From the NCBI RefSeq assembly GCF_014117325.1, contig NZ_CP059732.1:5283001-5347000 (forward strand): a DNA stretch of 64,000 nucleotides. The letters run 5' to 3'. Below, one piece after another: positions 1 through 64,000 of this stretch. Made by a program: the position numbers and the translations under genes. How positions within the stretch are numbered: position 1 is the first letter of the stretch; every line of letters begins with the position of its first letter. The notes beneath the pieces were generated by a model. That model did not search any database, had not been told where the DNA came from, and saw nothing but the letters and a program-made list of their open reading frames with translations. The stretch is from Spirosoma foliorum (GTDB taxonomy: Bacteria > Bacteroidota > Bacteroidia > Cytophagales > Spirosomataceae).

Positions 1-21
1 AGAATCTTTTTTAGTCAATTA

Positions 22-624
22 CTAAAAAAAGCACCAAAACAACATAGAAATGGAAAAGTCCTGCCAGTGTTCGCGCAGATAGGTGAGCGCTTTATGAAGA
101 TGATTGGAGACCGACTGGCGGTTAATGTTCATGATCTGGGCGATATGATCCACATCCAGCCCTTCGAAGTAACGTAAGTACAACGCTTCCTGCTGACGAA
201 CGGGCAATTGATTAATCGCTTCTTTCACCTTGTGCGTGGTCAACTGCTCTTTTTCCAGACGAAAAAGTATTTCCTGAAAATTCTGCTCGGAAGCCATCTC
301 AGCCGCTTCGTCTTCAGAAACCCAGCCCCGCCGATACACCCGCTGCAACTCCAGCAGCATTTTGTGTCGGAAGGATTTGAACAGATATTTTCGAATCGAA
401 TCGGTCGCACCGAGCGATTGGCGCTTTTCCCAGAGGTAAACAAATAGATCGTGAAGACAATCTTCGATCAGGCCAACATCTTTGGTAAACCGGGTGCCAA
501 ACCGAAACAAACTGTTGTAATTAGTGGCAATAATCTGCTCAAAAGCAACCTGATCGCCTTCTCTAAACCGTTGCCAGAGCTGTTGATCGGAAGGAAAATC
601 GGTTCGTGTAGCAGTTTCAATCAT
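22..624 (-). CDS. ECF-subfamily RNA polymerase sigma-70 factor
   Basis: A 200-residue protein with the two conserved sigma domains. Region 2 lies at about residues 25-95 and contains DCLHDLFVYLWEKR, the promoter-melting helix as seen in Bacteroidetes ECF factors. Region 4 lies at about 135-190 and holds the helix-turn-helix LDVDHIAQIMNINRQSVSNH. Such factors direct RNA polymerase to a small regulon, in this phylum often together with a FecR-type anti-sigma factor and SusC/D genes. No anti-sigma gene is visible, but the gene ends 22 bases from the window edge, so its downstream partner may lie outside. The start is the ATG at 624. Family assignment is secure; the regulon is unknown. Confidence 0.93.
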   Translation of the reverse strand: MIETATRTDFPSDQQLWQRFREGDQVAFEQIIATNYNSLFRFGTRFTKDVGLIEDCLHDLFVYLWEKRQSLGATDSIRKYLFKSFRHKMLLELQRVYRRGWVSEDEAAEMASEQNFQEILFRLEKEQLTTHKVKEAINQLPVRQQEALYLRYFEGLDVDHIAQIMNINRQSVSNHLHKALTYLREHWQDFSISMLFWCFF

Positions 625-796
625 TGATCTAACGTTGATGAATTTTAGAACTACAAATATTCCAAATTAATGCCACTTTAGTTGCAAAAAGGGCTTTTTT
701 TGTATCTGGTGGCACTTTATGGTAGCACTATTCGAATAAATACTATACGTTTTGATACATATGTTTGTTGCATGGATTCAGGAGCAATCCGGGTGC

Positions 797-896
797 CTGG
801 CGCGAGTATTCACTCGTGCCTTTTTATTTTGCCAGTATTCACTGGCGCAAGCGAATGCCTGCCATAGTAAAAGGCACGAGTGAATACTCGCGCCAG
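797..896. repeat. Long inverted repeat with nested hairpin
   Basis: Perfect 28-bp arms at 797-824 and 869-896 (core GAGTATTCACTCGTGCC) enclose a second small hairpin, GCCAGT/ACTGGC, at 831-846. It fills the gap between the convergent ends and starts of the sigma factor and the MocR gene. It is of the same multi-lobed style as the elements at 9111 and 34765. No open reading frame of interest lies here. Confidence 0.85.
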
Positions 897-908
897 TGTC
901 AGAGCCCA

Positions 909-2375
909 TCAAAAACAACTTGCCATAATCTCAATTGCTCTATCTTGTTCAGCCAGATTTAGCGAGGCAAAACCCAATCGAGCAGCATTATAATTTATGG
1001 AGCCCGTGTTGTAGCGCTGACCATCGCTCATAATCAATCCTTTTGTGGCCGCTTTCGCCGAAACTTGCCGGAGGTCGCTGTCAGTAAATTTTGTCCAGAC
1101 GGCCATACCGCCATCGGGTATTTTGAACGAAACCCGATCGCCAAGTTGATCGGTCATCAACGCACAGAAATGGTCTCGGCGCTCCCGATAGAGGTTAACC
1201 ACTTTCCGAATATGCCGGCTAATGGTTCCGTTTTGATACAGTTCAGCAATGGCTATTTCCATCATACTGTCGCCCTGCCGATCGATAGCCATACGTAAGT
1301 TGGCAACCGCCTGAATAAAATTTTCGGGTGCCACAATAAACCCAACCCGAATGGCCGGAACCAGCGTTTTACTCAACGTTCCAATGTAGATCACGCTGCC
1401 GTGATGGTCGAGGCTGGTCATGGGTTGTATGGGGTTACTGGTGTAGTGGAAATCGTAGTCGTAGTCATCCTCAATAATAGCAAACTTGTAGGTAGCGGCT
1501 AGTTCAAGGAGCCGGATGCGCCGTTCAGGCGGCAGGGTCACCGTAGTTGGATGATGGTGATGCGGAATCACGTACAACAACCGGATTCGCTTCTTTTTAC
1601 AAAGCTGCTCTACTGAATCGACATCAATACCGTACTCATCCACAGGAACCCGATTGATTTGCGCGCCCGTCTGCTGGCAAATGAGCGTAGCAGCAAAATA
1701 ACTCGACTCGCCCACAACAACCTGATCGCCCGGTTTCAGCAGCAGCTGAGCTGTCAGGTAAATACCCATTTGCGCACCACGAGTAATCATCGCGTTGGCG
1801 GCCGAAATGGGTAAGCCTCGGGTTTCACGCAGAAAATTCGCCAGCGTTTCGCGCAGGTAATCAGTACCTTCCGGATTCCCATACATATGATATTGTCGGA
1901 AAGCGGTCTGCCGACCCACGCTTCTTAACTCGCGCAGTAGCGACTCAGTAGGAACTAAGCGCGTATCGGGAAAGCCATCATTGATGACCAATGCTTTAGG
2001 GTCTGGAATAACCGCAACCGGAAACGAACCAAGTCGATTTTCCTGAATAGTAAAAATCGTTTGGCTTGGATATGGCAGCACAGGTTCAGGCTGTTTCAGC
2101 TTCTTTGGTTTGATCTCGGGTAAATCCTGAACAACGAAGGTTCCCTTCCGCGGAATCATCTCAATCCAGCCCTGCGCCATGAGCTCATCGTAGGCCGCTA
2201 CGATGGTTTTTCGATGAATAGACAACGCTTCGGCCAGCTCGCGTGAACCCGGCAACTTCGATCCGCTTCGCAATTGCCCCCGTCGAATTTGCTGAATTAA
2301 GGCATTAACAACCTGCAAATAAATGGCCGTATCGGCGTCTTTGTCGATCTGAATAAAATCTTTGAACAGGAGCAT
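909..2375 (-). CDS. MocR-type GntR/aminotransferase transcriptional regulator
   Basis: 488 residues with a GntR-type winged helix at about 15-80 (RSGSKLPGSRELAEALSIHR) fused to a fold-type I PLP aminotransferase domain at about 125-480. The PLP-binding lysine is seen in GTLSKTLVPAIRVGF, and the cofactor aspartate region in EDDYDYDFHY. This is the classical MocR/PdxR/GabR architecture, where the aminotransferase domain senses an amine or PLP and the N-terminus binds DNA. It is divergent from an AhpD-like gene, and the 138-bp gap between them holds repeated CTGGACTA sites that are the likely operator. The start is the ATG at 2375. The effector and targets beyond the neighbour are unknown. Confidence 0.93.
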   Translation of the reverse strand: MLLFKDFIQIDKDADTAIYLQVVNALIQQIRRGQLRSGSKLPGSRELAEALSIHRKTIVAAYDELMAQGWIEMIPRKGTFVVQDLPEIKPKKLKQPEPVLPYPSQTIFTIQENRLGSFPVAVIPDPKALVINDGFPDTRLVPTESLLRELRSVGRQTAFRQYHMYGNPEGTDYLRETLANFLRETRGLPISAANAMITRGAQMGIYLTAQLLLKPGDQVVVGESSYFAATLICQQTGAQINRVPVDEYGIDVDSVEQLCKKKRIRLLYVIPHHHHPTTVTLPPERRIRLLELAATYKFAIIEDDYDYDFHYTSNPIQPMTSLDHHGSVIYIGTLSKTLVPAIRVGFIVAPENFIQAVANLRMAIDRQGDSMMEIAIAELYQNGTISRHIRKVVNLYRERRDHFCALMTDQLGDRVSFKIPDGGMAVWTKFTDSDLRQVSAKAATKGLIMSDGQRYNTGSINYNAARLGFASLNLAEQDRAIEIMASCF

Positions 2376-2377
2376 AG

Positions 2378-2422
2378 CTGGACTACTTTATTTGTTCAAT
2401 CTGGACTATAAAAGTAGTCCAG
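2378..2422. promoter_or_regulatory. Probable MocR operator, repeated CTGGACTA
   Basis: CTGGACTA occurs directly repeated at 2378 and 2401, 23 bp apart (about two helical turns). A third copy in inverse orientation (TAGTCCAG) lies at 2415-2422; CTGGACTACTTT at 2378-2389 is the exact reverse complement of 2411-2422. Direct repeats next to the regulator's own start are typical of MocR/GabR operators. The function is inferred from position and symmetry. Confidence 0.6.
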
Positions 2423-2513
2423 GAAAGATAGACATTTGTCGAGACAAAACACAAGTACAAACGGCAACAAACGCCTTAAAAAGCGGCTGTTGCTCACTTA
2501 AACAGTACAGAGC

Positions 2514-2957
2514 ATGAAAACCAGATTAAGCGTTAAAGCAGTAGAACCCAGAGTTTATACGGCCATGATGGAAGCGGTAAAACAACAGGCTTCCTTCGGT
2601 CTTGATCCTATATTGACCGAATTGATCAAAATGCGCGTGTCGCAATTGAATGGCTGCGGCTACTGCCTGAACATGCACGCCAAAGAAGCCCGTCGAATTG
2701 GCGAAACCGAACAACGATTGTATACGCTGAGTGCCTGGTGGGAAACGCCCTTTTTCACCGAAATCGAACAGGCGGTTTTGCGGTTCACCGAAGAATTGAC
2801 GCAGTTAACCAACAAGGGCGTATCCGACGACGTGTATGATAAGGTGGTAAGCCTGCTTGGCGAGCAAAAAGTAGCCCAAATCATTCTGGTCATTAACACC
2901 ATCAATAGCTGGAATCGCATTGCCATTGCCACGCATATGGTTGCCGACCGGGATTGA
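2514..2957 (+). CDS. Carboxymuconolactone decarboxylase (AhpD-like) family protein
   Basis: 147 residues of the all-helical CMD/AhpD fold. The signature LNGCGYCLNMHAKEA places the redox Cys pair at residues 48 and 51 and the proton-relay His at 55, as in AhpD-type alkylhydroperoxidases that reduce organic peroxides. Start at ATG 2514. It is divergent from the MocR gene across the CTGGACTA sites, so it is probably that regulator's target; MocR-AhpD pairs are common in Bacteroidetes. Whether it has peroxidase activity or another role cannot be told from the sequence. Confidence 0.88.
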   Translation: MKTRLSVKAVEPRVYTAMMEAVKQQASFGLDPILTELIKMRVSQLNGCGYCLNMHAKEARRIGETEQRLYTLSAWWETPFFTEIEQAVLRFTEELTQLTNKGVSDDVYDKVVSLLGEQKVAQIILVINTINSWNRIAIATHMVADRD

Positions 2958-2971
2958 TGTTCAGTCAAAAC

Positions 2972-3008
2972 ACAAACCTATAAGGTTTTTGAAACCTTAT
3001 AGGTTTGT
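2972..3008. repeat. Perfect hairpin between the AhpD-like and cupin genes
   Basis: 17-bp perfect arms (2972-2988 and 2992-3008) with a 3-base loop, arm core CCTATAAGGTTT. It lies 14 bases after the upstream stop and 28 before the downstream ATG. There is no T-run after it, so it is not a clear intrinsic terminator. It could attenuate or stabilise the message. Confidence 0.7.
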
Positions 3009-3036
3009 ACATTCACGTTTTCCCCTTAACTCTCAC

Positions 3037-3465
3037 ATGAAAACACTACTCATTATCAGCGCCATACTGGCGAGTTCATTATCGGGCCAACTCTTTGCTC
3101 AACATGACCATACGGCGGCTACCAACAGCCCTACGAACGTAACGCGCTCTATCATTCGTCAGCAGTTATTGAACGAAAAAGGGATCGACAATCGAGAAGT
3201 CCAGATGCTTATTGTGGACTATCCGCCTAACAGCTCCTCTCCCGCACACCGTCACCCCTGCCCTACGTTTGGCTATCTCCTGGAAGGCGAACTTGAATCT
3301 ACTTTCGAAGGCAAGACCCGTGTGTATAAGAAAGGGGACACGTTCTATGAATTCAGCAATGGACTGCACAGTTCAGCCCGAAATACGAGTTCGACAGTTC
3401 CGGCCAAATTGTTAGTCTTTTTCGTGGCTGAACCCGGCAAACCGACGTCGGTTCTGGAGAAGTAG
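3037..3465 (+). CDS. Secreted cupin-domain protein
   Basis: 142 residues starting at the ATG at 3037, chosen because it begins a Sec signal peptide (MKTLLIISAILASS...LFAQ). An open upstream extension from 2920 would run through the preceding hairpin and add an implausible N-terminus. The mature part is a single cupin barrel: PPNSSSPAHRHPCPTFGYLLEGE gives cupin motif 1 with metal-binding His residues and Glu, and the GLHSSARN region gives motif 2. Proteins of this type bind a small molecule or metal in the periplasm. It follows the AhpD-like gene on the same strand, 79 bp away, and may be co-transcribed. The substrate is unknown. Confidence 0.82.
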   Translation: MKTLLIISAILASSLSGQLFAQHDHTAATNSPTNVTRSIIRQQLLNEKGIDNREVQMLIVDYPPNSSSPAHRHPCPTFGYLLEGELESTFEGKTRVYKKGDTFYEFSNGLHSSARNTSSTVPAKLLVFFVAEPGKPTSVLEK

Positions 3466-3534
3466 CCCCCTCACCCCCGCACACCTAGTAGTACTAGATC
3501 AATGTGAGTTATGACTAGTTGGCCTTCTTTTAGG

Positions 3535-3683
3535 ATGCCGTTAGGCATCAAATGTTTATAGCACACAGAATGGGTAAGTTTGTAGAGCATGCCGTAGGTA
3601 TGCAACAATCGCACTAGTTGCATACCTACGGCATGCGGCTGATAACCTAGCTATTTCACTATAAACATTCAATCCCTACGGGA
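3535..3683. repeat. Nested inverted repeat with AAATGTTTATAG ends
   Basis: Outer module: a small palindrome (ATGCC-GTTA-GGCAT, 3535-3548) followed by AAATGTTTATAG (3550-3561). Its inverse partner is CTATAAACATT (3659-3669) followed by CCCTACGGGA. Inside is a perfect hairpin with 20-bp arms at 3587-3606 and 3617-3636 (core GCCGTAGGTATGC). The same end sequence recurs near 47751 and at 59294-59305. Confidence 0.75.
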
Positions 3684-3775
3684 TAAATCTATCTATATCT
3701 CACCTTCAATTATGCATACCATTCAAACCTACACCAAATGAATGTAAGTAGGTGGACTAAAATACATTAGATTAT

Positions 3776-3862
3776 TTTTTGTCATGCTGACGAAGGAAGC
3801 ATCGTTGGTAGCCGGATAAATAGCCTCACCCGAAGATGCTTCCTTCGTCAGCATGACAAAAA
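3776..3862. repeat. TTTTTGTCAT-family hairpin, copy A
   Basis: Perfect 28-bp arms, 3776-3803 and 3835-3862, beginning TTTTTGTCAT and continuing GCTGACGAAGGAAGC. This is one of six copies of a dispersed element in the window. The T-run is at the 5' side and the A-run at the 3' side on either strand, so it does not look like an intrinsic terminator. Confidence 0.9.
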
Positions 3863-4012
3863 CGCCTTTTCAAAATAACCTAAGCTAATTCTGCTTGATT
3901 GCTTATTTCATTGTGCTATCGCTTATTTGGGGAAGCAGTTACATTCTGATTGGGAATCTTAATTTCAGTGTATTTGACCCGACAAGGCAAGAAATTAGTT
4001 GTACAGGGAGGA

Positions 4013-4070
4013 AATGGATAATGTAAAATGGATAATGAACCCCTAGTTATTCATTTTACATTATCCATTA
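4013..4070. repeat. TGTAAAATGGATAATG-family inverted repeat
   Basis: Inverted arms built from TAATGGATAATGTAAAATG occupy 4013-4038 and 4047-4070. The right arm overlaps the stop codon and the last three codons (Asp-Asn-Gly) of the MFS gene. Relatives lie at 16536, 27121, 45695 and 60936. Confidence 0.75.
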
Positions 4071-5383
4071 TCTACCTCCGGCTGGAGCTGGATTTGCTTT
4101 TGATAGTTTGCCAATAGCGTGTCATAAGCTTTAGACCTCATGGCTATAATCGTAATGATGAGGCCAATCAATCCGGTAACCGTAAATAAAAGAGCCAAGC
4201 CCCTATCCTTACCTGTCCCGAACCAGGAACCAATCAGTTCTACGCCCACTCCGGTGGTCATGAACGGAATGAATATGAGCTGCGCAATGGGACCAATCAT
4301 AAACGCGGTTATCGGGGAAGCTGCCTGCTCAATACTTTGGGCAAAGCCAAACACCCGCCCCTGACGCTCTGGCGTAATCAGCTTTTGTAGAATCGTCTGT
4401 TCGGCTGCTTCAACAACCGGAATGAGGCATAGATAAATGAACATCCCAACCGCCAGCAGAATAATCGATGCCTGTATCGTAAAGAAAACGCAGACTGTCC
4501 ACATGGCGATGTTGGACAAAAACAGGGTGCGAAGCGGCTGTTTGCCAAGGCCTTTTTTCGATACGATCAATCCGCCAATAATAAACCCAAGGCTCAGAAC
4601 ACCCCACAAAATACCCCACGTCTGAACCGTGACTAACGACAGGCCGTACGCATCCATCAGCGACATAAATACACCGCCCAGAAAGTTGTTGAAGGTATTG
4701 AAAAAGATAAGTGCAAACAGGCCTGGTACGAGATTGATAGCCTTGATCGTTCCCCGAATATCAATGCGTTTGGTATGCTCCTCGGCATGGGCAATTCCTT
4801 TTTCGGGAATCTCTAAAAGCCAAAGGTGAATCAGCACCAGAGCAGTCAGACCAATAGCGATAACCAGCATCCAGAAAATACCCAGAAAACCGATAATTAG
4901 CCCGCTGAAAATCGACGAAACCAGAAAGGAAACGCCATTTGTGGTGCCCACCATCCCGTTTGCTTTATCCCGACCATCTTCAGGTATCAGAACCGTCACG
5001 AGCGTCGACAAGGCAATGCTCCGTATGTTTCCGGCGATGGCGCCTACCAAGGAAAGAATGATAAATGTCCACAGAATCGGGCTGGTGGGGTCTTTAAAGA
5101 TTTTTTCGGGTGTTGTGATGAAAATGAGGAACGAGAGTCCGTATAAAACGAGCGAGCCAAGGCTCGAAATGAGCATTGAGAGCTTCTTCTTATACCGATC
5201 GACCAGTGAGCCAAGGAAAAAACCGGAAAGCGCTACCGTACCTGAATAGACACCAGCCATCAACGAGGTGGCCACCACCGATTTAGTCTCTAAGTAAACC
5301 CAGAAAGTAACCGCGAACCAGACAAGATTATTGGTCAATGAGGCAACCAGCGAGTTGGCTAAAATGGCGTAAAATCGGTTCAT
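4061..5383 (-). CDS. Major facilitator superfamily transporter
   Basis: 440 residues with about twelve hydrophobic helices. The loop between helices 2 and 3 (GSLVDRYKKKLSM) is the MFS motif A region, and NGMVGTTNGVSFLVSS is typical of the family's mid-N-half. It resembles bacterial drug-efflux or macrolide-type MFS proteins, but the substrate cannot be assigned. The ATG at 5383 is preferred to a TTG one codon upstream. The last residues and stop codon lie in a dispersed repeat, so the C-terminus was probably rewritten by the element's arrival. It is divergent from the 77-residue repeat protein. Confidence 0.88.
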   Translation of the reverse strand: MNRFYAILANSLVASLTNNLVWFAVTFWVYLETKSVVATSLMAGVYSGTVALSGFFLGSLVDRYKKKLSMLISSLGSLVLYGLSFLIFITTPEKIFKDPTSPILWTFIILSLVGAIAGNIRSIALSTLVTVLIPEDGRDKANGMVGTTNGVSFLVSSIFSGLIIGFLGIFWMLVIAIGLTALVLIHLWLLEIPEKGIAHAEEHTKRIDIRGTIKAINLVPGLFALIFFNTFNNFLGGVFMSLMDAYGLSLVTVQTWGILWGVLSLGFIIGGLIVSKKGLGKQPLRTLFLSNIAMWTVCVFFTIQASIILLAVGMFIYLCLIPVVEAAEQTILQKLITPERQGRVFGFAQSIEQAASPITAFMIGPIAQLIFIPFMTTGVGVELIGSWFGTGKDRGLALLFTVTGLIGLIITIIAMRSKAYDTLLANYQKQIQLQPEVDNG

Positions 5384-5456
5384 CAATTAATTTGGTCCGT
5401 AGGATAATACAATAAAACCTGCCGAGGCAATATAAGTTCTGGTTAAAACGAAAACC

Positions 5457-5690
5457 ATGAAACGATTCAAGTTACCACGACAACTAAGCAGGCAGGCCGT
5501 GGGGCAGGCTGCTGTAGGCCGTCTGGCTTTAGGGGCTTTTGCCGCCGGAGCCCTGGCAATGGGTGCGCTTGCTATTGGCGCACTGGCAATTGGACAGTTA
5601 AGCGTTGGTCGGGGTTATATCCGGAAGCTGCGAATTGGTGAACTGGAAGTCGATAAGTTAATCATCCACAATCAGAAGTCAGCATCCTAA
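5457..5690 (+). CDS. Small alanine/glycine repeat protein (GALAIG repeats)
   Basis: 77 residues. After a basic N-terminus (MKRFKLPRQLSRQ) comes a run of five-residue repeats of type (A/G)ALA(I/M)G, then a second half with alternating RIGELEVDKLII. Pentad periodicity continues through both halves (VGRLALGAFAAGALAMG..., then LRIGELEVDKL), which suggests a small beta-solenoid-like coil or a membrane-inserted strip rather than a globular fold. Similar short proteins are known only as hypotheticals. A rho-independent-like terminator follows at 5750. The gene is divergent from the MFS exporter with 73 bp between them. Confidence 0.7.
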   Translation: MKRFKLPRQLSRQAVGQAAVGRLALGAFAAGALAMGALAIGALAIGQLSVGRGYIRKLRIGELEVDKLIIHNQKSAS

Positions 5691-6028
5691 TTAAACAGCC
5701 CGAAGCTACTGGATGATTTTGTCTGGTAGCGTATAAATACACTTAAGTTAAGGCGCCCTAGGGTGCCTTTTTTATTTTTCAGCCAATATCTTCTAAAGAT
5801 TTTACCCGGAAATACTCCTCCAGATTAGCCTATCTGCCTCCCAATGAAATAGGAATGGCAAAAATCATTTCACCGATAAATTCTCTCACTATCAAACACT
5901 TATCAGTTATTCTCATTAAAATTTATCTCATAGCGACCTACAACCTGATACTATTTAATCAAAACCAGTCTAAGCCAGTAACCAAAAAATGAATTATTCA
6001 CAATCAACCTTAAACTTTATAAAGTATC
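5691..6028. other. Gene-free AT-rich gap
   Basis: Apart from the terminator at 5750-5772 I see no gene here. The stretch from about 5880 to 6010 is AT-rich and probably carries the promoter of the following 100-residue gene, but no convincing Bacteroidetes -33/-7 pair stands out. Confidence 0.5.
5750..5772 (+). terminator. Intrinsic terminator after the GALAIG protein
   Basis: AAGGCGCCC-TA-GGGTGCCTT hairpin with one G-T pair, directly followed by TTTTTTATTTTT. Classical stem plus T-run on the plus strand. Confidence 0.8.
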
Positions 6029-6331
6029 ATGAAACAAACTTCACAAATGCTCCTGGAAGAGCATGACAAATTTCGGAAACGGATAAAAGAATTAATCAGC
6101 CAGCTGTATCGTCAGAACGTAAAGGATCACACTGGTGCCGTAATGCCCGAAGCTGCCTTAGCCGAAGAATGGGAATATGAAGGGCAGGAATTCAATGCAA
6201 TTACGGAACAAGGGCTAGCCCACATCGTTGGCAAAAAAATTGGCGAACTCTTTACGTGGGACGATCTGGAAACTGAAGCACTCCTCGATGTAGTGCACAT
6301 GCTCGAAGACAAAGAGTTTGTTGAAAACTAG
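6029..6331 (+). CDS. Conserved-looking hypothetical protein, 100 residues
   Basis: A highly charged, mostly helical soluble protein with no signal peptide or membrane segment. The start ATG at 6029 is followed by MLLEEHDKFRKRIKELISQLYRQ, a probable amphipathic helix, and the C-terminal half is acidic (LETEALLDVVHMLEDKEFVEN). I do not recognise the family. Codon use looks like its neighbours, and a good terminator follows at 6462, which supports it being a real, monocistronic gene. Confidence 0.65.
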   Translation: MKQTSQMLLEEHDKFRKRIKELISQLYRQNVKDHTGAVMPEAALAEEWEYEGQEFNAITEQGLAHIVGKKIGELFTWDDLETEALLDVVHMLEDKEFVEN

Positions 6332-6461
6332 TGCTTTGTCAAACTAGATTCTAGTGATTCTGCCAGATTTTATTACCCTTATTACATTGATAATCAGCGA
6401 ATAGAATCCAAAAAAAGAAGCAAAAGAATCTATAGAAACTAAATTGGACGAATACTAGAAG

Positions 6462-6502
6462 AGAAAGCCCGATCACAACAAGGATCGGGCTTTCTGCTTT
6501 TT
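6462..6502 (+). terminator. Terminator between convergent genes
   Basis: 13-bp perfect arms (6462-6474 and 6483-6495, AGAAAGCCCGATC) followed by GCTTTTTC. It lies between the 100-residue gene and the convergent VOC gene and likely ends the plus-strand transcript. Confidence 0.8.
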
Positions 6503-6543
6503 CAGGTTGTCTGTTTTTTTAATGAGCTGTTCTCTGCCGTTGG

Positions 6544-6951
6544 TTACGCCTGATTGACGGCAGCAGGGTCCATATAGACAAACTCCCACAGGTGGCCGTC
6601 CAGATCCTGAAATCCGTGGCTATACATAAAGCCTTGATCTTGTGCTTCAGTAGGCGTTGTAGCCCCCGCAGCTACTGCCTTTTTCACTACTTCATCGACG
6701 GCTTCCCGATTGTCGGCAGAAAGGCAAATGATCGCTTCGGTGGTTTTGGAAGTATCGGCAATTTCCTTTTTTATGAACGACTTAAAGAACTTCTCGACCA
6801 GCAGCATGACATAAATATCCTCGCTGATAATCATGCAGGTACCATCCTGATTGGTGAATTGGGCGTTGAAGGAGTAGCCTAGTTTCGTGAAAAACTCAAC
6901 CGATTTGTTCAGGTCTTTAACGGGCAGGTTTAAAAAAATCTTGGTTGCCAT
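6544..6951 (-). CDS. VOC (glyoxalase/bleomycin-resistance fold) protein
   Basis: 135 residues with the paired beta-alpha-beta-beta-beta modules of the vicinal-oxygen-chelate superfamily. The N-terminal module starts KIFLNLPVKDLNKSVEFFTKLGYSF, and the C-terminal module ends in GFQDLDGHLWEFVYMD, where the Glu is the usual metal ligand. It resembles the group often annotated as lactoylglutathione-lyase-like proteins, but the family is broad and the substrate cannot be inferred. Start is the ATG at 6951. Monocistronic, convergent with the preceding gene. Confidence 0.87.
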   Translation of the reverse strand: MATKIFLNLPVKDLNKSVEFFTKLGYSFNAQFTNQDGTCMIISEDIYVMLLVEKFFKSFIKKEIADTSKTTEAIICLSADNREAVDEVVKKAVAAGATTPTEAQDQGFMYSHGFQDLDGHLWEFVYMDPAAVNQA

Positions 6952-7083
6952 GAGTATGTGTTGTTTGGTGATTTACAGAACAAAAATACGGCAAATCTAG
7001 GGCGCTGACGTGGGGCAAATCCGACAAAGTAGGGGTTAATTGCGTCAATAATTACGCGTCAATTTCTGGTTGAACAACAGGCA

Positions 7084-7175
7084 TATTTTTTCAATCTCAC
7101 CGGGTTAAAACCCGGTGCAAGAAGACAGAATCAATGATCTGCGCCGGGTTTTAACCCGGCGCAGATTGAAAAAAT
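7084..7175. repeat. Inverted repeat with CCGGGTTAAAACCCGG arms
   Basis: Arms at about 7084-7119 and 7140-7175. Each arm is itself a near-palindrome, CCGGGTTAAAACCCGG, flanked by TTTTTTCAATCT or its complement; the complement is near perfect over roughly 35 bases. It fills much of the gap between the VOC gene and the next plus-strand gene; the rest of 6952-7344 holds no gene I can see. Confidence 0.8.
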
Positions 7176-7344
7176 CTTCACCCTCCTTAAGCTAGCCAGA
7201 CATCGTAAATGCCCCTTATTAACCCGGTGCTAACAACGTACTTTTGAGCAAGTTCGGGCTTTAATCAAATGTCCATTGGAGTATTCATACCAAAACCATT
7301 TGTGTTACCGTCTGTTACCTATACAAACAATCTGATAAATACTC

Positions 7345-7605
7345 ATGGATAAGAAGGTAACAGCTATCGCAGGAATTGCCCTGGGAGCCGCATTGGCCGC
7401 AGGATATGGACTTTATAAATATTTCGGCAAGAAATCCGGTAAAGGAACCAATATTGGTACTGGCGTCGATGTCGTACGAAACGGCCTAACGAATGGCTTT
7501 TTAGGGAATAGCCTTATTAAAAGCTTCAACTTATACGGTGGGCAGGCCGAAAATGGTCTTGTTGGCGGTGGACTTACTCTGTCGCCATCCTGGCAATCAC
7601 ATTGA
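7345..7605 (+). CDS. Small membrane-anchored hypothetical protein
   Basis: 86 residues from ATG 7345. One N-terminal hydrophobic segment (AIAGIALGAALAAGYGLYKYF, about residues 7-27) is followed by a glycine- and asparagine-rich tail (GTNIGTGVDVVRNGLTNGFLG). The layout suggests a single-pass or periplasm-facing small protein. No family is recognised. It is followed closely by the hairpin at 7616, so it is probably monocistronic. Confidence 0.55.
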   Translation: MDKKVTAIAGIALGAALAAGYGLYKYFGKKSGKGTNIGTGVDVVRNGLTNGFLGNSLIKSFNLYGGQAENGLVGGGLTLSPSWQSH

Positions 7606-7615
7606 TGTCACAGAG

Positions 7616-7657
7616 AATAGTGTCTGGACTTAGCGGGGATTCTATCCAGACACTATT
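7616..7657. repeat. Hairpin after the small membrane protein
   Basis: 13-bp perfect arms, AATAGTGTCTGGA at 7616-7628 and its complement at 7645-7657, starting ten bases after the stop codon. It may end or protect the transcript. There is no clear T-run. Confidence 0.65.
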
Positions 7658-7714
7658 TGCGCTGACCGTATCCCTTATCGGTTGGTCTGCATATGGAGGC
7701 TGGATTAACACAAA

Positions 7715-7745
7715 AAAGCGGCTAAACAAAGTCAGGCCGCTTTCC
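7715..7745 (+). terminator. Terminator-like hairpin
   Basis: AAAGCGGC at 7715-7722 and GCCGCTTT at 7736-7743 form an 8-bp stem preceded by an A-run and followed by CCTTAAT. Probably a terminator reading in either direction. The remaining sequence to 8020 shows no gene. Confidence 0.55.
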
Positions 7746-8020
7746 TTAATCCTATCTAATACTTTTAATGACCCAAAGATAAATAACCCCCGGCGAACGT
7801 ACGCATTTACTAGACCATTCAGGCGTAAATACCGACAGACACCCTTTTCCAGCCGATTAAAGAGTTCATGAAATCGGCATTAAACAGGCCTATTTTAGTG
7901 ATCCGGATAGGCCATTTCTTGAAATAAGCCAAACGCAAATGACCCACCCTGTACCTATTGATTTTGGCTATTGGTCAATGATCCTCGGTCGATCATTATG
8001 GCCGTTAACTGATCGTGTAT
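7746..8020. other. Gene-free gap
   Basis: No supported gene. A reading frame running from 7602 into this stretch passes through two hairpins and has no recognisable protein character, so I left it out. The last 100 bases probably hold the promoter of the following small membrane protein. Confidence 0.45.
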
Positions 8021-8281
8021 ATGGATATTTCAAAGGTATTTAATCTGGTTACGCCCCTTATGATTGTCGCCCTGATGGGCCTTATCATGATTCTCTATGG
8101 CTTTGTCGATATGAAACAGCAGAACAACATTCTGCAATTTTTATTCGGCATTCCTATCATGGCCGGAGCGGTTGGACTTCATTTTCTAATCCGTCGATTA
8201 GCCCATCACAATACACTACACGTCTGGATCATCGAAGCTATTATCGTTGCCTTTATGTGGTACGGCTTCATGCACTCCTAG
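8021..8281 (+). CDS. Small three-helix membrane protein, unknown function
   Basis: 86 residues. The ATG at 8021 is preferred to a GTG two codons earlier. Three hydrophobic segments are visible: TPLMIVALMGLIMILYGFV, LFGIPIMAGAVGLHFLI and IIEAIIVAFMWYGFMHS. No motif or family is recognised. It lies 31 bp before the secreted 130-residue protein on the same strand, and the two may be co-transcribed. Confidence 0.6.
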   Translation: MDISKVFNLVTPLMIVALMGLIMILYGFVDMKQQNNILQFLFGIPIMAGAVGLHFLIRRLAHHNTLHVWIIEAIIVAFMWYGFMHS

Positions 8282-8312
8282 TTGTCAATCTCCATCACTA
8301 AATCAACACACC

Positions 8313-8705
8313 ATGCGCAAGGTAGTTGCCGCCATCTGTTGCCTGCTTATAGCCGCGACCTTCCTCAATTTTCAGCAAACAGATGGCTGGATGGGGAAAT
8401 GGACAGGCGAACACCCCGAAGGAGTCACCTATACCATCAAGGTCAAGGATAAATACAAAGGCATGAATTTATGTGAGGTGCATGCCGAAGGGATTCAAAC
8501 ATTTTATACCCTGGACTGCTGGGCAACCGGCACGCCAACGACATTAAAAGTCTACTATCGGTCGGCAACCGACGGCGCGTTTTACGCCAAGGACCGGGTT
8601 AAACCCAACGCCCCACTATTCATTTTAACCCGTCAGAAAGGCAAGGTCCTCTGGAAATGGCAACAGATTTTTACCGATGATTTAGTGATGCATAAGGGTA
8701 AATAA
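8313..8705 (+). CDS. Secreted small protein, possibly DUF5991-like
   Basis: 130 residues from the ATG at 8313, chosen because it opens a signal peptide (MRKVVAAICCLLIAATFLNF). The mature part is predicted all-beta: GKWTGEHPEGVTYTIKVKD, then a short stretch around CEVHAEGIQTFYTLDCW with two cysteines that could pair, and a tail around FILTRQKGKVLWKWQQIF. The pattern recalls small periplasmic beta-barrel proteins annotated DUF5991 or DUF2147-like, but I am not sure. No catalytic motif is visible. Confidence 0.65.
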   Translation: MRKVVAAICCLLIAATFLNFQQTDGWMGKWTGEHPEGVTYTIKVKDKYKGMNLCEVHAEGIQTFYTLDCWATGTPTTLKVYYRSATDGAFYAKDRVKPNAPLFILTRQKGKVLWKWQQIFTDDLVMHKGK

Positions 8706-8753
8706 CGTCGCTTTCTCTTGTGAATTGCCGGGCAGATGAGTTGAAGAAAGACA

Positions 8754-8879
8754 TCAAAGCGATTTTCGAATATTGAAATGCCAGGAGTTTCCGATGGTGG
8801 TGATGGCTTTGGTTGTTATGAGTTGCGCCAGCGTCTTTCCCATCTGTTTGAAGTCAGTAGATAGCGTCGTAATTCCACC
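8754..8879 (-). pseudogene. C-terminal remnant of a LacI-type regulator
   Basis: About 41 codons on the minus strand reading GGITTLSTDFKQMGKTLAQL and ending in NSWHFNIRKSL then a stop. This matches the end of LacI/GalR regulators, where a TT(V/L) strand, an MG-A--L helix and a final (R)xSL are typical. Upstream codons quickly lose similarity, and there is no helix-turn-helix domain nearby, so the rest of the gene is gone. It converges on the decayed fragment at 8921. Confidence 0.45.
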
Positions 8880-8920
8880 AGCCAGAACCTCTTCAACTGC
8901 CCCTACGCGTCCACAGCGAA

Positions 8921-9101
8921 GGCGGAAAGACGTTAGTCGTCCACGTTGTGAATACGGGTGCGCAAACGATACCCACCCAAATCGACCCGAACGGAACCCG
9001 CTCGTCATAAAACTGTACACACTAAGGTGGTGCTTAAAGGAACGGCTTCGGTGTATGATTCCCCGGCTTATTCATATACGATTTTGAAGTTTACGCGGTA
9101 G
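8921..9101 (+). pseudogene. Decayed C-terminal end of a carbohydrate-active enzyme-like gene
   Basis: From 8921 one frame reads GGKTLVVHVVNTGAQTIPTQ and goes on to IDPNGTR before a TAA at 9008. From about 9003 a second frame reads HKTVHTKVVLKGTASVYDSP and ends AYSYTILKFTR with a stop at 9099-9101. Joined, they resemble the final beta-sandwich of secreted glycosidases such as arabinofuranosidases. A frameshift separates the halves and no upstream catalytic domain exists. The exact family is a guess. Confidence 0.45.
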
Positions 9102-9110
9102 GTGTGCTGA

Positions 9111-9220
9111 GCGTAGTATTCACTACGTTCGAGCGTTATCCGGTCTCTGACCGGTGTAGTTATATCTACCAGAAAACCGGTTAAAGACCGGATAACGCAC
9201 CGACGTAGTAAATACTACGC
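9111..9220. repeat. Multi-lobed inverted repeat
   Basis: Outer arms 9111-9128 and 9203-9220 (GCGTAGTATTCACTACGT, one mismatch). Middle arms 9133-9146 and 9185-9198 (GCGTTATCCGGTCT, perfect). A small inner hairpin contains GACCGGT. Similar in design to the elements at 797 and 34765. It begins ten bases after the decayed gene end. Confidence 0.8.
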
Positions 9221-9247
9221 CGAACTGCTTGAGCAACTAAAATCAAC

Positions 9248-10342
9248 TCACTTCTTCTTCCCGCCTTTCCCCATCTCCGTCGATAAATTAGTCGTGAAGA
9301 AAGGGAGCATTTTTTGCTCGATGCGTTCGGCGATTCGGTTGATGTGGTCGCCGTCGTACTCCTCGTAGGTATGCGGAATCTGGTAGGTAGTGAGCATACC
9401 GTCGAGTACTTTGTTTGTGGCCGCTATCGAAGCGTCTTTTGAGCCTGCATCGAACGCCAGCGCATGAAGTTGCCTGATATTCCCGATGTATTGATCGAGG
9501 GTGGCCAGTGGCGCGTTGGCCGCCCATTTTGCCGTTACCAAAGGTTGAGGCTGGCCTTCTTTCACCGGTAAATCCAGAAAAAAGGGCGCGTTCGTCGGGT
9601 TGGGCGACCAGGAAGCCGCCGAAGCAAACATGGCCTTAATCCCAAAATCGGCTTTGTTCAAATCATCAACCGTTTTGATACCCTCCGCCAAAGCTGCCCG
9701 TTCGGCATTGACCGAGCTGTTCATATTCGGCACCATGCAGCAGGGACTGAGTAGATATAAGTTGGAGAATATTTCGGGGTGTTTCTGCCCAATACGAATC
9801 GTGCCGTATCCGCCCATCGAGTGCCCCGCCAAGCCACGGCTACTCGCTTGCGGAATCGTGCGGTACTGCTTGTCGATGTAGGCAACTAGTTCATGGGCCA
9901 CAAAATCCTCCCAGTTGCCAATCGTCACGGAGTTGGAATACATACTCCCGAAATAGCGATTATACGCATTCGGTGTCACAATGATAAACTCGTTCGTTTT
10001 CCCTTCGGCCAACGTTTTATCGACAACGGCGGGCAGATTGATCCAGTGTTTCGTGAAGCCGTACCATTTATCGTCGCTATCCGTAAATCCATGCAGAAAA
10101 TAAATAACCGGATAATGGCGCTTCTTATCGGTCTGATAGCTGGGCGGCAAATACACCGATACATCCCGATCTGGTGAATCGCCAGCCAGATTTCCTTCCA
10201 GCCCTTTACCGTGTACCTTTATCCGTTCTACTTTTCCGGTTTTGGGGACCTTCTCCTGACTATAGCCATGCATGGGCAATACAAACCCGAGCATACTCAG
10301 GAGCAATAACTGGGCTAAGCGATGTGTAAATCGGCGATTCAT
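9248..10342 (-). CDS. Secreted alpha/beta-hydrolase esterase (esterase D-like)
   Basis: 364 residues with a signal peptide (about 1-29, ending GYSQ). The fold is that of the putative esterase/enterochelin-esterase family: strand-turn [10 protein letters not shown] for the oxyanion region, nucleophile elbow GHSMGG with Ser at about 175, and a late His in [10 protein letters not shown]. Such enzymes hydrolyse acyl or feruloyl esters in the periplasm or outside the cell. Start is ATG 10342. A basic C-terminal tail (GKGGKKK) is odd for the family. It is monocistronic; the substrate is unknown. Confidence 0.88.
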
Positions 10343-10410
10343 AGTTGGTCAATTTATGTTGTTATAAGCGGAATGTGGCTCCTGATTTTATGCTTTCTTA
10401 GTGCGTTTAT

Positions 10411-10515
10411 TTACCCTACCCCCACCCCCTGAAGGGGGCTCATTCCCACGATGAACTAAGCCCTTCAGGGGGTGGGGGTAAAACCGAGCCTGTTTTCATG
10501 AAACTTAGACAGTCC
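10411..10515. repeat. G/C-tract hairpin element, left copy of a direct pair
   Basis: Perfect 20-bp arms at 10417-10436 and 10461-10480 (TACCCCCACCCCCTGAAGGG) followed by a tail, AAAACCGAGCCTGTTTTCAT, running to about 10512. A directly oriented copy with the same tail lies at 11661-11772, on the other side of the DUF1080 gene. Confidence 0.85.
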
Positions 10516-10520
10516 CTGAG

Positions 10521-10562
10521 CGTAAGGAAACCTTACGATTCCTCCTGTCGTCGGAATGACAG
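10521..10562. repeat. Half copy of the TTTTTGTCAT hairpin family
   Basis: A short palindrome (CGTAAGG-AAA-CCTTACG, 10521-10537) runs into GATTCCTCCTGTCGTCGGAA and TGACAG at 10537-10562. That is the right arm of the family found whole at 24251 and 46668. The left arm is missing. Confidence 0.6.
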
Positions 10563-10606
10563 TAATGGGCAGTTTACAGAGCAAGCGGCTTTCCAGCCGC
10601 GTTACA

Positions 10607-11398
10607 CTAAAAATCTGTGTTGGCCTCTTTTATATCCATTTTCTTGATCCAGATATTGCGGTAAAGCACGTCGTGCCCTTCGGCCTGGAGTTTTAGACCA
10701 CCTGGCGTATCGGTGACGCCTTTGCCCCCATCATTCCCTCCGTCGATACCCGAATTTGGTCCACCCCACACCTGAGTTATCTTCTGGTTGGTGTGCGCTT
10801 TTTTACCGTTCAAATAGATCGTTACCATAGCGGGTTCGGTGCGTTTACCGTCTTTGAAACGGGCAGCCCGGAACTCAATATCGTAGGCGTTCCACTTGCC
10901 AATGCCGTTGTATAGTTTGTAGGGCGAAGGTGATTCGTTGATAACCGCTCCTAATCCGTGACTGGTCGTATCGCCATCGAAAATCTGAATCTCGTATCGG
11001 TTTTGCAGATAAACTCCACTATTTCCGCCCGCTTTGCTTACGTAAAACTCAACGTGCAGACGAAAATCCCGAAAGGTTTCCTTGGTCACAATGTCGGCGG
11101 CCCCATATAGTCCACCCGCAGCAGCCGGATCGTTGGTGTTCATCACCGTACCCGTACCAGCGGGGTCCTGCTCAATTTTCCATTTGATGGGCAGGCTAGC
11201 CTTAAGCCGAGGCCCCTCCCAATACGTCCATTTTTCATCGAGCATCTTCTTCGAGCCATCGAACAGCATTTCGGCCCCTTTCGGCGCTTTCAGTCCAACA
11301 CCAACAGGTTCTTTAGCACTCGGAATCATGGCCACACTGACAGCAAGGAGTAGCCCGGCAGACAGTATAGCAAATTGTGTATTTCGGATGAGTTTCAT
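10607..11398 (-). CDS. Secreted DUF1080 (3-keto-disaccharide hydrolase) family protein
   Basis: 263 residues from the ATG at 11398 (a TTG three codons upstream is less likely), with a signal peptide (about 1-30). The DUF1080 jelly roll follows: GAEMLFDGSKKML, then EDP-type substrate loop KIEQDPAGTGTV, then SGVYLQNRYEIQIFD, the characteristic middle motif, and IDGGNDGGKGV. Pfam names this family 3-keto-disaccharide hydrolase, and many members act in periplasmic saccharide breakdown. It stands alone here, bracketed by two direct copies of a repeat element, and is distinct from the second DUF1080 gene at 55420. Confidence 0.9.
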   Translation of the reverse strand: MKLIRNTQFAILSAGLLLAVSVAMIPSAKEPVGVGLKAPKGAEMLFDGSKKMLDEKWTYWEGPRLKASLPIKWKIEQDPAGTGTVMNTNDPAAAGGLYGAADIVTKETFRDFRLHVEFYVSKAGGNSGVYLQNRYEIQIFDGDTTSHGLGAVINESPSPYKLYNGIGKWNAYDIEFRAARFKDGKRTEPAMVTIYLNGKKAHTNQKITQVWGGPNSGIDGGNDGGKGVTDTPGGLKLQAEGHDVLYRNIWIKKMDIKEANTDF

Positions 11399-11660
11399 TC
11401 GGTTCAAAGTGGTTTGATAATATGTACTCTCCTGTAAGAGTATCCACCTTAGAATTTACCCGCGTAGCCAACTCAACGCCCGATTTATCGCATGAAACAC
11501 TCTAATTCCCATTCCGTGGTGTCGGTTCCTCAAAACTGACACGGTGAAACCATACAAAGATTTAACAGATTGATCTTTCATCACTTAACCTCTAAGCATT
11601 TCTGGTTCATACATTTGCCAGATGGCCTAGAGACCATCTAAAATCAGGCTTTTCAATTAC
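11399..11660. other. Gap with a half hairpin element
   Basis: No gene. At 11516-11542 lies GTGGTGTCGGTTCCTCAAAA then CTGACAC, a diverged single arm of the element found complete at 20582-20697. A short palindrome, AGATGG...CCATCT, lies at about 11619-11638. Confidence 0.5.
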
Positions 11661-11772
11661 TTACCCTACCCCCACCCCTCTGAAGGGGCTTAGTTCATTA
11701 TGAGAATAAGCCCCCTTCAGGGCAGGGCTGGGGGTAAAACCGAGACTGTTTTTGTGAAATGTAGACAGCCCT
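11661..11772. repeat. G/C-tract hairpin element, right copy of a direct pair
   Basis: Imperfect arms (TACCCCCACCCC... and ...CTGGGGGTA) with the same tail as the left copy (AAAACCGAGACTGTTTTTGT ... TAGACAG). The loop between the arms reads as the reverse complement of the loop in the copy at 10411, although the flanks are in the same orientation. Confidence 0.8.
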
Positions 11773-11845
11773 TAAGAGTTAAACTAACTTGACGCCATAA
11801 CGAGTCATTGAATACAACCGACCAATAGCCATTTAACCATCAGAA

Positions 11846-12709
11846 ATGAGTCTCTACGTTTTATCGCTGGTACTAACTGCTGCCGTTCTGCATGCCACCT
11901 GGAATCTGCTTTCCAAAAAAACACAAGGCCAAACACCTTACATCTGGTTAATGTATATCGCCAGTAATGTTGTGTATTTACCCGTACTCCTATTCCAACT
12001 AATGCAGGGCGATACCCTCTACTCAGCACCGCTCCTCTGGTTTTCAGTAAGCAGCGCTGTGCTGCATCTGGGATATTATATCGTGTTGCAAAAGGGCTAC
12101 AGAAGCGCCGACCTGTCGGTGGTATATCCACTTGCCCGAGGGTCGGGCCCGCTGTTTTCCTCTATCGCGGCTATTGTATTCTTACACGAACCACTACGAT
12201 TAACGGCAACCATTGGCCTATTTTTAATTATTGCGGGTGTGCTGCTGATCACGGGGTTAAGCGTCAACAAAGAGACCAACAAGCAACTTATGCCGGGAAT
12301 TACGTACGGCGTACTGACGGGTTTGTTCATCGCCCTATACACGATTAACGACACCATCGCCGTAAAATCTTATGCTGTATCTCCTTTACCGCTCACATTA
12401 GGCACCAATCTTTTTGGGGCCGTTTTACTTTCGCCATTCGTCCTGTCTAAAAAAGAGGAGCTAAAAAGAGAAGTAAAACTGCATAAATGGATCATTATCG
12501 CCATTGCCATATTGAGCCCGGCGGCTTACATATTAGTCCTGGAAGCGGTAAAATATGCGCCGTTAACCGTTGTGGCGCCAGCTAGAGAAACCAGCATTTT
12601 GTTAGGCGTGTTTATGGGATCAAAAGTCTTTAATGAAAAAGATGGCAAACGAAGACTCATTGCCAGCGGGCTAATACTAAGCGGCATCATTGCTCTGAGT
12701 TTGAGTTGA
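11846..12709 (+). CDS. EamA/DMT-family permease
   Basis: 287 residues with about ten hydrophobic helices arranged as two EamA repeats, the layout of drug/metabolite transporters. LHATWNLLSKKTQGQTPYIW near the N-terminus and the paired SAVLHLGYYIVLQKGYRSAD, with VVYPLARGSGPLFSSI after it, are typical of EamA proteins that export amino acids or other metabolites. Start is ATG 11846. The stop overlaps a relic of the tail of the preceding repeat (12708-12731). The substrate cannot be assigned. Confidence 0.87.
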   Translation: MSLYVLSLVLTAAVLHATWNLLSKKTQGQTPYIWLMYIASNVVYLPVLLFQLMQGDTLYSAPLLWFSVSSAVLHLGYYIVLQKGYRSADLSVVYPLARGSGPLFSSIAAIVFLHEPLRLTATIGLFLIIAGVLLITGLSVNKETNKQLMPGITYGVLTGLFIALYTINDTIAVKSYAVSPLPLTLGTNLFGAVLLSPFVLSKKEELKREVKLHKWIIIAIAILSPAAYILVLEAVKYAPLTVVAPARETSILLGVFMGSKVFNEKDGKRRLIASGLILSGIIALSLS

Positions 12710-12731
12710 AACCGAGTGTTTTTATAGACAG
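12708..12731. repeat. Relic of the G/C-tract element tail
   Basis: GAAACCGAGTGTTTTTATAG then ACAG resembles the tail shared by the elements at 10411 and 11661, with a short internal deletion. It overlaps the stop codon of the EamA gene. Confidence 0.4.
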
Positions 12732-12844
12732 TTAACCTTAACTAGCTACAGACACAGGCCGAAACTGTTTAAACAGGTCAATAACGCACTAATGCCGGTA
12801 GTAAAAGAAGGGCCAGCCTTTCTTTAAAGGCAAACAGATGATTT

Positions 12845-13606
12845 ATGACCCAAAAGATTGCCATCGTTACAGGCGCTGCCCGAGGAATTGGATTGGCCAC
12901 TACCAAATTGTTTCTGGAGACGAATTGGCAGGTCGCCATGATTGATCGTGACGAAGCCGAGTTACGTTTGGCATCCGAAAAACTCCCCAATACAGTAGCC
13001 ATACCCTGCGATGTCTCGATTCCAGAAGCGGTTCAGGAAATGGTATCCCGCGTGCAGACTACGTTCGGACGCATCGATGCGCTGATCAATAACGCCGGAG
13101 TTGCCGTTTTTCAGCCGCTGGAAAAAACGGATTTCGACGTATGGCGAACCATTATGGCGACCAACCTGGATGGTGTTTTTCTTTGTACGCAGGCCGCTAT
13201 CCCTGCCTTGAAAGAAAGTCGGGGATCGGTGGTCAATATTGCTTCCATTTCGGCCGTTCGGGCAAGCACGTTACGGGTTGCTTATGGCACATCAAAAGCA
13301 GCGGTTGTGCATTTAACCAAGCAACTGGCCGTAGAGCTTGGGGATTATGGCGTTCGGGTAAACTGCGTGTCGCCCGGTCCTGTCAAAACCAAGTTGGCCG
13401 AAGCCGTCCATTCGCCGGAAATTATCAAGGCTTATTATGACGCTATCCCGTTAAATCGATCGGCTACAGAACAGGATATTGCCGAAACAATCGTATTCCT
13501 TTGCTCCGAAAAAGCCGCTTATGTTACCGGGCAAATGATCGCAGTTGATGGCGGCTTCAGTGCCGGTGGTATCGGTCTACCTGCCCTCCGTGCTCAGAGA
13601 GAATAG
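12845..13606 (+). CDS. Short-chain dehydrogenase/reductase
   Basis: 253 residues, the usual length of a classical SDR. NAD(P)-binding TGAARGIG at residues 9-16; the NNAG motif near 82-85; catalytic Ser near 134, Tyr147 and Lys151 in YGTSK; and the C-terminal AAYVTGQMIAVDGGFSAGG. The acidic residue after strand 2 (MIDRDEAE) suggests NAD rather than NADP. It is an oxidoreductase of alcohol/ketone groups of unknown substrate. Start is ATG 12845. Confidence 0.92.
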   Translation: MTQKIAIVTGAARGIGLATTKLFLETNWQVAMIDRDEAELRLASEKLPNTVAIPCDVSIPEAVQEMVSRVQTTFGRIDALINNAGVAVFQPLEKTDFDVWRTIMATNLDGVFLCTQAAIPALKESRGSVVNIASISAVRASTLRVAYGTSKAAVVHLTKQLAVELGDYGVRVNCVSPGPVKTKLAEAVHSPEIIKAYYDAIPLNRSATEQDIAETIVFLCSEKAAYVTGQMIAVDGGFSAGGIGLPALRAQRE

Positions 13607-13709
13607 TTTTTATCGTTTGATTCTTACCGCATTGGGGTCGAAAAATTCCCAGCAAACGCTCCCCTCAAGCCCAAGGCTGTTAAGTACGGAGTTCTTGCCC
13701 TAGTTTGTT

Positions 13710-13734
13710 CCCCTCTCCCGTTTTGGGAGAGGGG
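13710..13734. terminator. C/G hairpin between convergent genes
   Basis: CCCCTCTCCC at 13710-13719 and its complement at 13725-13734 with a five-base GTTTT loop, followed by CTAAAATC. It lies between the SDR and the convergent HxlR gene and may terminate one or both. No long T-run. Confidence 0.5.
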
Positions 13735-13770
13735 CTAAAATCACAACCCTTACCAGCCCTGTCTTCAAGC

Positions 13771-14121
13771 CTATTCACTAATAAACAACGGCTCTAAAAC
13801 GCTTCGATGGTCTTCGCCCCATTTTGCCGTCAATTCAATAACGGGTATCAAGGTTTCGCCCAGTGGTGTGAGTGCATATTCGACCTTTAAGGACCGTTGA
13901 TCAAAAACCGTTTTGGCAAGGATACCATGCTCCACCAGCTGTTTTAACTGGGTATCTAACAATCTGCGCGATGCTTTAGGGATTTTCCGATGCAATTCAC
14001 CGGGTCGCCGAATCCCCGAGTGAATGCACCAAATGAGGCTGATTTTCCACTTCCCATTCATCACCTCCATGAATAGGTGAAGCCCGCATTCGAGCTCAAC
14101 CGGTAATTTCCGCTCATACAT
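13771..14121 (-). CDS. HxlR-family winged-helix transcriptional regulator
   Basis: 116 residues with the HxlR winged helix: ECGLHLFMEVMNGKWKISLI contains the conserved Cys and GKWK signature, followed by RRPGELHRKIPKASRRLLDT for the recognition helix and EYALTPLGETLIPVI for the wing end. These dimeric regulators often sense reactive electrophiles or oxidants through the N-terminal Cys. It is divergent from the aldo/keto reductase, 90 bp apart, which is the likely target. Start is ATG 14121. Confidence 0.93.
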   Translation of the reverse strand: MYERKLPVELECGLHLFMEVMNGKWKISLIWCIHSGIRRPGELHRKIPKASRRLLDTQLKQLVEHGILAKTVFDQRSLKVEYALTPLGETLIPVIELTAKWGEDHRSVLEPLFISE

Positions 14122-14211
14122 CCGACAAATATACGCCTTCGCAAGAGCTGCTAGATACGGCTGAATTTAGCCGTACTTGATTCTCGTTTGTTCCCGTCGG
14201 TGCTTTGCAGG

Positions 14212-15180
14212 ATGAAACACAAACTATTCGGAACACAGACCGGCTTACCTGCCAGCGAGTTGATTATGGGTGGCTCGCAGCTGGGCAACCGCCGGGGTTA
14301 TGGCACTGCCGCCCACGACGCGCTCGAAATCCTTTCAGCTTATGCTGATGCTGGCGGAAACTTTATCGACGTCTCCGACCAATATCAATTGGGCGAATCG
14401 GAAGAAACGGTCGGGCGGTTTATTGAGCACAACCGGCACGATTTCATTATTTGCACCAAGTACACCCGGAGCAGCCAACCAAATCCGTCGCTGGTCAATT
14501 CCGGAAATCACCGGAAAGCCATGCGTCAGGCCATCGAGGGCAGCCTGAAACGCCTGAAGACCGATTATATCGACATCTATATTCCGCATTTTGATGATGG
14601 CGTAACGCCTTTAGAGGAAACCGTTCGGGGGTTGGAAGACCTCGTGTCTGCCGGTAAAGTTTTATATACGGGCTTGGCCAATTTTCCGGCCTGGAAAGCA
14701 GCAGTTATTGCCACATCGATGCCGTTGGCCGCTATCCAAATCGAATACAACCTGTTGCAACGAACGCCAGAGCGAGAATTGACACCAATGGCTAAACACT
14801 TCGGTTTGGGCATGATGTGTTACTCTCCTTTGGCAGGGGGTTTACTGACGGGAAAATACCGACAAGGTTCCTCCGGGCGATTGACACTTTCTGGGTCTGG
14901 AAGTTATCAGGAAGATGATCGAGCCAGAACCGTAATCGATCAACTGGAACAAATCGCGAACGAACTGGAAGCAACTCCCGGACAGGTAGCGTTGGCCTGG
15001 GTATTGAGCAAAGACGTATTTCCCATAATCGGCGCACGAACGCTGACCCATCTGGAGGACAGTTTAAAAGTACTTGATATCCAACTAACTACCGATCAGG
15101 TGACGCGTCTGGATGAGGTCAGCGCCATTGCGATGGGGTATCCTCAGGAGATTCTTGCTACAGTGCAGAAAAAGTTTTAG
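14212..15180 (+). CDS. Aldo/keto reductase
   Basis: 322 residues from the ATG at 14212, preferred to an upstream ATG at 14188 because MKHKLFGTQTGLPASELIMG matches the normal family start. TIM barrel with catalytic Asp/Tyr in DVSDQYQLGESEE, Lys in ICTKYTR and His in IPHFDDG, and a C-terminal NADP-binding region (SKDVFPIIGARTLTHLEDSL). It is of the group that includes YajO/YhdN-like NADPH reductases of carbonyl compounds. It is divergent from the HxlR regulator, which suggests induction by toxic aldehydes or similar compounds. Confidence 0.92.
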   Translation: MKHKLFGTQTGLPASELIMGGSQLGNRRGYGTAAHDALEILSAYADAGGNFIDVSDQYQLGESEETVGRFIEHNRHDFIICTKYTRSSQPNPSLVNSGNHRKAMRQAIEGSLKRLKTDYIDIYIPHFDDGVTPLEETVRGLEDLVSAGKVLYTGLANFPAWKAAVIATSMPLAAIQIEYNLLQRTPERELTPMAKHFGLGMMCYSPLAGGLLTGKYRQGSSGRLTLSGSGSYQEDDRARTVIDQLEQIANELEATPGQVALAWVLSKDVFPIIGARTLTHLEDSLKVLDIQLTTDQVTRLDEVSAIAMGYPQEILATVQKKF

Positions 15181-15183
15181 GTC

Positions 15184-15277
15184 ATTTTTGCCATGCTGAC
15201 GAAGGAAGCATCTTTAGTTATCCATACTTGGAAGTTAGGTTACATTAAGATGCTTCCTTCGTCAGCATGACAAAAAT
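15184..15277. repeat. TTTTTGTCAT-family hairpin, copy B
   Basis: 31-bp arms at 15184-15214 and 15247-15277 with one mismatch (GCCAT against GTCAT). The arm sequence is that of copy A at 3776. It starts four bases after the aldo/keto reductase stop. Confidence 0.9.
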
Positions 15278-15288
15278 GCTCATCAGGT

Positions 15289-15420
15289 TCAACTAAGTAA
15301 CTCCTTAATCTCTCCCCGAACCATCCGTTCAGGGATGATCGCCACCAGCCCATTCAGCATATCCAGATTAAATATGACAGTGAAGGTTACCACGGAGTGA
15401 ATCGGATGTTCAAAAAGCCA
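15289..15420 (-). pseudogene. Orphan coding fragment directly after the DUF4267 stop
   Basis: 43 open codons lie on the minus strand immediately behind, and in frame with, the stop of the DUF4267 gene. They read WLFEHPIHSVVTFTVIFNLD, then MLNGLVAIIPERMVRGEIKE and LLS before a stop. The composition looks protein-like, as if it were the surviving end of another gene joined to this one. I do not recognise the parent family, and chance is possible. Confidence 0.3.
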
Positions 15421-15807
15421 TCAGCTTTTCTGCCGCAACAAAAAATAGCCTCCTACCCAGGCCGCCAACGCCGTTAGTCCGTGAATCCAGGCGGTACCCA
15501 ACACAGCTGCGGGTGCGGTTAGCACGATGATCATATCCGCTACGGGTATTATTGAGCCGATCAGAAACAGAGCACCAAGCGGTTTACGCCAGCCAGCGAG
15601 GGTAAATACGGTAAAAAACAGTCCAGACGTCAGATCGCGAACGCCTTTGATATAGTGAAACGACTCGTTCGGTTGGGCATACAGGAGTCCAAAACCGAGT
15701 TCGGCTGTTTCTGGCAGGATCAGAAAACGGGCACCAATAAAAATCAATCCGGCACCGAAGAAATAACCAATAAATTTGGCCCAAAGGGGCAGTGTTGCGT
15801 TTAGCAT
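15421..15807 (-). CDS. DUF4267 membrane protein
   Basis: 128 residues from the ATG at 15807; an upstream ATG at 15861 adds a weak 18-residue extension. Four hydrophobic helices are visible, starting KFIGYFFGAGLIFIGARFLI and including SGLFFTVFTLAGW and IIPVADMIIVLTAP. The pattern with PETAELGFGL after helix 1 is typical of DUF4267 small integral membrane proteins, whose function is unknown. It is next to a Crp/Fnr regulator on the same strand, 80 bp downstream of it. Confidence 0.8.
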   Translation of the reverse strand: MLNATLPLWAKFIGYFFGAGLIFIGARFLILPETAELGFGLLYAQPNESFHYIKGVRDLTSGLFFTVFTLAGWRKPLGALFLIGSIIPVADMIIVLTAPAAVLGTAWIHGLTALAAWVGGYFLLRQKS

Positions 15808-15887
15808 CGTTGTATGAATTAGTGACGCAACAAAGGTCCTACTCCCTACCGACGCCTGCATTCACCTAGGTGAAGATCGAATGTACT

Positions 15888-16478
15888 TCAATAATTCTTA
15901 CCCGCCCGTTGCGCCCGAATCCGACTGAGCGATTGAGGTTTAATGCCCACATACGACGCGATAACATACTGCGGCACTCGCTCCTGCAAATCCGGGAAAC
16001 TTCGCAGCAAGGTATCGTAGCGTTCTTCGGCTGTTTCGTTGTAAAACGAGGTGAGTTTTTGCAACATGCCCACAAACAGTTCCTCGGCTACCAGACGGCC
16101 AAACTTCTGCCCTTCCTGTAATCGATCATAAAGCCGTTGGAGATTGTCGTAACTGATGACTAGTAGCGATGTATCTTCAATGGCCTGAATAAATCGGACA
16201 GAAGGCGTTTTTGTCAGAAAGCTCTCGTAGTTGCAGGTAAATTGTCGTTCGGGCGAAAAATCATAGGTGTGTTCCTGACCATCGTCCAAAATGTAATAGC
16301 GAAGCAGCCCCTCAACAACAAACCCAACGGAATGGCAAATATCACCTGCCTTTAGAAAGAACTCATTGGCCGCCAACTGCTTATGCTCAAACAAAGTAGA
16401 AATAACAGATTCTTCCTCTTCGTGAACAGGTATCCAGTGACGAACCGTTTGCAGCAATAAAGTATAGTCTGCGTTCAT
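15888..16478 (-). CDS. Crp/Fnr-family regulator
   Basis: 196 residues from the ATG at 16478. A longer frame to 16565 would include a dispersed repeat encoding MNNGQCKMNNG, which is unlikely to be native. The cyclic-nucleotide-binding-like barrel is at about 20-130 (LAANEFFLKAGDICHSVGFV, then EGLLRYYILDDGQEHTYDFS) and the C-terminal helix-turn-helix at about 150-190 (YVIASYVGIKPQSLSRIRAQ). It is of the Bacteroidetes Crp-like group that lacks the full cAMP pocket. The next gene downstream is DUF4267, a possible target. Confidence 0.88.
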   Translation of the reverse strand: MNADYTLLLQTVRHWIPVHEEEESVISTLFEHKQLAANEFFLKAGDICHSVGFVVEGLLRYYILDDGQEHTYDFSPERQFTCNYESFLTKTPSVRFIQAIEDTSLLVISYDNLQRLYDRLQEGQKFGRLVAEELFVGMLQKLTSFYNETAEERYDTLLRSFPDLQERVPQYVIASYVGIKPQSLSRIRAQRAGKNY

Positions 16479-16535
16479 TTCGTTTCGAATTAAACCCCCG
16501 TTCGGCGTAGTCTCGGATTTCGCAGAAAGAAGGCC

Positions 16536-16566
16536 GTTATTCATTTTACATTGTCCATTATTCATT
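16536..16566. repeat. Single arm of the TGTAAAATGGATAATG family
   Basis: TTATTCATTTTACATTGTCC then ATTATTCATT, an isolated arm between the helicase stop and the Crp/Fnr start, without an inverted partner. Confidence 0.6.
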
Positions 16567-16569
16567 TAT

Positions 16570-18468
16570 TTACATCCACTCCCAGGCGCTTTGGTAGGCA
16601 TTCAGCCCTTCCGAATACGCAATAAAATCAGCGTAAAACGGGAAACCTGCCAGTGTAGCGCTGTCGCCGACAATGATGAGTTTTTTGCGGGCGCGGGTCA
16701 TGGCTACGTTCATCCGACGAATGTCGGAGAGGAAACCAATTTCCCCTTCGGCGTTACTTCGGGTCATGGAGATATAGACAATATCGCGCTCCTGCCCCTG
16801 GAAACTATCGATGGTATTCACCGAAATCTTATCGCCATATCCCTGTAATTCAGGCACGCTAAGTAGTTGTTCTTTCAGGATATTTATCTGCTGCTTGTAG
16901 GGCGAAATGATCGCAATTGTTGGAAAATCCTGCTTCGAGTAACGCGTACTGAGATCGGCCACGAGTTGGGTCAGATGCCTGATCAGCAAGGCCGCTTCTT
17001 CGGGGTTTGTCGAGCTGGTGCCTTCCAGTTTTTCGTCGAAACCACAACCGGCAGTATCCACAAATACCAGCGATGTATCGCCGGCATACAGCGAATGCCG
17101 GGCTACGGATGCATGAGCCCGCACTTTGTTCCCGTAAAACACCTGCGACGAATAACCCATAATGTGCTCGTGCATTCGGTATTGCTCATCCAATAGCGAG
17201 ACGGCTTCGGGATGCAGATTTACGCATTTCTCCAGCAAGGTGTTACTCAAGCCTTTCCGGGCGGCTTCGGCTGATTTTATGGTAGGCGACAACTGACAGT
17301 GATCGCCCGCCAATACAACCTTCTGGGCTTTCAGAATGGGAATCCAGCAGGCGGGTTCCAGCGCCTGTCCGGCTTCATCGATCACAACGGTATGATACGT
17401 GAGATTTCGGACCGTGTAGTGATTAGCGCCGACCAGCGTGGCCGTAATCACCTGCGCTTTCGCAATCAGGTCATCGATAATGTACTGTTCCGAATTGCCG
17501 ACTTCCTTCATGATCCGGTGCGCTTCATCGAACAGGGCTTTACGCTGATCACGCTCGGCTTTGCCAAAATTGCGCTTGTATTTGTGCGCCATGTTCTTGA
17601 ACTCATTCGCCTGCTTTTTCAGTTTTTTGGCCTCCTTCATGTAAGGATGCTCGGCCATTTTATGATCCAGTGTCAGCGCCATCAATCGCTCCGATACCCG
17701 AGCCGGGTTGCCCACCCGAATCACGTTTACCCCTTCGTCGTGCAGCTTTTCGCTCAGCAGATCAACGGCGGTGTTACTGGGAGCAACCACTAAGATCTTC
17801 TTATGATCCTGCGCAATCAGGGCTTTTATGGCTTGTACCAACGTCGTGGTTTTACCCGTACCCGGAGGGCCGTGAACAATCGCCAATTCATTCGCAGTCA
17901 GTATTTTCCCGACCGCCGATACCTGGCTCGGATTCAGTTTGGGCAGGTATGGCGTTGGAATATCTGGATGAAACGTCGGCGATTTCTCGCCCGTCAGAAT
18001 GGAAATCAGGCGATTGTCCGATTTCTCGCCCAACGCATTGGCCTGTTTGAGGGCCTCCTCCATTTCGTTATAGCTGTTGTCATCGAACAGCACTTCAACA
18101 CCCAGTTTCCCATCTCTCGACCAATCGGGCAACTCATCAGTACGCAGGGTAATTTTGGCCCGATTGCCCCCCTGATACGAAATCGTCCCCTCGACCCGGT
18201 CGTTTTTAGGATCGTGATTACTGAAAAACACAGCGGGCATGCCAAACCGGAGCTGGTGCGGAATATCCTGATGGGTCGTCCGTTCCACTTCGACCGTCAG
18301 ATAATCTCCCCGGCTCATTTCAGAACCTCGAATAGCAATCGGATACCAGGTTAAGCCATTGGCCCGACGTTCGGCAACGGAAGTTGTTTCAGTGAGTTTA
18401 CGGTATTGAGCACGGTCTTCTTCTCGTTCAACCTTGAGTAAATCGAGCAGATTTTTAAAATAATCCAT
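16570..18468 (-). CDS. SF1 (Upf1/IGHMBP2-like) DNA/RNA helicase
   Basis: 632 residues. An N-terminal beta-barrel region (about 30-135) precedes the helicase core. Walker A GPPGTGKT is at 200-207, Walker B is VIDEAGQALEP, motif III GDHCQLSPT, motif IV-like SLLDEQYRMHEH, motif V VNTIDSFQGQERDIV and motif VI MNVAMTRARKKLIIVGD. The DEAG box and Q-rich motif III place it with the Upf1-like SF1B helicases (5' to 3'), often annotated AAA domain-containing or IGHMBP2 family. It is a single gene; the biological role in bacteria is poorly known. Start is ATG 18468. Confidence 0.93.
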   Translation of the reverse strand: MDYFKNLLDLLKVEREEDRAQYRKLTETTSVAERRANGLTWYPIAIRGSEMSRGDYLTVEVERTTHQDIPHQLRFGMPAVFFSNHDPKNDRVEGTISYQGGNRAKITLRTDELPDWSRDGKLGVEVLFDDNSYNEMEEALKQANALGEKSDNRLISILTGEKSPTFHPDIPTPYLPKLNPSQVSAVGKILTANELAIVHGPPGTGKTTTLVQAIKALIAQDHKKILVVAPSNTAVDLLSEKLHDEGVNVIRVGNPARVSERLMALTLDHKMAEHPYMKEAKKLKKQANEFKNMAHKYKRNFGKAERDQRKALFDEAHRIMKEVGNSEQYIIDDLIAKAQVITATLVGANHYTVRNLTYHTVVIDEAGQALEPACWIPILKAQKVVLAGDHCQLSPTIKSAEAARKGLSNTLLEKCVNLHPEAVSLLDEQYRMHEHIMGYSSQVFYGNKVRAHASVARHSLYAGDTSLVFVDTAGCGFDEKLEGTSSTNPEEAALLIRHLTQLVADLSTRYSKQDFPTIAIISPYKQQINILKEQLLSVPELQGYGDKISVNTIDSFQGQERDIVYISMTRSNAEGEIGFLSDIRRMNVAMTRARKKLIIVGDSATLAGFPFYADFIAYSEGLNAYQSAWEWM

Positions 18469-18622
18469 TCACAAAGGTAACGAGTTCTAGTGCCACCTTT
18501 TACCCCACCCATTACCACTCACGAATTAATCAACAACCTCACTTCCCTGTTTTGCGTTGAATTCTTACTTTTAAGACAGCGGCCTGGCATTGCTGATTCA
18601 AGAATCAACAACTCAACTCATC

Positions 18623-20542
18623 ATGAAAATCAGTTCACTTGCGTTCGTTTTTCTTTGTACAGTTTCCGGCTCATTTGCCCAGATTAGCCAGCAGCAGATG
18701 ATTGAAGACACCGTGGTTGGCTGGTACACAAAGCTCACTCCCGCCGACAAACCCGTGAGACCAATCCAATCGGGCGGGCAAACGTTTTCGATCCGGCAGC
18801 AGGAAATCAACAACCTATTTGTACAATGGATGCAGCAAACCTACACGCCTGTAGCAGGCATTGGTGTTTTCCGAAAACGGTACTACGCAAAAAAAGACGA
18901 GTACTTCCCGCATGCGTACGGCATATTTTTTCAGGCCTATAATGTCGATTTCAAAACCCTGGATAAACAAGGCCATTTCAAACCCATCGACGAAACCTGG
19001 GTGCCTTTTCAGATAGCAGCCAATGTCGTATTCGATTTCAATCAGGCTTATTACCTCAACACGCCTTCGCAGTACATCTTTACGCTATTACCGAATGGCT
19101 ATATGGAGAGCGACTTCTTTCTGAAGCGGTTCAAGGATGCAGACCCCAAAATCCACCCGAATGTCTACAAGTACATCACAACGGTAAACAGCGGTGCCAT
19201 GACCGTTTATTTAGCTCCCGGCAATAAATTACCCATCCGGCAGCTGACAAAAGGCGAGTTTCTCGATCTATCTGACGTGTCGTTTGATCGCTATTTAGCT
19301 GAAAAACAGAAAGAAATTGTCCGCCAGTTCAACGGCGAGAAGGCTCAAAATGAAGCCATGACCTCAGAGCGGGAGAAGATCAAAACCTATCGCGAAAAAC
19401 TGAAAGCATTAAAGAACCAGTACAGTGGTCGCCTGAACGAGCCAGCGGTGATTCGGGATATGCAACCAACCATTTATACCGTTGATGGCTCTGTGGACCC
19501 GTTCAAGATTGATCCTTTCTCTACCAATCTAAAGCATTCGTACGGCGTGTATACGTACGAATCATCAGTCTACGAAAAATGCCTCACCGATCAGCCCCAG
19601 TGGATTGCTATTACTTTTCCGTATGCCACCAAGGAAGATGGCCGCAAGAAATATGAGCTGTTTCGGGCCATTACGGAGCATTTCAACTTCGATTATGTCT
19701 ACGATTATTTCTTCAATCCCGAGAAAGTTAAAGGGCAACCCTACCGACCTGTCAACGAGGAGTTACTGAAAAAGACGCTGGCTACTTATAGCAAACGATC
19801 CTACTGGACTAATTCGGCAGCGACCGGGGCGGCATTGCCTCCTGGTGTTCTTTTTCAAGACAATTTTGCTAATAACGAAGTCGGTAATCGCCCAGCGGGT
19901 TGGTTCTTTTCTTCGTATGGAAAAGCGTCGCAGGTAACAACCGTAAAGAACTTACCAGGCAAATGGCTGCAACTCGGCTACAACAACAAGGTCGATCCGA
20001 CGGCGTTGCCTAAACCACTTCCGGAGAATTTTTCGATGGAATACGATGTCGCTACGGACGAGTTTAGTTCCCGAACAGGCGGAGAAGTCAGGATGGAGTT
20101 GAATGGTGGCATGAAGGGCGACCGCAAACGTGCGTCTACGTACATAAAAGTCATTATCACGGCGGGCAATGAAGGAGATTTTCAGAACAATAATTACCGG
20201 GGACAGGCAAAAGTTGAAGTGACTAGTTACCCGTTGGTCAAATCCAATACGTATGTCGAAGCCGGTGGGGAATCGATCAAGCCGCTCACCGTTTTTACGA
20301 ATCGCCAGAACAAGGTACACGTAAAGTTGCTCAAGCGAGGTTCAGAAGTCACGCTCTTTGTCAACAACAAGCCCGTCATCCTCCCATCCGATTTTAAAAG
20401 CAAATATGGCAAACCCTGCGAATACTGCGTCATACCAGCCGGTGTTCAGTTTAGCGCCATCAACTGGGAAAACTGGACGGTCGGCACTGGTAACGAAAAC
20501 GTGAATGTTTATATCAGCAATGTGAAAATTAGTAAAGAGTAA
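18623..20542 (+). CDS. Large secreted protein with C-terminal jelly-roll-like domain
   Basis: 639 residues from the ATG at 18623, where a signal peptide begins (MKISSLAFVFLCTVSGSFAQ). A 33-nt longer frame lacks this. The N-terminal 400 residues match no family I know and include a charged helical stretch (QKEIVRQFNGEKAQNEAMTS through KTYREKLKALKNQY). From about residue 410, VLFQDNFANNEVGNRPAGWF starts a LamG/DUF1080-like beta domain that ends VNVYISNVKISKE, the usual ending of such jelly rolls. Likely exported, carbohydrate- or surface-related; the function is unknown. Confidence 0.75.
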   Translation: MKISSLAFVFLCTVSGSFAQISQQQMIEDTVVGWYTKLTPADKPVRPIQSGGQTFSIRQQEINNLFVQWMQQTYTPVAGIGVFRKRYYAKKDEYFPHAYGIFFQAYNVDFKTLDKQGHFKPIDETWVPFQIAANVVFDFNQAYYLNTPSQYIFTLLPNGYMESDFFLKRFKDADPKIHPNVYKYITTVNSGAMTVYLAPGNKLPIRQLTKGEFLDLSDVSFDRYLAEKQKEIVRQFNGEKAQNEAMTSEREKIKTYREKLKALKNQYSGRLNEPAVIRDMQPTIYTVDGSVDPFKIDPFSTNLKHSYGVYTYESSVYEKCLTDQPQWIAITFPYATKEDGRKKYELFRAITEHFNFDYVYDYFFNPEKVKGQPYRPVNEELLKKTLATYSKRSYWTNSAATGAALPPGVLFQDNFANNEVGNRPAGWFFSSYGKASQVTTVKNLPGKWLQLGYNNKVDPTALPKPLPENFSMEYDVATDEFSSRTGGEVRMELNGGMKGDRKRASTYIKVIITAGNEGDFQNNNYRGQAKVEVTSYPLVKSNTYVEAGGESIKPLTVFTNRQNKVHVKLLKRGSEVTLFVNNKPVILPSDFKSKYGKPCEYCVIPAGVQFSAINWENWTVGTGNENVNVYISNVKISKE

Positions 20543-20581
20543 AGGGCTAGTTTTTTCGACAGGATTGAGAGAATTTTTCAC

Positions 20582-20697
20582 GTGGTGTCAGTTTCTTAAA
20601 ACTGACAAGCGAGGTTTCTCAAAACCTCGTTAAGTTGATAATCTATTCGATAGGTTTTAAGAAACCTATCATGTCAGTTTTAAGAAACTGACACCAC
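20582..20697. repeat. Three-lobed inverted repeat
   Basis: Outer perfect 26-bp arms at 20582-20607 and 20672-20697 (core GTCAGTTTCTTAAAACTGAC) enclose two small hairpins, GCGAGGTTT...AAACCTCG (20609-20629) and GATAGGTTTTAAGAAACC... (20649-20670). The three lobes share the AGGTTT/TTAAGAAAC theme. A single diverged arm occurs at 11516. Confidence 0.85.
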
Positions 20698-20772
20698 AAC
20701 ACCCATGGAAATTCTGTAGTTTCAGTAAATTGCCGAATAAACTTTTTCTCTTCTGTCAATCAGAATACAACC

Positions 20773-22639
20773 ATGAAGCAACTCGTTTACCTGTTGGTGG
20801 CGCTTGTGCCTTTGCTCACGCATGCTCAAACGCCAGACTCAACCTGGTTTAAGGCTAATTACACCAAGAAAGAACAATACATTCCGATGCGGGATGGCAC
20901 CAAGCTGTTCACATCCATTTACATGCCAAACGACAACGCCGAAAAGCACCCGATTTTAATCTCCCGGACGCCTTATTCCTGCGCGCCCTACGGTGAAAAG
21001 GAGTACCGGCCCTTCTATAGCAACCATTACAAAGAATACCTGAAAGAAGGTTACATTATGGTGGTGCAGGATGTGCGGGGCCGCTGGATGAGCGAAGGCG
21101 TATTTGAAGATGTGCGCCCGTTTAAAACCGATAAAAAAGGGAAGGACTTTGATGAAGCCAGCGACACCTACGACACCATCGACTGGCTCGTGAAAAACAT
21201 ACCGAACAACAACGAAAAGGTGGGCGTTTTCGGGATTTCTTATCCAGGCTTTTACACAACAATGGCAGCTCTGAGCAACCACCCGGCCTTAAAAGCAGCC
21301 AGCCCACAAGCCCCTGTTACCGACTGGTTTCTGGGCGATGATTTTCACCACAACGGCGCGTTCATGGAGATGGACGCCTTCAATTTCTACCTCCGTCGCG
21401 GGTTCGGCTTTCCACATCCCAAACCAACCACAGTTGGTCCTAAAGGGCTGTCAGTGCCAACTAAAGACAGCTACGACTTCTATCTGCGTAGTGGTTCACT
21501 GGCAAATCTGACCCGCTTTGCGGGCGACAGCGTTCGGTTCTGGAATGAGATGATGCAGCACCCGAATCTGGATGCTTGGTGGAAGGCGCGCAACGTTCGG
21601 AATTTCGTTGACGGCATTTCACCAAATGTAGCCACATTAGTTGTCGGTGGTCTGTTCGATGCCGAGGATTGTTTTGGGGCCTGGTCTACGTACAAGGCCA
21701 TTGAAGGCAAAGCGAAGAACAATAACAAGATCATTATGGGCCCCTGGTTTCATGGCCAGTGGGCAGGCCGGGGCAGTGACGGCTCATCGTTGGGTAATGT
21801 GAAGTTCGGCAGCCCGACGAGCACGTATTATGCGGAGAATGTGGAAGTTCCTTTCTTTAATTATTATCTGAAAGGAAAAGGGAGCATCGACAAAATCAAG
21901 GAAGCGAACATCTTCTTCACGGGCGAAAACAAGTGGCATCAGTTCGAGAAGTGGCCACCTGCCAGCACATCGGATCGTGATCTGTATCTCCAAGCCAACG
22001 GAAAGCTGGGCTTCACCAAACCTTCGGCGAGTGGCGCTTTCTCGGAATATGTCAGCGATCCGGCCAAACCGGTTCCCTATGCCGAAGGCGTTAAAGCTAA
22101 CCGCACCCGCGAATACATGACCGACGATCAGCGCTTTGCCGCCAGTCGTCCCGATGTTCTGGTTTTCCAGACGGATGTTCTAACCGAAGACTTAACATTG
22201 GCCGGTCCGCTCGTCGCCGATTTGCAGGTGAGCTTAAGCGGTACAGATGCTGACTTCATTGTCAAACTAATCGATGTATTCCCTGATGATTTTCAGTACA
22301 GCGCGGCCGATGCTTACATCATGAATGGCTACCAGAAGATGGTTCGGGGTGAAGTGTTCCGGGGGGCGTTTCCGCAAAAGTTTCGAGAAACCAGAGCCAT
22401 TTATTCCGGGTCAGGTTACCGAAGTGAAATACACCCTTCCCGACGTAGCGCACACCTTCCAGAAAGGACACCGGGTAATGGTGCAAATCCAAAGCACCTG
22501 GTTCCCACTGGTCGACCGGAATCCGCAGAAATACGTGGACATCTACCACGCGAAAGACAGCGATTTCCAGAAGGCGACTATCAAAGTGCACCACGGCGCT
22601 ACAGCAGCTAGTAAGATTATTTTGCCTGTGAGCAAGTAG
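20773..22639 (+). CDS. CocE/NonD-type X-Pro dipeptidyl-peptidase-like hydrolase, frameshifted
   Basis: Signal peptide (1-19), then an alpha/beta-hydrolase: GISYPG with nucleophile Ser156, Asp in GGLFDAEDCFG, His in GPWFHGQW, and a C-terminal X-Pro beta domain. The first frame runs on to a stop at 22611, but its sequence becomes nonsense after residue 530. The normal ending (PGQVTEVKYTLPDVAHTFQK then GHRVMVQIQSTWFPLVDRNP) continues in the +1 frame to 22639. The switch point is a run of six G at 22361-22366. Five G would restore a 621-residue protein of normal length. It is either a true mutation, a slippage site or a sequence error. Family members hydrolyse acyl-amino acid esters or peptides. 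Confidence 0.85.
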
Positions 22640-22750
22640 AGACCGGTCCGCCGGTGCGGCAACCCTTTGCGTCTCTCAAGCGTCAGCAAGCTTCGCATCA
22701 TATCAGCAAAACCATCCGGTTAGAGAAGACGCAAGGGATTGCGTCTCTAC
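22636..22750. repeat. Imperfect inverted repeat between two hydrolase genes
   Basis: AACCCTTTGCGTCTCTC on the left and AGAAGACGCAAGGGATTG with GCGTCTCTAC on the right form an imperfect inverted pair. GTAGAGACGCAA-type repeats are common in environmental genomes. It bridges the CocE stop and the serine hydrolase start. Confidence 0.55.
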
Positions 22751-22755
22751 ATATC

Positions 22756-24213
22756 ATGACAAAAAACCTTCTCTTACTTACTTCGGCCCTTCTAAGCGCC
22801 TATCTCTCAACTGCCCAGTCAATTCCAGATTCTCTAGCAACCAGAGTTGACAAGCTATTTTCGGAATGGAATGGGACTGGACGGCCAGGGGCGGCTGTGG
22901 GGGTTCTGCATGGTGGCAAGCTCATTTATGCCAAAGGTTTTGGGGAGGCTGATATAGAAACGGGAGCGCCTGTTACACCCACAACCATATTCCATGTGGC
23001 CTCCGTTTCCAAGGAGTTTACCGCTTATGGAATTGTGCTGCTGGCGCAGGAAGGCAAGTTGTCGCTGGATGACGACATTCATAAGTACCTGCCCGAAGTG
23101 CCGGATTTTGGGCAGAAAATCACAATTCGCCATTTGATTCACCATACGAGCGGCCTGCGCGATCAGTGGGCGTTGCTAACAATGGCGGGCTGGGATATGA
23201 GTGATGTGATTACGAAACAGCATGTATTTAACCTCGTCAAACGGCAGAAGGAATTGAATTTTGCTCCCGGTGCTGAATATCTCTATTGCAATACAGGCTA
23301 TACACTATTAGCCGAAATTGTAGCCCGCGTGGGCAAGCAGCCGTTTCGGGAGTGGATGAAACAGCGGGTGTTCACACCGCTGGGCATGAAAAATACACTG
23401 TTCTACGACGATGACGAGCGCATTGTGAAAGGGCGAGCGTACTCATTTCATCGCTCTAACGACCTGTCGGCAGGTTTTTTCAAGAAAAGTGTGCTAAGCT
23501 ATGCCAACGCCGGAGCCACCAGTTTATTTACTACGGTTGAAGACCTGGCAAAGTGGATCAACAACTTTAAAAATACAACCGTTGGGAATGCAGCTACAAT
23601 GACCCAAATGCTGGAGCGAGGTCGGTTGACCAAGGGCGATACCATTCCGTATGCTTTCGCGTTGGTACACGGTACGCACAAGGGGTTACCGTATTACGGC
23701 CACAGTGGAGCCGACGCGGGCTTTCGATCCAACATCACGTACTTCCCAAAAGAGGATTACGGCTTTATCGTATTAAACAATCTGGCCGAGACTAATCCAA
23801 CGGGCAAGGCATTGGAGATAGCCGATATTTATCTGGCTGCCTACCAGCAAAAAGGGAAAGAGACTCCCACTCCACCCAAAGCCCCAACGACCGACAAAAA
23901 GCCGGACAAGCTCGTCAGCGCCGATTATGTGGGCCGGTATTACAGTCCTGAATTAGAAGCGATTTATACCATTCGTCCAAAGGGTGATGGCCTCGAACTG
24001 GTGCATGTCCATCATGGCGAGGTTGCATTGAAACCAACCGATAAAGACAAATTCTCGACCGATTGGTGGTTTGCCTCAACCATCGACGTTGTCCGAAATT
24101 CGAAAAATATCGTCAGTGGCCTGCGCATGTCAAACGGCCGTGTCCGGAACCTGTGGCTGATTCGGCTGCCCGATGATTTCGATGCGGCCAAGCCACCTGT
24201 GGCGGGGAAATGA
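22756..24213 (+). CDS. Secreted serine hydrolase (beta-lactamase/PBP fold)
   Basis: 485 residues from the ATG at 22756, which opens a signal peptide (ending STAQ). The upstream frame to 22654 is repeat sequence. Active-site motifs of the class C beta-lactamase fold: SVSK at 83-86, the Tyr-x-Asn motif YCN in YLYCNTGYTLLAEIV, and HSGADAGFRS as the third element. A C-terminal extension (about 380-485) after a proline-rich linker (TPTPPKAPTTDKKPDKL) forms a beta domain, common in Bacteroidetes members. Likely an esterase or D-aminopeptidase-like enzyme in the periplasm rather than a true beta-lactamase. Confidence 0.9.
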   Translation: MTKNLLLLTSALLSAYLSTAQSIPDSLATRVDKLFSEWNGTGRPGAAVGVLHGGKLIYAKGFGEADIETGAPVTPTTIFHVASVSKEFTAYGIVLLAQEGKLSLDDDIHKYLPEVPDFGQKITIRHLIHHTSGLRDQWALLTMAGWDMSDVITKQHVFNLVKRQKELNFAPGAEYLYCNTGYTLLAEIVARVGKQPFREWMKQRVFTPLGMKNTLFYDDDERIVKGRAYSFHRSNDLSAGFFKKSVLSYANAGATSLFTTVEDLAKWINNFKNTTVGNAATMTQMLERGRLTKGDTIPYAFALVHGTHKGLPYYGHSGADAGFRSNITYFPKEDYGFIVLNNLAETNPTGKALEIADIYLAAYQQKGKETPTPPKAPTTDKKPDKLVSADYVGRYYSPELEAIYTIRPKGDGLELVHVHHGEVALKPTDKDKFSTDWWFASTIDVVRNSKNIVSGLRMSNGRVRNLWLIRLPDDFDAAKPPVAGK

Positions 24214-24250
24214 GGTTTTCTAAAACTGTTATTAAAGTTTTGTAAATGTG

Positions 24251-24334
24251 TTTTTGTCATTCCGACTTTAGGAGGAATCTCAAGTTCCGTATCAGTCAAG
24301 CTTGAGATTCCTCCTAAAGTCGGAATGACAAAAA
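24251..24334. repeat. TTTTTGTCAT-family hairpin, copy C
   Basis: Perfect 34-bp arms at 24251-24284 and 24301-24334, starting TTTTTGTCATTCCGAC and ending AGGAATCTCAAG, loop of 16. Sequence differs from copy A in both arms together. Confidence 0.92.
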
Positions 24335-24425
24335 ATCTTCATATGGCTTCTGATTATGTACAATCAGGGGTTCAGTATCATGCTAAAAGCCACTGTTATT
24401 TACTTACAACCTGAACTATAGATCA

Positions 24426-27119
24426 ATGACCATGTACTTCCTGAAGCGAGCTTTTTTACTTGCATTATTTAGCTGCTGTTGGCTAGCCACCTCACCCAGC
24501 ACAGCCCAGCAAAAACCGATTCCGAAACCCGAAGAAACCCTCGGCTTTCCCGTTGGTGCCGATTTCCATCTAGCTACCTACGAACAATCCTTGGCCTACT
24601 TTAAGAAACTCGACGAAGCCAGCGATATGGTCAAGCTGGTGCATGTCGGTGAAACATCTGAAGGTCGGCCCTGGTACTTTGCGTTGATCTCGTCGAAGAA
24701 GAATCTCGATAATATTGATAAGTACCGAGCCATTGCGCAGCGGCTCGCGCATCCTGCGGGACTTACAGACGAGGAAGCCAAAAAGCTATCGATGGAAGGA
24801 AAACCATTGGTGCACATCGACGGCGGCTTGCATGCATCGGAAGTCGCGGGGGCGCAGCATACCATTTCATTGGCTTACAATATGCTCAGCAAAGCCGATG
24901 ACCCCAAGATCAAGAACATTCTGGACAATGTGATTTTGCTCTTGTGGCCGTCGCTCAATCCGGATGGCCAAACGATGATTGGCGACTGGTATAAATCGAA
25001 TGTTGGAACGCCGTTTGAGATTGCTCCTCCGCCATTCTTGTATCAGAAGTACGTTGGGCACGACAATAACCGTGATGCCTACATGCTCAACATGATCGAA
25101 TCGCGGGTGGTGGCGCGCACCTGGCGCGAGTGGGAGCCGAATATCATTTTTGTGCATCACCAAACCTCTCCCTTCCCAACGCGCATCTGGTTACCCCCTT
25201 TTGCTGAGCCGATTGCCTCGCAAACGCCACCCATCATTGCCCGCGAAGTCAACATGATTGGCATGGCAATGGCGCAGGCGCTGGAAAGCAACGGACAGAA
25301 GGGAGCCACGCACATGGGGACTGGTTTCGATGCCTGGTATCCGGGCTATATCGATTATATGCCGGTGTTGCAAAACATCCCGGCGTTCTGGACCGAAACG
25401 GCTTTGTACAATTACGCCACCCCCCATTTTTACACCGTCCGCGATTTCCCGCAGGACAAAAAAGAGTTTCGGGTAGAGTCGTTGTATTCGAGTCCTTGGC
25501 CAGGGGGCTGGTGGCGAATCAGCGATGCGATGGCCTACATGGAAACGGCTTCGCTGGCCACCCTCGACTATGCGGCCAAGTACAGCGATGTGCTGCTGTA
25601 TAACCGCTATCAGGCTGGACGAAACACCATCAAAAAATACGAACAGGAGCCGCCTTACGCCTATTTCATCCCCCAAAAACAACGCGATCTCGCCCGACCA
25701 GCCGAGCTTCTGCGCCGACTAGCCTTTCATGGTATTCGCATTGGTCAGTTAACGAAAGATGTCGCTTTTGATGGCCGCAATTACCCTAAAGGAACTTGGG
25801 TCATTCCGATGAATCAGGAGTATGGTGAATTGACCAAGCAACTTCTTGATGTACAAGCGTATCCTGACCTGCGCGAATTCCCCGGCGGTCCTCCTGAACA
25901 ACCTTACGATGCCGCTGGTTGGACACTCCCGTTACAATTTGAACTGAACGTCATTCCGGCAATCAAACCGTTATCTCCCGAGCTAAAAGGAGCAATTCAG
26001 TTGGTTAGTGGAACTGGAAAAGATTGGAAAACGGATGATAAGAAAGATGCCACACCCGCCGATTTTGTGGCAGGGATTGGCTTTGATACGAACCCGGTTT
26101 CGGCAGGAATCAAAGTACCCGAGGGAAAACTGACGGGAACCGGGACCGTGTTGCTGGTTAATCCGGCGGAGAACAATGCGTTTAAAGTCATTACGCGCTC
26201 ACTCAAAGCGGGCGGAAGTGTCAAATTTACTAAAGAAGCTCAGCGTTACGCGATTAGCGGTCTGGCTCGAACAACTCTGGAACCCTGGGTTAAAGACTTA
26301 GGACTCAATGCCGAATTGACTACCAATACATCGGGGGCAACGGTGAAACCGCGCATTGCCATCTACAAACCCTGGACAGCCAGTATGGACGAAGGTTGGT
26401 CGCAGTGGATTCTGGAGCAGTTTGAGTTTCCGTTCGCGATCATCACCAACACCGACGTGCTCGCCAGTGATCTCAACGACCGCTTCGACGTGATCCTGAT
26501 GGCCTCCGACCGACCACGGAACCTGAAAGACGGATTTGCGAAAGGAGCCGTGCCACCTGCCTACGAAGGGGGGGTAGGAACTCTGGGCGCTGCGAACTTA
26601 ACCAACTTTGTCAGTCAGGGTGGAACGCTCGTTTGCCTGAACGAGAGCAGCGATTATGCCATCGAAGCCCTTCATCTGCCTGTAAAAAACGTAGTAGCGG
26701 GTGTCAACGCCAAAGACTTTTTTACGGGAGGATCAATCCTGGAAGTAGAAACCGACCCGACGCACCCGGTCATGGCTGGAATGCCTACCCGAGCCGCTGT
26801 TTTTGTGGATGATAGCCCCGTGTTTGCTACGCTCGATGGCTTCAAAGGGCAGGCTCTGGCCAAGTTTTCAACCAGTGGTTCGCCCTTACGATCAGGCTAT
26901 TTATTGGGCGAAAAATACCTACAGGGGTATGCCGCTTCGCTGGATGTGCAACAAGGGCAAGGGCATGTTATTCTGCATGGTTTCCGGCCACAATGGCGTG
27001 GCCAACCGTTGGGCACATACCGCGTTTTACTTAACTCTGTGCTCTATGGTGGTGATGTCGCCAAAGGACAATATGGCAAGCCAGATTTCTGGAAATCACC
27101 GGCGTTAGTGAAGCCGTAA
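24426..27119 (+). CDS. Secreted M14-family zinc carboxypeptidase-like protein
   Basis: 897 residues with a signal peptide (ending STAQ at about 28). The M14 domain covers about 40-400: the zinc motif HASE places ligands His136 and Glu139 in GGLHASEVAG, NPDGQTMIGDWYKSN is a substrate-binding stretch, FVHHQTSPFPTRIW supplies the third ligand region, and WTETALYNYATP the catalytic Glu region. The following 450 residues include a glutamine-amidotransferase-like or beta-helical part typical of the large Bacteroidetes M14 proteins. Probably a periplasmic peptidase. ATG 24426 and a second ATG at 24432 are equally possible starts. Confidence 0.9.
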   Translation: MTMYFLKRAFLLALFSCCWLATSPSTAQQKPIPKPEETLGFPVGADFHLATYEQSLAYFKKLDEASDMVKLVHVGETSEGRPWYFALISSKKNLDNIDKYRAIAQRLAHPAGLTDEEAKKLSMEGKPLVHIDGGLHASEVAGAQHTISLAYNMLSKADDPKIKNILDNVILLLWPSLNPDGQTMIGDWYKSNVGTPFEIAPPPFLYQKYVGHDNNRDAYMLNMIESRVVARTWREWEPNIIFVHHQTSPFPTRIWLPPFAEPIASQTPPIIAREVNMIGMAMAQALESNGQKGATHMGTGFDAWYPGYIDYMPVLQNIPAFWTETALYNYATPHFYTVRDFPQDKKEFRVESLYSSPWPGGWWRISDAMAYMETASLATLDYAAKYSDVLLYNRYQAGRNTIKKYEQEPPYAYFIPQKQRDLARPAELLRRLAFHGIRIGQLTKDVAFDGRNYPKGTWVIPMNQEYGELTKQLLDVQAYPDLREFPGGPPEQPYDAAGWTLPLQFELNVIPAIKPLSPELKGAIQLVSGTGKDWKTDDKKDATPADFVAGIGFDTNPVSAGIKVPEGKLTGTGTVLLVNPAENNAFKVITRSLKAGGSVKFTKEAQRYAISGLARTTLEPWVKDLGLNAELTTNTSGATVKPRIAIYKPWTASMDEGWSQWILEQFEFPFAIITNTDVLASDLNDRFDVILMASDRPRNLKDGFAKGAVPPAYEGGVGTLGAANLTNFVSQGGTLVCLNESSDYAIEALHLPVKNVVAGVNAKDFFTGGSILEVETDPTHPVMAGMPTRAAVFVDDSPVFATLDGFKGQALAKFSTSGSPLRSGYLLGEKYLQGYAASLDVQQGQGHVILHGFRPQWRGQPLGTYRVLLNSVLYGGDVAKGQYGKPDFWKSPALVKP

Positions 27120-27120
27120 T

Positions 27121-27413
27121 AAAATGAATAATGGACAAAGAATAATGTAGAATGCTAATTAACGTGAAAAATGGATACAGTCTGAAATTATCAACTGATT
27201 GTCAGTTATTTATAATGTATTTTTTTGTCATCCTGACGTCAGGAGGGATCTTCGGCAACTGGTTATTTACCGAAGATCCCTCCTGACGTCGGGATGACAG
27301 AAAACTAGTCTAATTCTATTCGTAAATCATCCATAATTCACGTTAATTACTAGCTCATTTTACATTATTCATTGTCCATTATCCATTTTACATTATTCAT
27401 TATTCTTTCACTC
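27121..27413. repeat. Composite repeat: TGTAAAATGGATAATG arms around hairpin copy D
   Basis: The whole 293-bp gap is built of repeats. Left part (27121-27150) holds AATGAATAATGGACAAAGAA; right part (27355-27413) holds several copies of its complement (CATTTTACATTATTCATTG). Inner arms TAATTAACGTGAA (27156-27168) and its complement (27337-27349) enclose hairpin copy D. It looks like one element that landed inside another. Confidence 0.8.
27222..27303. repeat. TTTTTGTCAT-family hairpin, copy D
   Basis: 34-bp arms at 27222-27255 and 27270-27303 (TTTTTGTCATCCTGACGTCA ... ATCTTCGG). The only two differences between the arms are T against G, so pairing is kept as G-U in RNA. Confidence 0.9.
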
Positions 27414-27416
27414 CGC

Positions 27417-29195
27417 TTACTTCTGCTTTGCGGCCCAGGCGTCCATTTTGCGTTCCAGCACGTCTAATGGCATGCAACCGTCTTTGAGGAACTCATCGTG
27501 AAAGGCTGCAATGTTAAATTTCGTACCAAGTTCCTGCTCGTATTTCGTCCGTAGGGCGCGTATTTTCATGGCACCGATTTTATAGGAAAGTGCCTGACCG
27601 GGAATCGCCATGTATCGTTCGATTTCGGCGGTAGCACCTTGTTCCGCAATGGGTTCGTTATCCATCATGTACTTGATTGCCTGCTCACGGGTCATGTGCT
27701 TGGTGTGCAGAGCCACATCCACCACAAGCCGGATGGCCCGGTGAATCTCATCGCCCAGCGCGCCCATGTACTGATACGGATCGGTATAGAGACCCAGTTC
27801 TTTACCCAACGATTCGCAGTATAACGCCCAGCCTTCACCATAGGCACCGTACCAGGCAAACCGCCGGAATTTTGGCAAACTTGTGTTTTCCTGTTGGAGC
27901 GATACCTGATAATGGTGACCCGGAATGGCTTCGTGCAAAAACAATGACTCCATACCCGATGTGACGTTGAATTTGGTAGCATCGGGAATCGGGACGTAGA
28001 AAATCCCTGGACGACTTCCATCCATCGAACCCGGATTGTATTCGGCACTGGCGGAGGCTTCGCGGAATTTCTCGGTCTGCCGAATCTCGAATTTCGTCTT
28101 TGGCGTATTCGTAAACTCTTTTTTCAGGTTCGGTTCAAGCCGGGCCAGAATGGTGTTAAACGCGCCTAATACATCCTTGGGGGTTTTGTAAGGATAGAAC
28201 TTTTTATCGGTTTTGAGGTGCTCGAAAAATTCAGCCAGCGTACCTTTAAAGCCTACCTGTGTTTTTACTTTCTCCATTTCGCCCCGAATCCGACTAACTT
28301 CTTTCAGACCAATCTGGTAGATTTCTTCCGGCGTGTCGTTGGTGGTTGTCTGAACCTTAACCAGATACGTGTAGAGTTCCGGCCCTTTGGGCAATACGTC
28401 GATACCCGATGTTGTCCGGGCTTTGGGCAGGTATTCATTCTTGAGGAACGTCCCTAACTTCTGATAAGTCGGTACGATTTGCTCCAGAATGGCTTTCTTG
28501 TAAGCTGCCGTCAGCCGGGTTTTATCCGCTTCGCTAAATGTGGCCGGTAGTTTTTGAATCGGACCATAGAACAGACTTTTAGTGGGGTCGGTCACCACTA
28601 AATCGTTCATCTGGGGAATCATCTTGACAACCAGGCTTTTCGGCAATACGTTGTTGGTAGCCATACCTTTCCGAAAATCAGCGATGGCCGTATCACCCCA
28701 AACAGTAAACGCGGAGACTCGTTTTAACCAATCGTCATAGTCCTTCACCGTTTTGAACGGTTGCGCACTTTCCCCACTCCCGGCCTGCCCAAACATCAGC
28801 GGCAACCCAACGAATTGGTTAAATGGAATGTCTTCCTGATGGAAGGGAAATTGCTCCAGTTGCAGCTCCATCTCCCGTTTCAGAATGTCGTAGGAAATTT
28901 TGTCTTCGTCAGACAGTTTTTCCCGGTCAAACGGTTTTAGTTTGTCGAGCGTAGCGGTATAAAATGTCTTCGTCTGCTCCAGAAACGCCTGCGAAATGTC
29001 ATTCGGCAACTGGTCGTTGTACCGATTATCGCCCTGCATGGTAGCCTCCAGCGGAAACAGCTTTAACCGTTGTTCATAATAATCGTCCAGCACGGCCGCA
29101 AAGCCAGGATCGGCGGTGGTGGTTTGGTCGCTTTTGTTGGATGTGCAACTCAATAGTGTAGCGAATATCAAGGGAATTAAACTGCTTTTTTTCAT
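27417..29195 (-). CDS. DUF885-family lipoprotein, probable metallopeptidase
   Basis: 592 residues from ATG 29195, which begins a lipoprotein signal (MKKSSLIPLIFATLLSC, Cys17); a TTG at 29207 is less likely. DUF885 proteins are M32/gluzincin-like, and the motif HEAIPGHHYQ is the zinc-binding HExxxxHH signature of this family, with a late Glu in YGEGWALYCESLG. Order: helical N-half (30-330), then the catalytic half. Predicted to act on peptides in the periplasm, anchored to a membrane. It is convergent with the preceding M14 gene across the composite repeat. Confidence 0.9.
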   Translation of the reverse strand: MKKSSLIPLIFATLLSCTSNKSDQTTTADPGFAAVLDDYYEQRLKLFPLEATMQGDNRYNDQLPNDISQAFLEQTKTFYTATLDKLKPFDREKLSDEDKISYDILKREMELQLEQFPFHQEDIPFNQFVGLPLMFGQAGSGESAQPFKTVKDYDDWLKRVSAFTVWGDTAIADFRKGMATNNVLPKSLVVKMIPQMNDLVVTDPTKSLFYGPIQKLPATFSEADKTRLTAAYKKAILEQIVPTYQKLGTFLKNEYLPKARTTSGIDVLPKGPELYTYLVKVQTTTNDTPEEIYQIGLKEVSRIRGEMEKVKTQVGFKGTLAEFFEHLKTDKKFYPYKTPKDVLGAFNTILARLEPNLKKEFTNTPKTKFEIRQTEKFREASASAEYNPGSMDGSRPGIFYVPIPDATKFNVTSGMESLFLHEAIPGHHYQVSLQQENTSLPKFRRFAWYGAYGEGWALYCESLGKELGLYTDPYQYMGALGDEIHRAIRLVVDVALHTKHMTREQAIKYMMDNEPIAEQGATAEIERYMAIPGQALSYKIGAMKIRALRTKYEQELGTKFNIAAFHDEFLKDGCMPLDVLERKMDAWAAKQK

Positions 29196-29235
29196 GGATT
29201 TTGGCAAAGGGGATGGCGAATCGAAAGATACAGAA

Positions 29236-29787
29236 TTACGGTTGCTTTGACAGAATCGTTTGCTCGATAACTTGCCTAACTTCTACCTCATAGGGGTTAC
29301 CTGACCTGAATAGACATGAACAGTGAAGTTCTCCGTATAAATTATAGTCTATTTTCTCAGCAGGCATAACTCCTGTCTGTTGCCAGTTTTCAAACCATTC
29401 CGAGAATGTATTGCTCCTCCATTTGGCATATCGAGGGTGTTTGTTTTCGGCACCAGGATACCAAATACTTTCATCGCTGCAAACAAACAACAAAATCCTG
29501 TTGGGGTATTTAGAAATATAGTAATAGAGAATCTCGAATATGGCGATGCCTACTTGAGCATCTTTGGGAAGTTTACCCGTTGGCCTTGTCTCTTTCGTTG
29601 GACCAAAGCCAAACATTTTAGCGTCTTCAGCAAAAGAAGCGAATGGCACATAACCATCCGCTTCTTTAAAGTAAACTAAATATTTTATGCCTTGGGCCGT
29701 AATAAAGGAGAATTCACTATCATCTTCCGACTCTTCGGATATCAAATAGTCCCGATTGTTTAATGAATTTGACGCCACTTGACTCAC
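29236..29787 (-). CDS. Hypothetical protein, possibly DUF6169
   Basis: 183 residues from a GTG at 29787, inferred because no ATG is near and the next upstream gene overlaps. An alpha/beta protein: FSFITAQGIKYLVYFKEADG, then ILYYYISKYPNRILLFVCSD, and a tail with CSCLFRSGNPYEVEVRQVIE. The pattern fits DUF6169-type proteins of Bacteroidetes, but I only half recognise it. The DNA is visibly more AT-rich than around it. The first 68 bp overlap the upstream 92-codon gene in another frame, suggesting translational coupling. Confidence 0.6.
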   Translation of the reverse strand: MSQVASNSLNNRDYLISEESEDDSEFSFITAQGIKYLVYFKEADGYVPFASFAEDAKMFGFGPTKETRPTGKLPKDAQVGIAIFEILYYYISKYPNRILLFVCSDESIWYPGAENKHPRYAKWRSNTFSEWFENWQQTGVMPAEKIDYNLYGELHCSCLFRSGNPYEVEVRQVIEQTILSKQP

Positions 29788-29998
29788 TTTTCTTGCCGCC
29801 GTTAGCTATATAGTCTTGCATTTTCGCTGCATCTTCAGCCATCTGGCGAACGTTGATAGTGCCCGAAAAAGATGTAAGCGCAGAGTCAGAAGCCTGACCA
29901 GCGACAACAGCTACACTTTCGGCCTTAGATATACAGCTAAATGATCGTTTCGTGCCTGGAACGCTACGTCCGCCAACACTCATTTTTGGTTTGCTCAT
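29720..29998 (-). CDS. Small hypothetical protein overlapping the next gene
   Basis: 92 residues from ATG 29998, preceded by AAAGAGG about eight bases upstream. N-terminus is basic and polar (MSKPKMSVGGRSVPGTKRSF), the middle is alanine/serine-rich, the end is RQMAEDAAKMQDYIANGG then KKSESSGVKFIKQSG. It overlaps the GTG of the 183-residue gene by 68 bp. No family recognised. The pair, alone on AT-richer DNA, could be an accessory module such as an effector/partner pair, but nothing in the sequence proves this. Confidence 0.45.
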   Translation of the reverse strand: MSKPKMSVGGRSVPGTKRSFSCISKAESVAVVAGQASDSALTSFSGTINVRQMAEDAAKMQDYIANGGKKSESSGVKFIKQSGLFDIRRVGR

Positions 29999-30170
29999 GA
30001 CTCAGCCTCTTTGAGTTATGATTAGAAGAGAAACAAGTAAAGTATACTGTTGATACTAACCTCAGTATGTATGTGTTAGATCTGTGTTTACAACACTTGT
30101 GTTTCAAATGTACACAATTCTTCCTTAAAGAGTTTCATCGTATCATAATATCCATGAGGTAGCAATCCAT

Positions 30171-30407
30171 TCACAAACTCCGCCGAACGCCGTCGAGCAA
30201 ATACTCCAGGCCATTCAATTTGATTTCGTACATGGTTTGTAACAACATACCCAACTTGCCAGCCGGAAAGCCTTTTTGCACGAACCACTCTAAATACGAC
30301 ATCGGCAACGACCTGATCAGATGCCCTTTGTATTTGCCGAAGGGCATCTGATAGTGGAGTAATTCTTTTAATAAGTCGGGGTTGCCGTGGGCTGGTTCTA
30401 TGGCCAT
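30171..30407 (-). CDS. DUF3820-family protein
   Basis: 78 residues from the ATG at 30407; a TTG at 30422 lies inside a dispersed hairpin and is rejected. The DUF3820 signature MPFGKYKGHLIRSLPMSYLE followed by WF is complete, and the short C-terminal helix GKLGMLLQTMYEIKLNGLEY follows. Members are small, about 70-90 residues, related to part of nuclease-like proteins, function unsettled. The gene starts right beside the hairpin at 30411-30478. Confidence 0.85.
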   Translation of the reverse strand: MAIEPAHGNPDLLKELLHYQMPFGKYKGHLIRSLPMSYLEWFVQKGFPAGKLGMLLQTMYEIKLNGLEYLLDGVRRSL

Positions 30408-30410
30408 ATA

Positions 30411-30478
30411 TGTCTGGGCCAAGCTCTGGCTTGGTCTTGGAAATTATTAACGGGCCAAGCCAGAGCTTGGCCCAGACA
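30411..30478. repeat. GCCAAGCTCTGGCTTGG inverted repeat
   Basis: 27-bp arms at 30411-30437 and 30452-30478; the two differences are T opposite G, so pairing is kept. Each arm also contains the near-palindrome CCAAGCTCTGGCTTGG. It sits between the LD-carboxypeptidase stop and the DUF3820 start. A degraded single arm lies at 38607-38630. Confidence 0.8.
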
Positions 30479-30481
30479 AGT

Positions 30482-31510
30482 TTAACTCACTGCCGATTCA
30501 AGCAGTCTTATGGTTCCTGCCGTGGCGTCAATTTCGGTGTCGATGCCTAAGGGAACGGTAAATTTATCACGAATATGGCCGATCATCGCCCCCGAAAAAG
30601 CAGGTTTGTTTAGGGGTATGATGTGTTCAGTCAGTACATCGTCCAGCGTGAGCGAACCGTAACCGCCACTTCCCGGACCACATTCACTGCATTTGCCAAA
30701 AACGAAGCCCGAAATCTGATCCAGAATGCCCGCCAGTTTCAAATGGGTCAGCATTCGATCCATACGGTAAACGTCCTCGTGCGTGTCTTCCACAAATAAA
30801 ATCGTGTTTTTCCAGTCGGGCAGATACGACGATCCAATCAGATGACTCAACACCGTAAGATTCCCGCCCACCAGTCGACCGCGAGCCAGTCCCGGTTTGA
30901 TGGTCGTGATGCGGTCTTGCACCTGCGTCAGATTATCGCCTTTTTCAGTCGGGTTGCGCATTGTTACGGCTTCTCCCTCTATCAATACTTGCTTTAGCCA
31001 ATTAACCGTGTAGGCGTTAAAGGTTGCCGAACCGACGGGACCATGCATAGTTACCAAACCCGTTTTGGCATAAATGGCGAGCAACAAGGCCGTAACATCG
31101 CTATACCCAATCAGGATTTTGGGATTGCGCTGAATTAGATTGTAATCGAGTAAGGGCAGCAAACGAGCGCATCCCCAGCCACCGTGAATCGCCATCACGG
31201 CCTTAACACTTTTGTCGTCGAAGAACGCATGTAAATCCGAAACCCGGTCGGCATCACGTCCGGCAAGGTAACCGTATCGGTCGTAGATGTGCGGACCGAG
31301 TTTGGTTTGAAACCCAAGTGCTGCTAATGATTCCTGGGCGATCTTCACGGTCTCCTGACTATAAGCCGGAGCCGCCGGGCAAAAGAGGCCGATTGTATCG
31401 CCCGGCTTTAAGCGACTGGGTTTGATGATGGTAGCCGGAGGCTCGTTAGCAGTCAGCGAAAGAAAGGGCGCAAGGCTAGTTGCCTGTAGGAATGAGCGAC
31501 GTGAAGGCAT
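30482..31510 (-). CDS. LD-carboxypeptidase (peptidase S66, MccF/LdcA-like)
   Basis: 342 residues from ATG 31510; a TTG three codons upstream is rejected. The N-terminus MPSRRSFLQATSLAPFLSLT looks like a twin-arginine-type or Sec signal. S66 catalytic triad: Ser137 in IGYSDVTALL, Glu in FVEDTHEDVYRMDR, and His in MIGHIRDKFTVPLG, the last being the hallmark C-terminal motif. Cleaves L,D-peptide bonds in murein tripeptide recycling or related microcin-type substrates. The export signal suggests a periplasmic site. Confidence 0.92.
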   Translation of the reverse strand: MPSRRSFLQATSLAPFLSLTANEPPATIIKPSRLKPGDTIGLFCPAAPAYSQETVKIAQESLAALGFQTKLGPHIYDRYGYLAGRDADRVSDLHAFFDDKSVKAVMAIHGGWGCARLLPLLDYNLIQRNPKILIGYSDVTALLLAIYAKTGLVTMHGPVGSATFNAYTVNWLKQVLIEGEAVTMRNPTEKGDNLTQVQDRITTIKPGLARGRLVGGNLTVLSHLIGSSYLPDWKNTILFVEDTHEDVYRMDRMLTHLKLAGILDQISGFVFGKCSECGPGSGGYGSLTLDDVLTEHIIPLNKPAFSGAMIGHIRDKFTVPLGIDTEIDATAGTIRLLESAVS

Positions 31511-31623
31511 CGAAATCAAAAATCTATCTGTGCAGAAAGATAACCGAAAACAGGCGGCTGGACAAACGCACTCAGTAGCTTACTACTCTATAGACCTTTT
31601 GTATTAAACTAACCAACATAACT

Positions 31624-32172
31624 ATGCTGACTAAATCACATTTACGATTCCTACGCGTCTTTCTGGGCCTGCTTTGGGTATTTACAACCGCTCAGGCAGC
31701 TGCGTCATTAACCACCATTTCGCAACTAACCGCCGACTGGCAGCGGGCGAAAGAGTACACCAAAGAGTATTTGGATGTGATGCCTGAAGACGGTGTCAAC
31801 TTCAAACCAACGTCTGAAATCCGCAGCTTCGCTGAGCAGATGTTACACTTAGCCGCAGCGAACTACAACTTCGGTGCACTGGCCAGCGGCAAATCGAACC
31901 CGATGCAGGGCAAAAAACTGGAAGAAATGGCCGACCTAAAAAACAAGGCCGCGCTGACCAAGGCCGTCATGGACAGTTACGATTTCATGATCGATGCCGT
32001 AAAAAGCATGACGGATGCGCAATTGGGCGAATCGGTAAAAATGGGCCAGCGTGAAATGACGAAAGAAGTGGTCTTGTCAAAAGCGTTTGAACACCAAACC
32101 CATCACCGAGGCCAATGCACGATCTACATTCGAATGAAAGGTGTGAAGCCCCCGCAGGAGAAATTGTTTTAA
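31624..32172 (+). CDS. Secreted DinB-family protein
   Basis: 182 residues with a signal peptide (about 1-27, ending AQAAAS). The DinB four-helix bundle: DWQRAKEYTKEYLDVMPEDG, IRSFAEQMLHLAAANYNFGA with the first His, and HQTHHRGQCTIYIRMKGVKP with the second and third His, which form the usual metal site. Bacterial DinB proteins are thought to be metal-dependent thiol transferases or related enzymes. Export of a DinB protein is common in Cytophagales. Start ATG 31624. Confidence 0.88.
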   Translation: MLTKSHLRFLRVFLGLLWVFTTAQAAASLTTISQLTADWQRAKEYTKEYLDVMPEDGVNFKPTSEIRSFAEQMLHLAAANYNFGALASGKSNPMQGKKLEEMADLKNKAALTKAVMDSYDFMIDAVKSMTDAQLGESVKMGQREMTKEVVLSKAFEHQTHHRGQCTIYIRMKGVKPPQEKLF

Positions 32173-32175
32173 TCT

Positions 32176-32220
32176 GAGAAACGAAGAAGGCTCGCTAGTG
32201 GCGGGCCTTCTTCGTTTCTC
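32176..32220 (+). terminator. Strong hairpin after the DinB gene
   Basis: Perfect 16-bp arms (32176-32191 and 32205-32220, GAGAAACGAAGAAGGC) begin three bases after the stop codon. The right arm ends TTCGTTTCTC, a weak T-rich tail. Confidence 0.65.
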
Positions 32221-32259
32221 AAGAAATTGTTTAAACTTTCTAATTTTTCAGAAAAGTGC

Positions 32260-32361
32260 CCGCTCGTTTTTTGTCATTTCGACCGCAGGGAGAAATCTCA
32301 AATTTCACAATAATCAAGCTTGAGATTTCTCCCTGCGGTCGAAATGACAAAAAACGAGCGG
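32260..32361. repeat. TTTTTGTCAT-family hairpin, copy E (longest arms)
   Basis: Perfect 42-bp arms at 32260-32301 and 32320-32361. The family core TTTTTGTCATTTCGACCG is extended outward by CCGCTCG/CGAGCGG, which other copies lack. Loop of 18. Confidence 0.92.
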
Positions 32362-32515
32362 ATTATTAGTCAAAAGAAAATTTCAAACAGGCTTAACGTA
32401 TATGGCAGAAGGTATAGAAAACAGTTGGCGAAAACATACGCACCAGCCCATCAGTTATTGAATAGCCAGTTTGCAGGAACGTTTTGACTTGCAATCAATT
32501 GGCTATTTTCTGTTA
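32362..32515. other. Gene-free stretch before the DUF4403 gene
   Basis: No gene supported. It presumably holds the promoter of the DUF4403 gene; no convincing -33/-7 pair was identified. A reading frame extending from 32471 into the DUF4403 gene is not needed. Confidence 0.4.
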
Positions 32516-33883
32516 ATGAGGACACCACCAGCGCACTATTATTTTCTTGCTCTTGGACTTATTGTTCTTCTAGGACAATGCCAGAACAAACAACCGCAAG
32601 CTCCCAAAGCCGAGGGGTTTGATCCGCCCATACCTGAAACGATATCGTATGTGGCTGGCCCCATTATGTTTCAATTGACCGAGTTACAGGAAAAAATCAA
32701 CAAGGAACTCAGCCCCGTTTTGGTCGGCAAACAAACAAAAGATGGCAAAACGAAAGGGATCATGTCGCTTCGGGTTAAGCGACTCGGTTCGGTGCACGTT
32801 GAGTATGCCGATCAGCAGATAAAGCTATCGGCCCCGCTTCAAATGTGGCTCACGAGACCTTTCAGCCGAGATACGACGCCCCCTGAAAAGCCCTTTTGTG
32901 CGATTAACGTACATTTCAAAAGTCCAATCAGCGTAACCCCCGACTGGCGACTAGCCAGCCACACAACCTTTACGGATTATACCTGGATCGTTCAACCTAA
33001 AATTGTCGGCATTTCGCTAACCAATCTGGTTGAGAACCTGTTGGAAAAGCACAAGAGCGCGATTGAAATGGCTATCGATTCGGCAGTTCATAAAGAACTT
33101 CGGCTCGATAAAATGGTGAAACCGATCTGGCACGATATGCAAAATCCGCTGCTGATTAACAAGGAGTACGGTCTTTGGCTGATTCCTAAACCCATTAGTA
33201 TAGCTGCCGGTTTGATCACGGGCGATTCGACCCAATTAACGACTCATGTGCGGATTGCAATGGAAACGCAAACAGCGGTAAAGCCAGAGAAACCAGTTCA
33301 TGCGTACACGCCTTTACCACTTTTACAGAAGCGGGAGCAGGTTTCTCAAGTTTCAGATTTGCACCTGATGAGCTTCATCCCCTATTCCGATATCAACCGA
33401 ATGCTGGCCCTTACGGTAAAGAATAAAAAACTCGCTTTGGGTAGCCTGACCATCAAAGGTATTTCGGTTTATGGCGGCCAGCATTCGCTGATTGTAAAAG
33501 CCGATCTGGCTGGACTTCTGGATGGCATTGTTTACCTACGAGGTAAACCAACGTTCGATACGTTAACTAACACGCTAAAAGTCAAAAATTTAGATTTTGA
33601 TGCGGAATCGGGAAGTGTGTTATCGAAAAATACAGGAGCTGTATGGCATGATGGCTTGCGCACGTTATTAGAGGGATTATTAACGATTCGATTGGGCGAT
33701 GATATTGCTAAAATTCCGCAGGCAATTGAAAAAGCATTTGAGCAAGGGGGAGCCGGAAAGAAAACGGATTTGGGCATAAACACCTTCCGATTTACTCCCC
33801 AAAAGATTGCCATTCGCCCCGACGGCATCCAGACGCTGATTAAGGTGGAGTCAAAAATAGCACTGAAAGTCAATAAGTTATAA
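32516..33883 (+). CDS. DUF4403-family lipoprotein
   Basis: 455 residues from ATG 32516, which begins a lipoprotein signal (YYFLALGLIVLLGQC, Cys22). DUF4403 proteins have two long beta-rich lipid-binding-like modules: one around ISYVAGPIMFQLTELQEKIN with PLQMWLTRPF, and a second starting near PEKPVHAYTPLPLLQKREQV, ending RFTPQKIAIRPDGIQTLIKV. The family is related to tubular lipid-binding folds and sits in the cell envelope; no enzyme activity is known. Genes around it are unrelated. Confidence 0.85.
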   Translation: MRTPPAHYYFLALGLIVLLGQCQNKQPQAPKAEGFDPPIPETISYVAGPIMFQLTELQEKINKELSPVLVGKQTKDGKTKGIMSLRVKRLGSVHVEYADQQIKLSAPLQMWLTRPFSRDTTPPEKPFCAINVHFKSPISVTPDWRLASHTTFTDYTWIVQPKIVGISLTNLVENLLEKHKSAIEMAIDSAVHKELRLDKMVKPIWHDMQNPLLINKEYGLWLIPKPISIAAGLITGDSTQLTTHVRIAMETQTAVKPEKPVHAYTPLPLLQKREQVSQVSDLHLMSFIPYSDINRMLALTVKNKKLALGSLTIKGISVYGGQHSLIVKADLAGLLDGIVYLRGKPTFDTLTNTLKVKNLDFDAESGSVLSKNTGAVWHDGLRTLLEGLLTIRLGDDIAKIPQAIEKAFEQGGAGKKTDLGINTFRFTPQKIAIRPDGIQTLIKVESKIALKVNKL

Positions 33884-33895
33884 TCTTTTCTTCTG

Positions 33896-33964
33896 ACAGG
33901 ATTAACAGGATAAAACAGGATTAAGGGCTAGAATACAAATCCTGTTTTATCCTGTTAATCCTGT
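33896..33964. repeat. ACAGGATTAACAGGAT inverted repeat
   Basis: Perfect 27-bp arms at 33896-33922 and 33938-33964 (ACAGGATTAACAGGATAAAA...). It fills the 79-bp gap between the DUF4403 stop and the peptidase gene; the right arm includes a GTG in frame with the next gene. Confidence 0.88.
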
Positions 33965-33980
33965 GAAAACAATTCATTTT

Positions 33981-34754
33981 ATGGTTCTCTTTATCAGCCT
34001 AGTTGTATTAATAATTGGTTGGCTCGTCTGGCGATATCTGAGTCAAAAGAAACAGGATGCCCAACCCCTGCCTACCAACTATCCGCAATTATTACAAGCG
34101 TATGTGCCTTATTACCAGGAGTTAAGCCCCGAAAAAAAGAAGCTATTCGATGATCGGGTCAATCATTTCCTGCACCATGTCAAGATCGAAGGCGTAGCTA
34201 CCACCGTCGACGATGTCGATAAAGTTCTGGTAGCCAGCAGCGCGATCATCCCTATTTTCGGCTTCGAGGATTGGTATTACCCGCTAACCAATGTGCTGCT
34301 CTACGAAGGCAGTTTCAACGCTGATTTCCAAACCACAGGAGAAGGTCGAAATATTCTGGGGATGGTTGGCGAAGGCGGTGCCTTGCAGAGCACGATGGTC
34401 TTGTCGAAACCCGCTTTGCATGAAGGGTTTGCGAATGAGACCGGCAAAGAGAATACAGGCATTCATGAATTTGTCCATCTCCTCGACAAAGCCGATGGCT
34501 CTACGGATGGATTACCGGAGTATTTGCTGGAGAAAGATCATATTAAGCCGTGGCTTCAATTGATTCATAAGAGCATTCACGATATCAAAGCCAATCATTC
34601 AGACATCAACCCCTACGGCGTCACCAACGAAGCTGAGTTCTTCGCCGTCGTAGCCGAGTATTTCTTCAAACGACCTGATTTACTGCACGAAAAACACCCG
34701 GAGCTTTTCACAAGGCTGGAAGAAATTTTCCACCAACATCCGTTGGAGGAGTAA
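33981..34754 (+). CDS. MtfA-like (M90) zinc peptidase with N-terminal membrane anchor
   Basis: 257 residues. I chose ATG 33981 over a GTG at 33963, which is part of the hairpin. Transmembrane anchor at about 1-20 (VLFISLVVLIIGWLVWRYLS). The zinc motif HEFVHLLDKADG is the M90 signature, with the third ligand in NEAEFFAVVAEYFFKRPDLL. MtfA of E. coli acts on the glucose PTS regulator Mlc; here a partner is unknown and the membrane anchor is a Bacteroidetes-style addition. Confidence 0.9.
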   Translation: MVLFISLVVLIIGWLVWRYLSQKKQDAQPLPTNYPQLLQAYVPYYQELSPEKKKLFDDRVNHFLHHVKIEGVATTVDDVDKVLVASSAIIPIFGFEDWYYPLTNVLLYEGSFNADFQTTGEGRNILGMVGEGGALQSTMVLSKPALHEGFANETGKENTGIHEFVHLLDKADGSTDGLPEYLLEKDHIKPWLQLIHKSIHDIKANHSDINPYGVTNEAEFFAVVAEYFFKRPDLLHEKHPELFTRLEEIFHQHPLEE

Positions 34755-34764
34755 AATGGCATTC

Positions 34765-34892
34765 TGGCGCGAGTCGTTCCGGCGTTCCGGTTCGCTCGTG
34801 CCTTTTCATATAGCCAGTGAATACTGGCTATCCAGCTATTCGCGCGTCAGCGAATGCTGACGAAATTAGTAGACACGAGCAAATGCTCGCAC
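34765..34892. repeat. Multi-lobed inverted repeat
   Basis: A chain of small hairpins: GCGAG...CTCGTG at 34768-34800, TAGCCAGT...ACTGGCTA (34811-34830), CGTCAGCGAATGCTGACG (34845-34862) and ACGAGCAAATGCTCGC (34875-34890). Same theme words as the element at 797 (CCAGTGAATACTGG against CCAGTATTCACTGG). Confidence 0.7.
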
Positions 34893-34910
34893 CATTAGCC
34901 ATTACCTTTC

Positions 34911-36283
34911 CTACTGCTTCTTCAGTTTCTTCAACTCTTTCTGAATATACTCTTTCGATAACCAGTTCGTACCCATCATCACACCCTCGATGCTTTTTGT
35001 TTGACTGATGTCTTTCAAAGGGTTGCCACCCAACAACACTAAATCGGATACATTGCCGGGTTTGATCGTGCCCCAATCGGGCTTATTGAAATAGGAAGCT
35101 ACGTTGACCGTTCCAGTGCGCAGAACTTCGTAGGGCGTCAATCCCGCATCGACCATGTACTTCATTTCGTGGTGAATCGAGAAACCCGGCACGTTGAAGA
35201 TTTGGGGAGCATCAGAACCCAGTAATAGCTCAACGCCGTTTTTCTGACATTCATAAATCAGTTTCCGGCGAATCTGAATTAGCTTTTCGGCGTGCTCTTT
35301 GGAGAAGTTCGGATTGGCGAGATAGCCTACTTTGGTGTTCACCCATCCCTTTAGCTGTTCCGGCTTCATGTACTTCATCTCGGGATCATTGGAAAATGCA
35401 TCGGCCGGAAGCGGAGAAAGCCAGCGTTCCGCCAGCGCCTGTGTTGGCACCACCCGAATGTGTTTTTCGCGAAGACCTTTCACAAGTTTCGGGATCTGCG
35501 AAGCGTCGGCTCGGTAGGCAATCCAGGATGCAAACAGTCCCGTTTCAGGTTCGGCCAGTGTATCGGATCGGGGGACAATCGCTTCAATGAATCCATCCAT
35601 ATGATCAATCGACGAATATTCTGCATCGATGGCGCGCCAAACGCCCACGTTAAAGGAAACGTGTCCAGCAAATGGAATACCGACTTCGTGGGCCGTTTTG
35701 GCAATCGCCGGAAACGTCTCTTTGGTAAGACCCGGATGCAGTTTCAGAAAATCATAGCCAGCCGCTTTCTGCTCCCGCACCATTTCGGCACCCCGCTCGG
35801 CAGTTTTTACCGTTTGCCCGTTAAATGATGGCCCAGTTGCATAGAAGTGCGGCCCAAGAATTTCGCCACTGTTGATTTTGCTCCGTAGCTCCAGATGTTT
35901 AGGGTGCCCCAACATACCCCGAATGGTGGTGATACCGTTTGCCAGATAGAGGATCAACACCTCTTTCATCGGCTCAATATCATTGATGGGCGGAACGTGG
36001 GCATGGATTTCGGCCCAACCCGGCGTCAAGTATTTGTCTTTCGCATCAATGACCAGCGCGTCTTTACTAAATTTCACGCTTCCCTCGTTGCCCATGGCCG
36101 CTATTCGTCCATTACGCACAACGACAGTCTGGTTGCTAATAACACGCTCCCGATCCATCGGAATCACATTCACCGATCTGAATACAATGTCACGCTGACC
36201 GTTGCTGGTGAGTTCCTGCGCTTGGAGCGTGGTGCAGGGCCAGGAGCAGGGTTGTGAGTAGAAGGGAGACAAAAAGTTTCATA
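34911..36283 (-). CDS. Secreted amidohydrolase-family protein, signal peptide frameshifted
   Basis: Metal-dependent hydrolase of the imidazolonepropionase/prolidase-like group: metal motif in PGWAEIHAHVPP, Lys in GYDFLKLHPGL, His in IPFAGHVSFN, catalytic Asp in LLLGSDAPQIFNVPGFS, and a C-terminal barrel ending KPGNVSDLVLLGGNPLKD. The long frame starts with a poor TTG at 36272 and non-signal sequence. A proper signal peptide (MKLFVSLLLTTLLLALH) starts at ATG 36283 in another frame and stops at a TGA some 30 codons on. The two meet at about 36230-36245, so a one-base indel appears to split the gene. The predicted mature enzyme is about 430 residues. Confidence 0.85.
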
Positions 36284-36312
36284 GTTGCATTAAGGCTATT
36301 GGTGAGGTGTTT

Positions 36313-36377
36313 GTACCCACGGGCTTCAGCCCGTGTATTAATTAGATGATGAAATACGGGCTGAAGCCCGTAGGTAC
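36313..36377. repeat. ACGGGCTTCAGCCCGT inverted repeat
   Basis: 22-bp arms at 36313-36334 and 36356-36377, one mismatch, each containing the palindrome ACGGGCTTCAGCCCGT. It lies upstream of both the amidohydrolase and the divergent NAD-binding gene. Confidence 0.85.
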
Positions 36378-36421
36378 AGGTTAATTAGCTAAGTCGTTGA
36401 ACCTATTTAGGTTAGTTCGGT

Positions 36422-36454
36422 TTTGGACTAATAGCCATCAGGTCGGTAAATTTA
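36422..36454 (+). promoter_or_regulatory. Possible Bacteroidetes promoter (TTTG / TAAATTTA)
   Basis: TTTG at 36422-36425 and TAAATTTA at 36447-36454, 21 bases apart, fit the Bacteroidetes -33 TTTG and -7 TAnnTTTG boxes with one mismatch. The start codon of the NAD-binding gene is 57 bases downstream. Sequence match only. Confidence 0.35.
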
Positions 36455-36510
36455 TTCAATTCAGCACGAATAACCGACGAGTTTTAGCGTCGTGACAAAC
36501 CATTTACTCT

Positions 36511-37170
36511 ATGAAAATCAAGGCAATTATTACGGGTGCCACGGGCATGGTCGGCGAAGGTGTCCTGATCGAATGTTTGCAACATCCTGATGTAGAAAAG
36601 GTGCTGGTTATCAACCGAAAACCGGGTGGTGTATCGCACCCTAAGCTAAAAGAAATTATCCTCAAGGATTTTTTCAACCTGGCCCCTATAGAGAGTCAAC
36701 TGAGTGGGTATAATGCCTGCTTCTTTTGCCTGGGCGTCTCGTCGGTTGGAATGAAGGACGATGACTATAAGCGCATGACCTACGATCTGACGATGAATTT
36801 CGCCAATGTACTGGCAAAGCTGAATCCTGATCTGACTTTCGAATATGTGTCTGGTGCGGGTACCGACAGTACAGAGAAAGGTCGTCAGGCGTGGGCGCGG
36901 GTGAAGGGTGCCACTGAAAATGCTTTGATGCGGTTATTCAAAAACTCCTATATGATGCGTCCGGGTTTTATGAAGGCAACGGCCGGACAAAAAAACGTGA
37001 AGAGTTACTACAAATACATTGATTGGCTCTATCCCATTGGTCGGGCACTTTATCCAGCTGGCTTTTCGACTTTGCAGGAGTTAGCATTGGCCATGATCAA
37101 ATCGGCCACGAAAGGTTATGAAAAGCAGATTCTGGAAGTAAAAGATATTGTCGCCCTGGCGAAACGGTAA
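36511..37170 (+). CDS. NAD(P)-binding atypical SDR (HTATIP2/epimerase-like)
   Basis: 219 residues with a Rossmann fold: TGATGMVGEGVLIECL at the N-terminus binds NAD(P), and FFCLGVSSVGMKDDDYKRMT and FEYVSGAGTDSTEKGRQAWA are the second and third typical stretches, the latter holding the Ser and reduced active site of the atypical SDR group. MMRPGFMKATAGQKN matches the SDR a5-like oxidoreductases often found in Bacteroidetes. Cytoplasmic; substrate unknown. Start ATG 36511. Confidence 0.88.
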   Translation: MKIKAIITGATGMVGEGVLIECLQHPDVEKVLVINRKPGGVSHPKLKEIILKDFFNLAPIESQLSGYNACFFCLGVSSVGMKDDDYKRMTYDLTMNFANVLAKLNPDLTFEYVSGAGTDSTEKGRQAWARVKGATENALMRLFKNSYMMRPGFMKATAGQKNVKSYYKYIDWLYPIGRALYPAGFSTLQELALAMIKSATKGYEKQILEVKDIVALAKR

Positions 37171-37177
37171 AATCAAT

Positions 37178-37247
37178 AGTCAGATATAGTCAGGAATAGT
37201 CAAGTTTTGATAAACAATTGCTTGACTATTCCTGACCATATCTGACT
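37178..37247. repeat. AGTCAGATATAGTCAGG inverted repeat
   Basis: 27-bp arms, 37178-37204 and 37221-37247, one mismatch, made of short AGTCAG/AGTCAGG units. Located between the two convergent genes, eight bases after the NAD-binding stop. Confidence 0.85.
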
Positions 37248-37256
37248 ACTTCTGAC

Positions 37257-37613
37257 CTAATCAATTTTCACCTGAACAGGTCGATTTTGCACTTCTCTGA
37301 CCTCTACAGAGGCTTCGTAATCCAGTGTTGGGCAAGCTTTGGCCATTTCTACGGCACTATCCAGATTGGCGGCTAACACCCGAATCACACTCGTTACTTT
37401 AAAATCCGCATCGGCCACGACACCCTGCTCTACTTGCCGTTGTGAGCCCGTTACAACAAAACCGGGCTGGGTAATCAGGCTACTTCCTACAAAAGCCCCC
37501 TGCCCTGTCCAGAGTTGAATCAGTTTCCCCCACTTTTCGGTATTCAGTGCCTGTTGTTCGGGAGTTAAGGTCTTCTGGGTGCTGAATCGTATCAAAAAAA
37601 CATACTCATTCAT
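37257..37613 (-). CDS. YCII-related (DGPF-like) protein
   Basis: 118 residues of the ferredoxin-like alpha/beta dimeric fold: EYVFLIRFSTQKTLTPEQQA, then a helix to KLIQLWTGQGAFVGSSLI, the central strand FKVTSVIRVLAANLDSAVEM with AKACPTLDYEASVEVREVQ. This is the YCII/DGPF layout, which often occurs beside sigma or AraC-like regulators. Start ATG 37611-37613. Cytoplasmic, function unknown. Confidence 0.8.
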   Translation of the reverse strand: MNEYVFLIRFSTQKTLTPEQQALNTEKWGKLIQLWTGQGAFVGSSLITQPGFVVTGSQRQVEQGVVADADFKVTSVIRVLAANLDSAVEMAKACPTLDYEASVEVREVQNRPVQVKID

Positions 37614-37703
37614 CGTCGTTTGTGTTTTGGTTAGGCCCTAATTGGCTGAACAAAACTAGATGGATGAGCAAGCCCAGAATTGTAAAAAATCACTGATTTG
37701 ATA

Positions 37704-37798
37704 GAACGCTAATTTTTATGATTTATAAGATCAGGTATGATTTTATAACTACCAATTGAATCATTTAAAATCATACCTGATCTTATAAATCTGCGTTC
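37704..37798. repeat. AT-rich inverted repeat
   Basis: Perfect 25-bp arms at 37721-37745 and 37766-37790 (ATTTATAAGATCAGGTATGA...) with an outer GAACGC/GCGTTC pair at 37704-37709 and 37793-37798. It lies just before the AraC gene's stop. Confidence 0.85.
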
Positions 37799-37803
37799 CA
37801 TCT

Positions 37804-38577
37804 TCACCAATAGCCTCCTGATTGAAAGAAAAGATGAGGAACCTTACCCGTGAATGAACGGAAGTCTTTGATAAAATGAGCCTGATCGAAGTACCCCGCC
37901 TGATGAGCCATTTCGGTCAGACTTTGCGTAGAAGAATACTGATTAATCACCGATCGCAACCGCACGATTTTCGAAAACTGCTTGGGTGAAGTTCCTACAA
38001 CGCGCCGGAAACGCTTCTCGAAAGGGTCCTGGCTAATGGGCAAATCGGCCAGTAATTCGTTGATGCGAACAGTGCCGTTGGCCAGTTGGATTCGCTGGAT
38101 AGCCCGCTGCACAAGCAAATCTGTAGAAGTTTCCTGTAGTCTCGATAGCAGAAATTGCTCTACAATTGCCACCCGCTGCGAGTTCGTTTTCGCTTCGGCC
38201 AACCGTTCTTCCACTTCACTTACGATCCGGTGTGGAATCAGTTCATCCAGCGTGGCACTCGTACCAAATAATTCGTGAAGCGACTCCTTAAATAAAGCCG
38301 CAGCTCCGCCTTCGTTAAAAATAACTAACAACGTAGCTGTTTCTCTGGTATAATCGACCAAGCGCATTGAGTTTCGCAGACCCGTTATCACAGCTGTGGG
38401 CATAAGTCCTGCGTTGACGCCCTCGGCATAACGCACATTTCCTTTATAGCGAAACGCCATGACAATAGACGTGCCGGGCAACAACTTGTTGACCATACCC
38501 TGCTCGCTCTCAATAAGCATGAACGTCTTGACAAATGGCCGAAGCTGGCTAGAAGGAAGAAATCGTTCTGTTTTCAT
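37804..38577 (-). CDS. AraC-family transcriptional regulator
   Basis: 257 residues. N-terminal part (about 1-150) is a beta-rich sensor domain without a clear cupin motif. The C-terminal AraC domain (about 155-255) has two helix-turn-helices: INELLADLPISQDPFEKRFR and QSLTEMAHQAGYFDQAHFIK, with DFRSFTGKVPHLFFQ at the end, the classic signature. Divergent target genes are unclear; the nearest is the YCII gene downstream. Start ATG 38577. Confidence 0.92.
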   Translation of the reverse strand: MKTERFLPSSQLRPFVKTFMLIESEQGMVNKLLPGTSIVMAFRYKGNVRYAEGVNAGLMPTAVITGLRNSMRLVDYTRETATLLVIFNEGGAAALFKESLHELFGTSATLDELIPHRIVSEVEERLAEAKTNSQRVAIVEQFLLSRLQETSTDLLVQRAIQRIQLANGTVRINELLADLPISQDPFEKRFRRVVGTSPKQFSKIVRLRSVINQYSSTQSLTEMAHQAGYFDQAHFIKDFRSFTGKVPHLFFQSGGYW

Positions 38578-38606
38578 TTCTGGCTACTCAACATGTTGGG
38601 ATGTAT

Positions 38607-38630
38607 GGGCTAAGCCGGAGCTTGGAGCAG
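38607..38630. repeat. Degraded single arm of the GCCAAGC element
   Basis: GGGCTAAGCCGGAGCTTGGA followed by GCAG resembles the arm of the inverted repeat at 30411-30478, without a partner. It lies between the AraC start and the secreted protein's stop. Confidence 0.4.
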
Positions 38631-38638
38631 CCTCCTTT

Positions 38639-39442
38639 TCACTCAACTACCGAAACAATAACGTAATTGTCATTGCGGGTAATTCCGTAAAACACCTGTT
38701 TGTTTTTGACGCTTCGATCGATGGCAAACGCCTGTCCTTCGCTGACGGTCGGAATGGTTTTTACGTATTGAAGTGTGTGTCCACGTTCGGGCAGTTTTAG
38801 CACATACATCTCAGGTTTATCGTGGCCCGTGCAATAGATAAGTCCATCCGGTCCCCAGGTTCCACCCGACGTACTATATGGCGCAAAGGCCTGTAACACA
38901 GTTGCGGGGAAGGCCCAGGCTTCGAGTTGCTGCCAGTTCTCATTGAATTTCACCAATGTCGTCCAGCGGTTATCACGTCCCTCGGCCATCGACTTGTTTG
39001 AGTAATTCGCAAATGCCACCCACCAATAACCGTCATGAAAATCGGCCCAGGTCATGGAACCCGGAAACAGCCCAAAGCTATGACTGCCAATGTGCCGGAG
39101 CGTGCGTGTATCGAAAATCTCAATCGAACTCGCCATCGGTACATCGGGGTAATTCGAATGCGTACAATAGAGTTTCTGACCAATTACCACGCCACTGTTC
39201 ATGTGCTTCAACAAACCTGTAGTATCGTTCCAAGCCGCTACTTGTTTGCCATCAGATTTGCTATGCTTTGTTAGCGAGTGGTTATTTATGACGTAAAAAT
39301 GGGTCTGGTCGACCGCGACGCCTTGCTGAACCTGGGCTAGTTGAAAACGACGTATTTCGGTCGCCTTCTGGGCTTTACTGATGCTTGAAGAAACTAGAAC
39401 TAATAGCAGAGCAACACTCGTCTGTAGCCAATGAACACACAT
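38639..39442 (-). CDS. Secreted propeller-like protein of unknown function
   Basis: 267 residues with a signal peptide (about 1-24, ending SKAQ). The rest is a set of repeated four-stranded blades such as AVDQTHFYVINNHSLTKHSK, QKLYCTHSNYPDVPMASSIE and GGTWGPDGLIYCTGHDKPEM, as in small beta-propeller (NHL- or SMP-30-like) proteins. No catalytic residues stand out. Possibly a carbohydrate- or lactone-binding periplasmic protein; I do not know the family. Start ATG 39442. Confidence 0.65.
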   Translation of the reverse strand: MCVHWLQTSVALLLVLVSSSISKAQKATEIRRFQLAQVQQGVAVDQTHFYVINNHSLTKHSKSDGKQVAAWNDTTGLLKHMNSGVVIGQKLYCTHSNYPDVPMASSIEIFDTRTLRHIGSHSFGLFPGSMTWADFHDGYWWVAFANYSNKSMAEGRDNRWTTLVKFNENWQQLEAWAFPATVLQAFAPYSTSGGTWGPDGLIYCTGHDKPEMYVLKLPERGHTLQYVKTIPTVSEGQAFAIDRSVKNKQVFYGITRNDNYVIVSVVE

Positions 39443-39514
39443 GTTTTTTGAGTTTCGCTAGTAATGGGCGTAAGTTACAGGGCATCCTACTATTTTTGGT
39501 ATTATTTGTCGCGA

Positions 39515-40243
39515 ATGAATTCATCTCCTGATACTTCTCCTCTCCTCCCCATTCTTTACCAGTCTGCCGATTTAGTTGCCATCAATAAACCACATGGCCT
39601 GCTGGTTCACCGTTCTCCCATTGCCAGCGATGCCAGCGAATTTGCCGTACAGATTCTCCGCGATCAGTTGGGGCAGCGCGTGTATCCTGTTCACCGACTC
39701 GACCGCAAAACGGGTGGTGTGTTACTCTTCGCCCTAACCGACTCCATGAACTCGCTCATGCAGCAACAGTTTATGGAAGGGGGTATTGATAAAAGTTATC
39801 TGGCCATTGTTCGCGGCTTCACGCCCGACGAACAGACAATTGATTATGCTTTACGTAACGACGAAACAGGTGTATTTCAGGATGCAGTAACCTACTTCAA
39901 AACGGTACAACGTACTGAAATCCCCCTGCCGTTTGGCAAACACGTTACCTCGCGTTATTCATTGGTAGAGCTAACCCCAACCACCGGAAGAATGCATCAA
40001 CTGCGCAAACACATGGCGCATATTCTCCACCCCATCATCGGCGACCGACCCCACGGCTGTAACAAACAGAACAAGCTATTTAAAGAGCATTTCGAGATGA
40101 GTACGATGCTGCTACACGCCCGTCAGCTTGAATTTACGCATCCCGTTACTGAGGAACGGATTAGCATTACAGCTCCTTTTCAGGCAGAGTTTGAGCGGAT
40201 GTTGGGGGCGTTGTTTGGTGTTGATGATTCGCCTATTTATTGA
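39515..40243 (+). CDS. truC: RluA/TruC-type pseudouridine synthase
   Basis: 242 residues from the ATG at 39515; a longer frame to 39464 overlaps the start of the divergent gene and is not needed. Active-site motif HRLDRKTGGVLLFAL has the catalytic Asp63, and NKPHGLLVHRS near residue 25 and TPTTGRMHQLRKHMAHILHP later are the usual accessory motifs of the family. The absence of an S4 domain and the length fit TruC, which makes pseudouridine 65 in tRNAIle and tRNAAsp. Symbol is probable, not certain. Confidence 0.87.
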   Translation: MNSSPDTSPLLPILYQSADLVAINKPHGLLVHRSPIASDASEFAVQILRDQLGQRVYPVHRLDRKTGGVLLFALTDSMNSLMQQQFMEGGIDKSYLAIVRGFTPDEQTIDYALRNDETGVFQDAVTYFKTVQRTEIPLPFGKHVTSRYSLVELTPTTGRMHQLRKHMAHILHPIIGDRPHGCNKQNKLFKEHFEMSTMLLHARQLEFTHPVTEERISITAPFQAEFERMLGALFGVDDSPIY

Positions 40244-40280
40244 GTAGTCGGGTTTACTATTTCCTTCAATTACAAATCTG

Positions 40281-41363
40281 CTAATCAAGCAGCTTTCTTA
40301 ATGATTCAGGGTCCGGCAATACATTACGCAAGTGTTCCGGTAGGTCTGAACTGAGTTGATAGGTAGCTACACCCATCGGATTCTGAATGGCCTGAAATGC
40401 ATAGTCCACAGTCTTGTCATTTTTCTCTTTGCACAGTACAATGCCTACCGCTGGATTTTCATCGGGCATTCGTTCCTGATCATTCAATACGTTCAGATAG
40501 AAATTTAGCTGTCCGGCATAAGCAGGTTTAAACTTCCCCTTTTTCAACTCAACAGCAACCAGGCATTTCAACTGGCGATTATAGAATAGTAGATCGACAA
40601 AGTACTCTTCGTCATCGACCAGTAGCCGATGCTGGTTACCAATAAAAGCAAACCCCTTTCCTGCCTTCAGAATAAAGTCCTTGATGTTCTGCACAATACC
40701 TTTCTCAACAACTCGCTCATCATCTGCTTCAACATTGATAAAGTCGAGCAAATACTCGTCCTTGAACGCTTGCAGAGCTGTATTACGAATCGTTTCCGGA
40801 AGTGTATTTGCGAAATTATTAGCTAAAGTTTGGTCGCGTTTCTGATAGGCTTTGGCTTTTATTTGCCAGTCGAGCATTTCGTGAGTCCACTGATTAGCTA
40901 CAGCTTTTTGCATGTAAAACACGCGTTCCTGTAGATCGTGGCAACGGTTTAGTAACAGAATATGATGCGAGAAGCCAATCCCTAAAAAGATATTTAATTC
41001 GATATCATTCAATTGGGCAGACACAGTCTGCCCAATTGAATTCCCTTGTTCATTCACCCCTTTTGACTGACTATTCGTCAATTGACTAAATACCTGTGAA
41101 TAGGTATCTGCGAACTGACGCATATTCTTTAGATTTCTATAAGAGAAGCCCTTAAGACCTGGCAATTGTTTCTGCAAATCGGTTGAAAGCTGTTCCAAAA
41201 CCTTCGCTCCCCACTTTTCGGCACTAATTTTCTCGGATAACCGCTTGCCAACCGCGTAATAAAGCAACAATAACTCACGATTAACGAGTCGGGCAGCTCG
41301 GTAGCGGCTTTGTAGAATATGGTCTTTAAGTTCCAGTAAAAAGCTAGTATAGTTTGGTTCCAT
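40281..41363 (-). CDS. YhcG/DUF1016-family PDDEXK nuclease-domain protein
   Basis: 360 residues from ATG 41363; an upstream start would add a poor 14-residue tail. The N-terminal DUF1016 domain (about 1-170) includes LELKDHILQSRYRAARLVNR and RNLKNMRQFADTYSQVF. The C-terminal PDDEXK nuclease (about 220-350) has GKGFAFIGNQHRLLVDDEEY, FVDLLFYNRQLKCLVAVELK, where the Asp, Glu and Lys of the active site are visible, and QLNFYLNVLNDQERMPDENP. These proteins often sit in restriction-modification or phage-related islands and look like solitary defence or repair nucleases. It is slightly AT-richer than neighbours. Confidence 0.9.
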   Translation of the reverse strand: MEPNYTSFLLELKDHILQSRYRAARLVNRELLLLYYAVGKRLSEKISAEKWGAKVLEQLSTDLQKQLPGLKGFSYRNLKNMRQFADTYSQVFSQLTNSQSKGVNEQGNSIGQTVSAQLNDIELNIFLGIGFSHHILLLNRCHDLQERVFYMQKAVANQWTHEMLDWQIKAKAYQKRDQTLANNFANTLPETIRNTALQAFKDEYLLDFINVEADDERVVEKGIVQNIKDFILKAGKGFAFIGNQHRLLVDDEEYFVDLLFYNRQLKCLVAVELKKGKFKPAYAGQLNFYLNVLNDQERMPDENPAVGIVLCKEKNDKTVDYAFQAIQNPMGVATYQLSSDLPEHLRNVLPDPESLRKLLD

Positions 41364-41602
41364 AATAAGGTTACGGTTAAGCGTAAAAACGAAAAAAGTA
41401 ACCAAATAAATACTTTTTAATTACTAATAAATAAAAATGCCCTTTTCCAGATTAATACGCTCAATTACGAGCCTCTCATTTCTTTATTTTGCGTGACGGC
41501 GGATTTATACCGTGTCTTCCTATCCTCCAGGCAATAGTAATAACCTCTGTTTTTAATAGTAGGTCAATCAAATTTTTCGCTTTTCAATCGAAAAAATCAG
41601 AC

Positions 41603-42481
41603 GTGAACACGAAACGTAGAACTTTTCTTCAGACAGTCGCCGGATTAGTCAGCCTAAGTGCCTTACCGGGTCTGGCTACGGTAAAAGCCCCTAAGAAGCC
41701 ACTGGTGGTGTTTGTTACTGGCGATCATGAGTACAGTGGCGAACTAACATTGCCACTCATTGCCGCTGAACTTGAGAAAAACTACGGCATGAGGACTAAA
41801 GTCCTGAAAGCTTACCCAGATTATAATGGCGAAAAAGATATTCCCGGCCTTGAAGCTCTAAAAGAGGCCGATCTGGCCGTTTTCTATCTCCGCTGGCGTC
41901 AACTTCCTAAGGAGCAACTTCAGTTTATTGACGACTATCTGAAATCAGGAAAACCAGTCATGGGCTTCCGGACAACAACCCATGCGTTCAACTATCCCGA
42001 AGGCGATCCACGCATACGCTGGAACTCCTTTGGCGAGTTTGCCTTTGGCGCACCTCCGGGCTGGGGTGGCAAGGCACAGCATACGCACTACGGCCATAAA
42101 AGCACAACCGATGTGACGATCATCCCTGAAGCGGCAAAGAATCCTATTCTGACGGGTGTTGAACCAAGCTTTCATGCATCATCCTGGTTATACCGCGTTC
42201 AGCCCGATTATCCGGCCAAAGGATCAACCTGGTTGCTGATGGGTAAATCTGTGAACCCCGATAAGCCAGCCATCGAAAACCCCGTTGCCTGGACCTGGAA
42301 AAACGAATGGGGCGGCAAAGCTTTCCTGACCACGCTGGGGCACCCCGAAGATTTTCAGGTCGAATCGTTTCAGCGGTTAGTTATCAATGCGATTCATTGG
42401 GAGTTAGGGCTGCCAATCCCGAAGAAATGGAAAGGAAAAATTGACATCAATGTGCCCTACGGCCACCCCCAAAAACCTTGA
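41603..42481 (+). CDS. Secreted ThuA-domain protein
   Basis: 292 residues from a GTG at 41603, chosen because it opens an export signal (NTKRRTFLQTVAGLVSLSAL, Tat-like). The much longer frame to 41489 reads through low-complexity upstream sequence. The ThuA fold is a class I glutamine-amidotransferase-like domain: KPLVVFVTGDHEYSGELTLP at the start, AYPDYNGEKDIPGLEALKEA, KPVMGFRTTTHAF, and the GHKSTTDVTIIPEAAKNPIL loop. ThuA acts in the 3-ketotrehalose pathway in rhizobia; here it is secreted. It is three bases from the next gene and surely co-transcribed. Confidence 0.88.
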   Translation: MNTKRRTFLQTVAGLVSLSALPGLATVKAPKKPLVVFVTGDHEYSGELTLPLIAAELEKNYGMRTKVLKAYPDYNGEKDIPGLEALKEADLAVFYLRWRQLPKEQLQFIDDYLKSGKPVMGFRTTTHAFNYPEGDPRIRWNSFGEFAFGAPPGWGGKAQHTHYGHKSTTDVTIIPEAAKNPILTGVEPSFHASSWLYRVQPDYPAKGSTWLLMGKSVNPDKPAIENPVAWTWKNEWGGKAFLTTLGHPEDFQVESFQRLVINAIHWELGLPIPKKWKGKIDINVPYGHPQKP

Positions 42482-42484
42482 TTT

Positions 42485-45400
42485 ATGAAATCGTTTGTTT
42501 CTCGAAGAACTAACATCTATAGCGTACTCCTGGTCGTCGTTGCTGTACTCATCGGATTTAGTGCTTTTCAGTCAGGCCAACTGTCGAGTTCAGGCAATGC
42601 CTTTCAGCCGATTACGCTGAAGAAAGGCACCCATATCAGTCTGATTGGCAACAATTTGGGCTCTCGGATGATGAACTACGATCATTTTGAGACTGAAATG
42701 CAGGTTCGTTACCCTGATGACCAGCTCTTCATCCGTAACATGTGCGATCCGGGCGATACACCTGGTTTCAGACCCCGTTCGAGCCGATTCTTGCCCTGGG
42801 CCTTTCCCGGTGCCGAGCGTTTTCAAACCGAATACGCCAATCCGTCGGATAGTCAGGGCCAGTTTGAATCGCCCGACGAATGGCTAACCCGGCTCAAAAC
42901 CGATGTGATCATTGCTTTTTTTGGCTACAATGAATCCTTCCAGGGTAAAGCGGGTCTGGCCAATTACAAAGCCGAACTGGATGCCTTTATCAAGCACACG
43001 CTGAGCCAGAAATACAATGGCACAACAGCTCCACAACTGGCCATCGTATCGCCCATCGCGTTCGAGAATTTATCCGACAAATACGATCTGCCGAACGGCA
43101 AAACCGAAAACGAGAACATTTCGCTTTATGCGAATGCCATGAAGGAAGTGGCGGAGAAAAACCATGTTCTTTTTGTTGACGCTTATGCCCCCTCGCAACA
43201 ATGGTACAACACCACTGCCGAGCCACTGACAATTGATGGTTCTCAGCTTACCGATGAAGGCTATAAAAAGCTTGGCCCTCTACTCGTCGATCAAATTTTC
43301 GGCAAATCGTCGCCTAAAGCCGAATCCAGACGGAAACTGGTTTACGATGCCGTTATGGAGAAAGACTGGATGTTTCATAACGACTATAAAATTCCGAATG
43401 GCGTTCACGTCTACGGTCGTCGGTACAACCCATTCGGGCCAGACAATTACCCGGCTGAAATCGAGAAAATCCGGCAGATGACGGCCATTCGGGATACGGC
43501 GGTATGGCTTGCAGCTTCTAAAGGGGAGAAAATGGACATTGCCACGGCCGATGAACGAACGAGAAGACTGCCTGAAGTAAAAACCAATTTTAACCCGGAG
43601 AAAAACGGCAGTCTGACATATCTGTACGGGCAGGAAGCGTTGAGCAAGCTTAAAGTGCCACAGGGCTATAAAATCGAATTGTTTGCCTCCGAAGAAGAGT
43701 TTCCCGATCTGGCGAAACCCATGCAGATGTCGTTCGATAACAAGGGGCGACTTTGGGTAGCGGCCATGCCAAGTTATCCGCACTACAAACCCGGCGATCC
43801 TAAACCCAATGACAAAATCCTGATCCTGGAAGATACCAACGGCGACGGTAAAGCGGATAAACAAACGGTTTTTGCTGATCATCTGCACCTTCCGCTTGGT
43901 TTCGAAATCGCGAAAGAAGGCGTTTATATCTCGCAGGGGCCGAATTTGAAGCTTTTCACAGATACGAATGGCGATGACAAAGCCGACAAAAGTGTGATTC
44001 TGATGAGTGGCTACGACGATCATGACACCCACCACAATAGCCATGCTTTTTGCGTCGACCCATCCGGTGCCATTTACTCCGGCGAAGGGGTGTTTTTGCA
44101 CACTAACGTCGAAACTTCGTATGGTCCTGTTCGCGCTACCAACGGAGGATTTTACCGTTACGCGCCCCAACTGCACAAGCTGGAACGCACAGCGCAACTC
44201 TCCATCCCGAATCCCTGGGGTATTGCTTTTGATGACTGGGGACAACCGTTCTTCGCCGAAACTTCCAGCCCGGATGTTCGCTGGATGATGCCCGGTTCGG
44301 TGTTGCCTCGCTATGGCGAATACACGCACAAATCAGTTCAGTTGGTGGAAGAAGCGCATCGGGTTCGGCCTACGTCTGGTCTGGAATTTGTATCCAGTCG
44401 CCATTTTCCGGATGATATTCAGGGCGATTTCCTGATTAACAACACCATTGGATTTCTGGGAACGAAAGAACATACGCTCGTCGACGATGGAACCGGCTAT
44501 AAGAGCAAACACCGCGCCGATCTGGTTGTGAGTGAAGACCGTAATTTCCGGCCTGTCGATATGGAGTTTGCACCTGATGGTTCACTCTATCTGATTGATT
44601 GGCACAACATTCTAATCGGCCACATGCAGCACAACGCCCGCGATCCCCTGCGCGACCATTCGCACGGTCGGGTGTACCGGATTACGTATCCATCGCGCCC
44701 GCTGGTAACACCCGCTAAAATTGATGGAGCCAGTATTGAGCAATTGTTGGATAATCTCAAGCTGCCTGAATACCGTACTCGCTACCGCACACGTCGTGAA
44801 CTTCGCGGTCGGGATGCATCGGAAGTACTGGCTAAATTGAAAATCTGGGTAGCTGGTCTTGACAAAAAAGACCCGCGTTACGAGCACCATCTGCTGGAAG
44901 GCTTATGGGTGAGTTGGGGTATGGACAAAGTCGATCAAACCCTACTCCGGCAAGTTCTGAAAGCCAAAGATTACCACGCCCGAGCCGCTGCGGTTCAGGT
45001 AGTTCGGTACACGGGACATCAGGTAAAAGATCAGGCCGATCTGTTGATGCAGGCCGTTAAGGACGAGAACAGTCGGGTTCGATTAGACGCGATTGTGGCT
45101 GCCTCCTGGATCGGCAAGGAAAAAGGACTGCCCATCCTGGCGGAAGCTGCTAAAAAGCCACTTGACGATTGGATGATTCACGCTTATGATGCCGCTGTGG
45201 CGCACCTCAAGGGAGAAAACGTAAAGAAAGAGAAAGAAGTCGTAGAGAAGTCAACCTTGAAAGGGTCAGAACTGGCGCTGTATAATTTGGGCAAGCAAAT
45301 TTATGCCAAGGAAGGCTATTGCACCACTTGTCACCAGCCTGATGGAAAGGGTCTTGCAGCCTCTGGATTCCCTCCACTTACGGGCACCAACTGGGTCTCG

Positions 45401-45682
45401 GGCAATGAAGAGCGATTGATCAAAATCGTTCTGAAAGGTGTGATGGGTCCTATTGAAGTCGTAGGCAAAAACTACCCCGGTCAGGTGCCAATGACTCCCT
45501 TTGGCGGCTTATTAAAAGACAATGAAGTCGCGGCAGTACTGACGTATGTACGAAATTCATTCGGCAACAATGCTTCACCTATTACACCTGAAAAAGTGAA
45601 GCAAGTCAGAGCGGCCACAGAACGTAAAAAAGATTTCTATTCACCGGATCAGTTGCTGAAAGAACATCCAATGGAGAAGTAA
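42485..45682 (+). CDS. SGNH - PVC-type dehydrogenase - HEAT - cytochrome c fusion protein
   Basis: 1065 residues, N-terminal membrane anchor/signal (about 12-27). An SGNH/GDSL-like domain (about 37-270) has GNNLGSR at block I where a GDS is expected, GYNES at block III, and DGSQLTDEGY at block V where His is expected, so the Ser and His of the triad are both absent. Then the PVC-type heme-binding/dehydrogenase propeller (about 385-750; ILILEDTNGDGKADKQTVFA and repeated DTNGD blades), HEAT-like repeats (about 770-910), and a C-terminal cytochrome c, CTTCH at 946-950. Periplasmic, probably transfers electrons from sugar oxidation. Second gene of the ThuA operon. Confidence 0.88.
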   Translation: MKSFVSRRTNIYSVLLVVVAVLIGFSAFQSGQLSSSGNAFQPITLKKGTHISLIGNNLGSRMMNYDHFETEMQVRYPDDQLFIRNMCDPGDTPGFRPRSSRFLPWAFPGAERFQTEYANPSDSQGQFESPDEWLTRLKTDVIIAFFGYNESFQGKAGLANYKAELDAFIKHTLSQKYNGTTAPQLAIVSPIAFENLSDKYDLPNGKTENENISLYANAMKEVAEKNHVLFVDAYAPSQQWYNTTAEPLTIDGSQLTDEGYKKLGPLLVDQIFGKSSPKAESRRKLVYDAVMEKDWMFHNDYKIPNGVHVYGRRYNPFGPDNYPAEIEKIRQMTAIRDTAVWLAASKGEKMDIATADERTRRLPEVKTNFNPEKNGSLTYLYGQEALSKLKVPQGYKIELFASEEEFPDLAKPMQMSFDNKGRLWVAAMPSYPHYKPGDPKPNDKILILEDTNGDGKADKQTVFADHLHLPLGFEIAKEGVYISQGPNLKLFTDTNGDDKADKSVILMSGYDDHDTHHNSHAFCVDPSGAIYSGEGVFLHTNVETSYGPVRATNGGFYRYAPQLHKLERTAQLSIPNPWGIAFDDWGQPFFAETSSPDVRWMMPGSVLPRYGEYTHKSVQLVEEAHRVRPTSGLEFVSSRHFPDDIQGDFLINNTIGFLGTKEHTLVDDGTGYKSKHRADLVVSEDRNFRPVDMEFAPDGSLYLIDWHNILIGHMQHNARDPLRDHSHGRVYRITYPSRPLVTPAKIDGASIEQLLDNLKLPEYRTRYRTRRELRGRDASEVLAKLKIWVAGLDKKDPRYEHHLLEGLWVSWGMDKVDQTLLRQVLKAKDYHARAAAVQVVRYTGHQVKDQADLLMQAVKDENSRVRLDAIVAASWIGKEKGLPILAEAAKKPLDDWMIHAYDAAVAHLKGENVKKEKEVVEKSTLKGSELALYNLGKQIYAKEGYCTTCHQPDGKGLAASGFPPLTGTNWVSGNEERLIKIVLKGVMGPIEVVGKNYPGQVPMTPFGGLLKDNEVAAVLTYVRNSFGNNASPITPEKVKQVRAATERKKDFYSPDQLLKEHPMEK

Positions 45683-45694
45683 GTGAATAGATAA

Positions 45695-45770
45695 TGTAAA
45701 ATGCATAATGGACAATGAATAAGGAAAGTACTCACCCTGTCATTATCCATTGTTCATTATGCATTTTACA
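45695..45770. repeat. TGTAAAATGGATAATG-family inverted repeat
   Basis: Left arm at 45695-45723 (TGTAAAATGCATAATGGACA...) and right arm ending at 45770 (GTTCATTATGCATTTTACA). Fills the gap between the large fusion gene and the epimerase gene, so these may not be one uninterrupted transcript. Confidence 0.75.
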
Positions 45771-45797
45771 TTTACTTATGCCCTAATACCCTTAATC

Positions 45798-46664
45798 ATG
45801 CCTAATTCAATAGTTTCACCTGTCGGCTTCAACGTATTAGCCTGGACAGCCGTAATGTCCGAAAAACTGAACCCGCTCACGGAGCGTCTTAAAACCATTG
45901 GTTACGATGGAATTGAGTGCTTTGTCGATAACACCGATGTTGCCGTATACCGACAGTTTGGCGATCATTTGAATCAGCTTGGCTTGCAAAGTACCTGCGT
46001 GGTGGTGGTTGGCCCCGACGAAAATCCGGCTAGTGATTCCGCTAAAATTCGGGAGCAGGCTGTCGATTTTTTGAAAGGTGTCATTGACCGGGCTCATGCC
46101 ATGAATGCATCGGTGCTTTGTGGACCTTTTCATTCTGCTTTTGCGACATTCACCCGACGCGAACCACAACCTGACGAATACGCCCACAGTGCCGAAGTGT
46201 TACACATTGTCGGCGATTACGCCAAGCAGGCAAACATCATCCTGACGCCCGAAGCACTAAATCGCTTTGAGTGTTATCTGTGCAATACTATGGAGCAATT
46301 GTCGCATCTGATACACATGGCCGACCATTCGAATGTTCGGGCGATGTTCGATACGCACCATGCCAATATGGAGGAAAAGCGTTTTCCGAAAGCAATTCAG
46401 ACTATTGCTCCCGTTCTGGCACACGTACACATCAGCGAAAATGACCGGGGAACACCTGGTGATGGCCATATCCCCTGGGATGATACCTTCCGAACACTGG
46501 CCGAAATCGACTATAAAGGCTGGATGACAATTGAAGCCTTTACTCGCAATGACATTGATTTCGCCAACTCGATCAATGTCTGGCGCGAATACAACGACCC
46601 TTGGGACATCGCCGAAAACGGCCTCAAATTCATCAAAGCCATGCAGGCTAAATATGCCAATTAA
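45798..46664 (+). CDS. D-tagatose/D-psicose 3-epimerase-like sugar isomerase
   Basis: 288 residues from ATG 45798; an upstream frame to 45750 lies in the repeat. TIM barrel of the AP-endonuclease-2/xylose isomerase-like family. Metal ligands in the expected order: Glu in ILTPEALNRFECYLC, Asp in RAMFDTHHANMEE, His in HVHISENDRGTPGDGHIPWD, and Glu in MTIEAFTRND. The PEALNRFE stretch is characteristic of D-tagatose 3-epimerase relatives, which act on C3 of ketoses. It fits a pathway of 3-keto or ketose intermediates. Cytoplasmic; no signal. Confidence 0.87.
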   Translation: MPNSIVSPVGFNVLAWTAVMSEKLNPLTERLKTIGYDGIECFVDNTDVAVYRQFGDHLNQLGLQSTCVVVVGPDENPASDSAKIREQAVDFLKGVIDRAHAMNASVLCGPFHSAFATFTRREPQPDEYAHSAEVLHIVGDYAKQANIILTPEALNRFECYLCNTMEQLSHLIHMADHSNVRAMFDTHHANMEEKRFPKAIQTIAPVLAHVHISENDRGTPGDGHIPWDDTFRTLAEIDYKGWMTIEAFTRNDIDFANSINVWREYNDPWDIAENGLKFIKAMQAKYAN

Positions 46665-46667
46665 TCG

Positions 46668-46754
46668 TTTTTTGTCATTCCGACGCCAGGAGGAATCTCA
46701 ACGTTGTGTATTAGTCAAGCTTGAGATTCCTCCTGGCGTCGGAATGACAAAAAA
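46668..46754. repeat. TTTTTGTCAT-family hairpin, copy F
   Basis: Perfect 34-bp arms at 46668-46701 and 46721-46754 (TTTTTTGTCATTCCGACGCC...). It lies between the convergent epimerase and ABC lipoprotein genes, starting three bases after the epimerase stop. Confidence 0.92.
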
Positions 46755-46768
46755 GAAGGAAACAGATT

Positions 46769-47722
46769 CTATTTCAGAAACTTGGCCAGGTTGTCTTTCG
46801 TCACTAACTGAAACGGGATGAGCGTTTCTTTATCATACGCCTGCCCCTTGGCAGCTTTTACTGCCGTTTCAATCGCTTTAGAGCCCTGTTCTTCCGCATT
46901 TTGGAAAACGGTAGCGTCCAGCGTTCCCTTCTTAACGGCCTGTAGTCCGTCGGGAATGGCGTCGATACTCACGACAATTACTTTGTCTTTCAAACCGGCA
47001 TCGGTCAGGGCTTTTACAGCGCCTAATCCCATTTCGTCGTTTTGTGCAAATACTGCATTGATCTGGGAACCATACGACTGAATCCAGTTCTCCATCAAGG
47101 ACATGGCTTTCGCCCGATCCCATTCGCCCGTTTGATGGGCGAGAAGTTTCAGGTTTGGGTATTGTTTCAGCACTTCACGAGCGCCCTGCTCCCGCTTGAT
47201 TTGCGCGGCCTGCCCCATGTAACCGTGCATCATCAGCACATTGCCTTTACCACCCAATTTCTCCGCAATGTATTTCATGGCAATACGAGCCGACTCCACG
47301 TCATCGGAACCAACAAAAGCCGAGGGTTTTGCGCTCGTTTCTGAGTTTACGTTGATAATCGGAATGTTAGCCGCCAGCGCTTTCGTCACGGCTGGCGAAC
47401 TCGCTTCCACTTCGCAGGGGTTCATAATAATGGCATCGACTTTCTGAGCGATAAAGCTCTCGATCTGTTCCACCTGTTTCAACGCCGACCGTTCGGCATC
47501 GACGGTAATCAACTCAACTCCATCGGCTTCTGCTTTTTTAACCATCGCATCGTGCACATTCACGATGAACTCATTTTGCATGCTGAGCATCGAGACGCCT
47601 ACCACGAGCTTTTTACCATCGCCCTCCTGCCCTTTTTCGCTGGAAGATGATTGGCTACAGCCTGTTAATAGAAATATGCTGAAAAGATAATAGCTAACAA
47701 ATCGTGTGTAGGTCTGTCTCAT
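46769..47722 (-). CDS. Periplasmic-binding lipoprotein of a ribose-type ABC importer
   Basis: 317 residues from ATG 47722, opening a lipoprotein signal (SYYLFSIFLLTGC, Cys22); an upstream start at 47746 is less likely. Ribose/galactose-type binding protein: KKLVVGVSMLSMQNEFIVNV, DAIIMNPCEVEASSPAVTKA, PIINVNSETSAKPSAFVGSD, the helix-strand to VFAQNDEMGLGAVKALTD, and VIVVSIDAIPDGLQAVKKGT. It captures a monosaccharide in the periplasm for the permease encoded just upstream. It is the last gene of the three. Confidence 0.92.
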   Translation of the reverse strand: MRQTYTRFVSYYLFSIFLLTGCSQSSSSEKGQEGDGKKLVVGVSMLSMQNEFIVNVHDAMVKKAEADGVELITVDAERSALKQVEQIESFIAQKVDAIIMNPCEVEASSPAVTKALAANIPIINVNSETSAKPSAFVGSDDVESARIAMKYIAEKLGGKGNVLMMHGYMGQAAQIKREQGAREVLKQYPNLKLLAHQTGEWDRAKAMSLMENWIQSYGSQINAVFAQNDEMGLGAVKALTDAGLKDKVIVVSIDAIPDGLQAVKKGTLDATVFQNAEEQGSKAIETAVKAAKGQAYDKETLIPFQLVTKDNLAKFLK

Positions 47723-47737
47723 TAGAGTTTTACTTTT

Positions 47738-47811
47738 CAGTCGCATAGCGACTAAATGTTTGTAGAAAATAAAAATATTGAATTTTTAACTGGTCGCGTA
47801 GCGATCAAATG
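47738..47811. repeat. Direct pair of TCGC-TAGCGA elements within the ABC operon
   Basis: CAGTCGCATAGCGACTAAAT at 47738-47757 and TGGTCGCGTAGCGATCAAAT at 47791-47810, in the same direction and 53 bp apart. Each is a small palindrome followed by AAATG, as in the elements at 3535 and 59278. The first continues TTTGTAG, close to TTTATAG. They lie in the gap between the permease and the binding-protein genes. Confidence 0.6.
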
Positions 47812-47813
47812 AA

Positions 47814-48794
47814 TCAACCATTCTTTCCATGTTTCAAACTGTCCAGCACTACGGCGCCAATGATGATAGCGCCCATCACGACTTGCTGGTAATAGGATGT
47901 TACATTCATCAGATCAAGACCATTGCTGATAACGCCGATCAGTAAAGCACCCAACAGCGTTCCGGTCATGGTTCCGGCCCCGCCCGACGTGCTGGTTCCG
48001 CCGATGATCGCAGCCGCAATGGCATCTAGCTCAAACCCTGCTCCGGCATTGGGTTGGCCGGTTGTAATCCGGGAAGTCAGCAAGATTCCGGCTAAGGCAG
48101 CCAGTCCACCGCATAGGGTATAAACGATCATTTTGACCTGCTTCAACTCAATTCCCGATGCCTTAGCTGCCTGTTCGTTTCCGCCCACTGCGTACATATA
48201 ACGACCAATTACGGTTTTCCGCAGAATAACGGTGCAGATGGCAAAGAACACAACAAGGATGATAATCAGTGTGGGCACGCCAAGTACTTTGCCTCCACCT
48301 ATAAAATTAAACGAATCGGACAGGTTAGAAATCGGACGTCCTTTACTCAGGATCAAGGCTAGTCCGCGGCCAATGGTCATGGTCCCCAACGTAACAATAA
48401 AGGGAGGAACTTTCGTACGAGTCACGACAAAACCGTTGAATGCCCCAAAAAGCAGGCCCGCCAGCAAGCCAATTACTATTGGAACGATAACCGGATACGT
48501 ATCAGCGTGGGCAAACGAAGCGGCTACAACGCCCGTAACGGCAACAATCGAACCGATAGACAGATCGATACCACCTGTGATGATCACAAACGTAACGCCA
48601 AAGGCCAGCAACGCATTGATCGACACCTGTGTGACAATAATCATCAGGTTCTGAATCGTAAAAAATCGGGGTGTCGTTATCGAAAGAGCAATACAAATCG
48701 CCACCAGAACAATCAGAAGCACATACCGGCCAACATTACCGATGCGTATTTTACCGTAATAGTCACCCTTATTAAGCGTAATGTCTTTTTCCAT
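47814..48794 (-). CDS. Ribose-type ABC transporter permease
   Basis: 326 residues from ATG 48794; a GTG seven codons upstream is less likely. About eight to ten hydrophobic segments. Signature of the branched-chain/ribose permease family: GGIDLSIGSIVAVTGVVAAS, the NGFVVTRTKVPPFIVTLGTM stretch, the AVGGNEQAAKASGI cytoplasmic loop that contacts the ATPase, and the INSIDE motif region GTSTSGGAGTMTGTLLGALL. Forms the membrane channel with the ATP-binding protein 115 bp upstream. Confidence 0.93.
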   Translation of the reverse strand: MEKDITLNKGDYYGKIRIGNVGRYVLLIVLVAICIALSITTPRFFTIQNLMIIVTQVSINALLAFGVTFVIITGGIDLSIGSIVAVTGVVAASFAHADTYPVIVPIVIGLLAGLLFGAFNGFVVTRTKVPPFIVTLGTMTIGRGLALILSKGRPISNLSDSFNFIGGGKVLGVPTLIIILVVFFAICTVILRKTVIGRYMYAVGGNEQAAKASGIELKQVKMIVYTLCGGLAALAGILLTSRITTGQPNAGAGFELDAIAAAIIGGTSTSGGAGTMTGTLLGALLIGVISNGLDLMNVTSYYQQVVMGAIIIGAVVLDSLKHGKNG

Positions 48795-48909
48795 GTATTG
48801 TAATTTATTGGCCACTTTGGCTTCTACGGATTCTTAGATTCTTTTTGATTCTATTGCCCTGAAACAGTCCATTTTTATCACTCAATACAAATAGAATCAC
48901 CAGAATCAT

Positions 48910-50409
48910 TTACTGCTCCATTGCATAGTGCATGATCGTTTCTTGTGTGGCCTCTTTCGTTGAAAAGAGTGCAGTTTGTTTTCCCTGCGACAAAACAAGT
49001 ATCCGATCACTCATGCCGAGCAGTTCGGGGAGTTCGGATGAGATCAGGATGATTGCAGTACCAGATTCTTTCAGTTGATTGATGAGTTTATAAATTTCAG
49101 CCTTAGCACCAATGTCAATACCTCGGGTTGGTTCATCAAGGATGATGAGCGATGGAGAAGAAAGCAGAATTTTACCGATGACTACCTTCTGCTGATTTCC
49201 TCCACTAAGTTGTAAAACCGGTTGATCAAGACTGGACGCTTTGATTCGCAGGTTCGTCATCATTGCGCCGGCGACCTCCGATTCACTTTTTGCCTGAACC
49301 AAAAGCCCTTTTGCATACTTGGGCAACGTGGTCAGGGTAATGTTTTCCCGAACCGACAGGTGAGGAATGAAACCAAATTGTTTACGATCTTCACTAACGT
49401 AGCCGATACCATGCCGAATGGCATCCTGTGGTGTATTTATCGTGACCTTTTCTCCCTTTATGAATAGCTCACCACTGTCGGCGGGATCAAGGCCATAAAT
49501 GGCGCAGGCCACCTCGGTCCGCCCCGCTCCCATTAGGCCAGCAATACCCAGTACTTCGCCTTCGTGAACCACGAAATTGATGTCAGAGAATTTGCCGTTT
49601 CGGCTCAAGTGCTTTACTAATAGTACTTCTTTGCCCGATTGGGCTGTGGAGTCGGGGAAGAGCGTGTCGATCTCACGACCCACCATCATCGTAATCAGGG
49701 TATGTATATCAAGTTCGGCAGCTGGTTTGGTGGCCACGTATTTTCCATCCCGAAGCACCGTAATGGTATCCGCAATGGCGAAAATCTCCTCCATTTTGTG
49801 GGAGATATAAATAATGGCAACGCCCTTCTTTTTCAGATCGCTAATGATACCGAACAGGGTCGCCACTTCTTTATCAGACAAGGCCGATGTGGGTTCGTCC
49901 ATGATGATGACCTTGGCGTTGTTTGAGATAGCTTTGGCAATTTCAACCATCTGCATCTGCGCCACACTGAGGTATTTCATCTGGGTATCAGGACGTATGT
50001 TTACGCCCATTTGCCGAAGGAGTTGGCCTGCCTGCTCTGTTATAGTCCGGTCGTTTAACCAGCTGAACAGCTTTCCTTTTGCTTCTCGACCCAAGAAGAT
50101 ATTTTGTGCGACCGTCAATTCAGGAACGACCAGCATCTCCTGATGAATCATGGAAATGCCCTGCTTAATCACCTCTCTGACATGACTAGCGGTTAGGTCG
50201 TTGCCATCAAAACTGATTTCACCAGCATCAGGTTTCAGGAGTCCAATCAGAAGCTTCATCAGCGTAGACTTCCCAGCTCCATTTTCTCCCATCAAGGCAT
50301 GAACCTCTCCCCTACGGATGTTCAGTTGAACGTCGTCCAAGGCCACCACACCCGCGAAGATTTTCGTCAGTCCACGTACCTGAAGGATGTAGTCTTGGGG
50401 AGAAGCCAT
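48910..50409 (-). CDS. Ribose-type ABC transporter ATP-binding protein (two-domain)
   Basis: 499 residues with two tandem ABC domains. First: Walker A GENGAGKS at 41-48, signature-like LSVAQMQMVEIAKAIS and Walker B VIIMDEPTSALS. Second: degenerate Walker A GLMGAGRTEVACA, as in RbsA/MglA, then LSGGNQQKVVIGKILLSSPS, LIILDEPTRGIDIGAKAEIY. Start ATG 50409. Order ATPase-permease-binding protein on one strand indicates one import operon. Substrate is a monosaccharide or small sugar derivative, possibly the product of the outer-membrane SusCD system upstream. Confidence 0.93.
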   Translation of the reverse strand: MASPQDYILQVRGLTKIFAGVVALDDVQLNIRRGEVHALMGENGAGKSTLMKLLIGLLKPDAGEISFDGNDLTASHVREVIKQGISMIHQEMLVVPELTVAQNIFLGREAKGKLFSWLNDRTITEQAGQLLRQMGVNIRPDTQMKYLSVAQMQMVEIAKAISNNAKVIIMDEPTSALSDKEVATLFGIISDLKKKGVAIIYISHKMEEIFAIADTITVLRDGKYVATKPAAELDIHTLITMMVGREIDTLFPDSTAQSGKEVLLVKHLSRNGKFSDINFVVHEGEVLGIAGLMGAGRTEVACAIYGLDPADSGELFIKGEKVTINTPQDAIRHGIGYVSEDRKQFGFIPHLSVRENITLTTLPKYAKGLLVQAKSESEVAGAMMTNLRIKASSLDQPVLQLSGGNQQKVVIGKILLSSPSLIILDEPTRGIDIGAKAEIYKLINQLKESGTAIILISSELPELLGMSDRILVLSQGKQTALFSTKEATQETIMHYAMEQ

Positions 50410-50442
50410 AGCTGGTATTAACGGAGATAAATCTAATGAAAA

Positions 50443-50595
50443 GGGCCGTAGGTCCGGTCTGTTAATAGCAAAATCTCACGACCATTTATCCATAGCGCCG
50501 TAGGTGCGACCTAATTTGATTAACAATTAGGTCGCACCTACGGCGCTATATTGATTCGGCAATCTCTTTACTATTGACAGGTCATCCCTACGAGA
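50443..50595. repeat. Composite inverted repeat, 23-bp hairpin in larger frame
   Basis: Perfect 23-bp arms at 50493-50515 and 50526-50548 (TAGCGCCGTAGGTGCGACCT...). Outside, GGCCGTAGGTCCGGTCTG with TTAATAG (from 50443) has a partner CTATTGACAGGTCATCCCTA (50571-50590). Located between the Gfo/Idh and ATP-binding genes. Confidence 0.75.
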
Positions 50596-50607
50596 TTAAT
50601 AAGGTTT

Positions 50608-51771
50608 TTACTGCGTGAATTCTTCAACACCCGTGTCCTTCCAGCTTCTGGATGCTGCCGATTCCAGCACGGCTTCGCAGACTTTCTGGGTTTCCAGCGA
50701 ATCCTGGAAGTTTGGCGAGCAAGGGGCACCCGTTTCGAGGCTTTTCAGGAAATCAGCTACCTGGTGAATGAAACTGTGTTCATAACCAATGCCTAAACCG
50801 GGCACCCACCATTTATCCATATAGGGCTGGTCACCGTCCGTTACGTGGATTGAGCGCCACCCGCGCACAATACTCTCGTCAGAATGATCGAAATATTCCA
50901 GGCGGTTCAGGTCATGCAAATCCCAACGGATCGAAGCATTTTCACCGTTGATTTCAAGCGTATACAACGCCTTGTGACCACGGGCATAGCGTGTCGATTC
51001 GAACAGACCTAACGAGCCATTATCGAAATGACAATGGAAGATACAGGCGTCATCAATACCAACGGGTTCTACTTTCCCCGTTCCCTGGTGAAACCGTTCT
51101 TTCACGAAGGTTTCGGTAACCGCCGATACGTCTTTGATGGTGCCGTTCAGCCACATAGCGGTATCGATACAGTGAGCCAGCAGGTCGCCTGTTACGCCAG
51201 AACCGGCAGCTTCAACGTCCATACGCCAGGTACCTGCACCACCTTGTGGAACCTCGGCACTAATTGTCCAGTCCTGCAGGAAGTTAGCGCGGTAATGGAA
51301 AATCTTGCCCAGTTTACCCGAATCGATAATCTGTTTCGCCAACGAAACGGCTGGAATGCGACGGTAGTTATACCAAACCGTATTGGCAACACCGGCTTCC
51401 TTAACGGCATCAACCATCTGTTGCGCTTCGGCAACGGTCCGGGCTAGCGGCTTTTCGCAGAGGATCATTTTGCCCGCTTTAGCAGCCGCAATGGCGATTT
51501 CGGCGTGCGAATCATTAGGTGTGCAAATGTCGATTGCGTCGATATCATCTCGAGCAACCAGCACCTTCCAATCAGTTTCGATAGATTCATAGCCCCATTG
51601 GTCGGCAAATGCTTGCACTTTCGCAGCATTACGGGAACAGACGGCTTTCAAAACCGGCGTGTATTCCAGATCAGGGAAGAAATTAGGGACTCGATTATAG
51701 CCGTTGGAGTGTGTTCGGCCCATGAATCCTGTACCGACTAAACCAATTCGTAGTTCTTTTTTAGTTGACAT
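50608..51771 (-). CDS. Gfo/Idh/MocA-family sugar dehydrogenase
   Basis: 387 residues. Rossmann NAD-binding motif GLVGTGFMG near residues 10-18; CEKPLA at 105-110, the signature of this family in which Lys takes part in catalysis; and [20 protein letters not shown] in the C-terminal alpha/beta domain, where the His-x-x-x-Asp is catalytic. Such enzymes oxidise sugar hydroxyls, including C3 of glucosides to 3-keto glycosides. Cytoplasmic, no signal. Start ATG 51771. Central to the proposed pathway. Confidence 0.93.
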
Positions 51772-51785
51772 GTTGTTTGGTTTTC

Positions 51786-51864
51786 GGATTACGGTTTATG
51801 GTTTACGGTTGGCTGACGCCAGCATTGTTCGCGTCAGCCAACCGTAAACCATAAACCGTAATCC
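51786..51864. repeat. GGATTACGGTTTATGG inverted repeat
   Basis: Perfect 34-bp arms at 51786-51819 and 51831-51864 (GGATTACGGTTTATGGTTTA...). Same family as the repeat at 55336. Confidence 0.9.
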
Positions 51865-51875
51865 ATAAATTATTT

Positions 51876-52907
51876 TTAAGCCTCGTACCAGCCGTGTGCT
51901 TGGCGGACTTTGATCATGGTCGCCAGAATATCGTTCCAGGTCTGCTGGTTTGTCATCACCGAATTCGGGAACATACAGCCATCCCAGCAGATGTGTTTGA
52001 ACGCTTTGGTCAGAACGCCATTTTCGTCGCGCAGCCAGTAACCTGCATCATGAACAACATCGAGTTTGCCATTGGGGTCTAATGCCTGGCAGTGACGGCC
52101 CGTTTTATCGTGCGAACCGGAGCCAAAGACTGTTCCGTCGTTTTGGGCGACGTGGAAGTCGATAGTCCAAGGGCGCAATGCATTCGTTAAGGTCTTGAGC
52201 GCTTCTTCCAGCGTAGCCCGGTCGCTCCAGTCGAAGTCAGGCGGTAAAATACGATCCTGTTCGCGGTTGTAGCCCATTGTGTACAGCAATGTATGCGCCA
52301 TGTCGGCCTGGAAGCCCATGTTTGGTCGATCAACCAATTCCAGCGTTTCGAGCATGGTTTTCCAACTGTGCATACCGCCCCAGCAGATTTCCCCCTCGGC
52401 CGCCAGTTTTTCACCATATTCAGCCGCTACATCGCAGGCTTCGCGGAAGGTTTGGGCAATCAATTTGGTGTTTCCGGTCGGATCAGCGTCCCAATCATGC
52501 GGAGAACTGGCCGAGTCGATACGCACAACACCACTGGGGCGAATTCCGAGTTCGGTGAGTTTCTGGCCGATATGGCAGGATTTGCGAACCATCTCAACAA
52601 AGTTGGCGCGATCTTCTTTGCTACCCATCGCTGGACCACCCCAGATTGGCGCCACCAGCGAACCAATTTTCAGGTTATAACCGCCTACTTTATCGGCCAG
52701 TCGTTTGATCTCATCGTCCGATATATTCACATCGATATGCTCGAAAAGAGCCAGATCGACGCCGTCGAATTTCACGCCATCCACTTCAGCACCCGCTGTC
52801 AGTTCCAGCATGGTATCGAAGCCAACAACAGGTTCGGAATCGGGGCCTTTGCCAACAACCCCCGGCCACATGGCGTTGTGGAGTTTAGGATAATTATTCT
52901 CGTTCAT
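51876..52907 (-). CDS. Xylose-isomerase-like TIM-barrel sugar isomerase/epimerase
   Basis: 343 residues from ATG 52907; a longer frame to 52988 is repeat sequence. TIM barrel with metal ligands in order: Glu in [19 protein letters not shown], Asp in [16 protein letters not shown], His in [17 protein letters not shown], and the Glu/Asp region after [37 protein letters not shown] is typical of this family's glucose/inositol-degradation members. Cytoplasmic. It probably interconverts or cleaves a keto-sugar made by the neighbouring Gfo/Idh enzyme; which reaction is not shown by the sequence. Confidence 0.87.
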
Positions 52908-52929
52908 GAAAGTATGGTTTAAGGTAGGT

Positions 52930-52997
52930 GTTTGCAGTTTGAGGTTTGAAGTTCGTAGTTGTGAACAGCTATCAACTTCAAACCTCAAACTGCAAAC
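52930..52997. repeat. GTTTGCAGTTTGAGGTTTG inverted repeat
   Basis: Perfect 24-bp arms at 52930-52953 and 52974-52997, made of TTTGAGG/TTTGAAG-like units. It fills the gap between the TIM-barrel and cupin genes. Confidence 0.85.
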
Positions 52998-53008
52998 CTC
53001 AAACTTCT

Positions 53009-54232
53009 TTAAAGTACTAAATCTGGATTGCTTGGTCCAAAGTGCTTCAGCATCACAATGGGGTCAGTCGTTGATTGGTTAACAATGACAACGCCTTCCA
53101 GAGCCGCTTTTTCGCTCACAAAAAACTCATCGTTGGTCAACTGTCCGTACCGAATCATGGTTGGTGTTTCGATGTCCCAATCGTTTAGTTTGCCGTGGCC
53201 CTGCATCATAATCAGACCGTAAGCAGCACTATCTTTGATGGTTACCGTCTGACCAGGCAATACCGTTAACTCCTTGGCGCTGAAGGCATCCGACTTGTAG
53301 CAAACCCATACTTCGCTGTATCCGGCTGCGTTCATTTCTTCCACATCCCGAACCGGTAGTGGTTTCATGAACCGGTTGGCCATCATTTGCGGATCGGTAT
53401 TCAAGTCCCAGTCGATTGCCTCCATCAATTGATCGTAATCACCGATACGCTCTTTAGGCGTACCGTTCCAAAGCAACTCTTCGGGAATAATGGCTTCGTT
53501 CACCAGCGACTGGTACATGGCGAAAACGTCAGACGCTTTCTGCGGCTCGTAGGTACACATGCTTCCGGGCGCGTGAAGCAATCCCGGTGGTACATCCCAG
53601 CCCGTTCCTGGCTCCAGTCGATAGGCCGATGAGTAGTTAGTGATTTTGTTATCGCCTTTGGTGAAGTTTTGCAGGCACTCTTTGATCTGTTCTTTCGATG
53701 TACCGGGTGCAATACCGATGAACGTATACGGGAAATCGCCACCGTGGTTATTCACTTGTGGTGGGAAATAATAGGCCTCGGGTTTACCCAACTGACCAAT
53801 CAGGGCAGCCTGCTCATCGTTGTGGTGCAGGTGGTGTGGCAGCGGACCCATGTTATCGAAAAACTTAGAATACATTGGCCAGGCACCGTACTCATCCCAC
53901 AAACGGTCGCCAATCAATTCGCCTTTCAACTCACTTACGGCGTCTTTCAACAGGAATTGAACTTCTTTGCCTTCGTCGTTGAAAACTACGTGGCTCAGGC
54001 CTTCGTTTTCGCCTGTTAGTGGTCCGTTTTTAGCAGGCGTAGTTGAAGAGAACCAACGTTCGTCGATACCGCCCCGCTCACCACCTAATACATAGTAATC
54101 ATCTGGATGCAGCTTAATCCGACGGCCTGGTACGCAAAACGACCGGGGTACCCAGGTTGGGGTTAGGCGTAAAACTCCTTTTCCTTGTTCTAATGCTTTT
54201 TCAATTACACTGAGTGCTGGCGTTGTTTCCAT
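53009..54232 (-). CDS. Cupin-type phosphomannose-isomerase-like protein
   Basis: 407 residues. A class I mannose-6-phosphate-isomerase-like cupin: [20 protein letters not shown] gives paired His/Glu metal ligands, with [13 protein letters not shown] after it, and a second cupin half with [20 protein letters not shown] and [20 protein letters not shown]. Members of this family isomerise sugars or sugar phosphates at C1/C2. Start ATG 54232. Next to a DUF4432 gene 30 bp upstream, so the two are co-transcribed. Exact substrate unknown. Confidence 0.75.
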
Positions 54233-54262
54233 ACAGGTTTATTAATAATCAGCTTAACGATA

Positions 54263-55315
54263 TTAGGAGAGAAAGGCAGTTATAGCGTCTTTCTCATGTA
54301 AAATTTCGATTTCTAAATCATAAGATTTACGCTCGCCCGGTGCCAGAAACAACAATTCGTTCTGTTCCCGAGCCTTAGCTTGTCCAATCAGCGAGTTAGT
54401 TGCTGGTTCCAGGCCTGTTACATACTCACCTTTTCCCCAATGCTGCCAATTGATCAGCCAGGGCAACTGCGCTTTCTGAAACCGTAGCGCCATCGCAATG
54501 CCTAGCTTGGCATTATGCAAACCAGCTGTGCATTGGCCAGCACTATCGGGGGTACAATCAATAGAGGCAACGGCTTCGCCTGTTCCACTGTGCGTATCTA
54601 ACGGAGCGGGGCATTTACGGAAGTCGTTACCCTCCCGAAATATGTCGGCATTGATACCACCTTCGCGCGTTTGCCAATCTCCCTTCCAGATAATATCGGT
54701 TCCTTCATCGACCAGTGGCCAACCGAAATTGAAATGGTAGAGCAGCATGTGCGGTACAGCTGTATTGCCCCGGTTGATCACCTCATCGTGAATCCGAAGA
54801 AATGGCTGGCCCAGTGTACCGGAGATGGTCCGACGTAGTTCCAGACTAGGTCCGAAAATCTTCGTTTCCTTGATTCGGCCGGTAATACTCATTTCCAACC
54901 TGCCCAACAGTGGATCGGGCTGGATAATGGATTCGATTTCGGCGGGGCAGTTACTTATTTGCCCATGCAATCCGCGTTCGCCATAAGCATCCTGTTCGGG
55001 ACCGCCTACATGCGAGAGGCCGCAGGTGGTAAGTAAGCCGCCACCAAATGTCCGAAGCCAGTCGATCCCCTTATCCGAAAAGGGTTGGGGTGGTGTTACT
55101 CCCGTGTGACTGAGCCAGGCCAGACTATGTTGGTTATAAAAGGCGTCGGCAATGTCCATTACGCGGTCGATGACCACTTTGTACCGCAGGCCCGTTCCGG
55201 TGTTTATCCACGCAATTCGGGTACCACGGCCCGATCCGTTATCCAGCACCGACGTTTCGATACCGCCGATCTGGGCCGGATTAGAGACTTTATCTGTCCA
55301 GGATTGTTGAGTCAA
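54263..55315 (-). CDS. DUF4432 aldose-1-epimerase-like protein
   Basis: 350 residues. It begins at a TTG (55315): an in-frame TAG precedes it and the first in-frame ATG is some 50 codons in, after clear family sequence (SNPAQIGGIETSVLDNGSGR). Galactose-mutarotase-type beta sandwich of the DUF4432 family: LSHTGVTPPQPFSDKGIDWL, HMLLYHFNFGWPLVDEGT with catalytic His, and NWQHWGKGEYVTGLEPATN with the catalytic Glu. It likely interconverts anomers of the imported sugar. Thirty bases before the cupin gene. Confidence 0.88.
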   Translation of the reverse strand: MTQQSWTDKVSNPAQIGGIETSVLDNGSGRGTRIAWINTGTGLRYKVVIDRVMDIADAFYNQHSLAWLSHTGVTPPQPFSDKGIDWLRTFGGGLLTTCGLSHVGGPEQDAYGERGLHGQISNCPAEIESIIQPDPLLGRLEMSITGRIKETKIFGPSLELRRTISGTLGQPFLRIHDEVINRGNTAVPHMLLYHFNFGWPLVDEGTDIIWKGDWQTREGGINADIFREGNDFRKCPAPLDTHSGTGEAVASIDCTPDSAGQCTAGLHNAKLGIAMALRFQKAQLPWLINWQHWGKGEYVTGLEPATNSLIGQAKAREQNELLFLAPGERKSYDLEIEILHEKDAITAFLS

Positions 55316-55335
55316 AATGAATTTCTAGGTTTATT

Positions 55336-55414
55336 GTTTACGGTTTACGGTTTACGGTGGCTGACGCGAGTGTTTTGCTTGTACATCAGCCACCGTAAAC
55401 CATAAACCGTAAAC
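55336..55414. repeat. GTTTACGGTTTACGG inverted repeat
   Basis: 29-bp arms at 55336-55364 and 55386-55414, one mismatch, made of GTTTACG units. Same family as the repeat at 51786. Confidence 0.88.
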
Positions 55415-55419
55415 CGAAA

Positions 55420-56199
55420 CTACAACTGTTTCAGCATCAAATTCCGGTATTGCACTTTCATGGGTGGGCCCACGTGTACCTGTACGCCTAAAAGACCTTT
55501 GGATTTGCCGTTGACTGTGTCTTCATCAGTCACTTCACTCATGAGCACGTCATTGATGTAGTGCTGTAAACGGTTGCCTTTGATGACTAACCGGAAGGTG
55601 TTCCAGTCTTCGCTTTTAATCAGCGTTTTTAATGAGTCGGAGCTGCCTAATGAACCTGTCACGGTCAATCCGCTCCAGGCATTGTTTTTCACGTTAGCGC
55701 GGACACCTTCGGGTGTTGCTGGTCCTGTATAAGGTGGAATGGTTGTTTTCTGTCCCCGATACGCGAGTGTTGTTCGTTTCCGTTCTTCGTAGTTCTGGCC
55801 TGTGTAACGGATTTTCCCATCGATGTCGGCCTGATACCCTCGTAGAGCAAAAGGAACATCAGTCAGTTGGTCACTACGATAGTTGATCCCTGAGTTACCA
55901 TCCTGCGTGATATTGAACTCGCCTGTGAACTCAAAATCGCCGGGCTCTCCCCCTTTCCAGATAATGAACGAGTTGGTTTTCAGTAGCGTAGCTGGCGTTA
56001 TTTCGCCAACCAGATTGCCATTTTCGACACGCCAGTAGGTTGGATCACCGTCCCAGCCTTTCAGCGTTTTTCCGTCAAAAATCTGAACAAAGCCATCTTT
56101 CTTTTTTTGTGCGACGCAGGATGTATTGATCCCAGCGGTCGTCATAACCGCCAGTAGTAATCCTAGCTGGATAAAGTTGAGATTTCTTCTTTTTAGCAT
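55420..56199 (-). CDS. Secreted DUF1080 (3-keto-disaccharide hydrolase) protein
   Basis: 259 residues from ATG 56199; a longer frame to 56238 is repeat sequence. N-terminal export signal, with Cys28 in a weak lipobox (INTSC). Jelly-roll DUF1080 domain: FVQIFDGKTLKGWDGDPTYW, NGNLVGEITPATLLKTNSFI, WKGGEPGDFEFTGEFNITQD, and a terminal MLKQL. Named 3-keto-disaccharide hydrolase, it would cleave a 3-keto sugar in the periplasm. It lies between the cytochrome-c protein and DUF4432. Lower similarity to the DUF1080 gene at 10607 than to general family members by eye. Confidence 0.9.
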   Translation of the reverse strand: MLKRRNLNFIQLGLLLAVMTTAGINTSCVAQKKKDGFVQIFDGKTLKGWDGDPTYWRVENGNLVGEITPATLLKTNSFIIWKGGEPGDFEFTGEFNITQDGNSGINYRSDQLTDVPFALRGYQADIDGKIRYTGQNYEERKRTTLAYRGQKTTIPPYTGPATPEGVRANVKNNAWSGLTVTGSLGSSDSLKTLIKSEDWNTFRLVIKGNRLQHYINDVLMSEVTDEDTVNGKSKGLLGVQVHVGPPMKVQYRNLMLKQL

Positions 56200-56214
56200 G
56201 TCAATTTTAGTTTT

Positions 56215-56287
56215 GTAGCGCGGACATCCTGTCCGCATAGCATAGGTTGTTTTATCTACGGCTATGCGGACAGGATGTCCGAGCTAC
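56215..56287. repeat. GCGGACATCCTGTCCGC inverted repeat
   Basis: 27-bp arms at 56215-56241 and 56261-56287, one mismatch, each with the palindromic GGACATCCTGTCC. The right arm ends four bases from the cytochrome protein's stop codon. Confidence 0.88.
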
Positions 56288-56290
56288 TTA

Positions 56291-58984
56291 TTATTTCCCT
56301 TTCGAGCCTGCCTTATATACATCGTTATTCTGATTGCCACCCGCTTTCAGATAGGCAATCAAATCCTTTAATTCATCACCGTTCAGGCTATTGATCAGAC
56401 CGGGAAGCATAACCGACTCTGTCGAATATTTTTTCGACGTCACAGTGCTTTTGGGAACCTTACGAAGTTGATCTGGCGCAAACGGATTCTGAGAAATAGA
56501 GTAATTCACCTTGTCTTCACTAACTAACCGACCAAGCACAGACTGTCCATTTTTCAGGTAGAAAATAGTAGATGCATACTGATCAGAAACAGCCTTGTTA
56601 GGATTGATTATCGCTTCCAGAATATCCTTGTTGGAGAATCGAGTGCCTAGTTGTGTCAGGTCAGGACCGATATCCCCACCTTGACCACCCATCGAATGGC
56701 AACGGCTGCACAAGATAGCCGAGTAGATTTTTTGACCCGTAGCAAAGTCACGAGTTCCTGATCCACTATCAACAATCGCGACGGCTTTTTCCAGTTTCCA
56801 TTGACGACCAGGGCCTTTAGGCGAATAATCACTAACAATATCATTCCCGGATGCAGTCAGTAAATCGGCTCCCGATAGTTTATTGTACTTTTCAAACTGA
56901 TCTTTCGGTACGTGATTCAGGGCCAGCTTACGAGCTTTGTCAATGAAGCCAATGTAGCTGCGGCCACCCTGATATTTGAACGCTTTAGCAAACCAGGAAA
57001 AATACCGATCCCACAGGGCTGGCGTCCAGCCTGTATTGGCGCTACTCAACATGGTGGCGTAGTAAGTTTGCTGAGCTGGGGGAAGTTTTTCCAGCATTTT
57101 GGCGATATCAAGTCCGTACTGAGGGTTACGTAAAATCAGGTCACTCGACGCAGTAACTGTCTGACCACCCACGGGCCCTATATCTTCATTATTTTTATCG
57201 AGCAGAGCTAAGGTTTTCTCAATCACACCTGGAGCGTCAAATGAGATCAGCAACTTGCTATAAGCGCGATTCAATACCGCTGTTTTAGCTGGATAACGTG
57301 GACTCAGATACGCAATTACCTTTGCTTTATCAGCTCCTTCTGGCAACCCAGCACGCGTACATACGAGTTCGATAGCTCGCATTACATCCAGTTGTTGGGT
57401 CTCGGTAAGCGGATCAAATTTGATCTTCAGAAGGGTATTCAACATCTGGCTTTTCAGGGCTGGATCACCATGACGAGCTAATGCGATGATAGCATAGGTA
57501 GCGCGTACGGGATCGGTTTCGGCGAGTGCCTTGGCCTGCCACTGACTAACGGGCTGATGTTCAACGGCAATGCGAGCGGCATAGCGAATAAAGCGATCTG
57601 GATGGTTCAGGTATGGCCAGGCAGCTTCAATAGCACCAGCCATTGGGTCACCGTGATATTGCTCCAGTTTCGTTCTAATCTGATGTTCAGGAGTGAGGGT
57701 TGGTGCCTGCGTATTAGCCGCTACCGACTCCGTACCTGTGTACGTAACCCGGTACAGATCGGACTCCAGTCGGCGACCACCCGTTAAGAAATAAACCGCG
57801 CCATCGGGACCCACCAGACCATCGGTTAATGGCAGTGGTGATCCAGAGATAAACTCTTCGGCTGTAGCACTATAGGTCGACCCCTGAGGCTGTAGGTGAA
57901 CGGCATACATAATGCCGAAACTCCAGTCGAATGCATAGACGGCTTTCTGGTATTTCTGAGGGAAACGTGCTCCTCTACCGGCAAACACACCCGTCGGAGA
58001 GCCTTGGCCCATATTTAAAACAGCAGGCAAACAATCGGCAAACGTGGGCGACCAGTTGCTGGCAGCTGTACGCCAGCCAAATTCAGCTCCACTCGTGATG
58101 TGGCAAATACGGGTTGGCTTATACCAGGGCAGACCGAAATCCCACTCCATGTCCGAATCGTAACCAATTACATCGCCAGCATCGTTAAAATCGAAGTCGA
58201 AGGTGTTCCGGAAACCAGCGCCCATCAACTCCCACTTCTGTCCATCAGGATCGATTTTGGCTAGCCAACCACCCGGCGCCATCCGATCGGTAGCGTGTCC
58301 ACGAGGGTCTTTAATGGCGGGAAATAGGTTATCTTCTTTCCAAACGGGTGGTAACCGATAAGCGTCCATTTTAGGGACGTCCGTGAAATTACCACACATG
58401 AGGTACAGCGACTTGCCATCGGGCGAGAGTTTTATGCTGTGTGGACCATGCTCACCTTCTCCTTTCAGTGATTTCAGAAGAGTTACGGTCTCAAATTGAT
58501 CATCGCCGTCTTTATCCTGAAGGCGATAAAGGCCGCTCCCTTTCCCGAAGTTTTTATTCTCCCGGTTGTTCACCATTACATAGAGGCTGTTGAAAGCATA
58601 CAACAAGCCCTGCGCATAACCCATACCTACTGTGGTATCGCCTGGTTGAACGTTTCCAACTTTCAGTTTTTCAATTTTAGGCTGCTGTACACCAGAACCG
58701 ATAGGTGGCAATTCCAACCGATACAAAAAACCATACTGATCGGAGGTGATCATACGGCCCTTGTTATCAAAAGCCATAGACACCCAGGAACCCTGTTTAT
58801 TGTCGGAGGGACTGTAAAGATGCTCAGCTTTGAAGCCGGGCAACAGTTTCAGTTTGTCGAGCCTGGGGTTGTCGGCCTTGGTTGCCTCGGATGACACTCC
58901 GCGCATATTAACCCAGGAGGCCCCAATCAGAACGATGGCCGAAACGGCAAGCATCAACTTGGCTGGTCTGTAGGTAAAAAACAT
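56291..58984 (-). CDS. PVC-type dehydrogenase-propeller/cytochrome c protein
   Basis: 897 residues from ATG 58984; a frame to 59080 has a non-native leader. Signal/anchor at about 8-27. Propeller of the PVC-type heme-binding/membrane-bound dehydrogenase kind (about 45-440): ITSDQYGFLYRLELPPIGSG, YDSDMEWDFGLPWYKPTRIC, then HEAT-like helical repeats (about 480-700) and a C-terminal cytochrome c with CSRCH at 759-763 and later Met ligand region. Unlike the protein at 42485 it has no SGNH domain. Likely a periplasmic electron acceptor for sugar oxidation. Confidence 0.87.
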   Translation of the reverse strand: MFFTYRPAKLMLAVSAIVLIGASWVNMRGVSSEATKADNPRLDKLKLLPGFKAEHLYSPSDNKQGSWVSMAFDNKGRMITSDQYGFLYRLELPPIGSGVQQPKIEKLKVGNVQPGDTTVGMGYAQGLLYAFNSLYVMVNNRENKNFGKGSGLYRLQDKDGDDQFETVTLLKSLKGEGEHGPHSIKLSPDGKSLYLMCGNFTDVPKMDAYRLPPVWKEDNLFPAIKDPRGHATDRMAPGGWLAKIDPDGQKWELMGAGFRNTFDFDFNDAGDVIGYDSDMEWDFGLPWYKPTRICHITSGAEFGWRTAASNWSPTFADCLPAVLNMGQGSPTGVFAGRGARFPQKYQKAVYAFDWSFGIMYAVHLQPQGSTYSATAEEFISGSPLPLTDGLVGPDGAVYFLTGGRRLESDLYRVTYTGTESVAANTQAPTLTPEHQIRTKLEQYHGDPMAGAIEAAWPYLNHPDRFIRYAARIAVEHQPVSQWQAKALAETDPVRATYAIIALARHGDPALKSQMLNTLLKIKFDPLTETQQLDVMRAIELVCTRAGLPEGADKAKVIAYLSPRYPAKTAVLNRAYSKLLISFDAPGVIEKTLALLDKNNEDIGPVGGQTVTASSDLILRNPQYGLDIAKMLEKLPPAQQTYYATMLSSANTGWTPALWDRYFSWFAKAFKYQGGRSYIGFIDKARKLALNHVPKDQFEKYNKLSGADLLTASGNDIVSDYSPKGPGRQWKLEKAVAIVDSGSGTRDFATGQKIYSAILCSRCHSMGGQGGDIGPDLTQLGTRFSNKDILEAIINPNKAVSDQYASTIFYLKNGQSVLGRLVSEDKVNYSISQNPFAPDQLRKVPKSTVTSKKYSTESVMLPGLINSLNGDELKDLIAYLKAGGNQNNDVYKAGSKGK

Positions 58985-59107
58985 AATCGTATTGAGTAAG
59001 TAAGTTAATATCGTGCCGGGTTGGCGGTTAGTCGGATGGTAAAGCGGACAATCTATGCATAAAGCGCCTTTAGAGGGCAATATACCGGCTTTTTCGAGGC
59101 TGGTAGA

Positions 59108-59146
59108 GGAAAGAAAAGAAGCAGAGCCGAAACGATTCTGCTTCTA
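59108..59146 (-). terminator. Terminator on the SusCD transcript
   Basis: 9-bp arms AGAAGCAGA (59117-59125) and TCTGCTTCT (59137-59145). On the minus strand the stem is followed by TTTTCTTTCC. It lies about 250 bp after the SusD stop and suggests that SusCD and the downstream enzymes are separate transcripts or partly terminated. Confidence 0.65.
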
Positions 59147-59270
59147 TTGATTTAGTCTTACCAACCTATGTTTAACTAAATGACTGTTTTTGTATATATA
59201 CCTCTGACAGAGACAAAGCGGCTATCAAGTGGTATACATATTTTCAAACTAATACGGCACTAAGTTGTCA

Positions 59271-59353
59271 GAGGGTGTGACCCCATCGGGGTCAGATGTT
59301 TATAGCTAATAATTGTCTCTATAGACATTTGACCCCGATAGGGTCACACCCTC
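59271..59353. repeat. GAGGGTGTGACCCC inverted repeat with AGATGTTTATAG ends
   Basis: 35-bp arms at 59271-59305 and 59319-59353; three differences, two of them T/G pairs. It contains the palindrome TGACCCC-AT-CGGGGTCA and ends GATGTTTATAG, like the module at 3535-3561. Confidence 0.85.
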
Positions 59354-59389
59354 TTGATACATGCTTAGTCTGATTACTGAATTTAAAAA

Positions 59390-60907
59390 TTAAAAATTCG
59401 GTGTTAGGGCAGCCTCAACAGCAGGCAGGCCATAATAATCATCCAGAACCGTGAATGCGTTTGGTGGTGGAACTGCACCCGCTGGGAAATAATAGGCCGC
59501 CGGATTCGCTTTTACTTTAGCCCCATACGCACCAATGATTTCCTTCACGCGGCCTGTCCGGGTCAAATCGAACCAGCGTTTGTTCTCGAAGGCAAGCTCA
59601 ACACGTCTTTCTTTGAAAATAGCTTCCCGCATATCGGCCTGAGACGATGCCGTTGTGGCTGCCAGTCCTGCACGGGTCCGTACCTGATTCAGATAAGGAG
59701 CAGCCTCACCCGTTTTACCTTGCTCGTTTAACGACTCTGCCAGGAACAACAGCACCTCAGCGTAGCGATATACGGGCCAGTTCTGACCAGTATTTTGGTT
59801 CAAAGAGTGTACCCGTGCGTATTTTTTGATGTACGGATACGTTTTGTCAGCTCGCAAGCTTCCGCTTAATGTTACATAACCGATAGAAATATCTTTCCGC
59901 TTATCGCCGGTTTCGTAGGCAGCAATCAGATCTGGCGTCGGAATATTATTACTCTCCTGAGATGTTGGTTGTGGGTTCGATGTGCCAACAATAGGCGCTA
60001 TCTCGGCAGCAGAGATCGGCGAAGGCAGGAACCGATAAATCTGGTTACCGTTATAGCCAGCCGAACCTTCCATATACTGAATTTCAAATATCGACTCCGA
60101 ATTATTCTTATTGGTGCTGGTAAACGAAAAGGCGTTGTTATAGTCGGCCTGTAGTGTATAACCATCAATCGTTTTCAGGACTGCTTCAGCCTGCGCCCAT
60201 TTTTTCTGTGTGATATACAGGTTTGCCAACAGGGTTTTAGCCGCTCCCGATGTAGCCCGACCAAGATCCGTTGCGGCTTGTGCAGCTTTACTTTGTAAGC
60301 CTGTGCTGGCAGCAAGCGCATCTTTTTCAATCTGAGCGTAGATCGCGTCTGTTGTAGCCAGAGGTAAGGCCGCATCTTCACGACCGGTAACTGGCACTAA
60401 ATGCAAGGGGACTTTACCGAACAAACGAACCAGATCGAAGTAGGCGAAAGCTCTCAGAAACAGAGCTTGCCCCTTCAGGTTATTTTTTGACGCATCCGAA
60501 GAAAACGTTATCCCGGCGCCGTCGATAAGCGACAGAATCTGATTGGCACGGGCAATAATCACGTAGTTCAGTCGATACTGTACCAATACGTTATCATTGG
60601 CCGTAACACCATTAGCTGTTGGAACGGCAAAATCAGCCACGTTTTCGGTTGGGTCAACCGCTCCATAGAGTGTATTACGGGCATAATAGGTATTATCGGA
60701 GTGCATTTCCTCTAAAACCCAGGCTCGCTCGTTATACATCTGCCGAAAGGGTACATAAGCCCCATTGACAGCCTGCTGAAAGTCGGCTTCGGTTTTGAAA
60801 AACGTAGCTGAGCTCAGCGCCGTTTCGGGAACTACGGTCAGGAAATCTTTGCTGCAACCGGTTAAGGCAAGTGCTAAAAGCCAGGTCGCTATATATCTAT
60901 TTTTCAT
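59390..60907 (-). CDS. SusD/RagB-family outer-membrane lipoprotein
   Basis: 505 residues with a lipoprotein signal (MKNRYIATWLLALALTGC, Cys18). SusD fold: LSSATFFKTEADFQQAVNGA, LRAFAYFDLVRLFGKVPLHL, a helical TPR-like scaffold, LTRTGRVKEIIGAYGAKVKA, and PYLNQVRTRAGLAATTAS in the C-terminal half. It captures glycans at the cell surface and forms a lid over the SusC channel. Encoded 122 bp downstream of SusC; specificity cannot be read from the sequence. Confidence 0.95.
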   Translation of the reverse strand: MKNRYIATWLLALALTGCSKDFLTVVPETALSSATFFKTEADFQQAVNGAYVPFRQMYNERAWVLEEMHSDNTYYARNTLYGAVDPTENVADFAVPTANGVTANDNVLVQYRLNYVIIARANQILSLIDGAGITFSSDASKNNLKGQALFLRAFAYFDLVRLFGKVPLHLVPVTGREDAALPLATTDAIYAQIEKDALAASTGLQSKAAQAATDLGRATSGAAKTLLANLYITQKKWAQAEAVLKTIDGYTLQADYNNAFSFTSTNKNNSESIFEIQYMEGSAGYNGNQIYRFLPSPISAAEIAPIVGTSNPQPTSQESNNIPTPDLIAAYETGDKRKDISIGYVTLSGSLRADKTYPYIKKYARVHSLNQNTGQNWPVYRYAEVLLFLAESLNEQGKTGEAAPYLNQVRTRAGLAATTASSQADMREAIFKERRVELAFENKRWFDLTRTGRVKEIIGAYGAKVKANPAAYYFPAGAVPPPNAFTVLDDYYGLPAVEAALTPNF

Positions 60908-60935
60908 TGATTTACAATTAGTTAAGTAAACGAAT

Positions 60936-61030
60936 AATGAATAATGTAAAATGGATAATAAACGAATTTACTTCTACACCATGTCATGAACTTGGAGTCA
61001 TTGTTCATTATCCATTTCACATTATTCATT
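60936..61030. repeat. TGTAAAATGGATAATG-family inverted repeat
   Basis: 24-bp arms at 60936-60959 and 61007-61030, one mismatch (AATGAATAATGTAAAATGGA...). The right arm overlaps the stop codon of SusC by one base, so it fills exactly the SusC-SusD gap. Confidence 0.85.
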
Positions 61031-64000
61031 TAGAAATTAAGGTTGACGCCCATGGTATACGTACGTGGAACTGGGTAGTTCGAGAAATCAACCCCCTGGC
61101 TCAAATTGTCGCCTGGGCCATCGCCTGCACCGTTACCACTAGTTTCTGGATTCGGGCCACCCCAATATTTCGTGAATATATAGACCTGCTGAACCGACGC
61201 GTATACGCGAGCCGATTTGAAGAGCTTGTTGACCGCTCCAATGTTATAGCCCAGCGTTATGTTTTTGATCGTGAAAAACGACGCGTCAGCCAGGAACTGC
61301 GAGCTATGCCAGTCACGCTCAATACCGGTGTAGTTACCACCGTTGTTCGTTGCCCCAAACATACCTGCCCCTGGAGTAATCACGGTGGTTGCTACGCCAA
61401 CACCATTGATCATGGAATTCTGAACTCGGAAACGGTCTTTTACGCCTTCAACCATGTTGAATACAGCATCCAGGTTAGCGGTGCTATATAAGTGGCGAAC
61501 CCAAAGCTGGTTACCGTAGGAGCCAGACCCCGTGATCGAGAAATCGAAATTGCCGTATTTCAGGTCATTGGTAATCCCGTAGGTGAATTTGGGGAATGGG
61601 CTACCAAGAATAGTCCGGTCATCAGCATCACCACCATTCGTAATAACACCATCGCCGTTTATGTCTTTAAATTTGATGGTACCAATAGCCGAACGACCAG
61701 GAATGACCGGAGAACTCTTAAGCTCTTCCGCAGTCATGTAATACCCCTCTTTAACCAGACCATAGAATTGGCCGAAAGGCTTACCAACCTGTGTAATATG
61801 GAAGCCCGTACCACCGTATACCCGATCAATACCAGGAGCCAGCGATACAACCTGGTTACGGTTAAATGAAATGTTGGCGTTGGTTGTCCATTTCAGTTTA
61901 CCTACTGAGTTTTTGGTCGTCAGCGAGAATTCATGCCCCCAGAACTTAATCTCTCCAATGTTATCAGGGAAGTTAACAAAGCCGGATTCCTGTGGCACCT
62001 GTACGTTATACAGCAGGTTGGTTGTCCGCTTTGTATAAAAATCGTAAATGAACTGGATACGATCGTTCAATAAACCCAGATCAAGACCAATGTCGAACTG
62101 CTTTGTCGTTTCCCAGCCCAGATTTGGGTTAGCCAGCGATGTGACAACAGCTCCCGTAGCAACCGTGCTACCAAATACGGCATTGGTTGTATTGTTCACC
62201 AACGCATACGATGTGTAGTTACCGATGTTGTTATTACCGATTACGCCATAACTAGCCCGAACTTTGGCAAACGAAACGGGTAGCACTGATTTCATGAAAT
62301 CTTCGTCTGATACTACCCAGCCCACCGAAGCTGATGGGAACGTACCAAACTTATTATTGGCGCCAAAACGAGACGAACCATCCGTACGAACAGCCGCCGT
62401 AAACAGGTATTTGCCTTTATAGTTATAGGTCAAACGAGACAGGTAAGAAGTCAATGCCCATTGGTTGATGCCATTGTTTGTACCACCCCGGTTTATATTA
62501 AGTGCTCCCTGAATTGTTGGCAGCCGATCATCGGCATACGTATCAGCCTGAATCCGACTAAACTCCTGACGATAGTACTGATTAGTAAAACCAGCCAGCA
62601 ACTCGAAGTTGTGATCGTTAAAGCTACGGCTATAGGTAGCTAAGTTTTCGTTCAGCCAGGACGTATTTTCCAATCCCTGACGAATCGAAACAGCGGTGGT
62701 TGGAATGGGTACGTTGATAGCGCTGGTGGCTGTCGACGGGTTAAAGAAGAAGAATTTAGAATTCTGATATTCGATGTTCATCGTCGACCGAAGGGTTAAT
62801 CCTGTGATCGGCCGATATTGGATATAAGCGTTTGCCAGCAAGTTTGTATTCTTGGTCTCATTGATCAGTTCCTTAGCAGCCCGCACCCAGTTTGGATACT
62901 GGAAAATATTACCTGTACTAGCTGGGAACTGGTTGAATTTAGTTAGCTCGCCATTCGCATCGTAAATAGGCATAACTGGCCATGTGTGCAGGGCGTTAAA
63001 CAAAATCCCGGTTCCGCGGTCACCATCAGTCCGGGGTGTATTGTCGTATACATAGGAAGGTGCGACGTTAAAGCCAATCGTTACTCGATCCGATATATTG
63101 TAATTTGAGTTCAGACGTAGTGAGTACCGTTTGTAATTATTGTTAAGCACTACCCCATCCTGATTCAAAACACCAGCTACCAAGGATGTATTGGACTTAC
63201 CTGTGTTGCTGGAAATACTGAGGTTGTAGCTCTGAATAGGCGCAACTCGCAGTAAAGCGTCATACCAGTCGTTATTTTTCCCTTCGTATTGAGATGGATT
63301 TTGAAACTCGACCGGTACAGCCTGCAACTGGTCTTCGTAATATTCTTTCTTAAACTGAGCAAACTGAACAGCATTCAACATTTTCACCCGACCTTTCATC
63401 GGCACCTGCTGTACACCTGCAAATGTGTTAAAGCTAATGTTTGTCTGACCAGGTTTCCCTTTTTTGGTGGTAATCAGCACAACTCCGTTAGCTGCCCGCG
63501 AACCATAGAGAGAAGTTGAAGCAGCATCTTTCAAAATCGAGAGATCTTCAATCTCATCAGGGTTAAGTTGGGCAATGTTGCCCGTGATTGGGAAACCATC
63601 GACTACGTAAAGCGGGTCACTACCAGCCGAAACTGATACCTGCCCCCGGATACGAATACTGATACCCTGACCTGGTTTACCAGTGGCCTGGTTGATTTGC
63701 ACACCTGCCAGACGGCCTTGCAGTTTTTGGCCAATCTGCGATACGGGTAAATCTTTAATTTCTGCCGCGCTTACGGTTTGTACAGCACCCGTGATTTCTT
63801 TTTTCAACTGACTACCGTAACCAACAACAACGACTTCGTTCAGAGTCTGATCATCAGGTGTCAGTGTTACATTTACCGACGTTTGATTACCAATCAGTAC
63901 TTCTTTACGCGCATATCCAACAAAGCTAAACACCAGTACCGAACTGGTACTAGGCGCTACAAGTTTGAAACTCCCGCTTGCGTCGGTGTTGGTACCCTGA
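61030..64000 (-). CDS. SusC/RagA TonB-dependent outer-membrane transporter, 5' end missing
   Basis: At least 989 residues in the window; it continues past 64000. The frame is open to the very end: 63934-64000 encodes part of the N-terminal carboxypeptidase-regulatory-like domain (NTDASGSFKLVAPSTSSVLV then FSFVGYARKE). Next the plug domain: LNEVVVVGYGSQLKKEITGA, LQGRLAGVQINQATGKPGQG, ISIRIRGQVSVSAGSDPLYV, VDGFPITGNIAQLNPDEIED. A 22-strand barrel follows, ending NYPVPRTYTMGVNLNF. It imports glycans with SusD under TonB energy. The internal methionine at 63933 is not the real start. Confidence 0.95.
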   Translation of the reverse strand, partial: QGTNTDASGSFKLVAPSTSSVLVFSFVGYARKEVLIGNQTSVNVTLTPDDQTLNEVVVVGYGSQLKKEITGAVQTVSAAEIKDLPVSQIGQKLQGRLAGVQINQATGKPGQGISIRIRGQVSVSAGSDPLYVVDGFPITGNIAQLNPDEIEDLSILKDAASTSLYGSRAANGVVLITTKKGKPGQTNISFNTFAGVQQVPMKGRVKMLNAVQFAQFKKEYYEDQLQAVPVEFQNPSQYEGKNNDWYDALLRVAPIQSYNLSISSNTGKSNTSLVAGVLNQDGVVLNNNYKRYSLRLNSNYNISDRVTIGFNVAPSYVYDNTPRTDGDRGTGILFNALHTWPVMPIYDANGELTKFNQFPASTGNIFQYPNWVRAAKELINETKNTNLLANAYIQYRPITGLTLRSTMNIEYQNSKFFFFNPSTATSAINVPIPTTAVSIRQGLENTSWLNENLATYSRSFNDHNFELLAGFTNQYYRQEFSRIQADTYADDRLPTIQGALNINRGGTNNGINQWALTSYLSRLTYNYKGKYLFTAAVRTDGSSRFGANNKFGTFPSASVGWVVSDEDFMKSVLPVSFAKVRASYGVIGNNNIGNYTSYALVNNTTNAVFGSTVATGAVVTSLANPNLGWETTKQFDIGLDLGLLNDRIQFIYDFYTKRTTNLLYNVQVPQESGFVNFPDNIGEIKFWGHEFSLTTKNSVGKLKWTTNANISFNRNQVVSLAPGIDRVYGGTGFHITQVGKPFGQFYGLVKEGYYMTAEELKSSPVIPGRSAIGTIKFKDINGDGVITNGGDADDRTILGSPFPKFTYGITNDLKYGNFDFSITGSGSYGNQLWVRHLYSTANLDAVFNMVEGVKDRFRVQNSMINGVGVATTVITPGAGMFGATNNGGNYTGIERDWHSSQFLADASFFTIKNITLGYNIGAVNKLFKSARVYASVQQVYIFTKYWGGPNPETSGNGAGDGPGDNLSQGVDFSNYPVPRTYTMGVNLNF

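Follow-up and report, generated by a model that had tools for sequence, protein, structure and literature searches.

A GntR-headed Spirosoma foliorum locus that may couple periplasmic glycoside oxidation to a conserved cytoplasmic sugar-processing core

A Spirosoma foliorum locus headed by a GntR-type regulator combines SusC/SusD uptake, propeller–cytochrome c fusions and a conserved four-gene core. We read it as two-compartment oxidative glycoside catabolism, similar to published 3-keto oxidation–elimination/hydrolysis pathways, and consider this reading about as probable as all others together. Within the 64,000-nucleotide stretch of DNA analysed (the window), the locus encodes 14 proteins (41489–64000).

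On the ORF map, plus-strand genes (41489–46664) and minus-strand genes (64000–46769) converge, whereas the initial annotation had described two divergent halves. It had also placed ThuA and DUF1080 genes on both strands; the locus has one of each, and the second DUF1080 gene of the window (10610–11455) lies outside it. The array extends beyond the window: SusC reaches about 64233 (L009:1234); next on its strand come cytochrome, DUF1501, DUF1549/1553 and aldolase-dehydrogenase genes, then on the opposite strand the GntR regulator and an exported-looking Gfo/Idh gene. The gene families described earlier were thus present by Pfam/NCBIfam, but the layout, the number of ThuA and DUF1080 genes and the end of the locus needed correction. 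PSCyt/DUF1501-type genes adjoin the array in this genome; PMC5615132 describes relatives in Verrucomicrobia that lack a known function and show an inverse relation to glycoside hydrolase (GH) density.

Thirty same-genus genomes gave a strong hit; for 20 of them upstream DNA was examined, extending further for the 11 without a regulator in the first stretch, and the GntR-type regulator headed the array in all 20. Here and in 3 of the 20 relatives, the array head carries a bifunctional rhamnulose-1-phosphate aldolase/dehydrogenase that scores above its cut-offs; L-rhamnose was rejected as a general substrate because the gene was seen in only those 3.

Compartment calls, made with a simple script and by reading translations rather than with a trained predictor, suggest that SusC/SusD, DUF1080, ThuA and the two propeller–cytochromes are exported and that the core is cytoplasmic, with a ribose-type importer between them. 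The SusC/SusD pair that marks a polysaccharide utilisation locus comprises a SusC protein (61030–64000, on to about 64233, minus strand; TonB plug PF07715) and a SusD lipoprotein with a lipobox (59390–60907, minus; PF07980, 126.2 bits). The DUF1080 protein (55420–56238, minus), of the 3-keto-disaccharide hydrolase family, passes the family cut-off (PF06439, 116.1 versus 26.8 bits) and has a hydrophobic leader. The ThuA-domain protein (41489–42481, plus; PF06283, 51.4 bits, cut-off 33.4) is probably exported: its likely true start, read from the translation, is a GTG at 41603, the coordinate given in the initial annotation, just before a twin-arginine-like leader (KRRTFLQ), and the script flagged no leader on the longer ORF starting at 41489. 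A link between ThuA and 3-ketotrehalose, as first proposed, does not follow from this leader and a broad Pfam match. The importer consists of a substrate-binding lipoprotein (46769–47746; PF13407; lipobox LTGC), a permease (47814–48815; PF02653) and an ATPase with two ABC domains (48910–50409; PF00005 in two stretches), all on the minus strand. The binding protein scored 175.7 bits against the RbsB model (cut-off 337) and the permease 296 bits against the ribose permease model (cut-off 398), both below cut-off.

Both propeller–cytochromes of the initial annotation are present, although in the protein at 56291–59080 (minus strand) Pfam sees only the cytochrome c (PF00034, 29.7 bits, cut-off 21.3) and the propeller is evident only in the structure model (m249a0e190f60). 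The modelled propeller has the fold of sugar dehydrogenases of the sGDH kind (comparison structures PDB 2ism, 3a9g, 1qbi and 6h7t) and is joined to HEAT-like helices. The other fusion (42485–45682, plus) comprises SGNH, DUF7133/Piru_Ver propeller, HEAT and cytochrome c domains (PF23500, PF13646, PF00034 and PF13472). It scored 228.1 bits against TIGR02604 (cut-off 122.2); the 56291–59080 protein scored 74.7 bits, below that cut-off, and 90.5 bits against TIGR02603 (cut-off 68.15). Each fusion has one CxxCH and, by the simple script, a hydrophobic leader, and the two propellers are related (hhalign probability 96, E 3.2e-9, 194 columns). Single-sequence PDB searches matched the cytochrome parts of both, and in 42485–45682 also HEAT-type repeats and, weakly, a lipase (E 0.049), with no matches to the propeller parts.

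Neither propeller protein matched the Pfam GSDH model PF07995 at E 0.001, and a genome-wide search listed none at their places. Compared with 4 of the 19 GSDH hits in its own genome, the sGDH-like propeller gave a mode-dependent match (probability 83, E 9.6e-7 in a global-type run; 50, 1.6e-4 in a local run). Both runs placed R291-N292 opposite an RN pair and a His-rich stretch opposite the HxG(S)R stretch, and two C-terminal GSDH arginines align with P and T. We take the aligned GSDH residues to be those that bind PQQ. No pqqE scored over its cut-off in this genome or in 14 control genomes, leaving that search without a positive control. A relationship between the 42485–45682 propeller and GSDH (probability 28, E 6.3e-4, 156 columns) was set aside as too weak to rely on.

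The window Gfo/Idh protein (50608–51771, minus) is levoglucosan-dehydrogenase-like, scoring 348.9 bits against NF052479, below the curated cut-off of 650, and matching PDB 4h3v (E 1.1e-102) and 6a3f (E 9.9e-83) with the stretches LQDW, WR, AGSG and GD..H aligned. The scyllo-inositol/L-glucose dehydrogenase 5ya8 is also close (E 8.2e-46), and the BT_2158 family model NF058561 gave 37.2 bits (cut-off 750). This enzyme had been proposed to supply the 3-keto glycoside for DUF1080, but of the two the script saw an export signal only in DUF1080, so the Gfo/Idh protein is unlikely to feed it in the periplasm. The initial interpretation gains support from an sGDH-like propeller fused to cytochrome c and from a BT2158-like Gfo/Idh protein beyond the window, but an NAD-type cytoplasmic enzyme would not pass electrons to periplasmic haem. 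The propeller–cytochromes or the exported-looking Gfo/Idh protein would therefore have to carry out any oxidation in the periplasm. No protein of this genome matches the periplasmic glycoside 3-dehydrogenase BT2158 better than this second Gfo/Idh (L009:15590-17092, outside the window; NF058561, 499 bits, below the curated cut-off of 750), in which the simple script, rather than a trained predictor, marked a hydrophobic stretch and the twin-arginine motif SRRQFI. Of 20 same-genus genomes, only 3 showed a BT2158-like gene next to the regulator (3 of 11 further-upstream reads, 0 of 9 first-stretch reads), and it therefore falls outside the general system. No second Gfo/Idh protein (LgdC-like reductase) occurs among the 14 window proteins, the next one found being beyond the regulator.

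The window Gfo/Idh gene forms a core with genes for DUF4432, a 407-aa phosphomannose isomerase (PMI)-like protein and a 344-aa TIM barrel. We compared the best 80 of at least 589 genome-contig loci, a selection that favours close relatives. The 407-aa ORF was readable in 79, of which 55 were flanked by 9 kb on both sides. Among these 55 full-flank Bacteroidota loci, all from the best 80 of at least 589, the core was complete in 52; the 407-aa gene had DUF4432 immediately upstream in 52 and the TIM barrel immediately downstream in 47, and a 56291–59080-type propeller–cytochrome was present in 39. Of the 52 complete-core loci in the same set, 50 also had DUF1080 (50/55 overall) and 14 had neither propeller–cytochrome within the flanks. 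In L072, a longer antisense ORF had displaced the TIM barrel in the filter; blastp recovered it (76% identity), so the complete core is really present in 53 of 55. The gene-order comparison suggested at the outset thus found DUF1080, the LgdA-like Gfo/Idh and the sugar isomerases conserved together. With 21 DUF1080 matches in the 8.85-Mb genome as a rough yardstick, the association of core and DUF1080 appears to exceed chance. Accessory genes differ between loci. Alignments A1 and A2 used 33 of 54 and 32 of 68 homologous ORFs; for the second propeller, 14 of 20 sequences passed a length filter and were aligned. A search confined to open-access literature, with subscription papers and preprints outside its scope, found no paper on the four-gene core.

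The 407-aa protein (53009–54232, minus) has no Pfam or NCBIfam match and only a chance-level match in a single-sequence PDB search (E 0.2). Its earlier description as mannose-6-phosphate-isomerase-like lacks a Pfam match but agrees with database names and a conserved metal-ligand pattern: H134, H136, E152 and H220 fall opposite the Q-H-E-H residues in a PMI paralogue. The protein is 79–99% identical across the best 80 of at least 589 loci and has at least 8000 database relatives, one of which, in Arthrobacter (32% identical), is encoded beside dihydroxyacetone-kinase, RpiB and TPI-like genes. Three plasmid records contained homologues of it, and none were found for the 344-aa barrel. That barrel (51876–52910, minus; 344 aa from its likely start) has a predicted fold (model m2c6ce09c2a70) that ties between IolE, ketose 3-epimerases and AtHYD (8ro4), with IolE first by Z; its sequence profile recovered no significant PDB match, AtHYD included (best E 0.47), and a single-sequence search none. 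The barrel at 45750–46664 (plus) is D-tagatose/D-psicose 3-epimerase-like (NF051856, 152.8 bits, below the cut-off of 300; PDB 7ern, E 5.5e-32). Both match PF01261, in line with their initial naming as xylose-isomerase-like and D-tagatose-3-epimerase-like, and, as TIM barrels, are candidates for an lgd-type eliminase (LgdB1) and hydratase (LgdB2). The DUF4432 protein (54263–55315, minus; PF14486, 328.3 bits) is aldose-1-epimerase-like (PDB 3ty1, E 2.2e-19), and titles and abstracts of the open-access literature yielded no role of this kind for it. The script saw no export signal in these four proteins. DUF4432, Gfo/Idh, the importer and SusC/SusD were likewise confirmed by Pfam/NCBIfam.

From gene content, conservation and folds, which were computed here, we infer the C3 chemistry, step order, substrate, propeller cofactor, GntR control and the steps of the core. 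SusC/SusD would take a glycoside across the outer membrane, and the sGDH-like propeller–cytochrome c proteins would oxidize it in the periplasm, most likely at C3, in this species together with the exported-looking BT2158-like Gfo/Idh. DUF1080 would then cleave or hydrate the keto product, and the ribose-type importer would bring the keto-sugar, or whatever sugar remains, to the cytoplasm. There, the LgdA-like Gfo/Idh, the 344-aa barrel, the 407-aa PMI-like isomerase, the DUF4432 mutarotase-like protein and the ketose-3-epimerase-like barrel could yield an ordinary hexose.

Several observations count against a 3-keto reading: both Gfo/Idh proteins score below curated cut-offs (348.9/650 and 499/750), the AtHYD fold match is a tie, the BT2158-like gene adjoins the regulator in only 3 of 20 relatives, the 14 window proteins include no LgdC-like reductase, no pqqE is over cut-off, P and T align with two GSDH arginines, the 45750–46664 barrel is ketose-3-epimerase-like, and 14 of 52 complete-core loci (best 80 of at least 589) show neither propeller–cytochrome within the flanks. 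There is perhaps one chance in a few that the locus instead breaks down one particular sugar, a cyclitol or a sugar acid by other chemistry, such as a lactone-forming oxidation at C1 or oxidation of C2 or of a cyclitol. DUF1080 would then be a binding domain or an ordinary hydrolase, and the core would isomerize and dehydrogenate a rare sugar in free form. The ribose-type importer, the proximity of 5ya8 (E 8.2e-46), the first rank of IolE by Z, though tied, the aldolase/dehydrogenase here and in 3 of 20 relatives and the neighbourhood of the Arthrobacter protein would all suit such chemistry, which nevertheless leaves unexplained both the BT2158-like neighbour and the presence of DUF1080 in 50 of 52 complete-core loci (best 80 of at least 589).

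As initially noted, no GH domain is visible: Pfam found no GH or PL domain in the 14 window proteins or in 13 flanking scans. These scans took in 10 L009 proteins and, from the adjoining 20 kb, 3 of 7 non-overlapping ORFs with 150 codons or more, one of which completes a fragment seen in L009. However, a published protein with the domain content of one propeller–cytochrome reportedly cleaves lactose, so the locus may still encode an enzyme that cleaves glycosides. The propeller-HEAT-cytochrome proteins might themselves be an unrecognized glycoside-cleaving family, with the other enzymes processing the freed sugars. We think this improbable: what the published assay registered may have been an oxidation, the fold of one propeller is that of sugar dehydrogenases, and the flanks of 14 of the 52 complete-core loci (best 80 of at least 589) contain neither propeller gene. 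That the genes are unrelated neighbours without joint function might be argued from their variable accessory genes and from a genome with many members of these families (matches to DUF1080 number 21 and to Gfo/Idh 37 to 40), but is hardly credible given a core whose order and strand are kept in 52 and 47 of 55 loci (best 80 of at least 589).

A broader form of the oxidative reading, which we hold only tentatively, is a widespread Bacteroidota pathway in which sGDH-like propeller-HEAT-cytochrome c fusions would oxidize periplasmic glycosides and deliver the electrons directly to the respiratory chain, taking the place of glycosidases and of flavin/NAD dehydrogenases, with 3-keto sugars handled by a cytoplasmic core including a new PMI-superfamily enzyme and DUF4432. 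If true, the periplasmic propeller route would give the propeller–cytochromes and the 407-aa family a physiological function. The 3-keto route is a recently recognized alternative to glycosidases, and the retention of the core in many Bacteroidota, with its frequent propeller–cytochrome tie, makes a role for haem proteins testable in soil bacteria.

Compared with sGDH/Asd and AA12 sugar dehydrogenases (PDB 2ism, 3a9g, 1qbi, 6h7t), the sGDH-like Spirosoma propeller is fused to helical and cytochrome domains, lacks a Pfam GSDH match, has two aligned arginines replaced and comes without a pqqE over cut-off. DUF1080 and a Gfo/Idh of the BT2158 type link the locus to the periplasmic glycoside 3-dehydrogenase of Bacteroides thetaiotaomicron (PMC11300592; BT2157 in PMC9007349); here this Gfo/Idh looks exported, lies outside the window and was seen beside the regulator in only 3 of 20 relatives. 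Spirosoma differs in having haem proteins, an inner-membrane importer and another cytoplasmic core. In the Caulobacter lacABC cluster, as reported in PMC9007349, DUF1080 stands with sugar epimerases, a reductase and oxidation outside the cytoplasm, much as proposed here, but that cluster uses a membrane LacABC dehydrogenase rather than an sGDH-like propeller fused to cytochrome c. The Bacillus smithii levoglucosan pathway LgdA-LgdB1-LgdB2-LgdC, as presented in PMC7676230, is alike in its TIM-barrel 'isomerases' beside a sugar ABC importer, and LgdA is the nearest to the Spirosoma Gfo/Idh among the models scanned, yet below the family cut-off; Spirosoma has no recognizable LgdC and adds the PMI-like protein, DUF4432, exported DUF1080, SusC/SusD and cytochromes. 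The Agrobacterium tumefaciens GlycDH/AtOGE/AtHYD operon (PMC10628242) resembles our locus in its oxidize-eliminate-hydrate-reduce logic, as proposed for Spirosoma, in two TIM barrels with a Gfo/Idh protein and, for the 344-aa barrel, in the AtHYD fold, tied with epimerases and IolE. Its GlycDH is a flavin enzyme in place of propeller–cytochromes, and the part of that source consulted notes no DUF4432 or PMI-like partner, both of which are encoded in Spirosoma.

Open reading frames and domain scans bore out the genes listed for the locus in the initial annotation (approximately 41489–64000), within a genome that is one contig of 8.85 Mb. The plus-strand group comprises ThuA, an SGNH-propeller-HEAT-cytochrome c protein (42485–45682) and a ketose-3-epimerase-like barrel. 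The minus-strand group, from right to left, consists of SusC, SusD, a second propeller-cytochrome (56291–59080), DUF1080, DUF4432, a 407-aa PMI-like protein, a 344-aa barrel, a levoglucosan-dehydrogenase-like Gfo/Idh protein (50608–51771) and a ribose-type ABC importer. The two groups are convergent, their 3' ends facing each other at 46664/46769, rather than the divergent halves originally described. Another DUF1080 gene, beside an esterase-family gene, lies 30 kb from the locus (9251–11455 of the window), and the whole genome holds 21 DUF1080 matches (20 over the cut-off), 19 GSDH matches (18 over the cut-off) and 37 to 40 Gfo/Idh matches.

The SusC gene extends beyond the window end. In the DNA continuing to the right (L009), PSCyt-type cytochrome, DUF1501 and DUF1549/1553 genes and a bifunctional aldolase-dehydrogenase follow on the same strand as SusC; farther on, on the opposite strand, are a GntR regulator and then an exported-looking, BT2158-like Gfo/Idh (L009:15590–17092). 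A 2024 Nature study reportedly dealt with the BT2156–2159 genes. Elsewhere in the genome, another BT2158-like Gfo/Idh (G000:C1:8180527–8185412, 482.5 bits) lies approximately 3 kb from a DUF1080 gene. The DUF1549/DUF1553-type cytochrome gene at L009:9603–12042 reads as two overlapping ORFs of 435 and 407 aa, possibly through a frameshift; that of a relative (L156) is a single 786-aa ORF. The same GntR-type regulator, 82–97% identical, heads the array in 20/20 same-genus genomes examined, adjoining SusC directly in nine and standing past cytochrome/DUF1501 genes in 11, six of which have an extra SusC/SusD pair intervening. This position suggests that the regulator controls the array.

Among 149 related genomes, 72 hold a match of at least 600 bits to the 407-aa protein, nine hold only matches of 19 to 30 bits and 68 hold none. 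It occurs in at least 589 genome-contig stretches, and our locus counts rest on the best 80, of which 55 are Bacteroidota loci with 9 kb on either side of the gene. DUF4432, the 344-aa barrel and Gfo/Idh accompany it together in 52 of these 55 (53 counting locus L072). The core is joined by DUF1080 in 50/55, and by both DUF1080 and a propeller-cytochrome in 37/55; SusC and SusD are present in 27 and a complete ABC importer in 19. Genera represented among the best 80 of at least 589 include Spirosoma, Larkinella, Dyadobacter, Pontibacter, Maribacter, Zobellia, Chitinophaga and Sphingobacterium.

Other neighbours recur near the core. A further TIM barrel of approximately 278 aa and an alpha/beta-hydrolase-like protein, both named by reading, co-occur in 19/80 loci (L098 and 18 others), 11 of them from Dyadobacter. 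An FG-GAP repeat protein found in flank scans (L172:14886–16082) resembles, by eye, one near the core in 13/80 loci. An Arthrobacter plasmid encodes a relative of the 407-aa protein (L128:14953–16158, 32% identity), adjoined by dihydroxyacetone kinase, RpiB, TPI-like and ribose-type ABC genes.

A simple script, rather than a trained predictor, flagged SusD, the binding protein, DUF1080 and the two propeller-cytochromes as carrying hydrophobic leaders or lipoboxes. The 407-aa protein, DUF4432, the Gfo/Idh protein and both barrels scored lower for hydropathy and showed no export motif in this script. The hydropathy scores are modestly separated, with 1.39 for the epimerase-like barrel and 1.51 for the ABC ATPase against a binding-protein value of 1.66. 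Inspection of the sequences by eye shows a twin-arginine-like leader in ThuA, following a GTG at 41603, and a leader at the protein start of SusC in L009. Lac161_ORF7, which has the same named domains as the 42485–45682 protein, reportedly hydrolyses lactose (PMC5342196), so the lack of a GH domain does not imply that a cleaving enzyme is lacking.

The locus is real and well conserved. It most likely encodes a Bacteroidota variant of 3-keto glycoside catabolism divided between two compartments, with putative chemistry, substrate and core-protein functions. Counting against a 3-keto reading, the window and exported Gfo/Idh proteins both fall below their respective family cut-offs, 3 of 20 relatives show the aldolase-dehydrogenase and exported Gfo/Idh at the head of the array, and 14 of 52 complete-core loci have neither propeller gene within the available flanks. 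So does comparison with the lgd-type pathway, in which the second Gfo/Idh is LgdC, whereas the core here is without an LgdC-like second enzyme. An independent precedent for pairing DUF1080 with extracytoplasmic oxidation is Caulobacter, in which DUF1080 lies near LacABC (PMC9007349).
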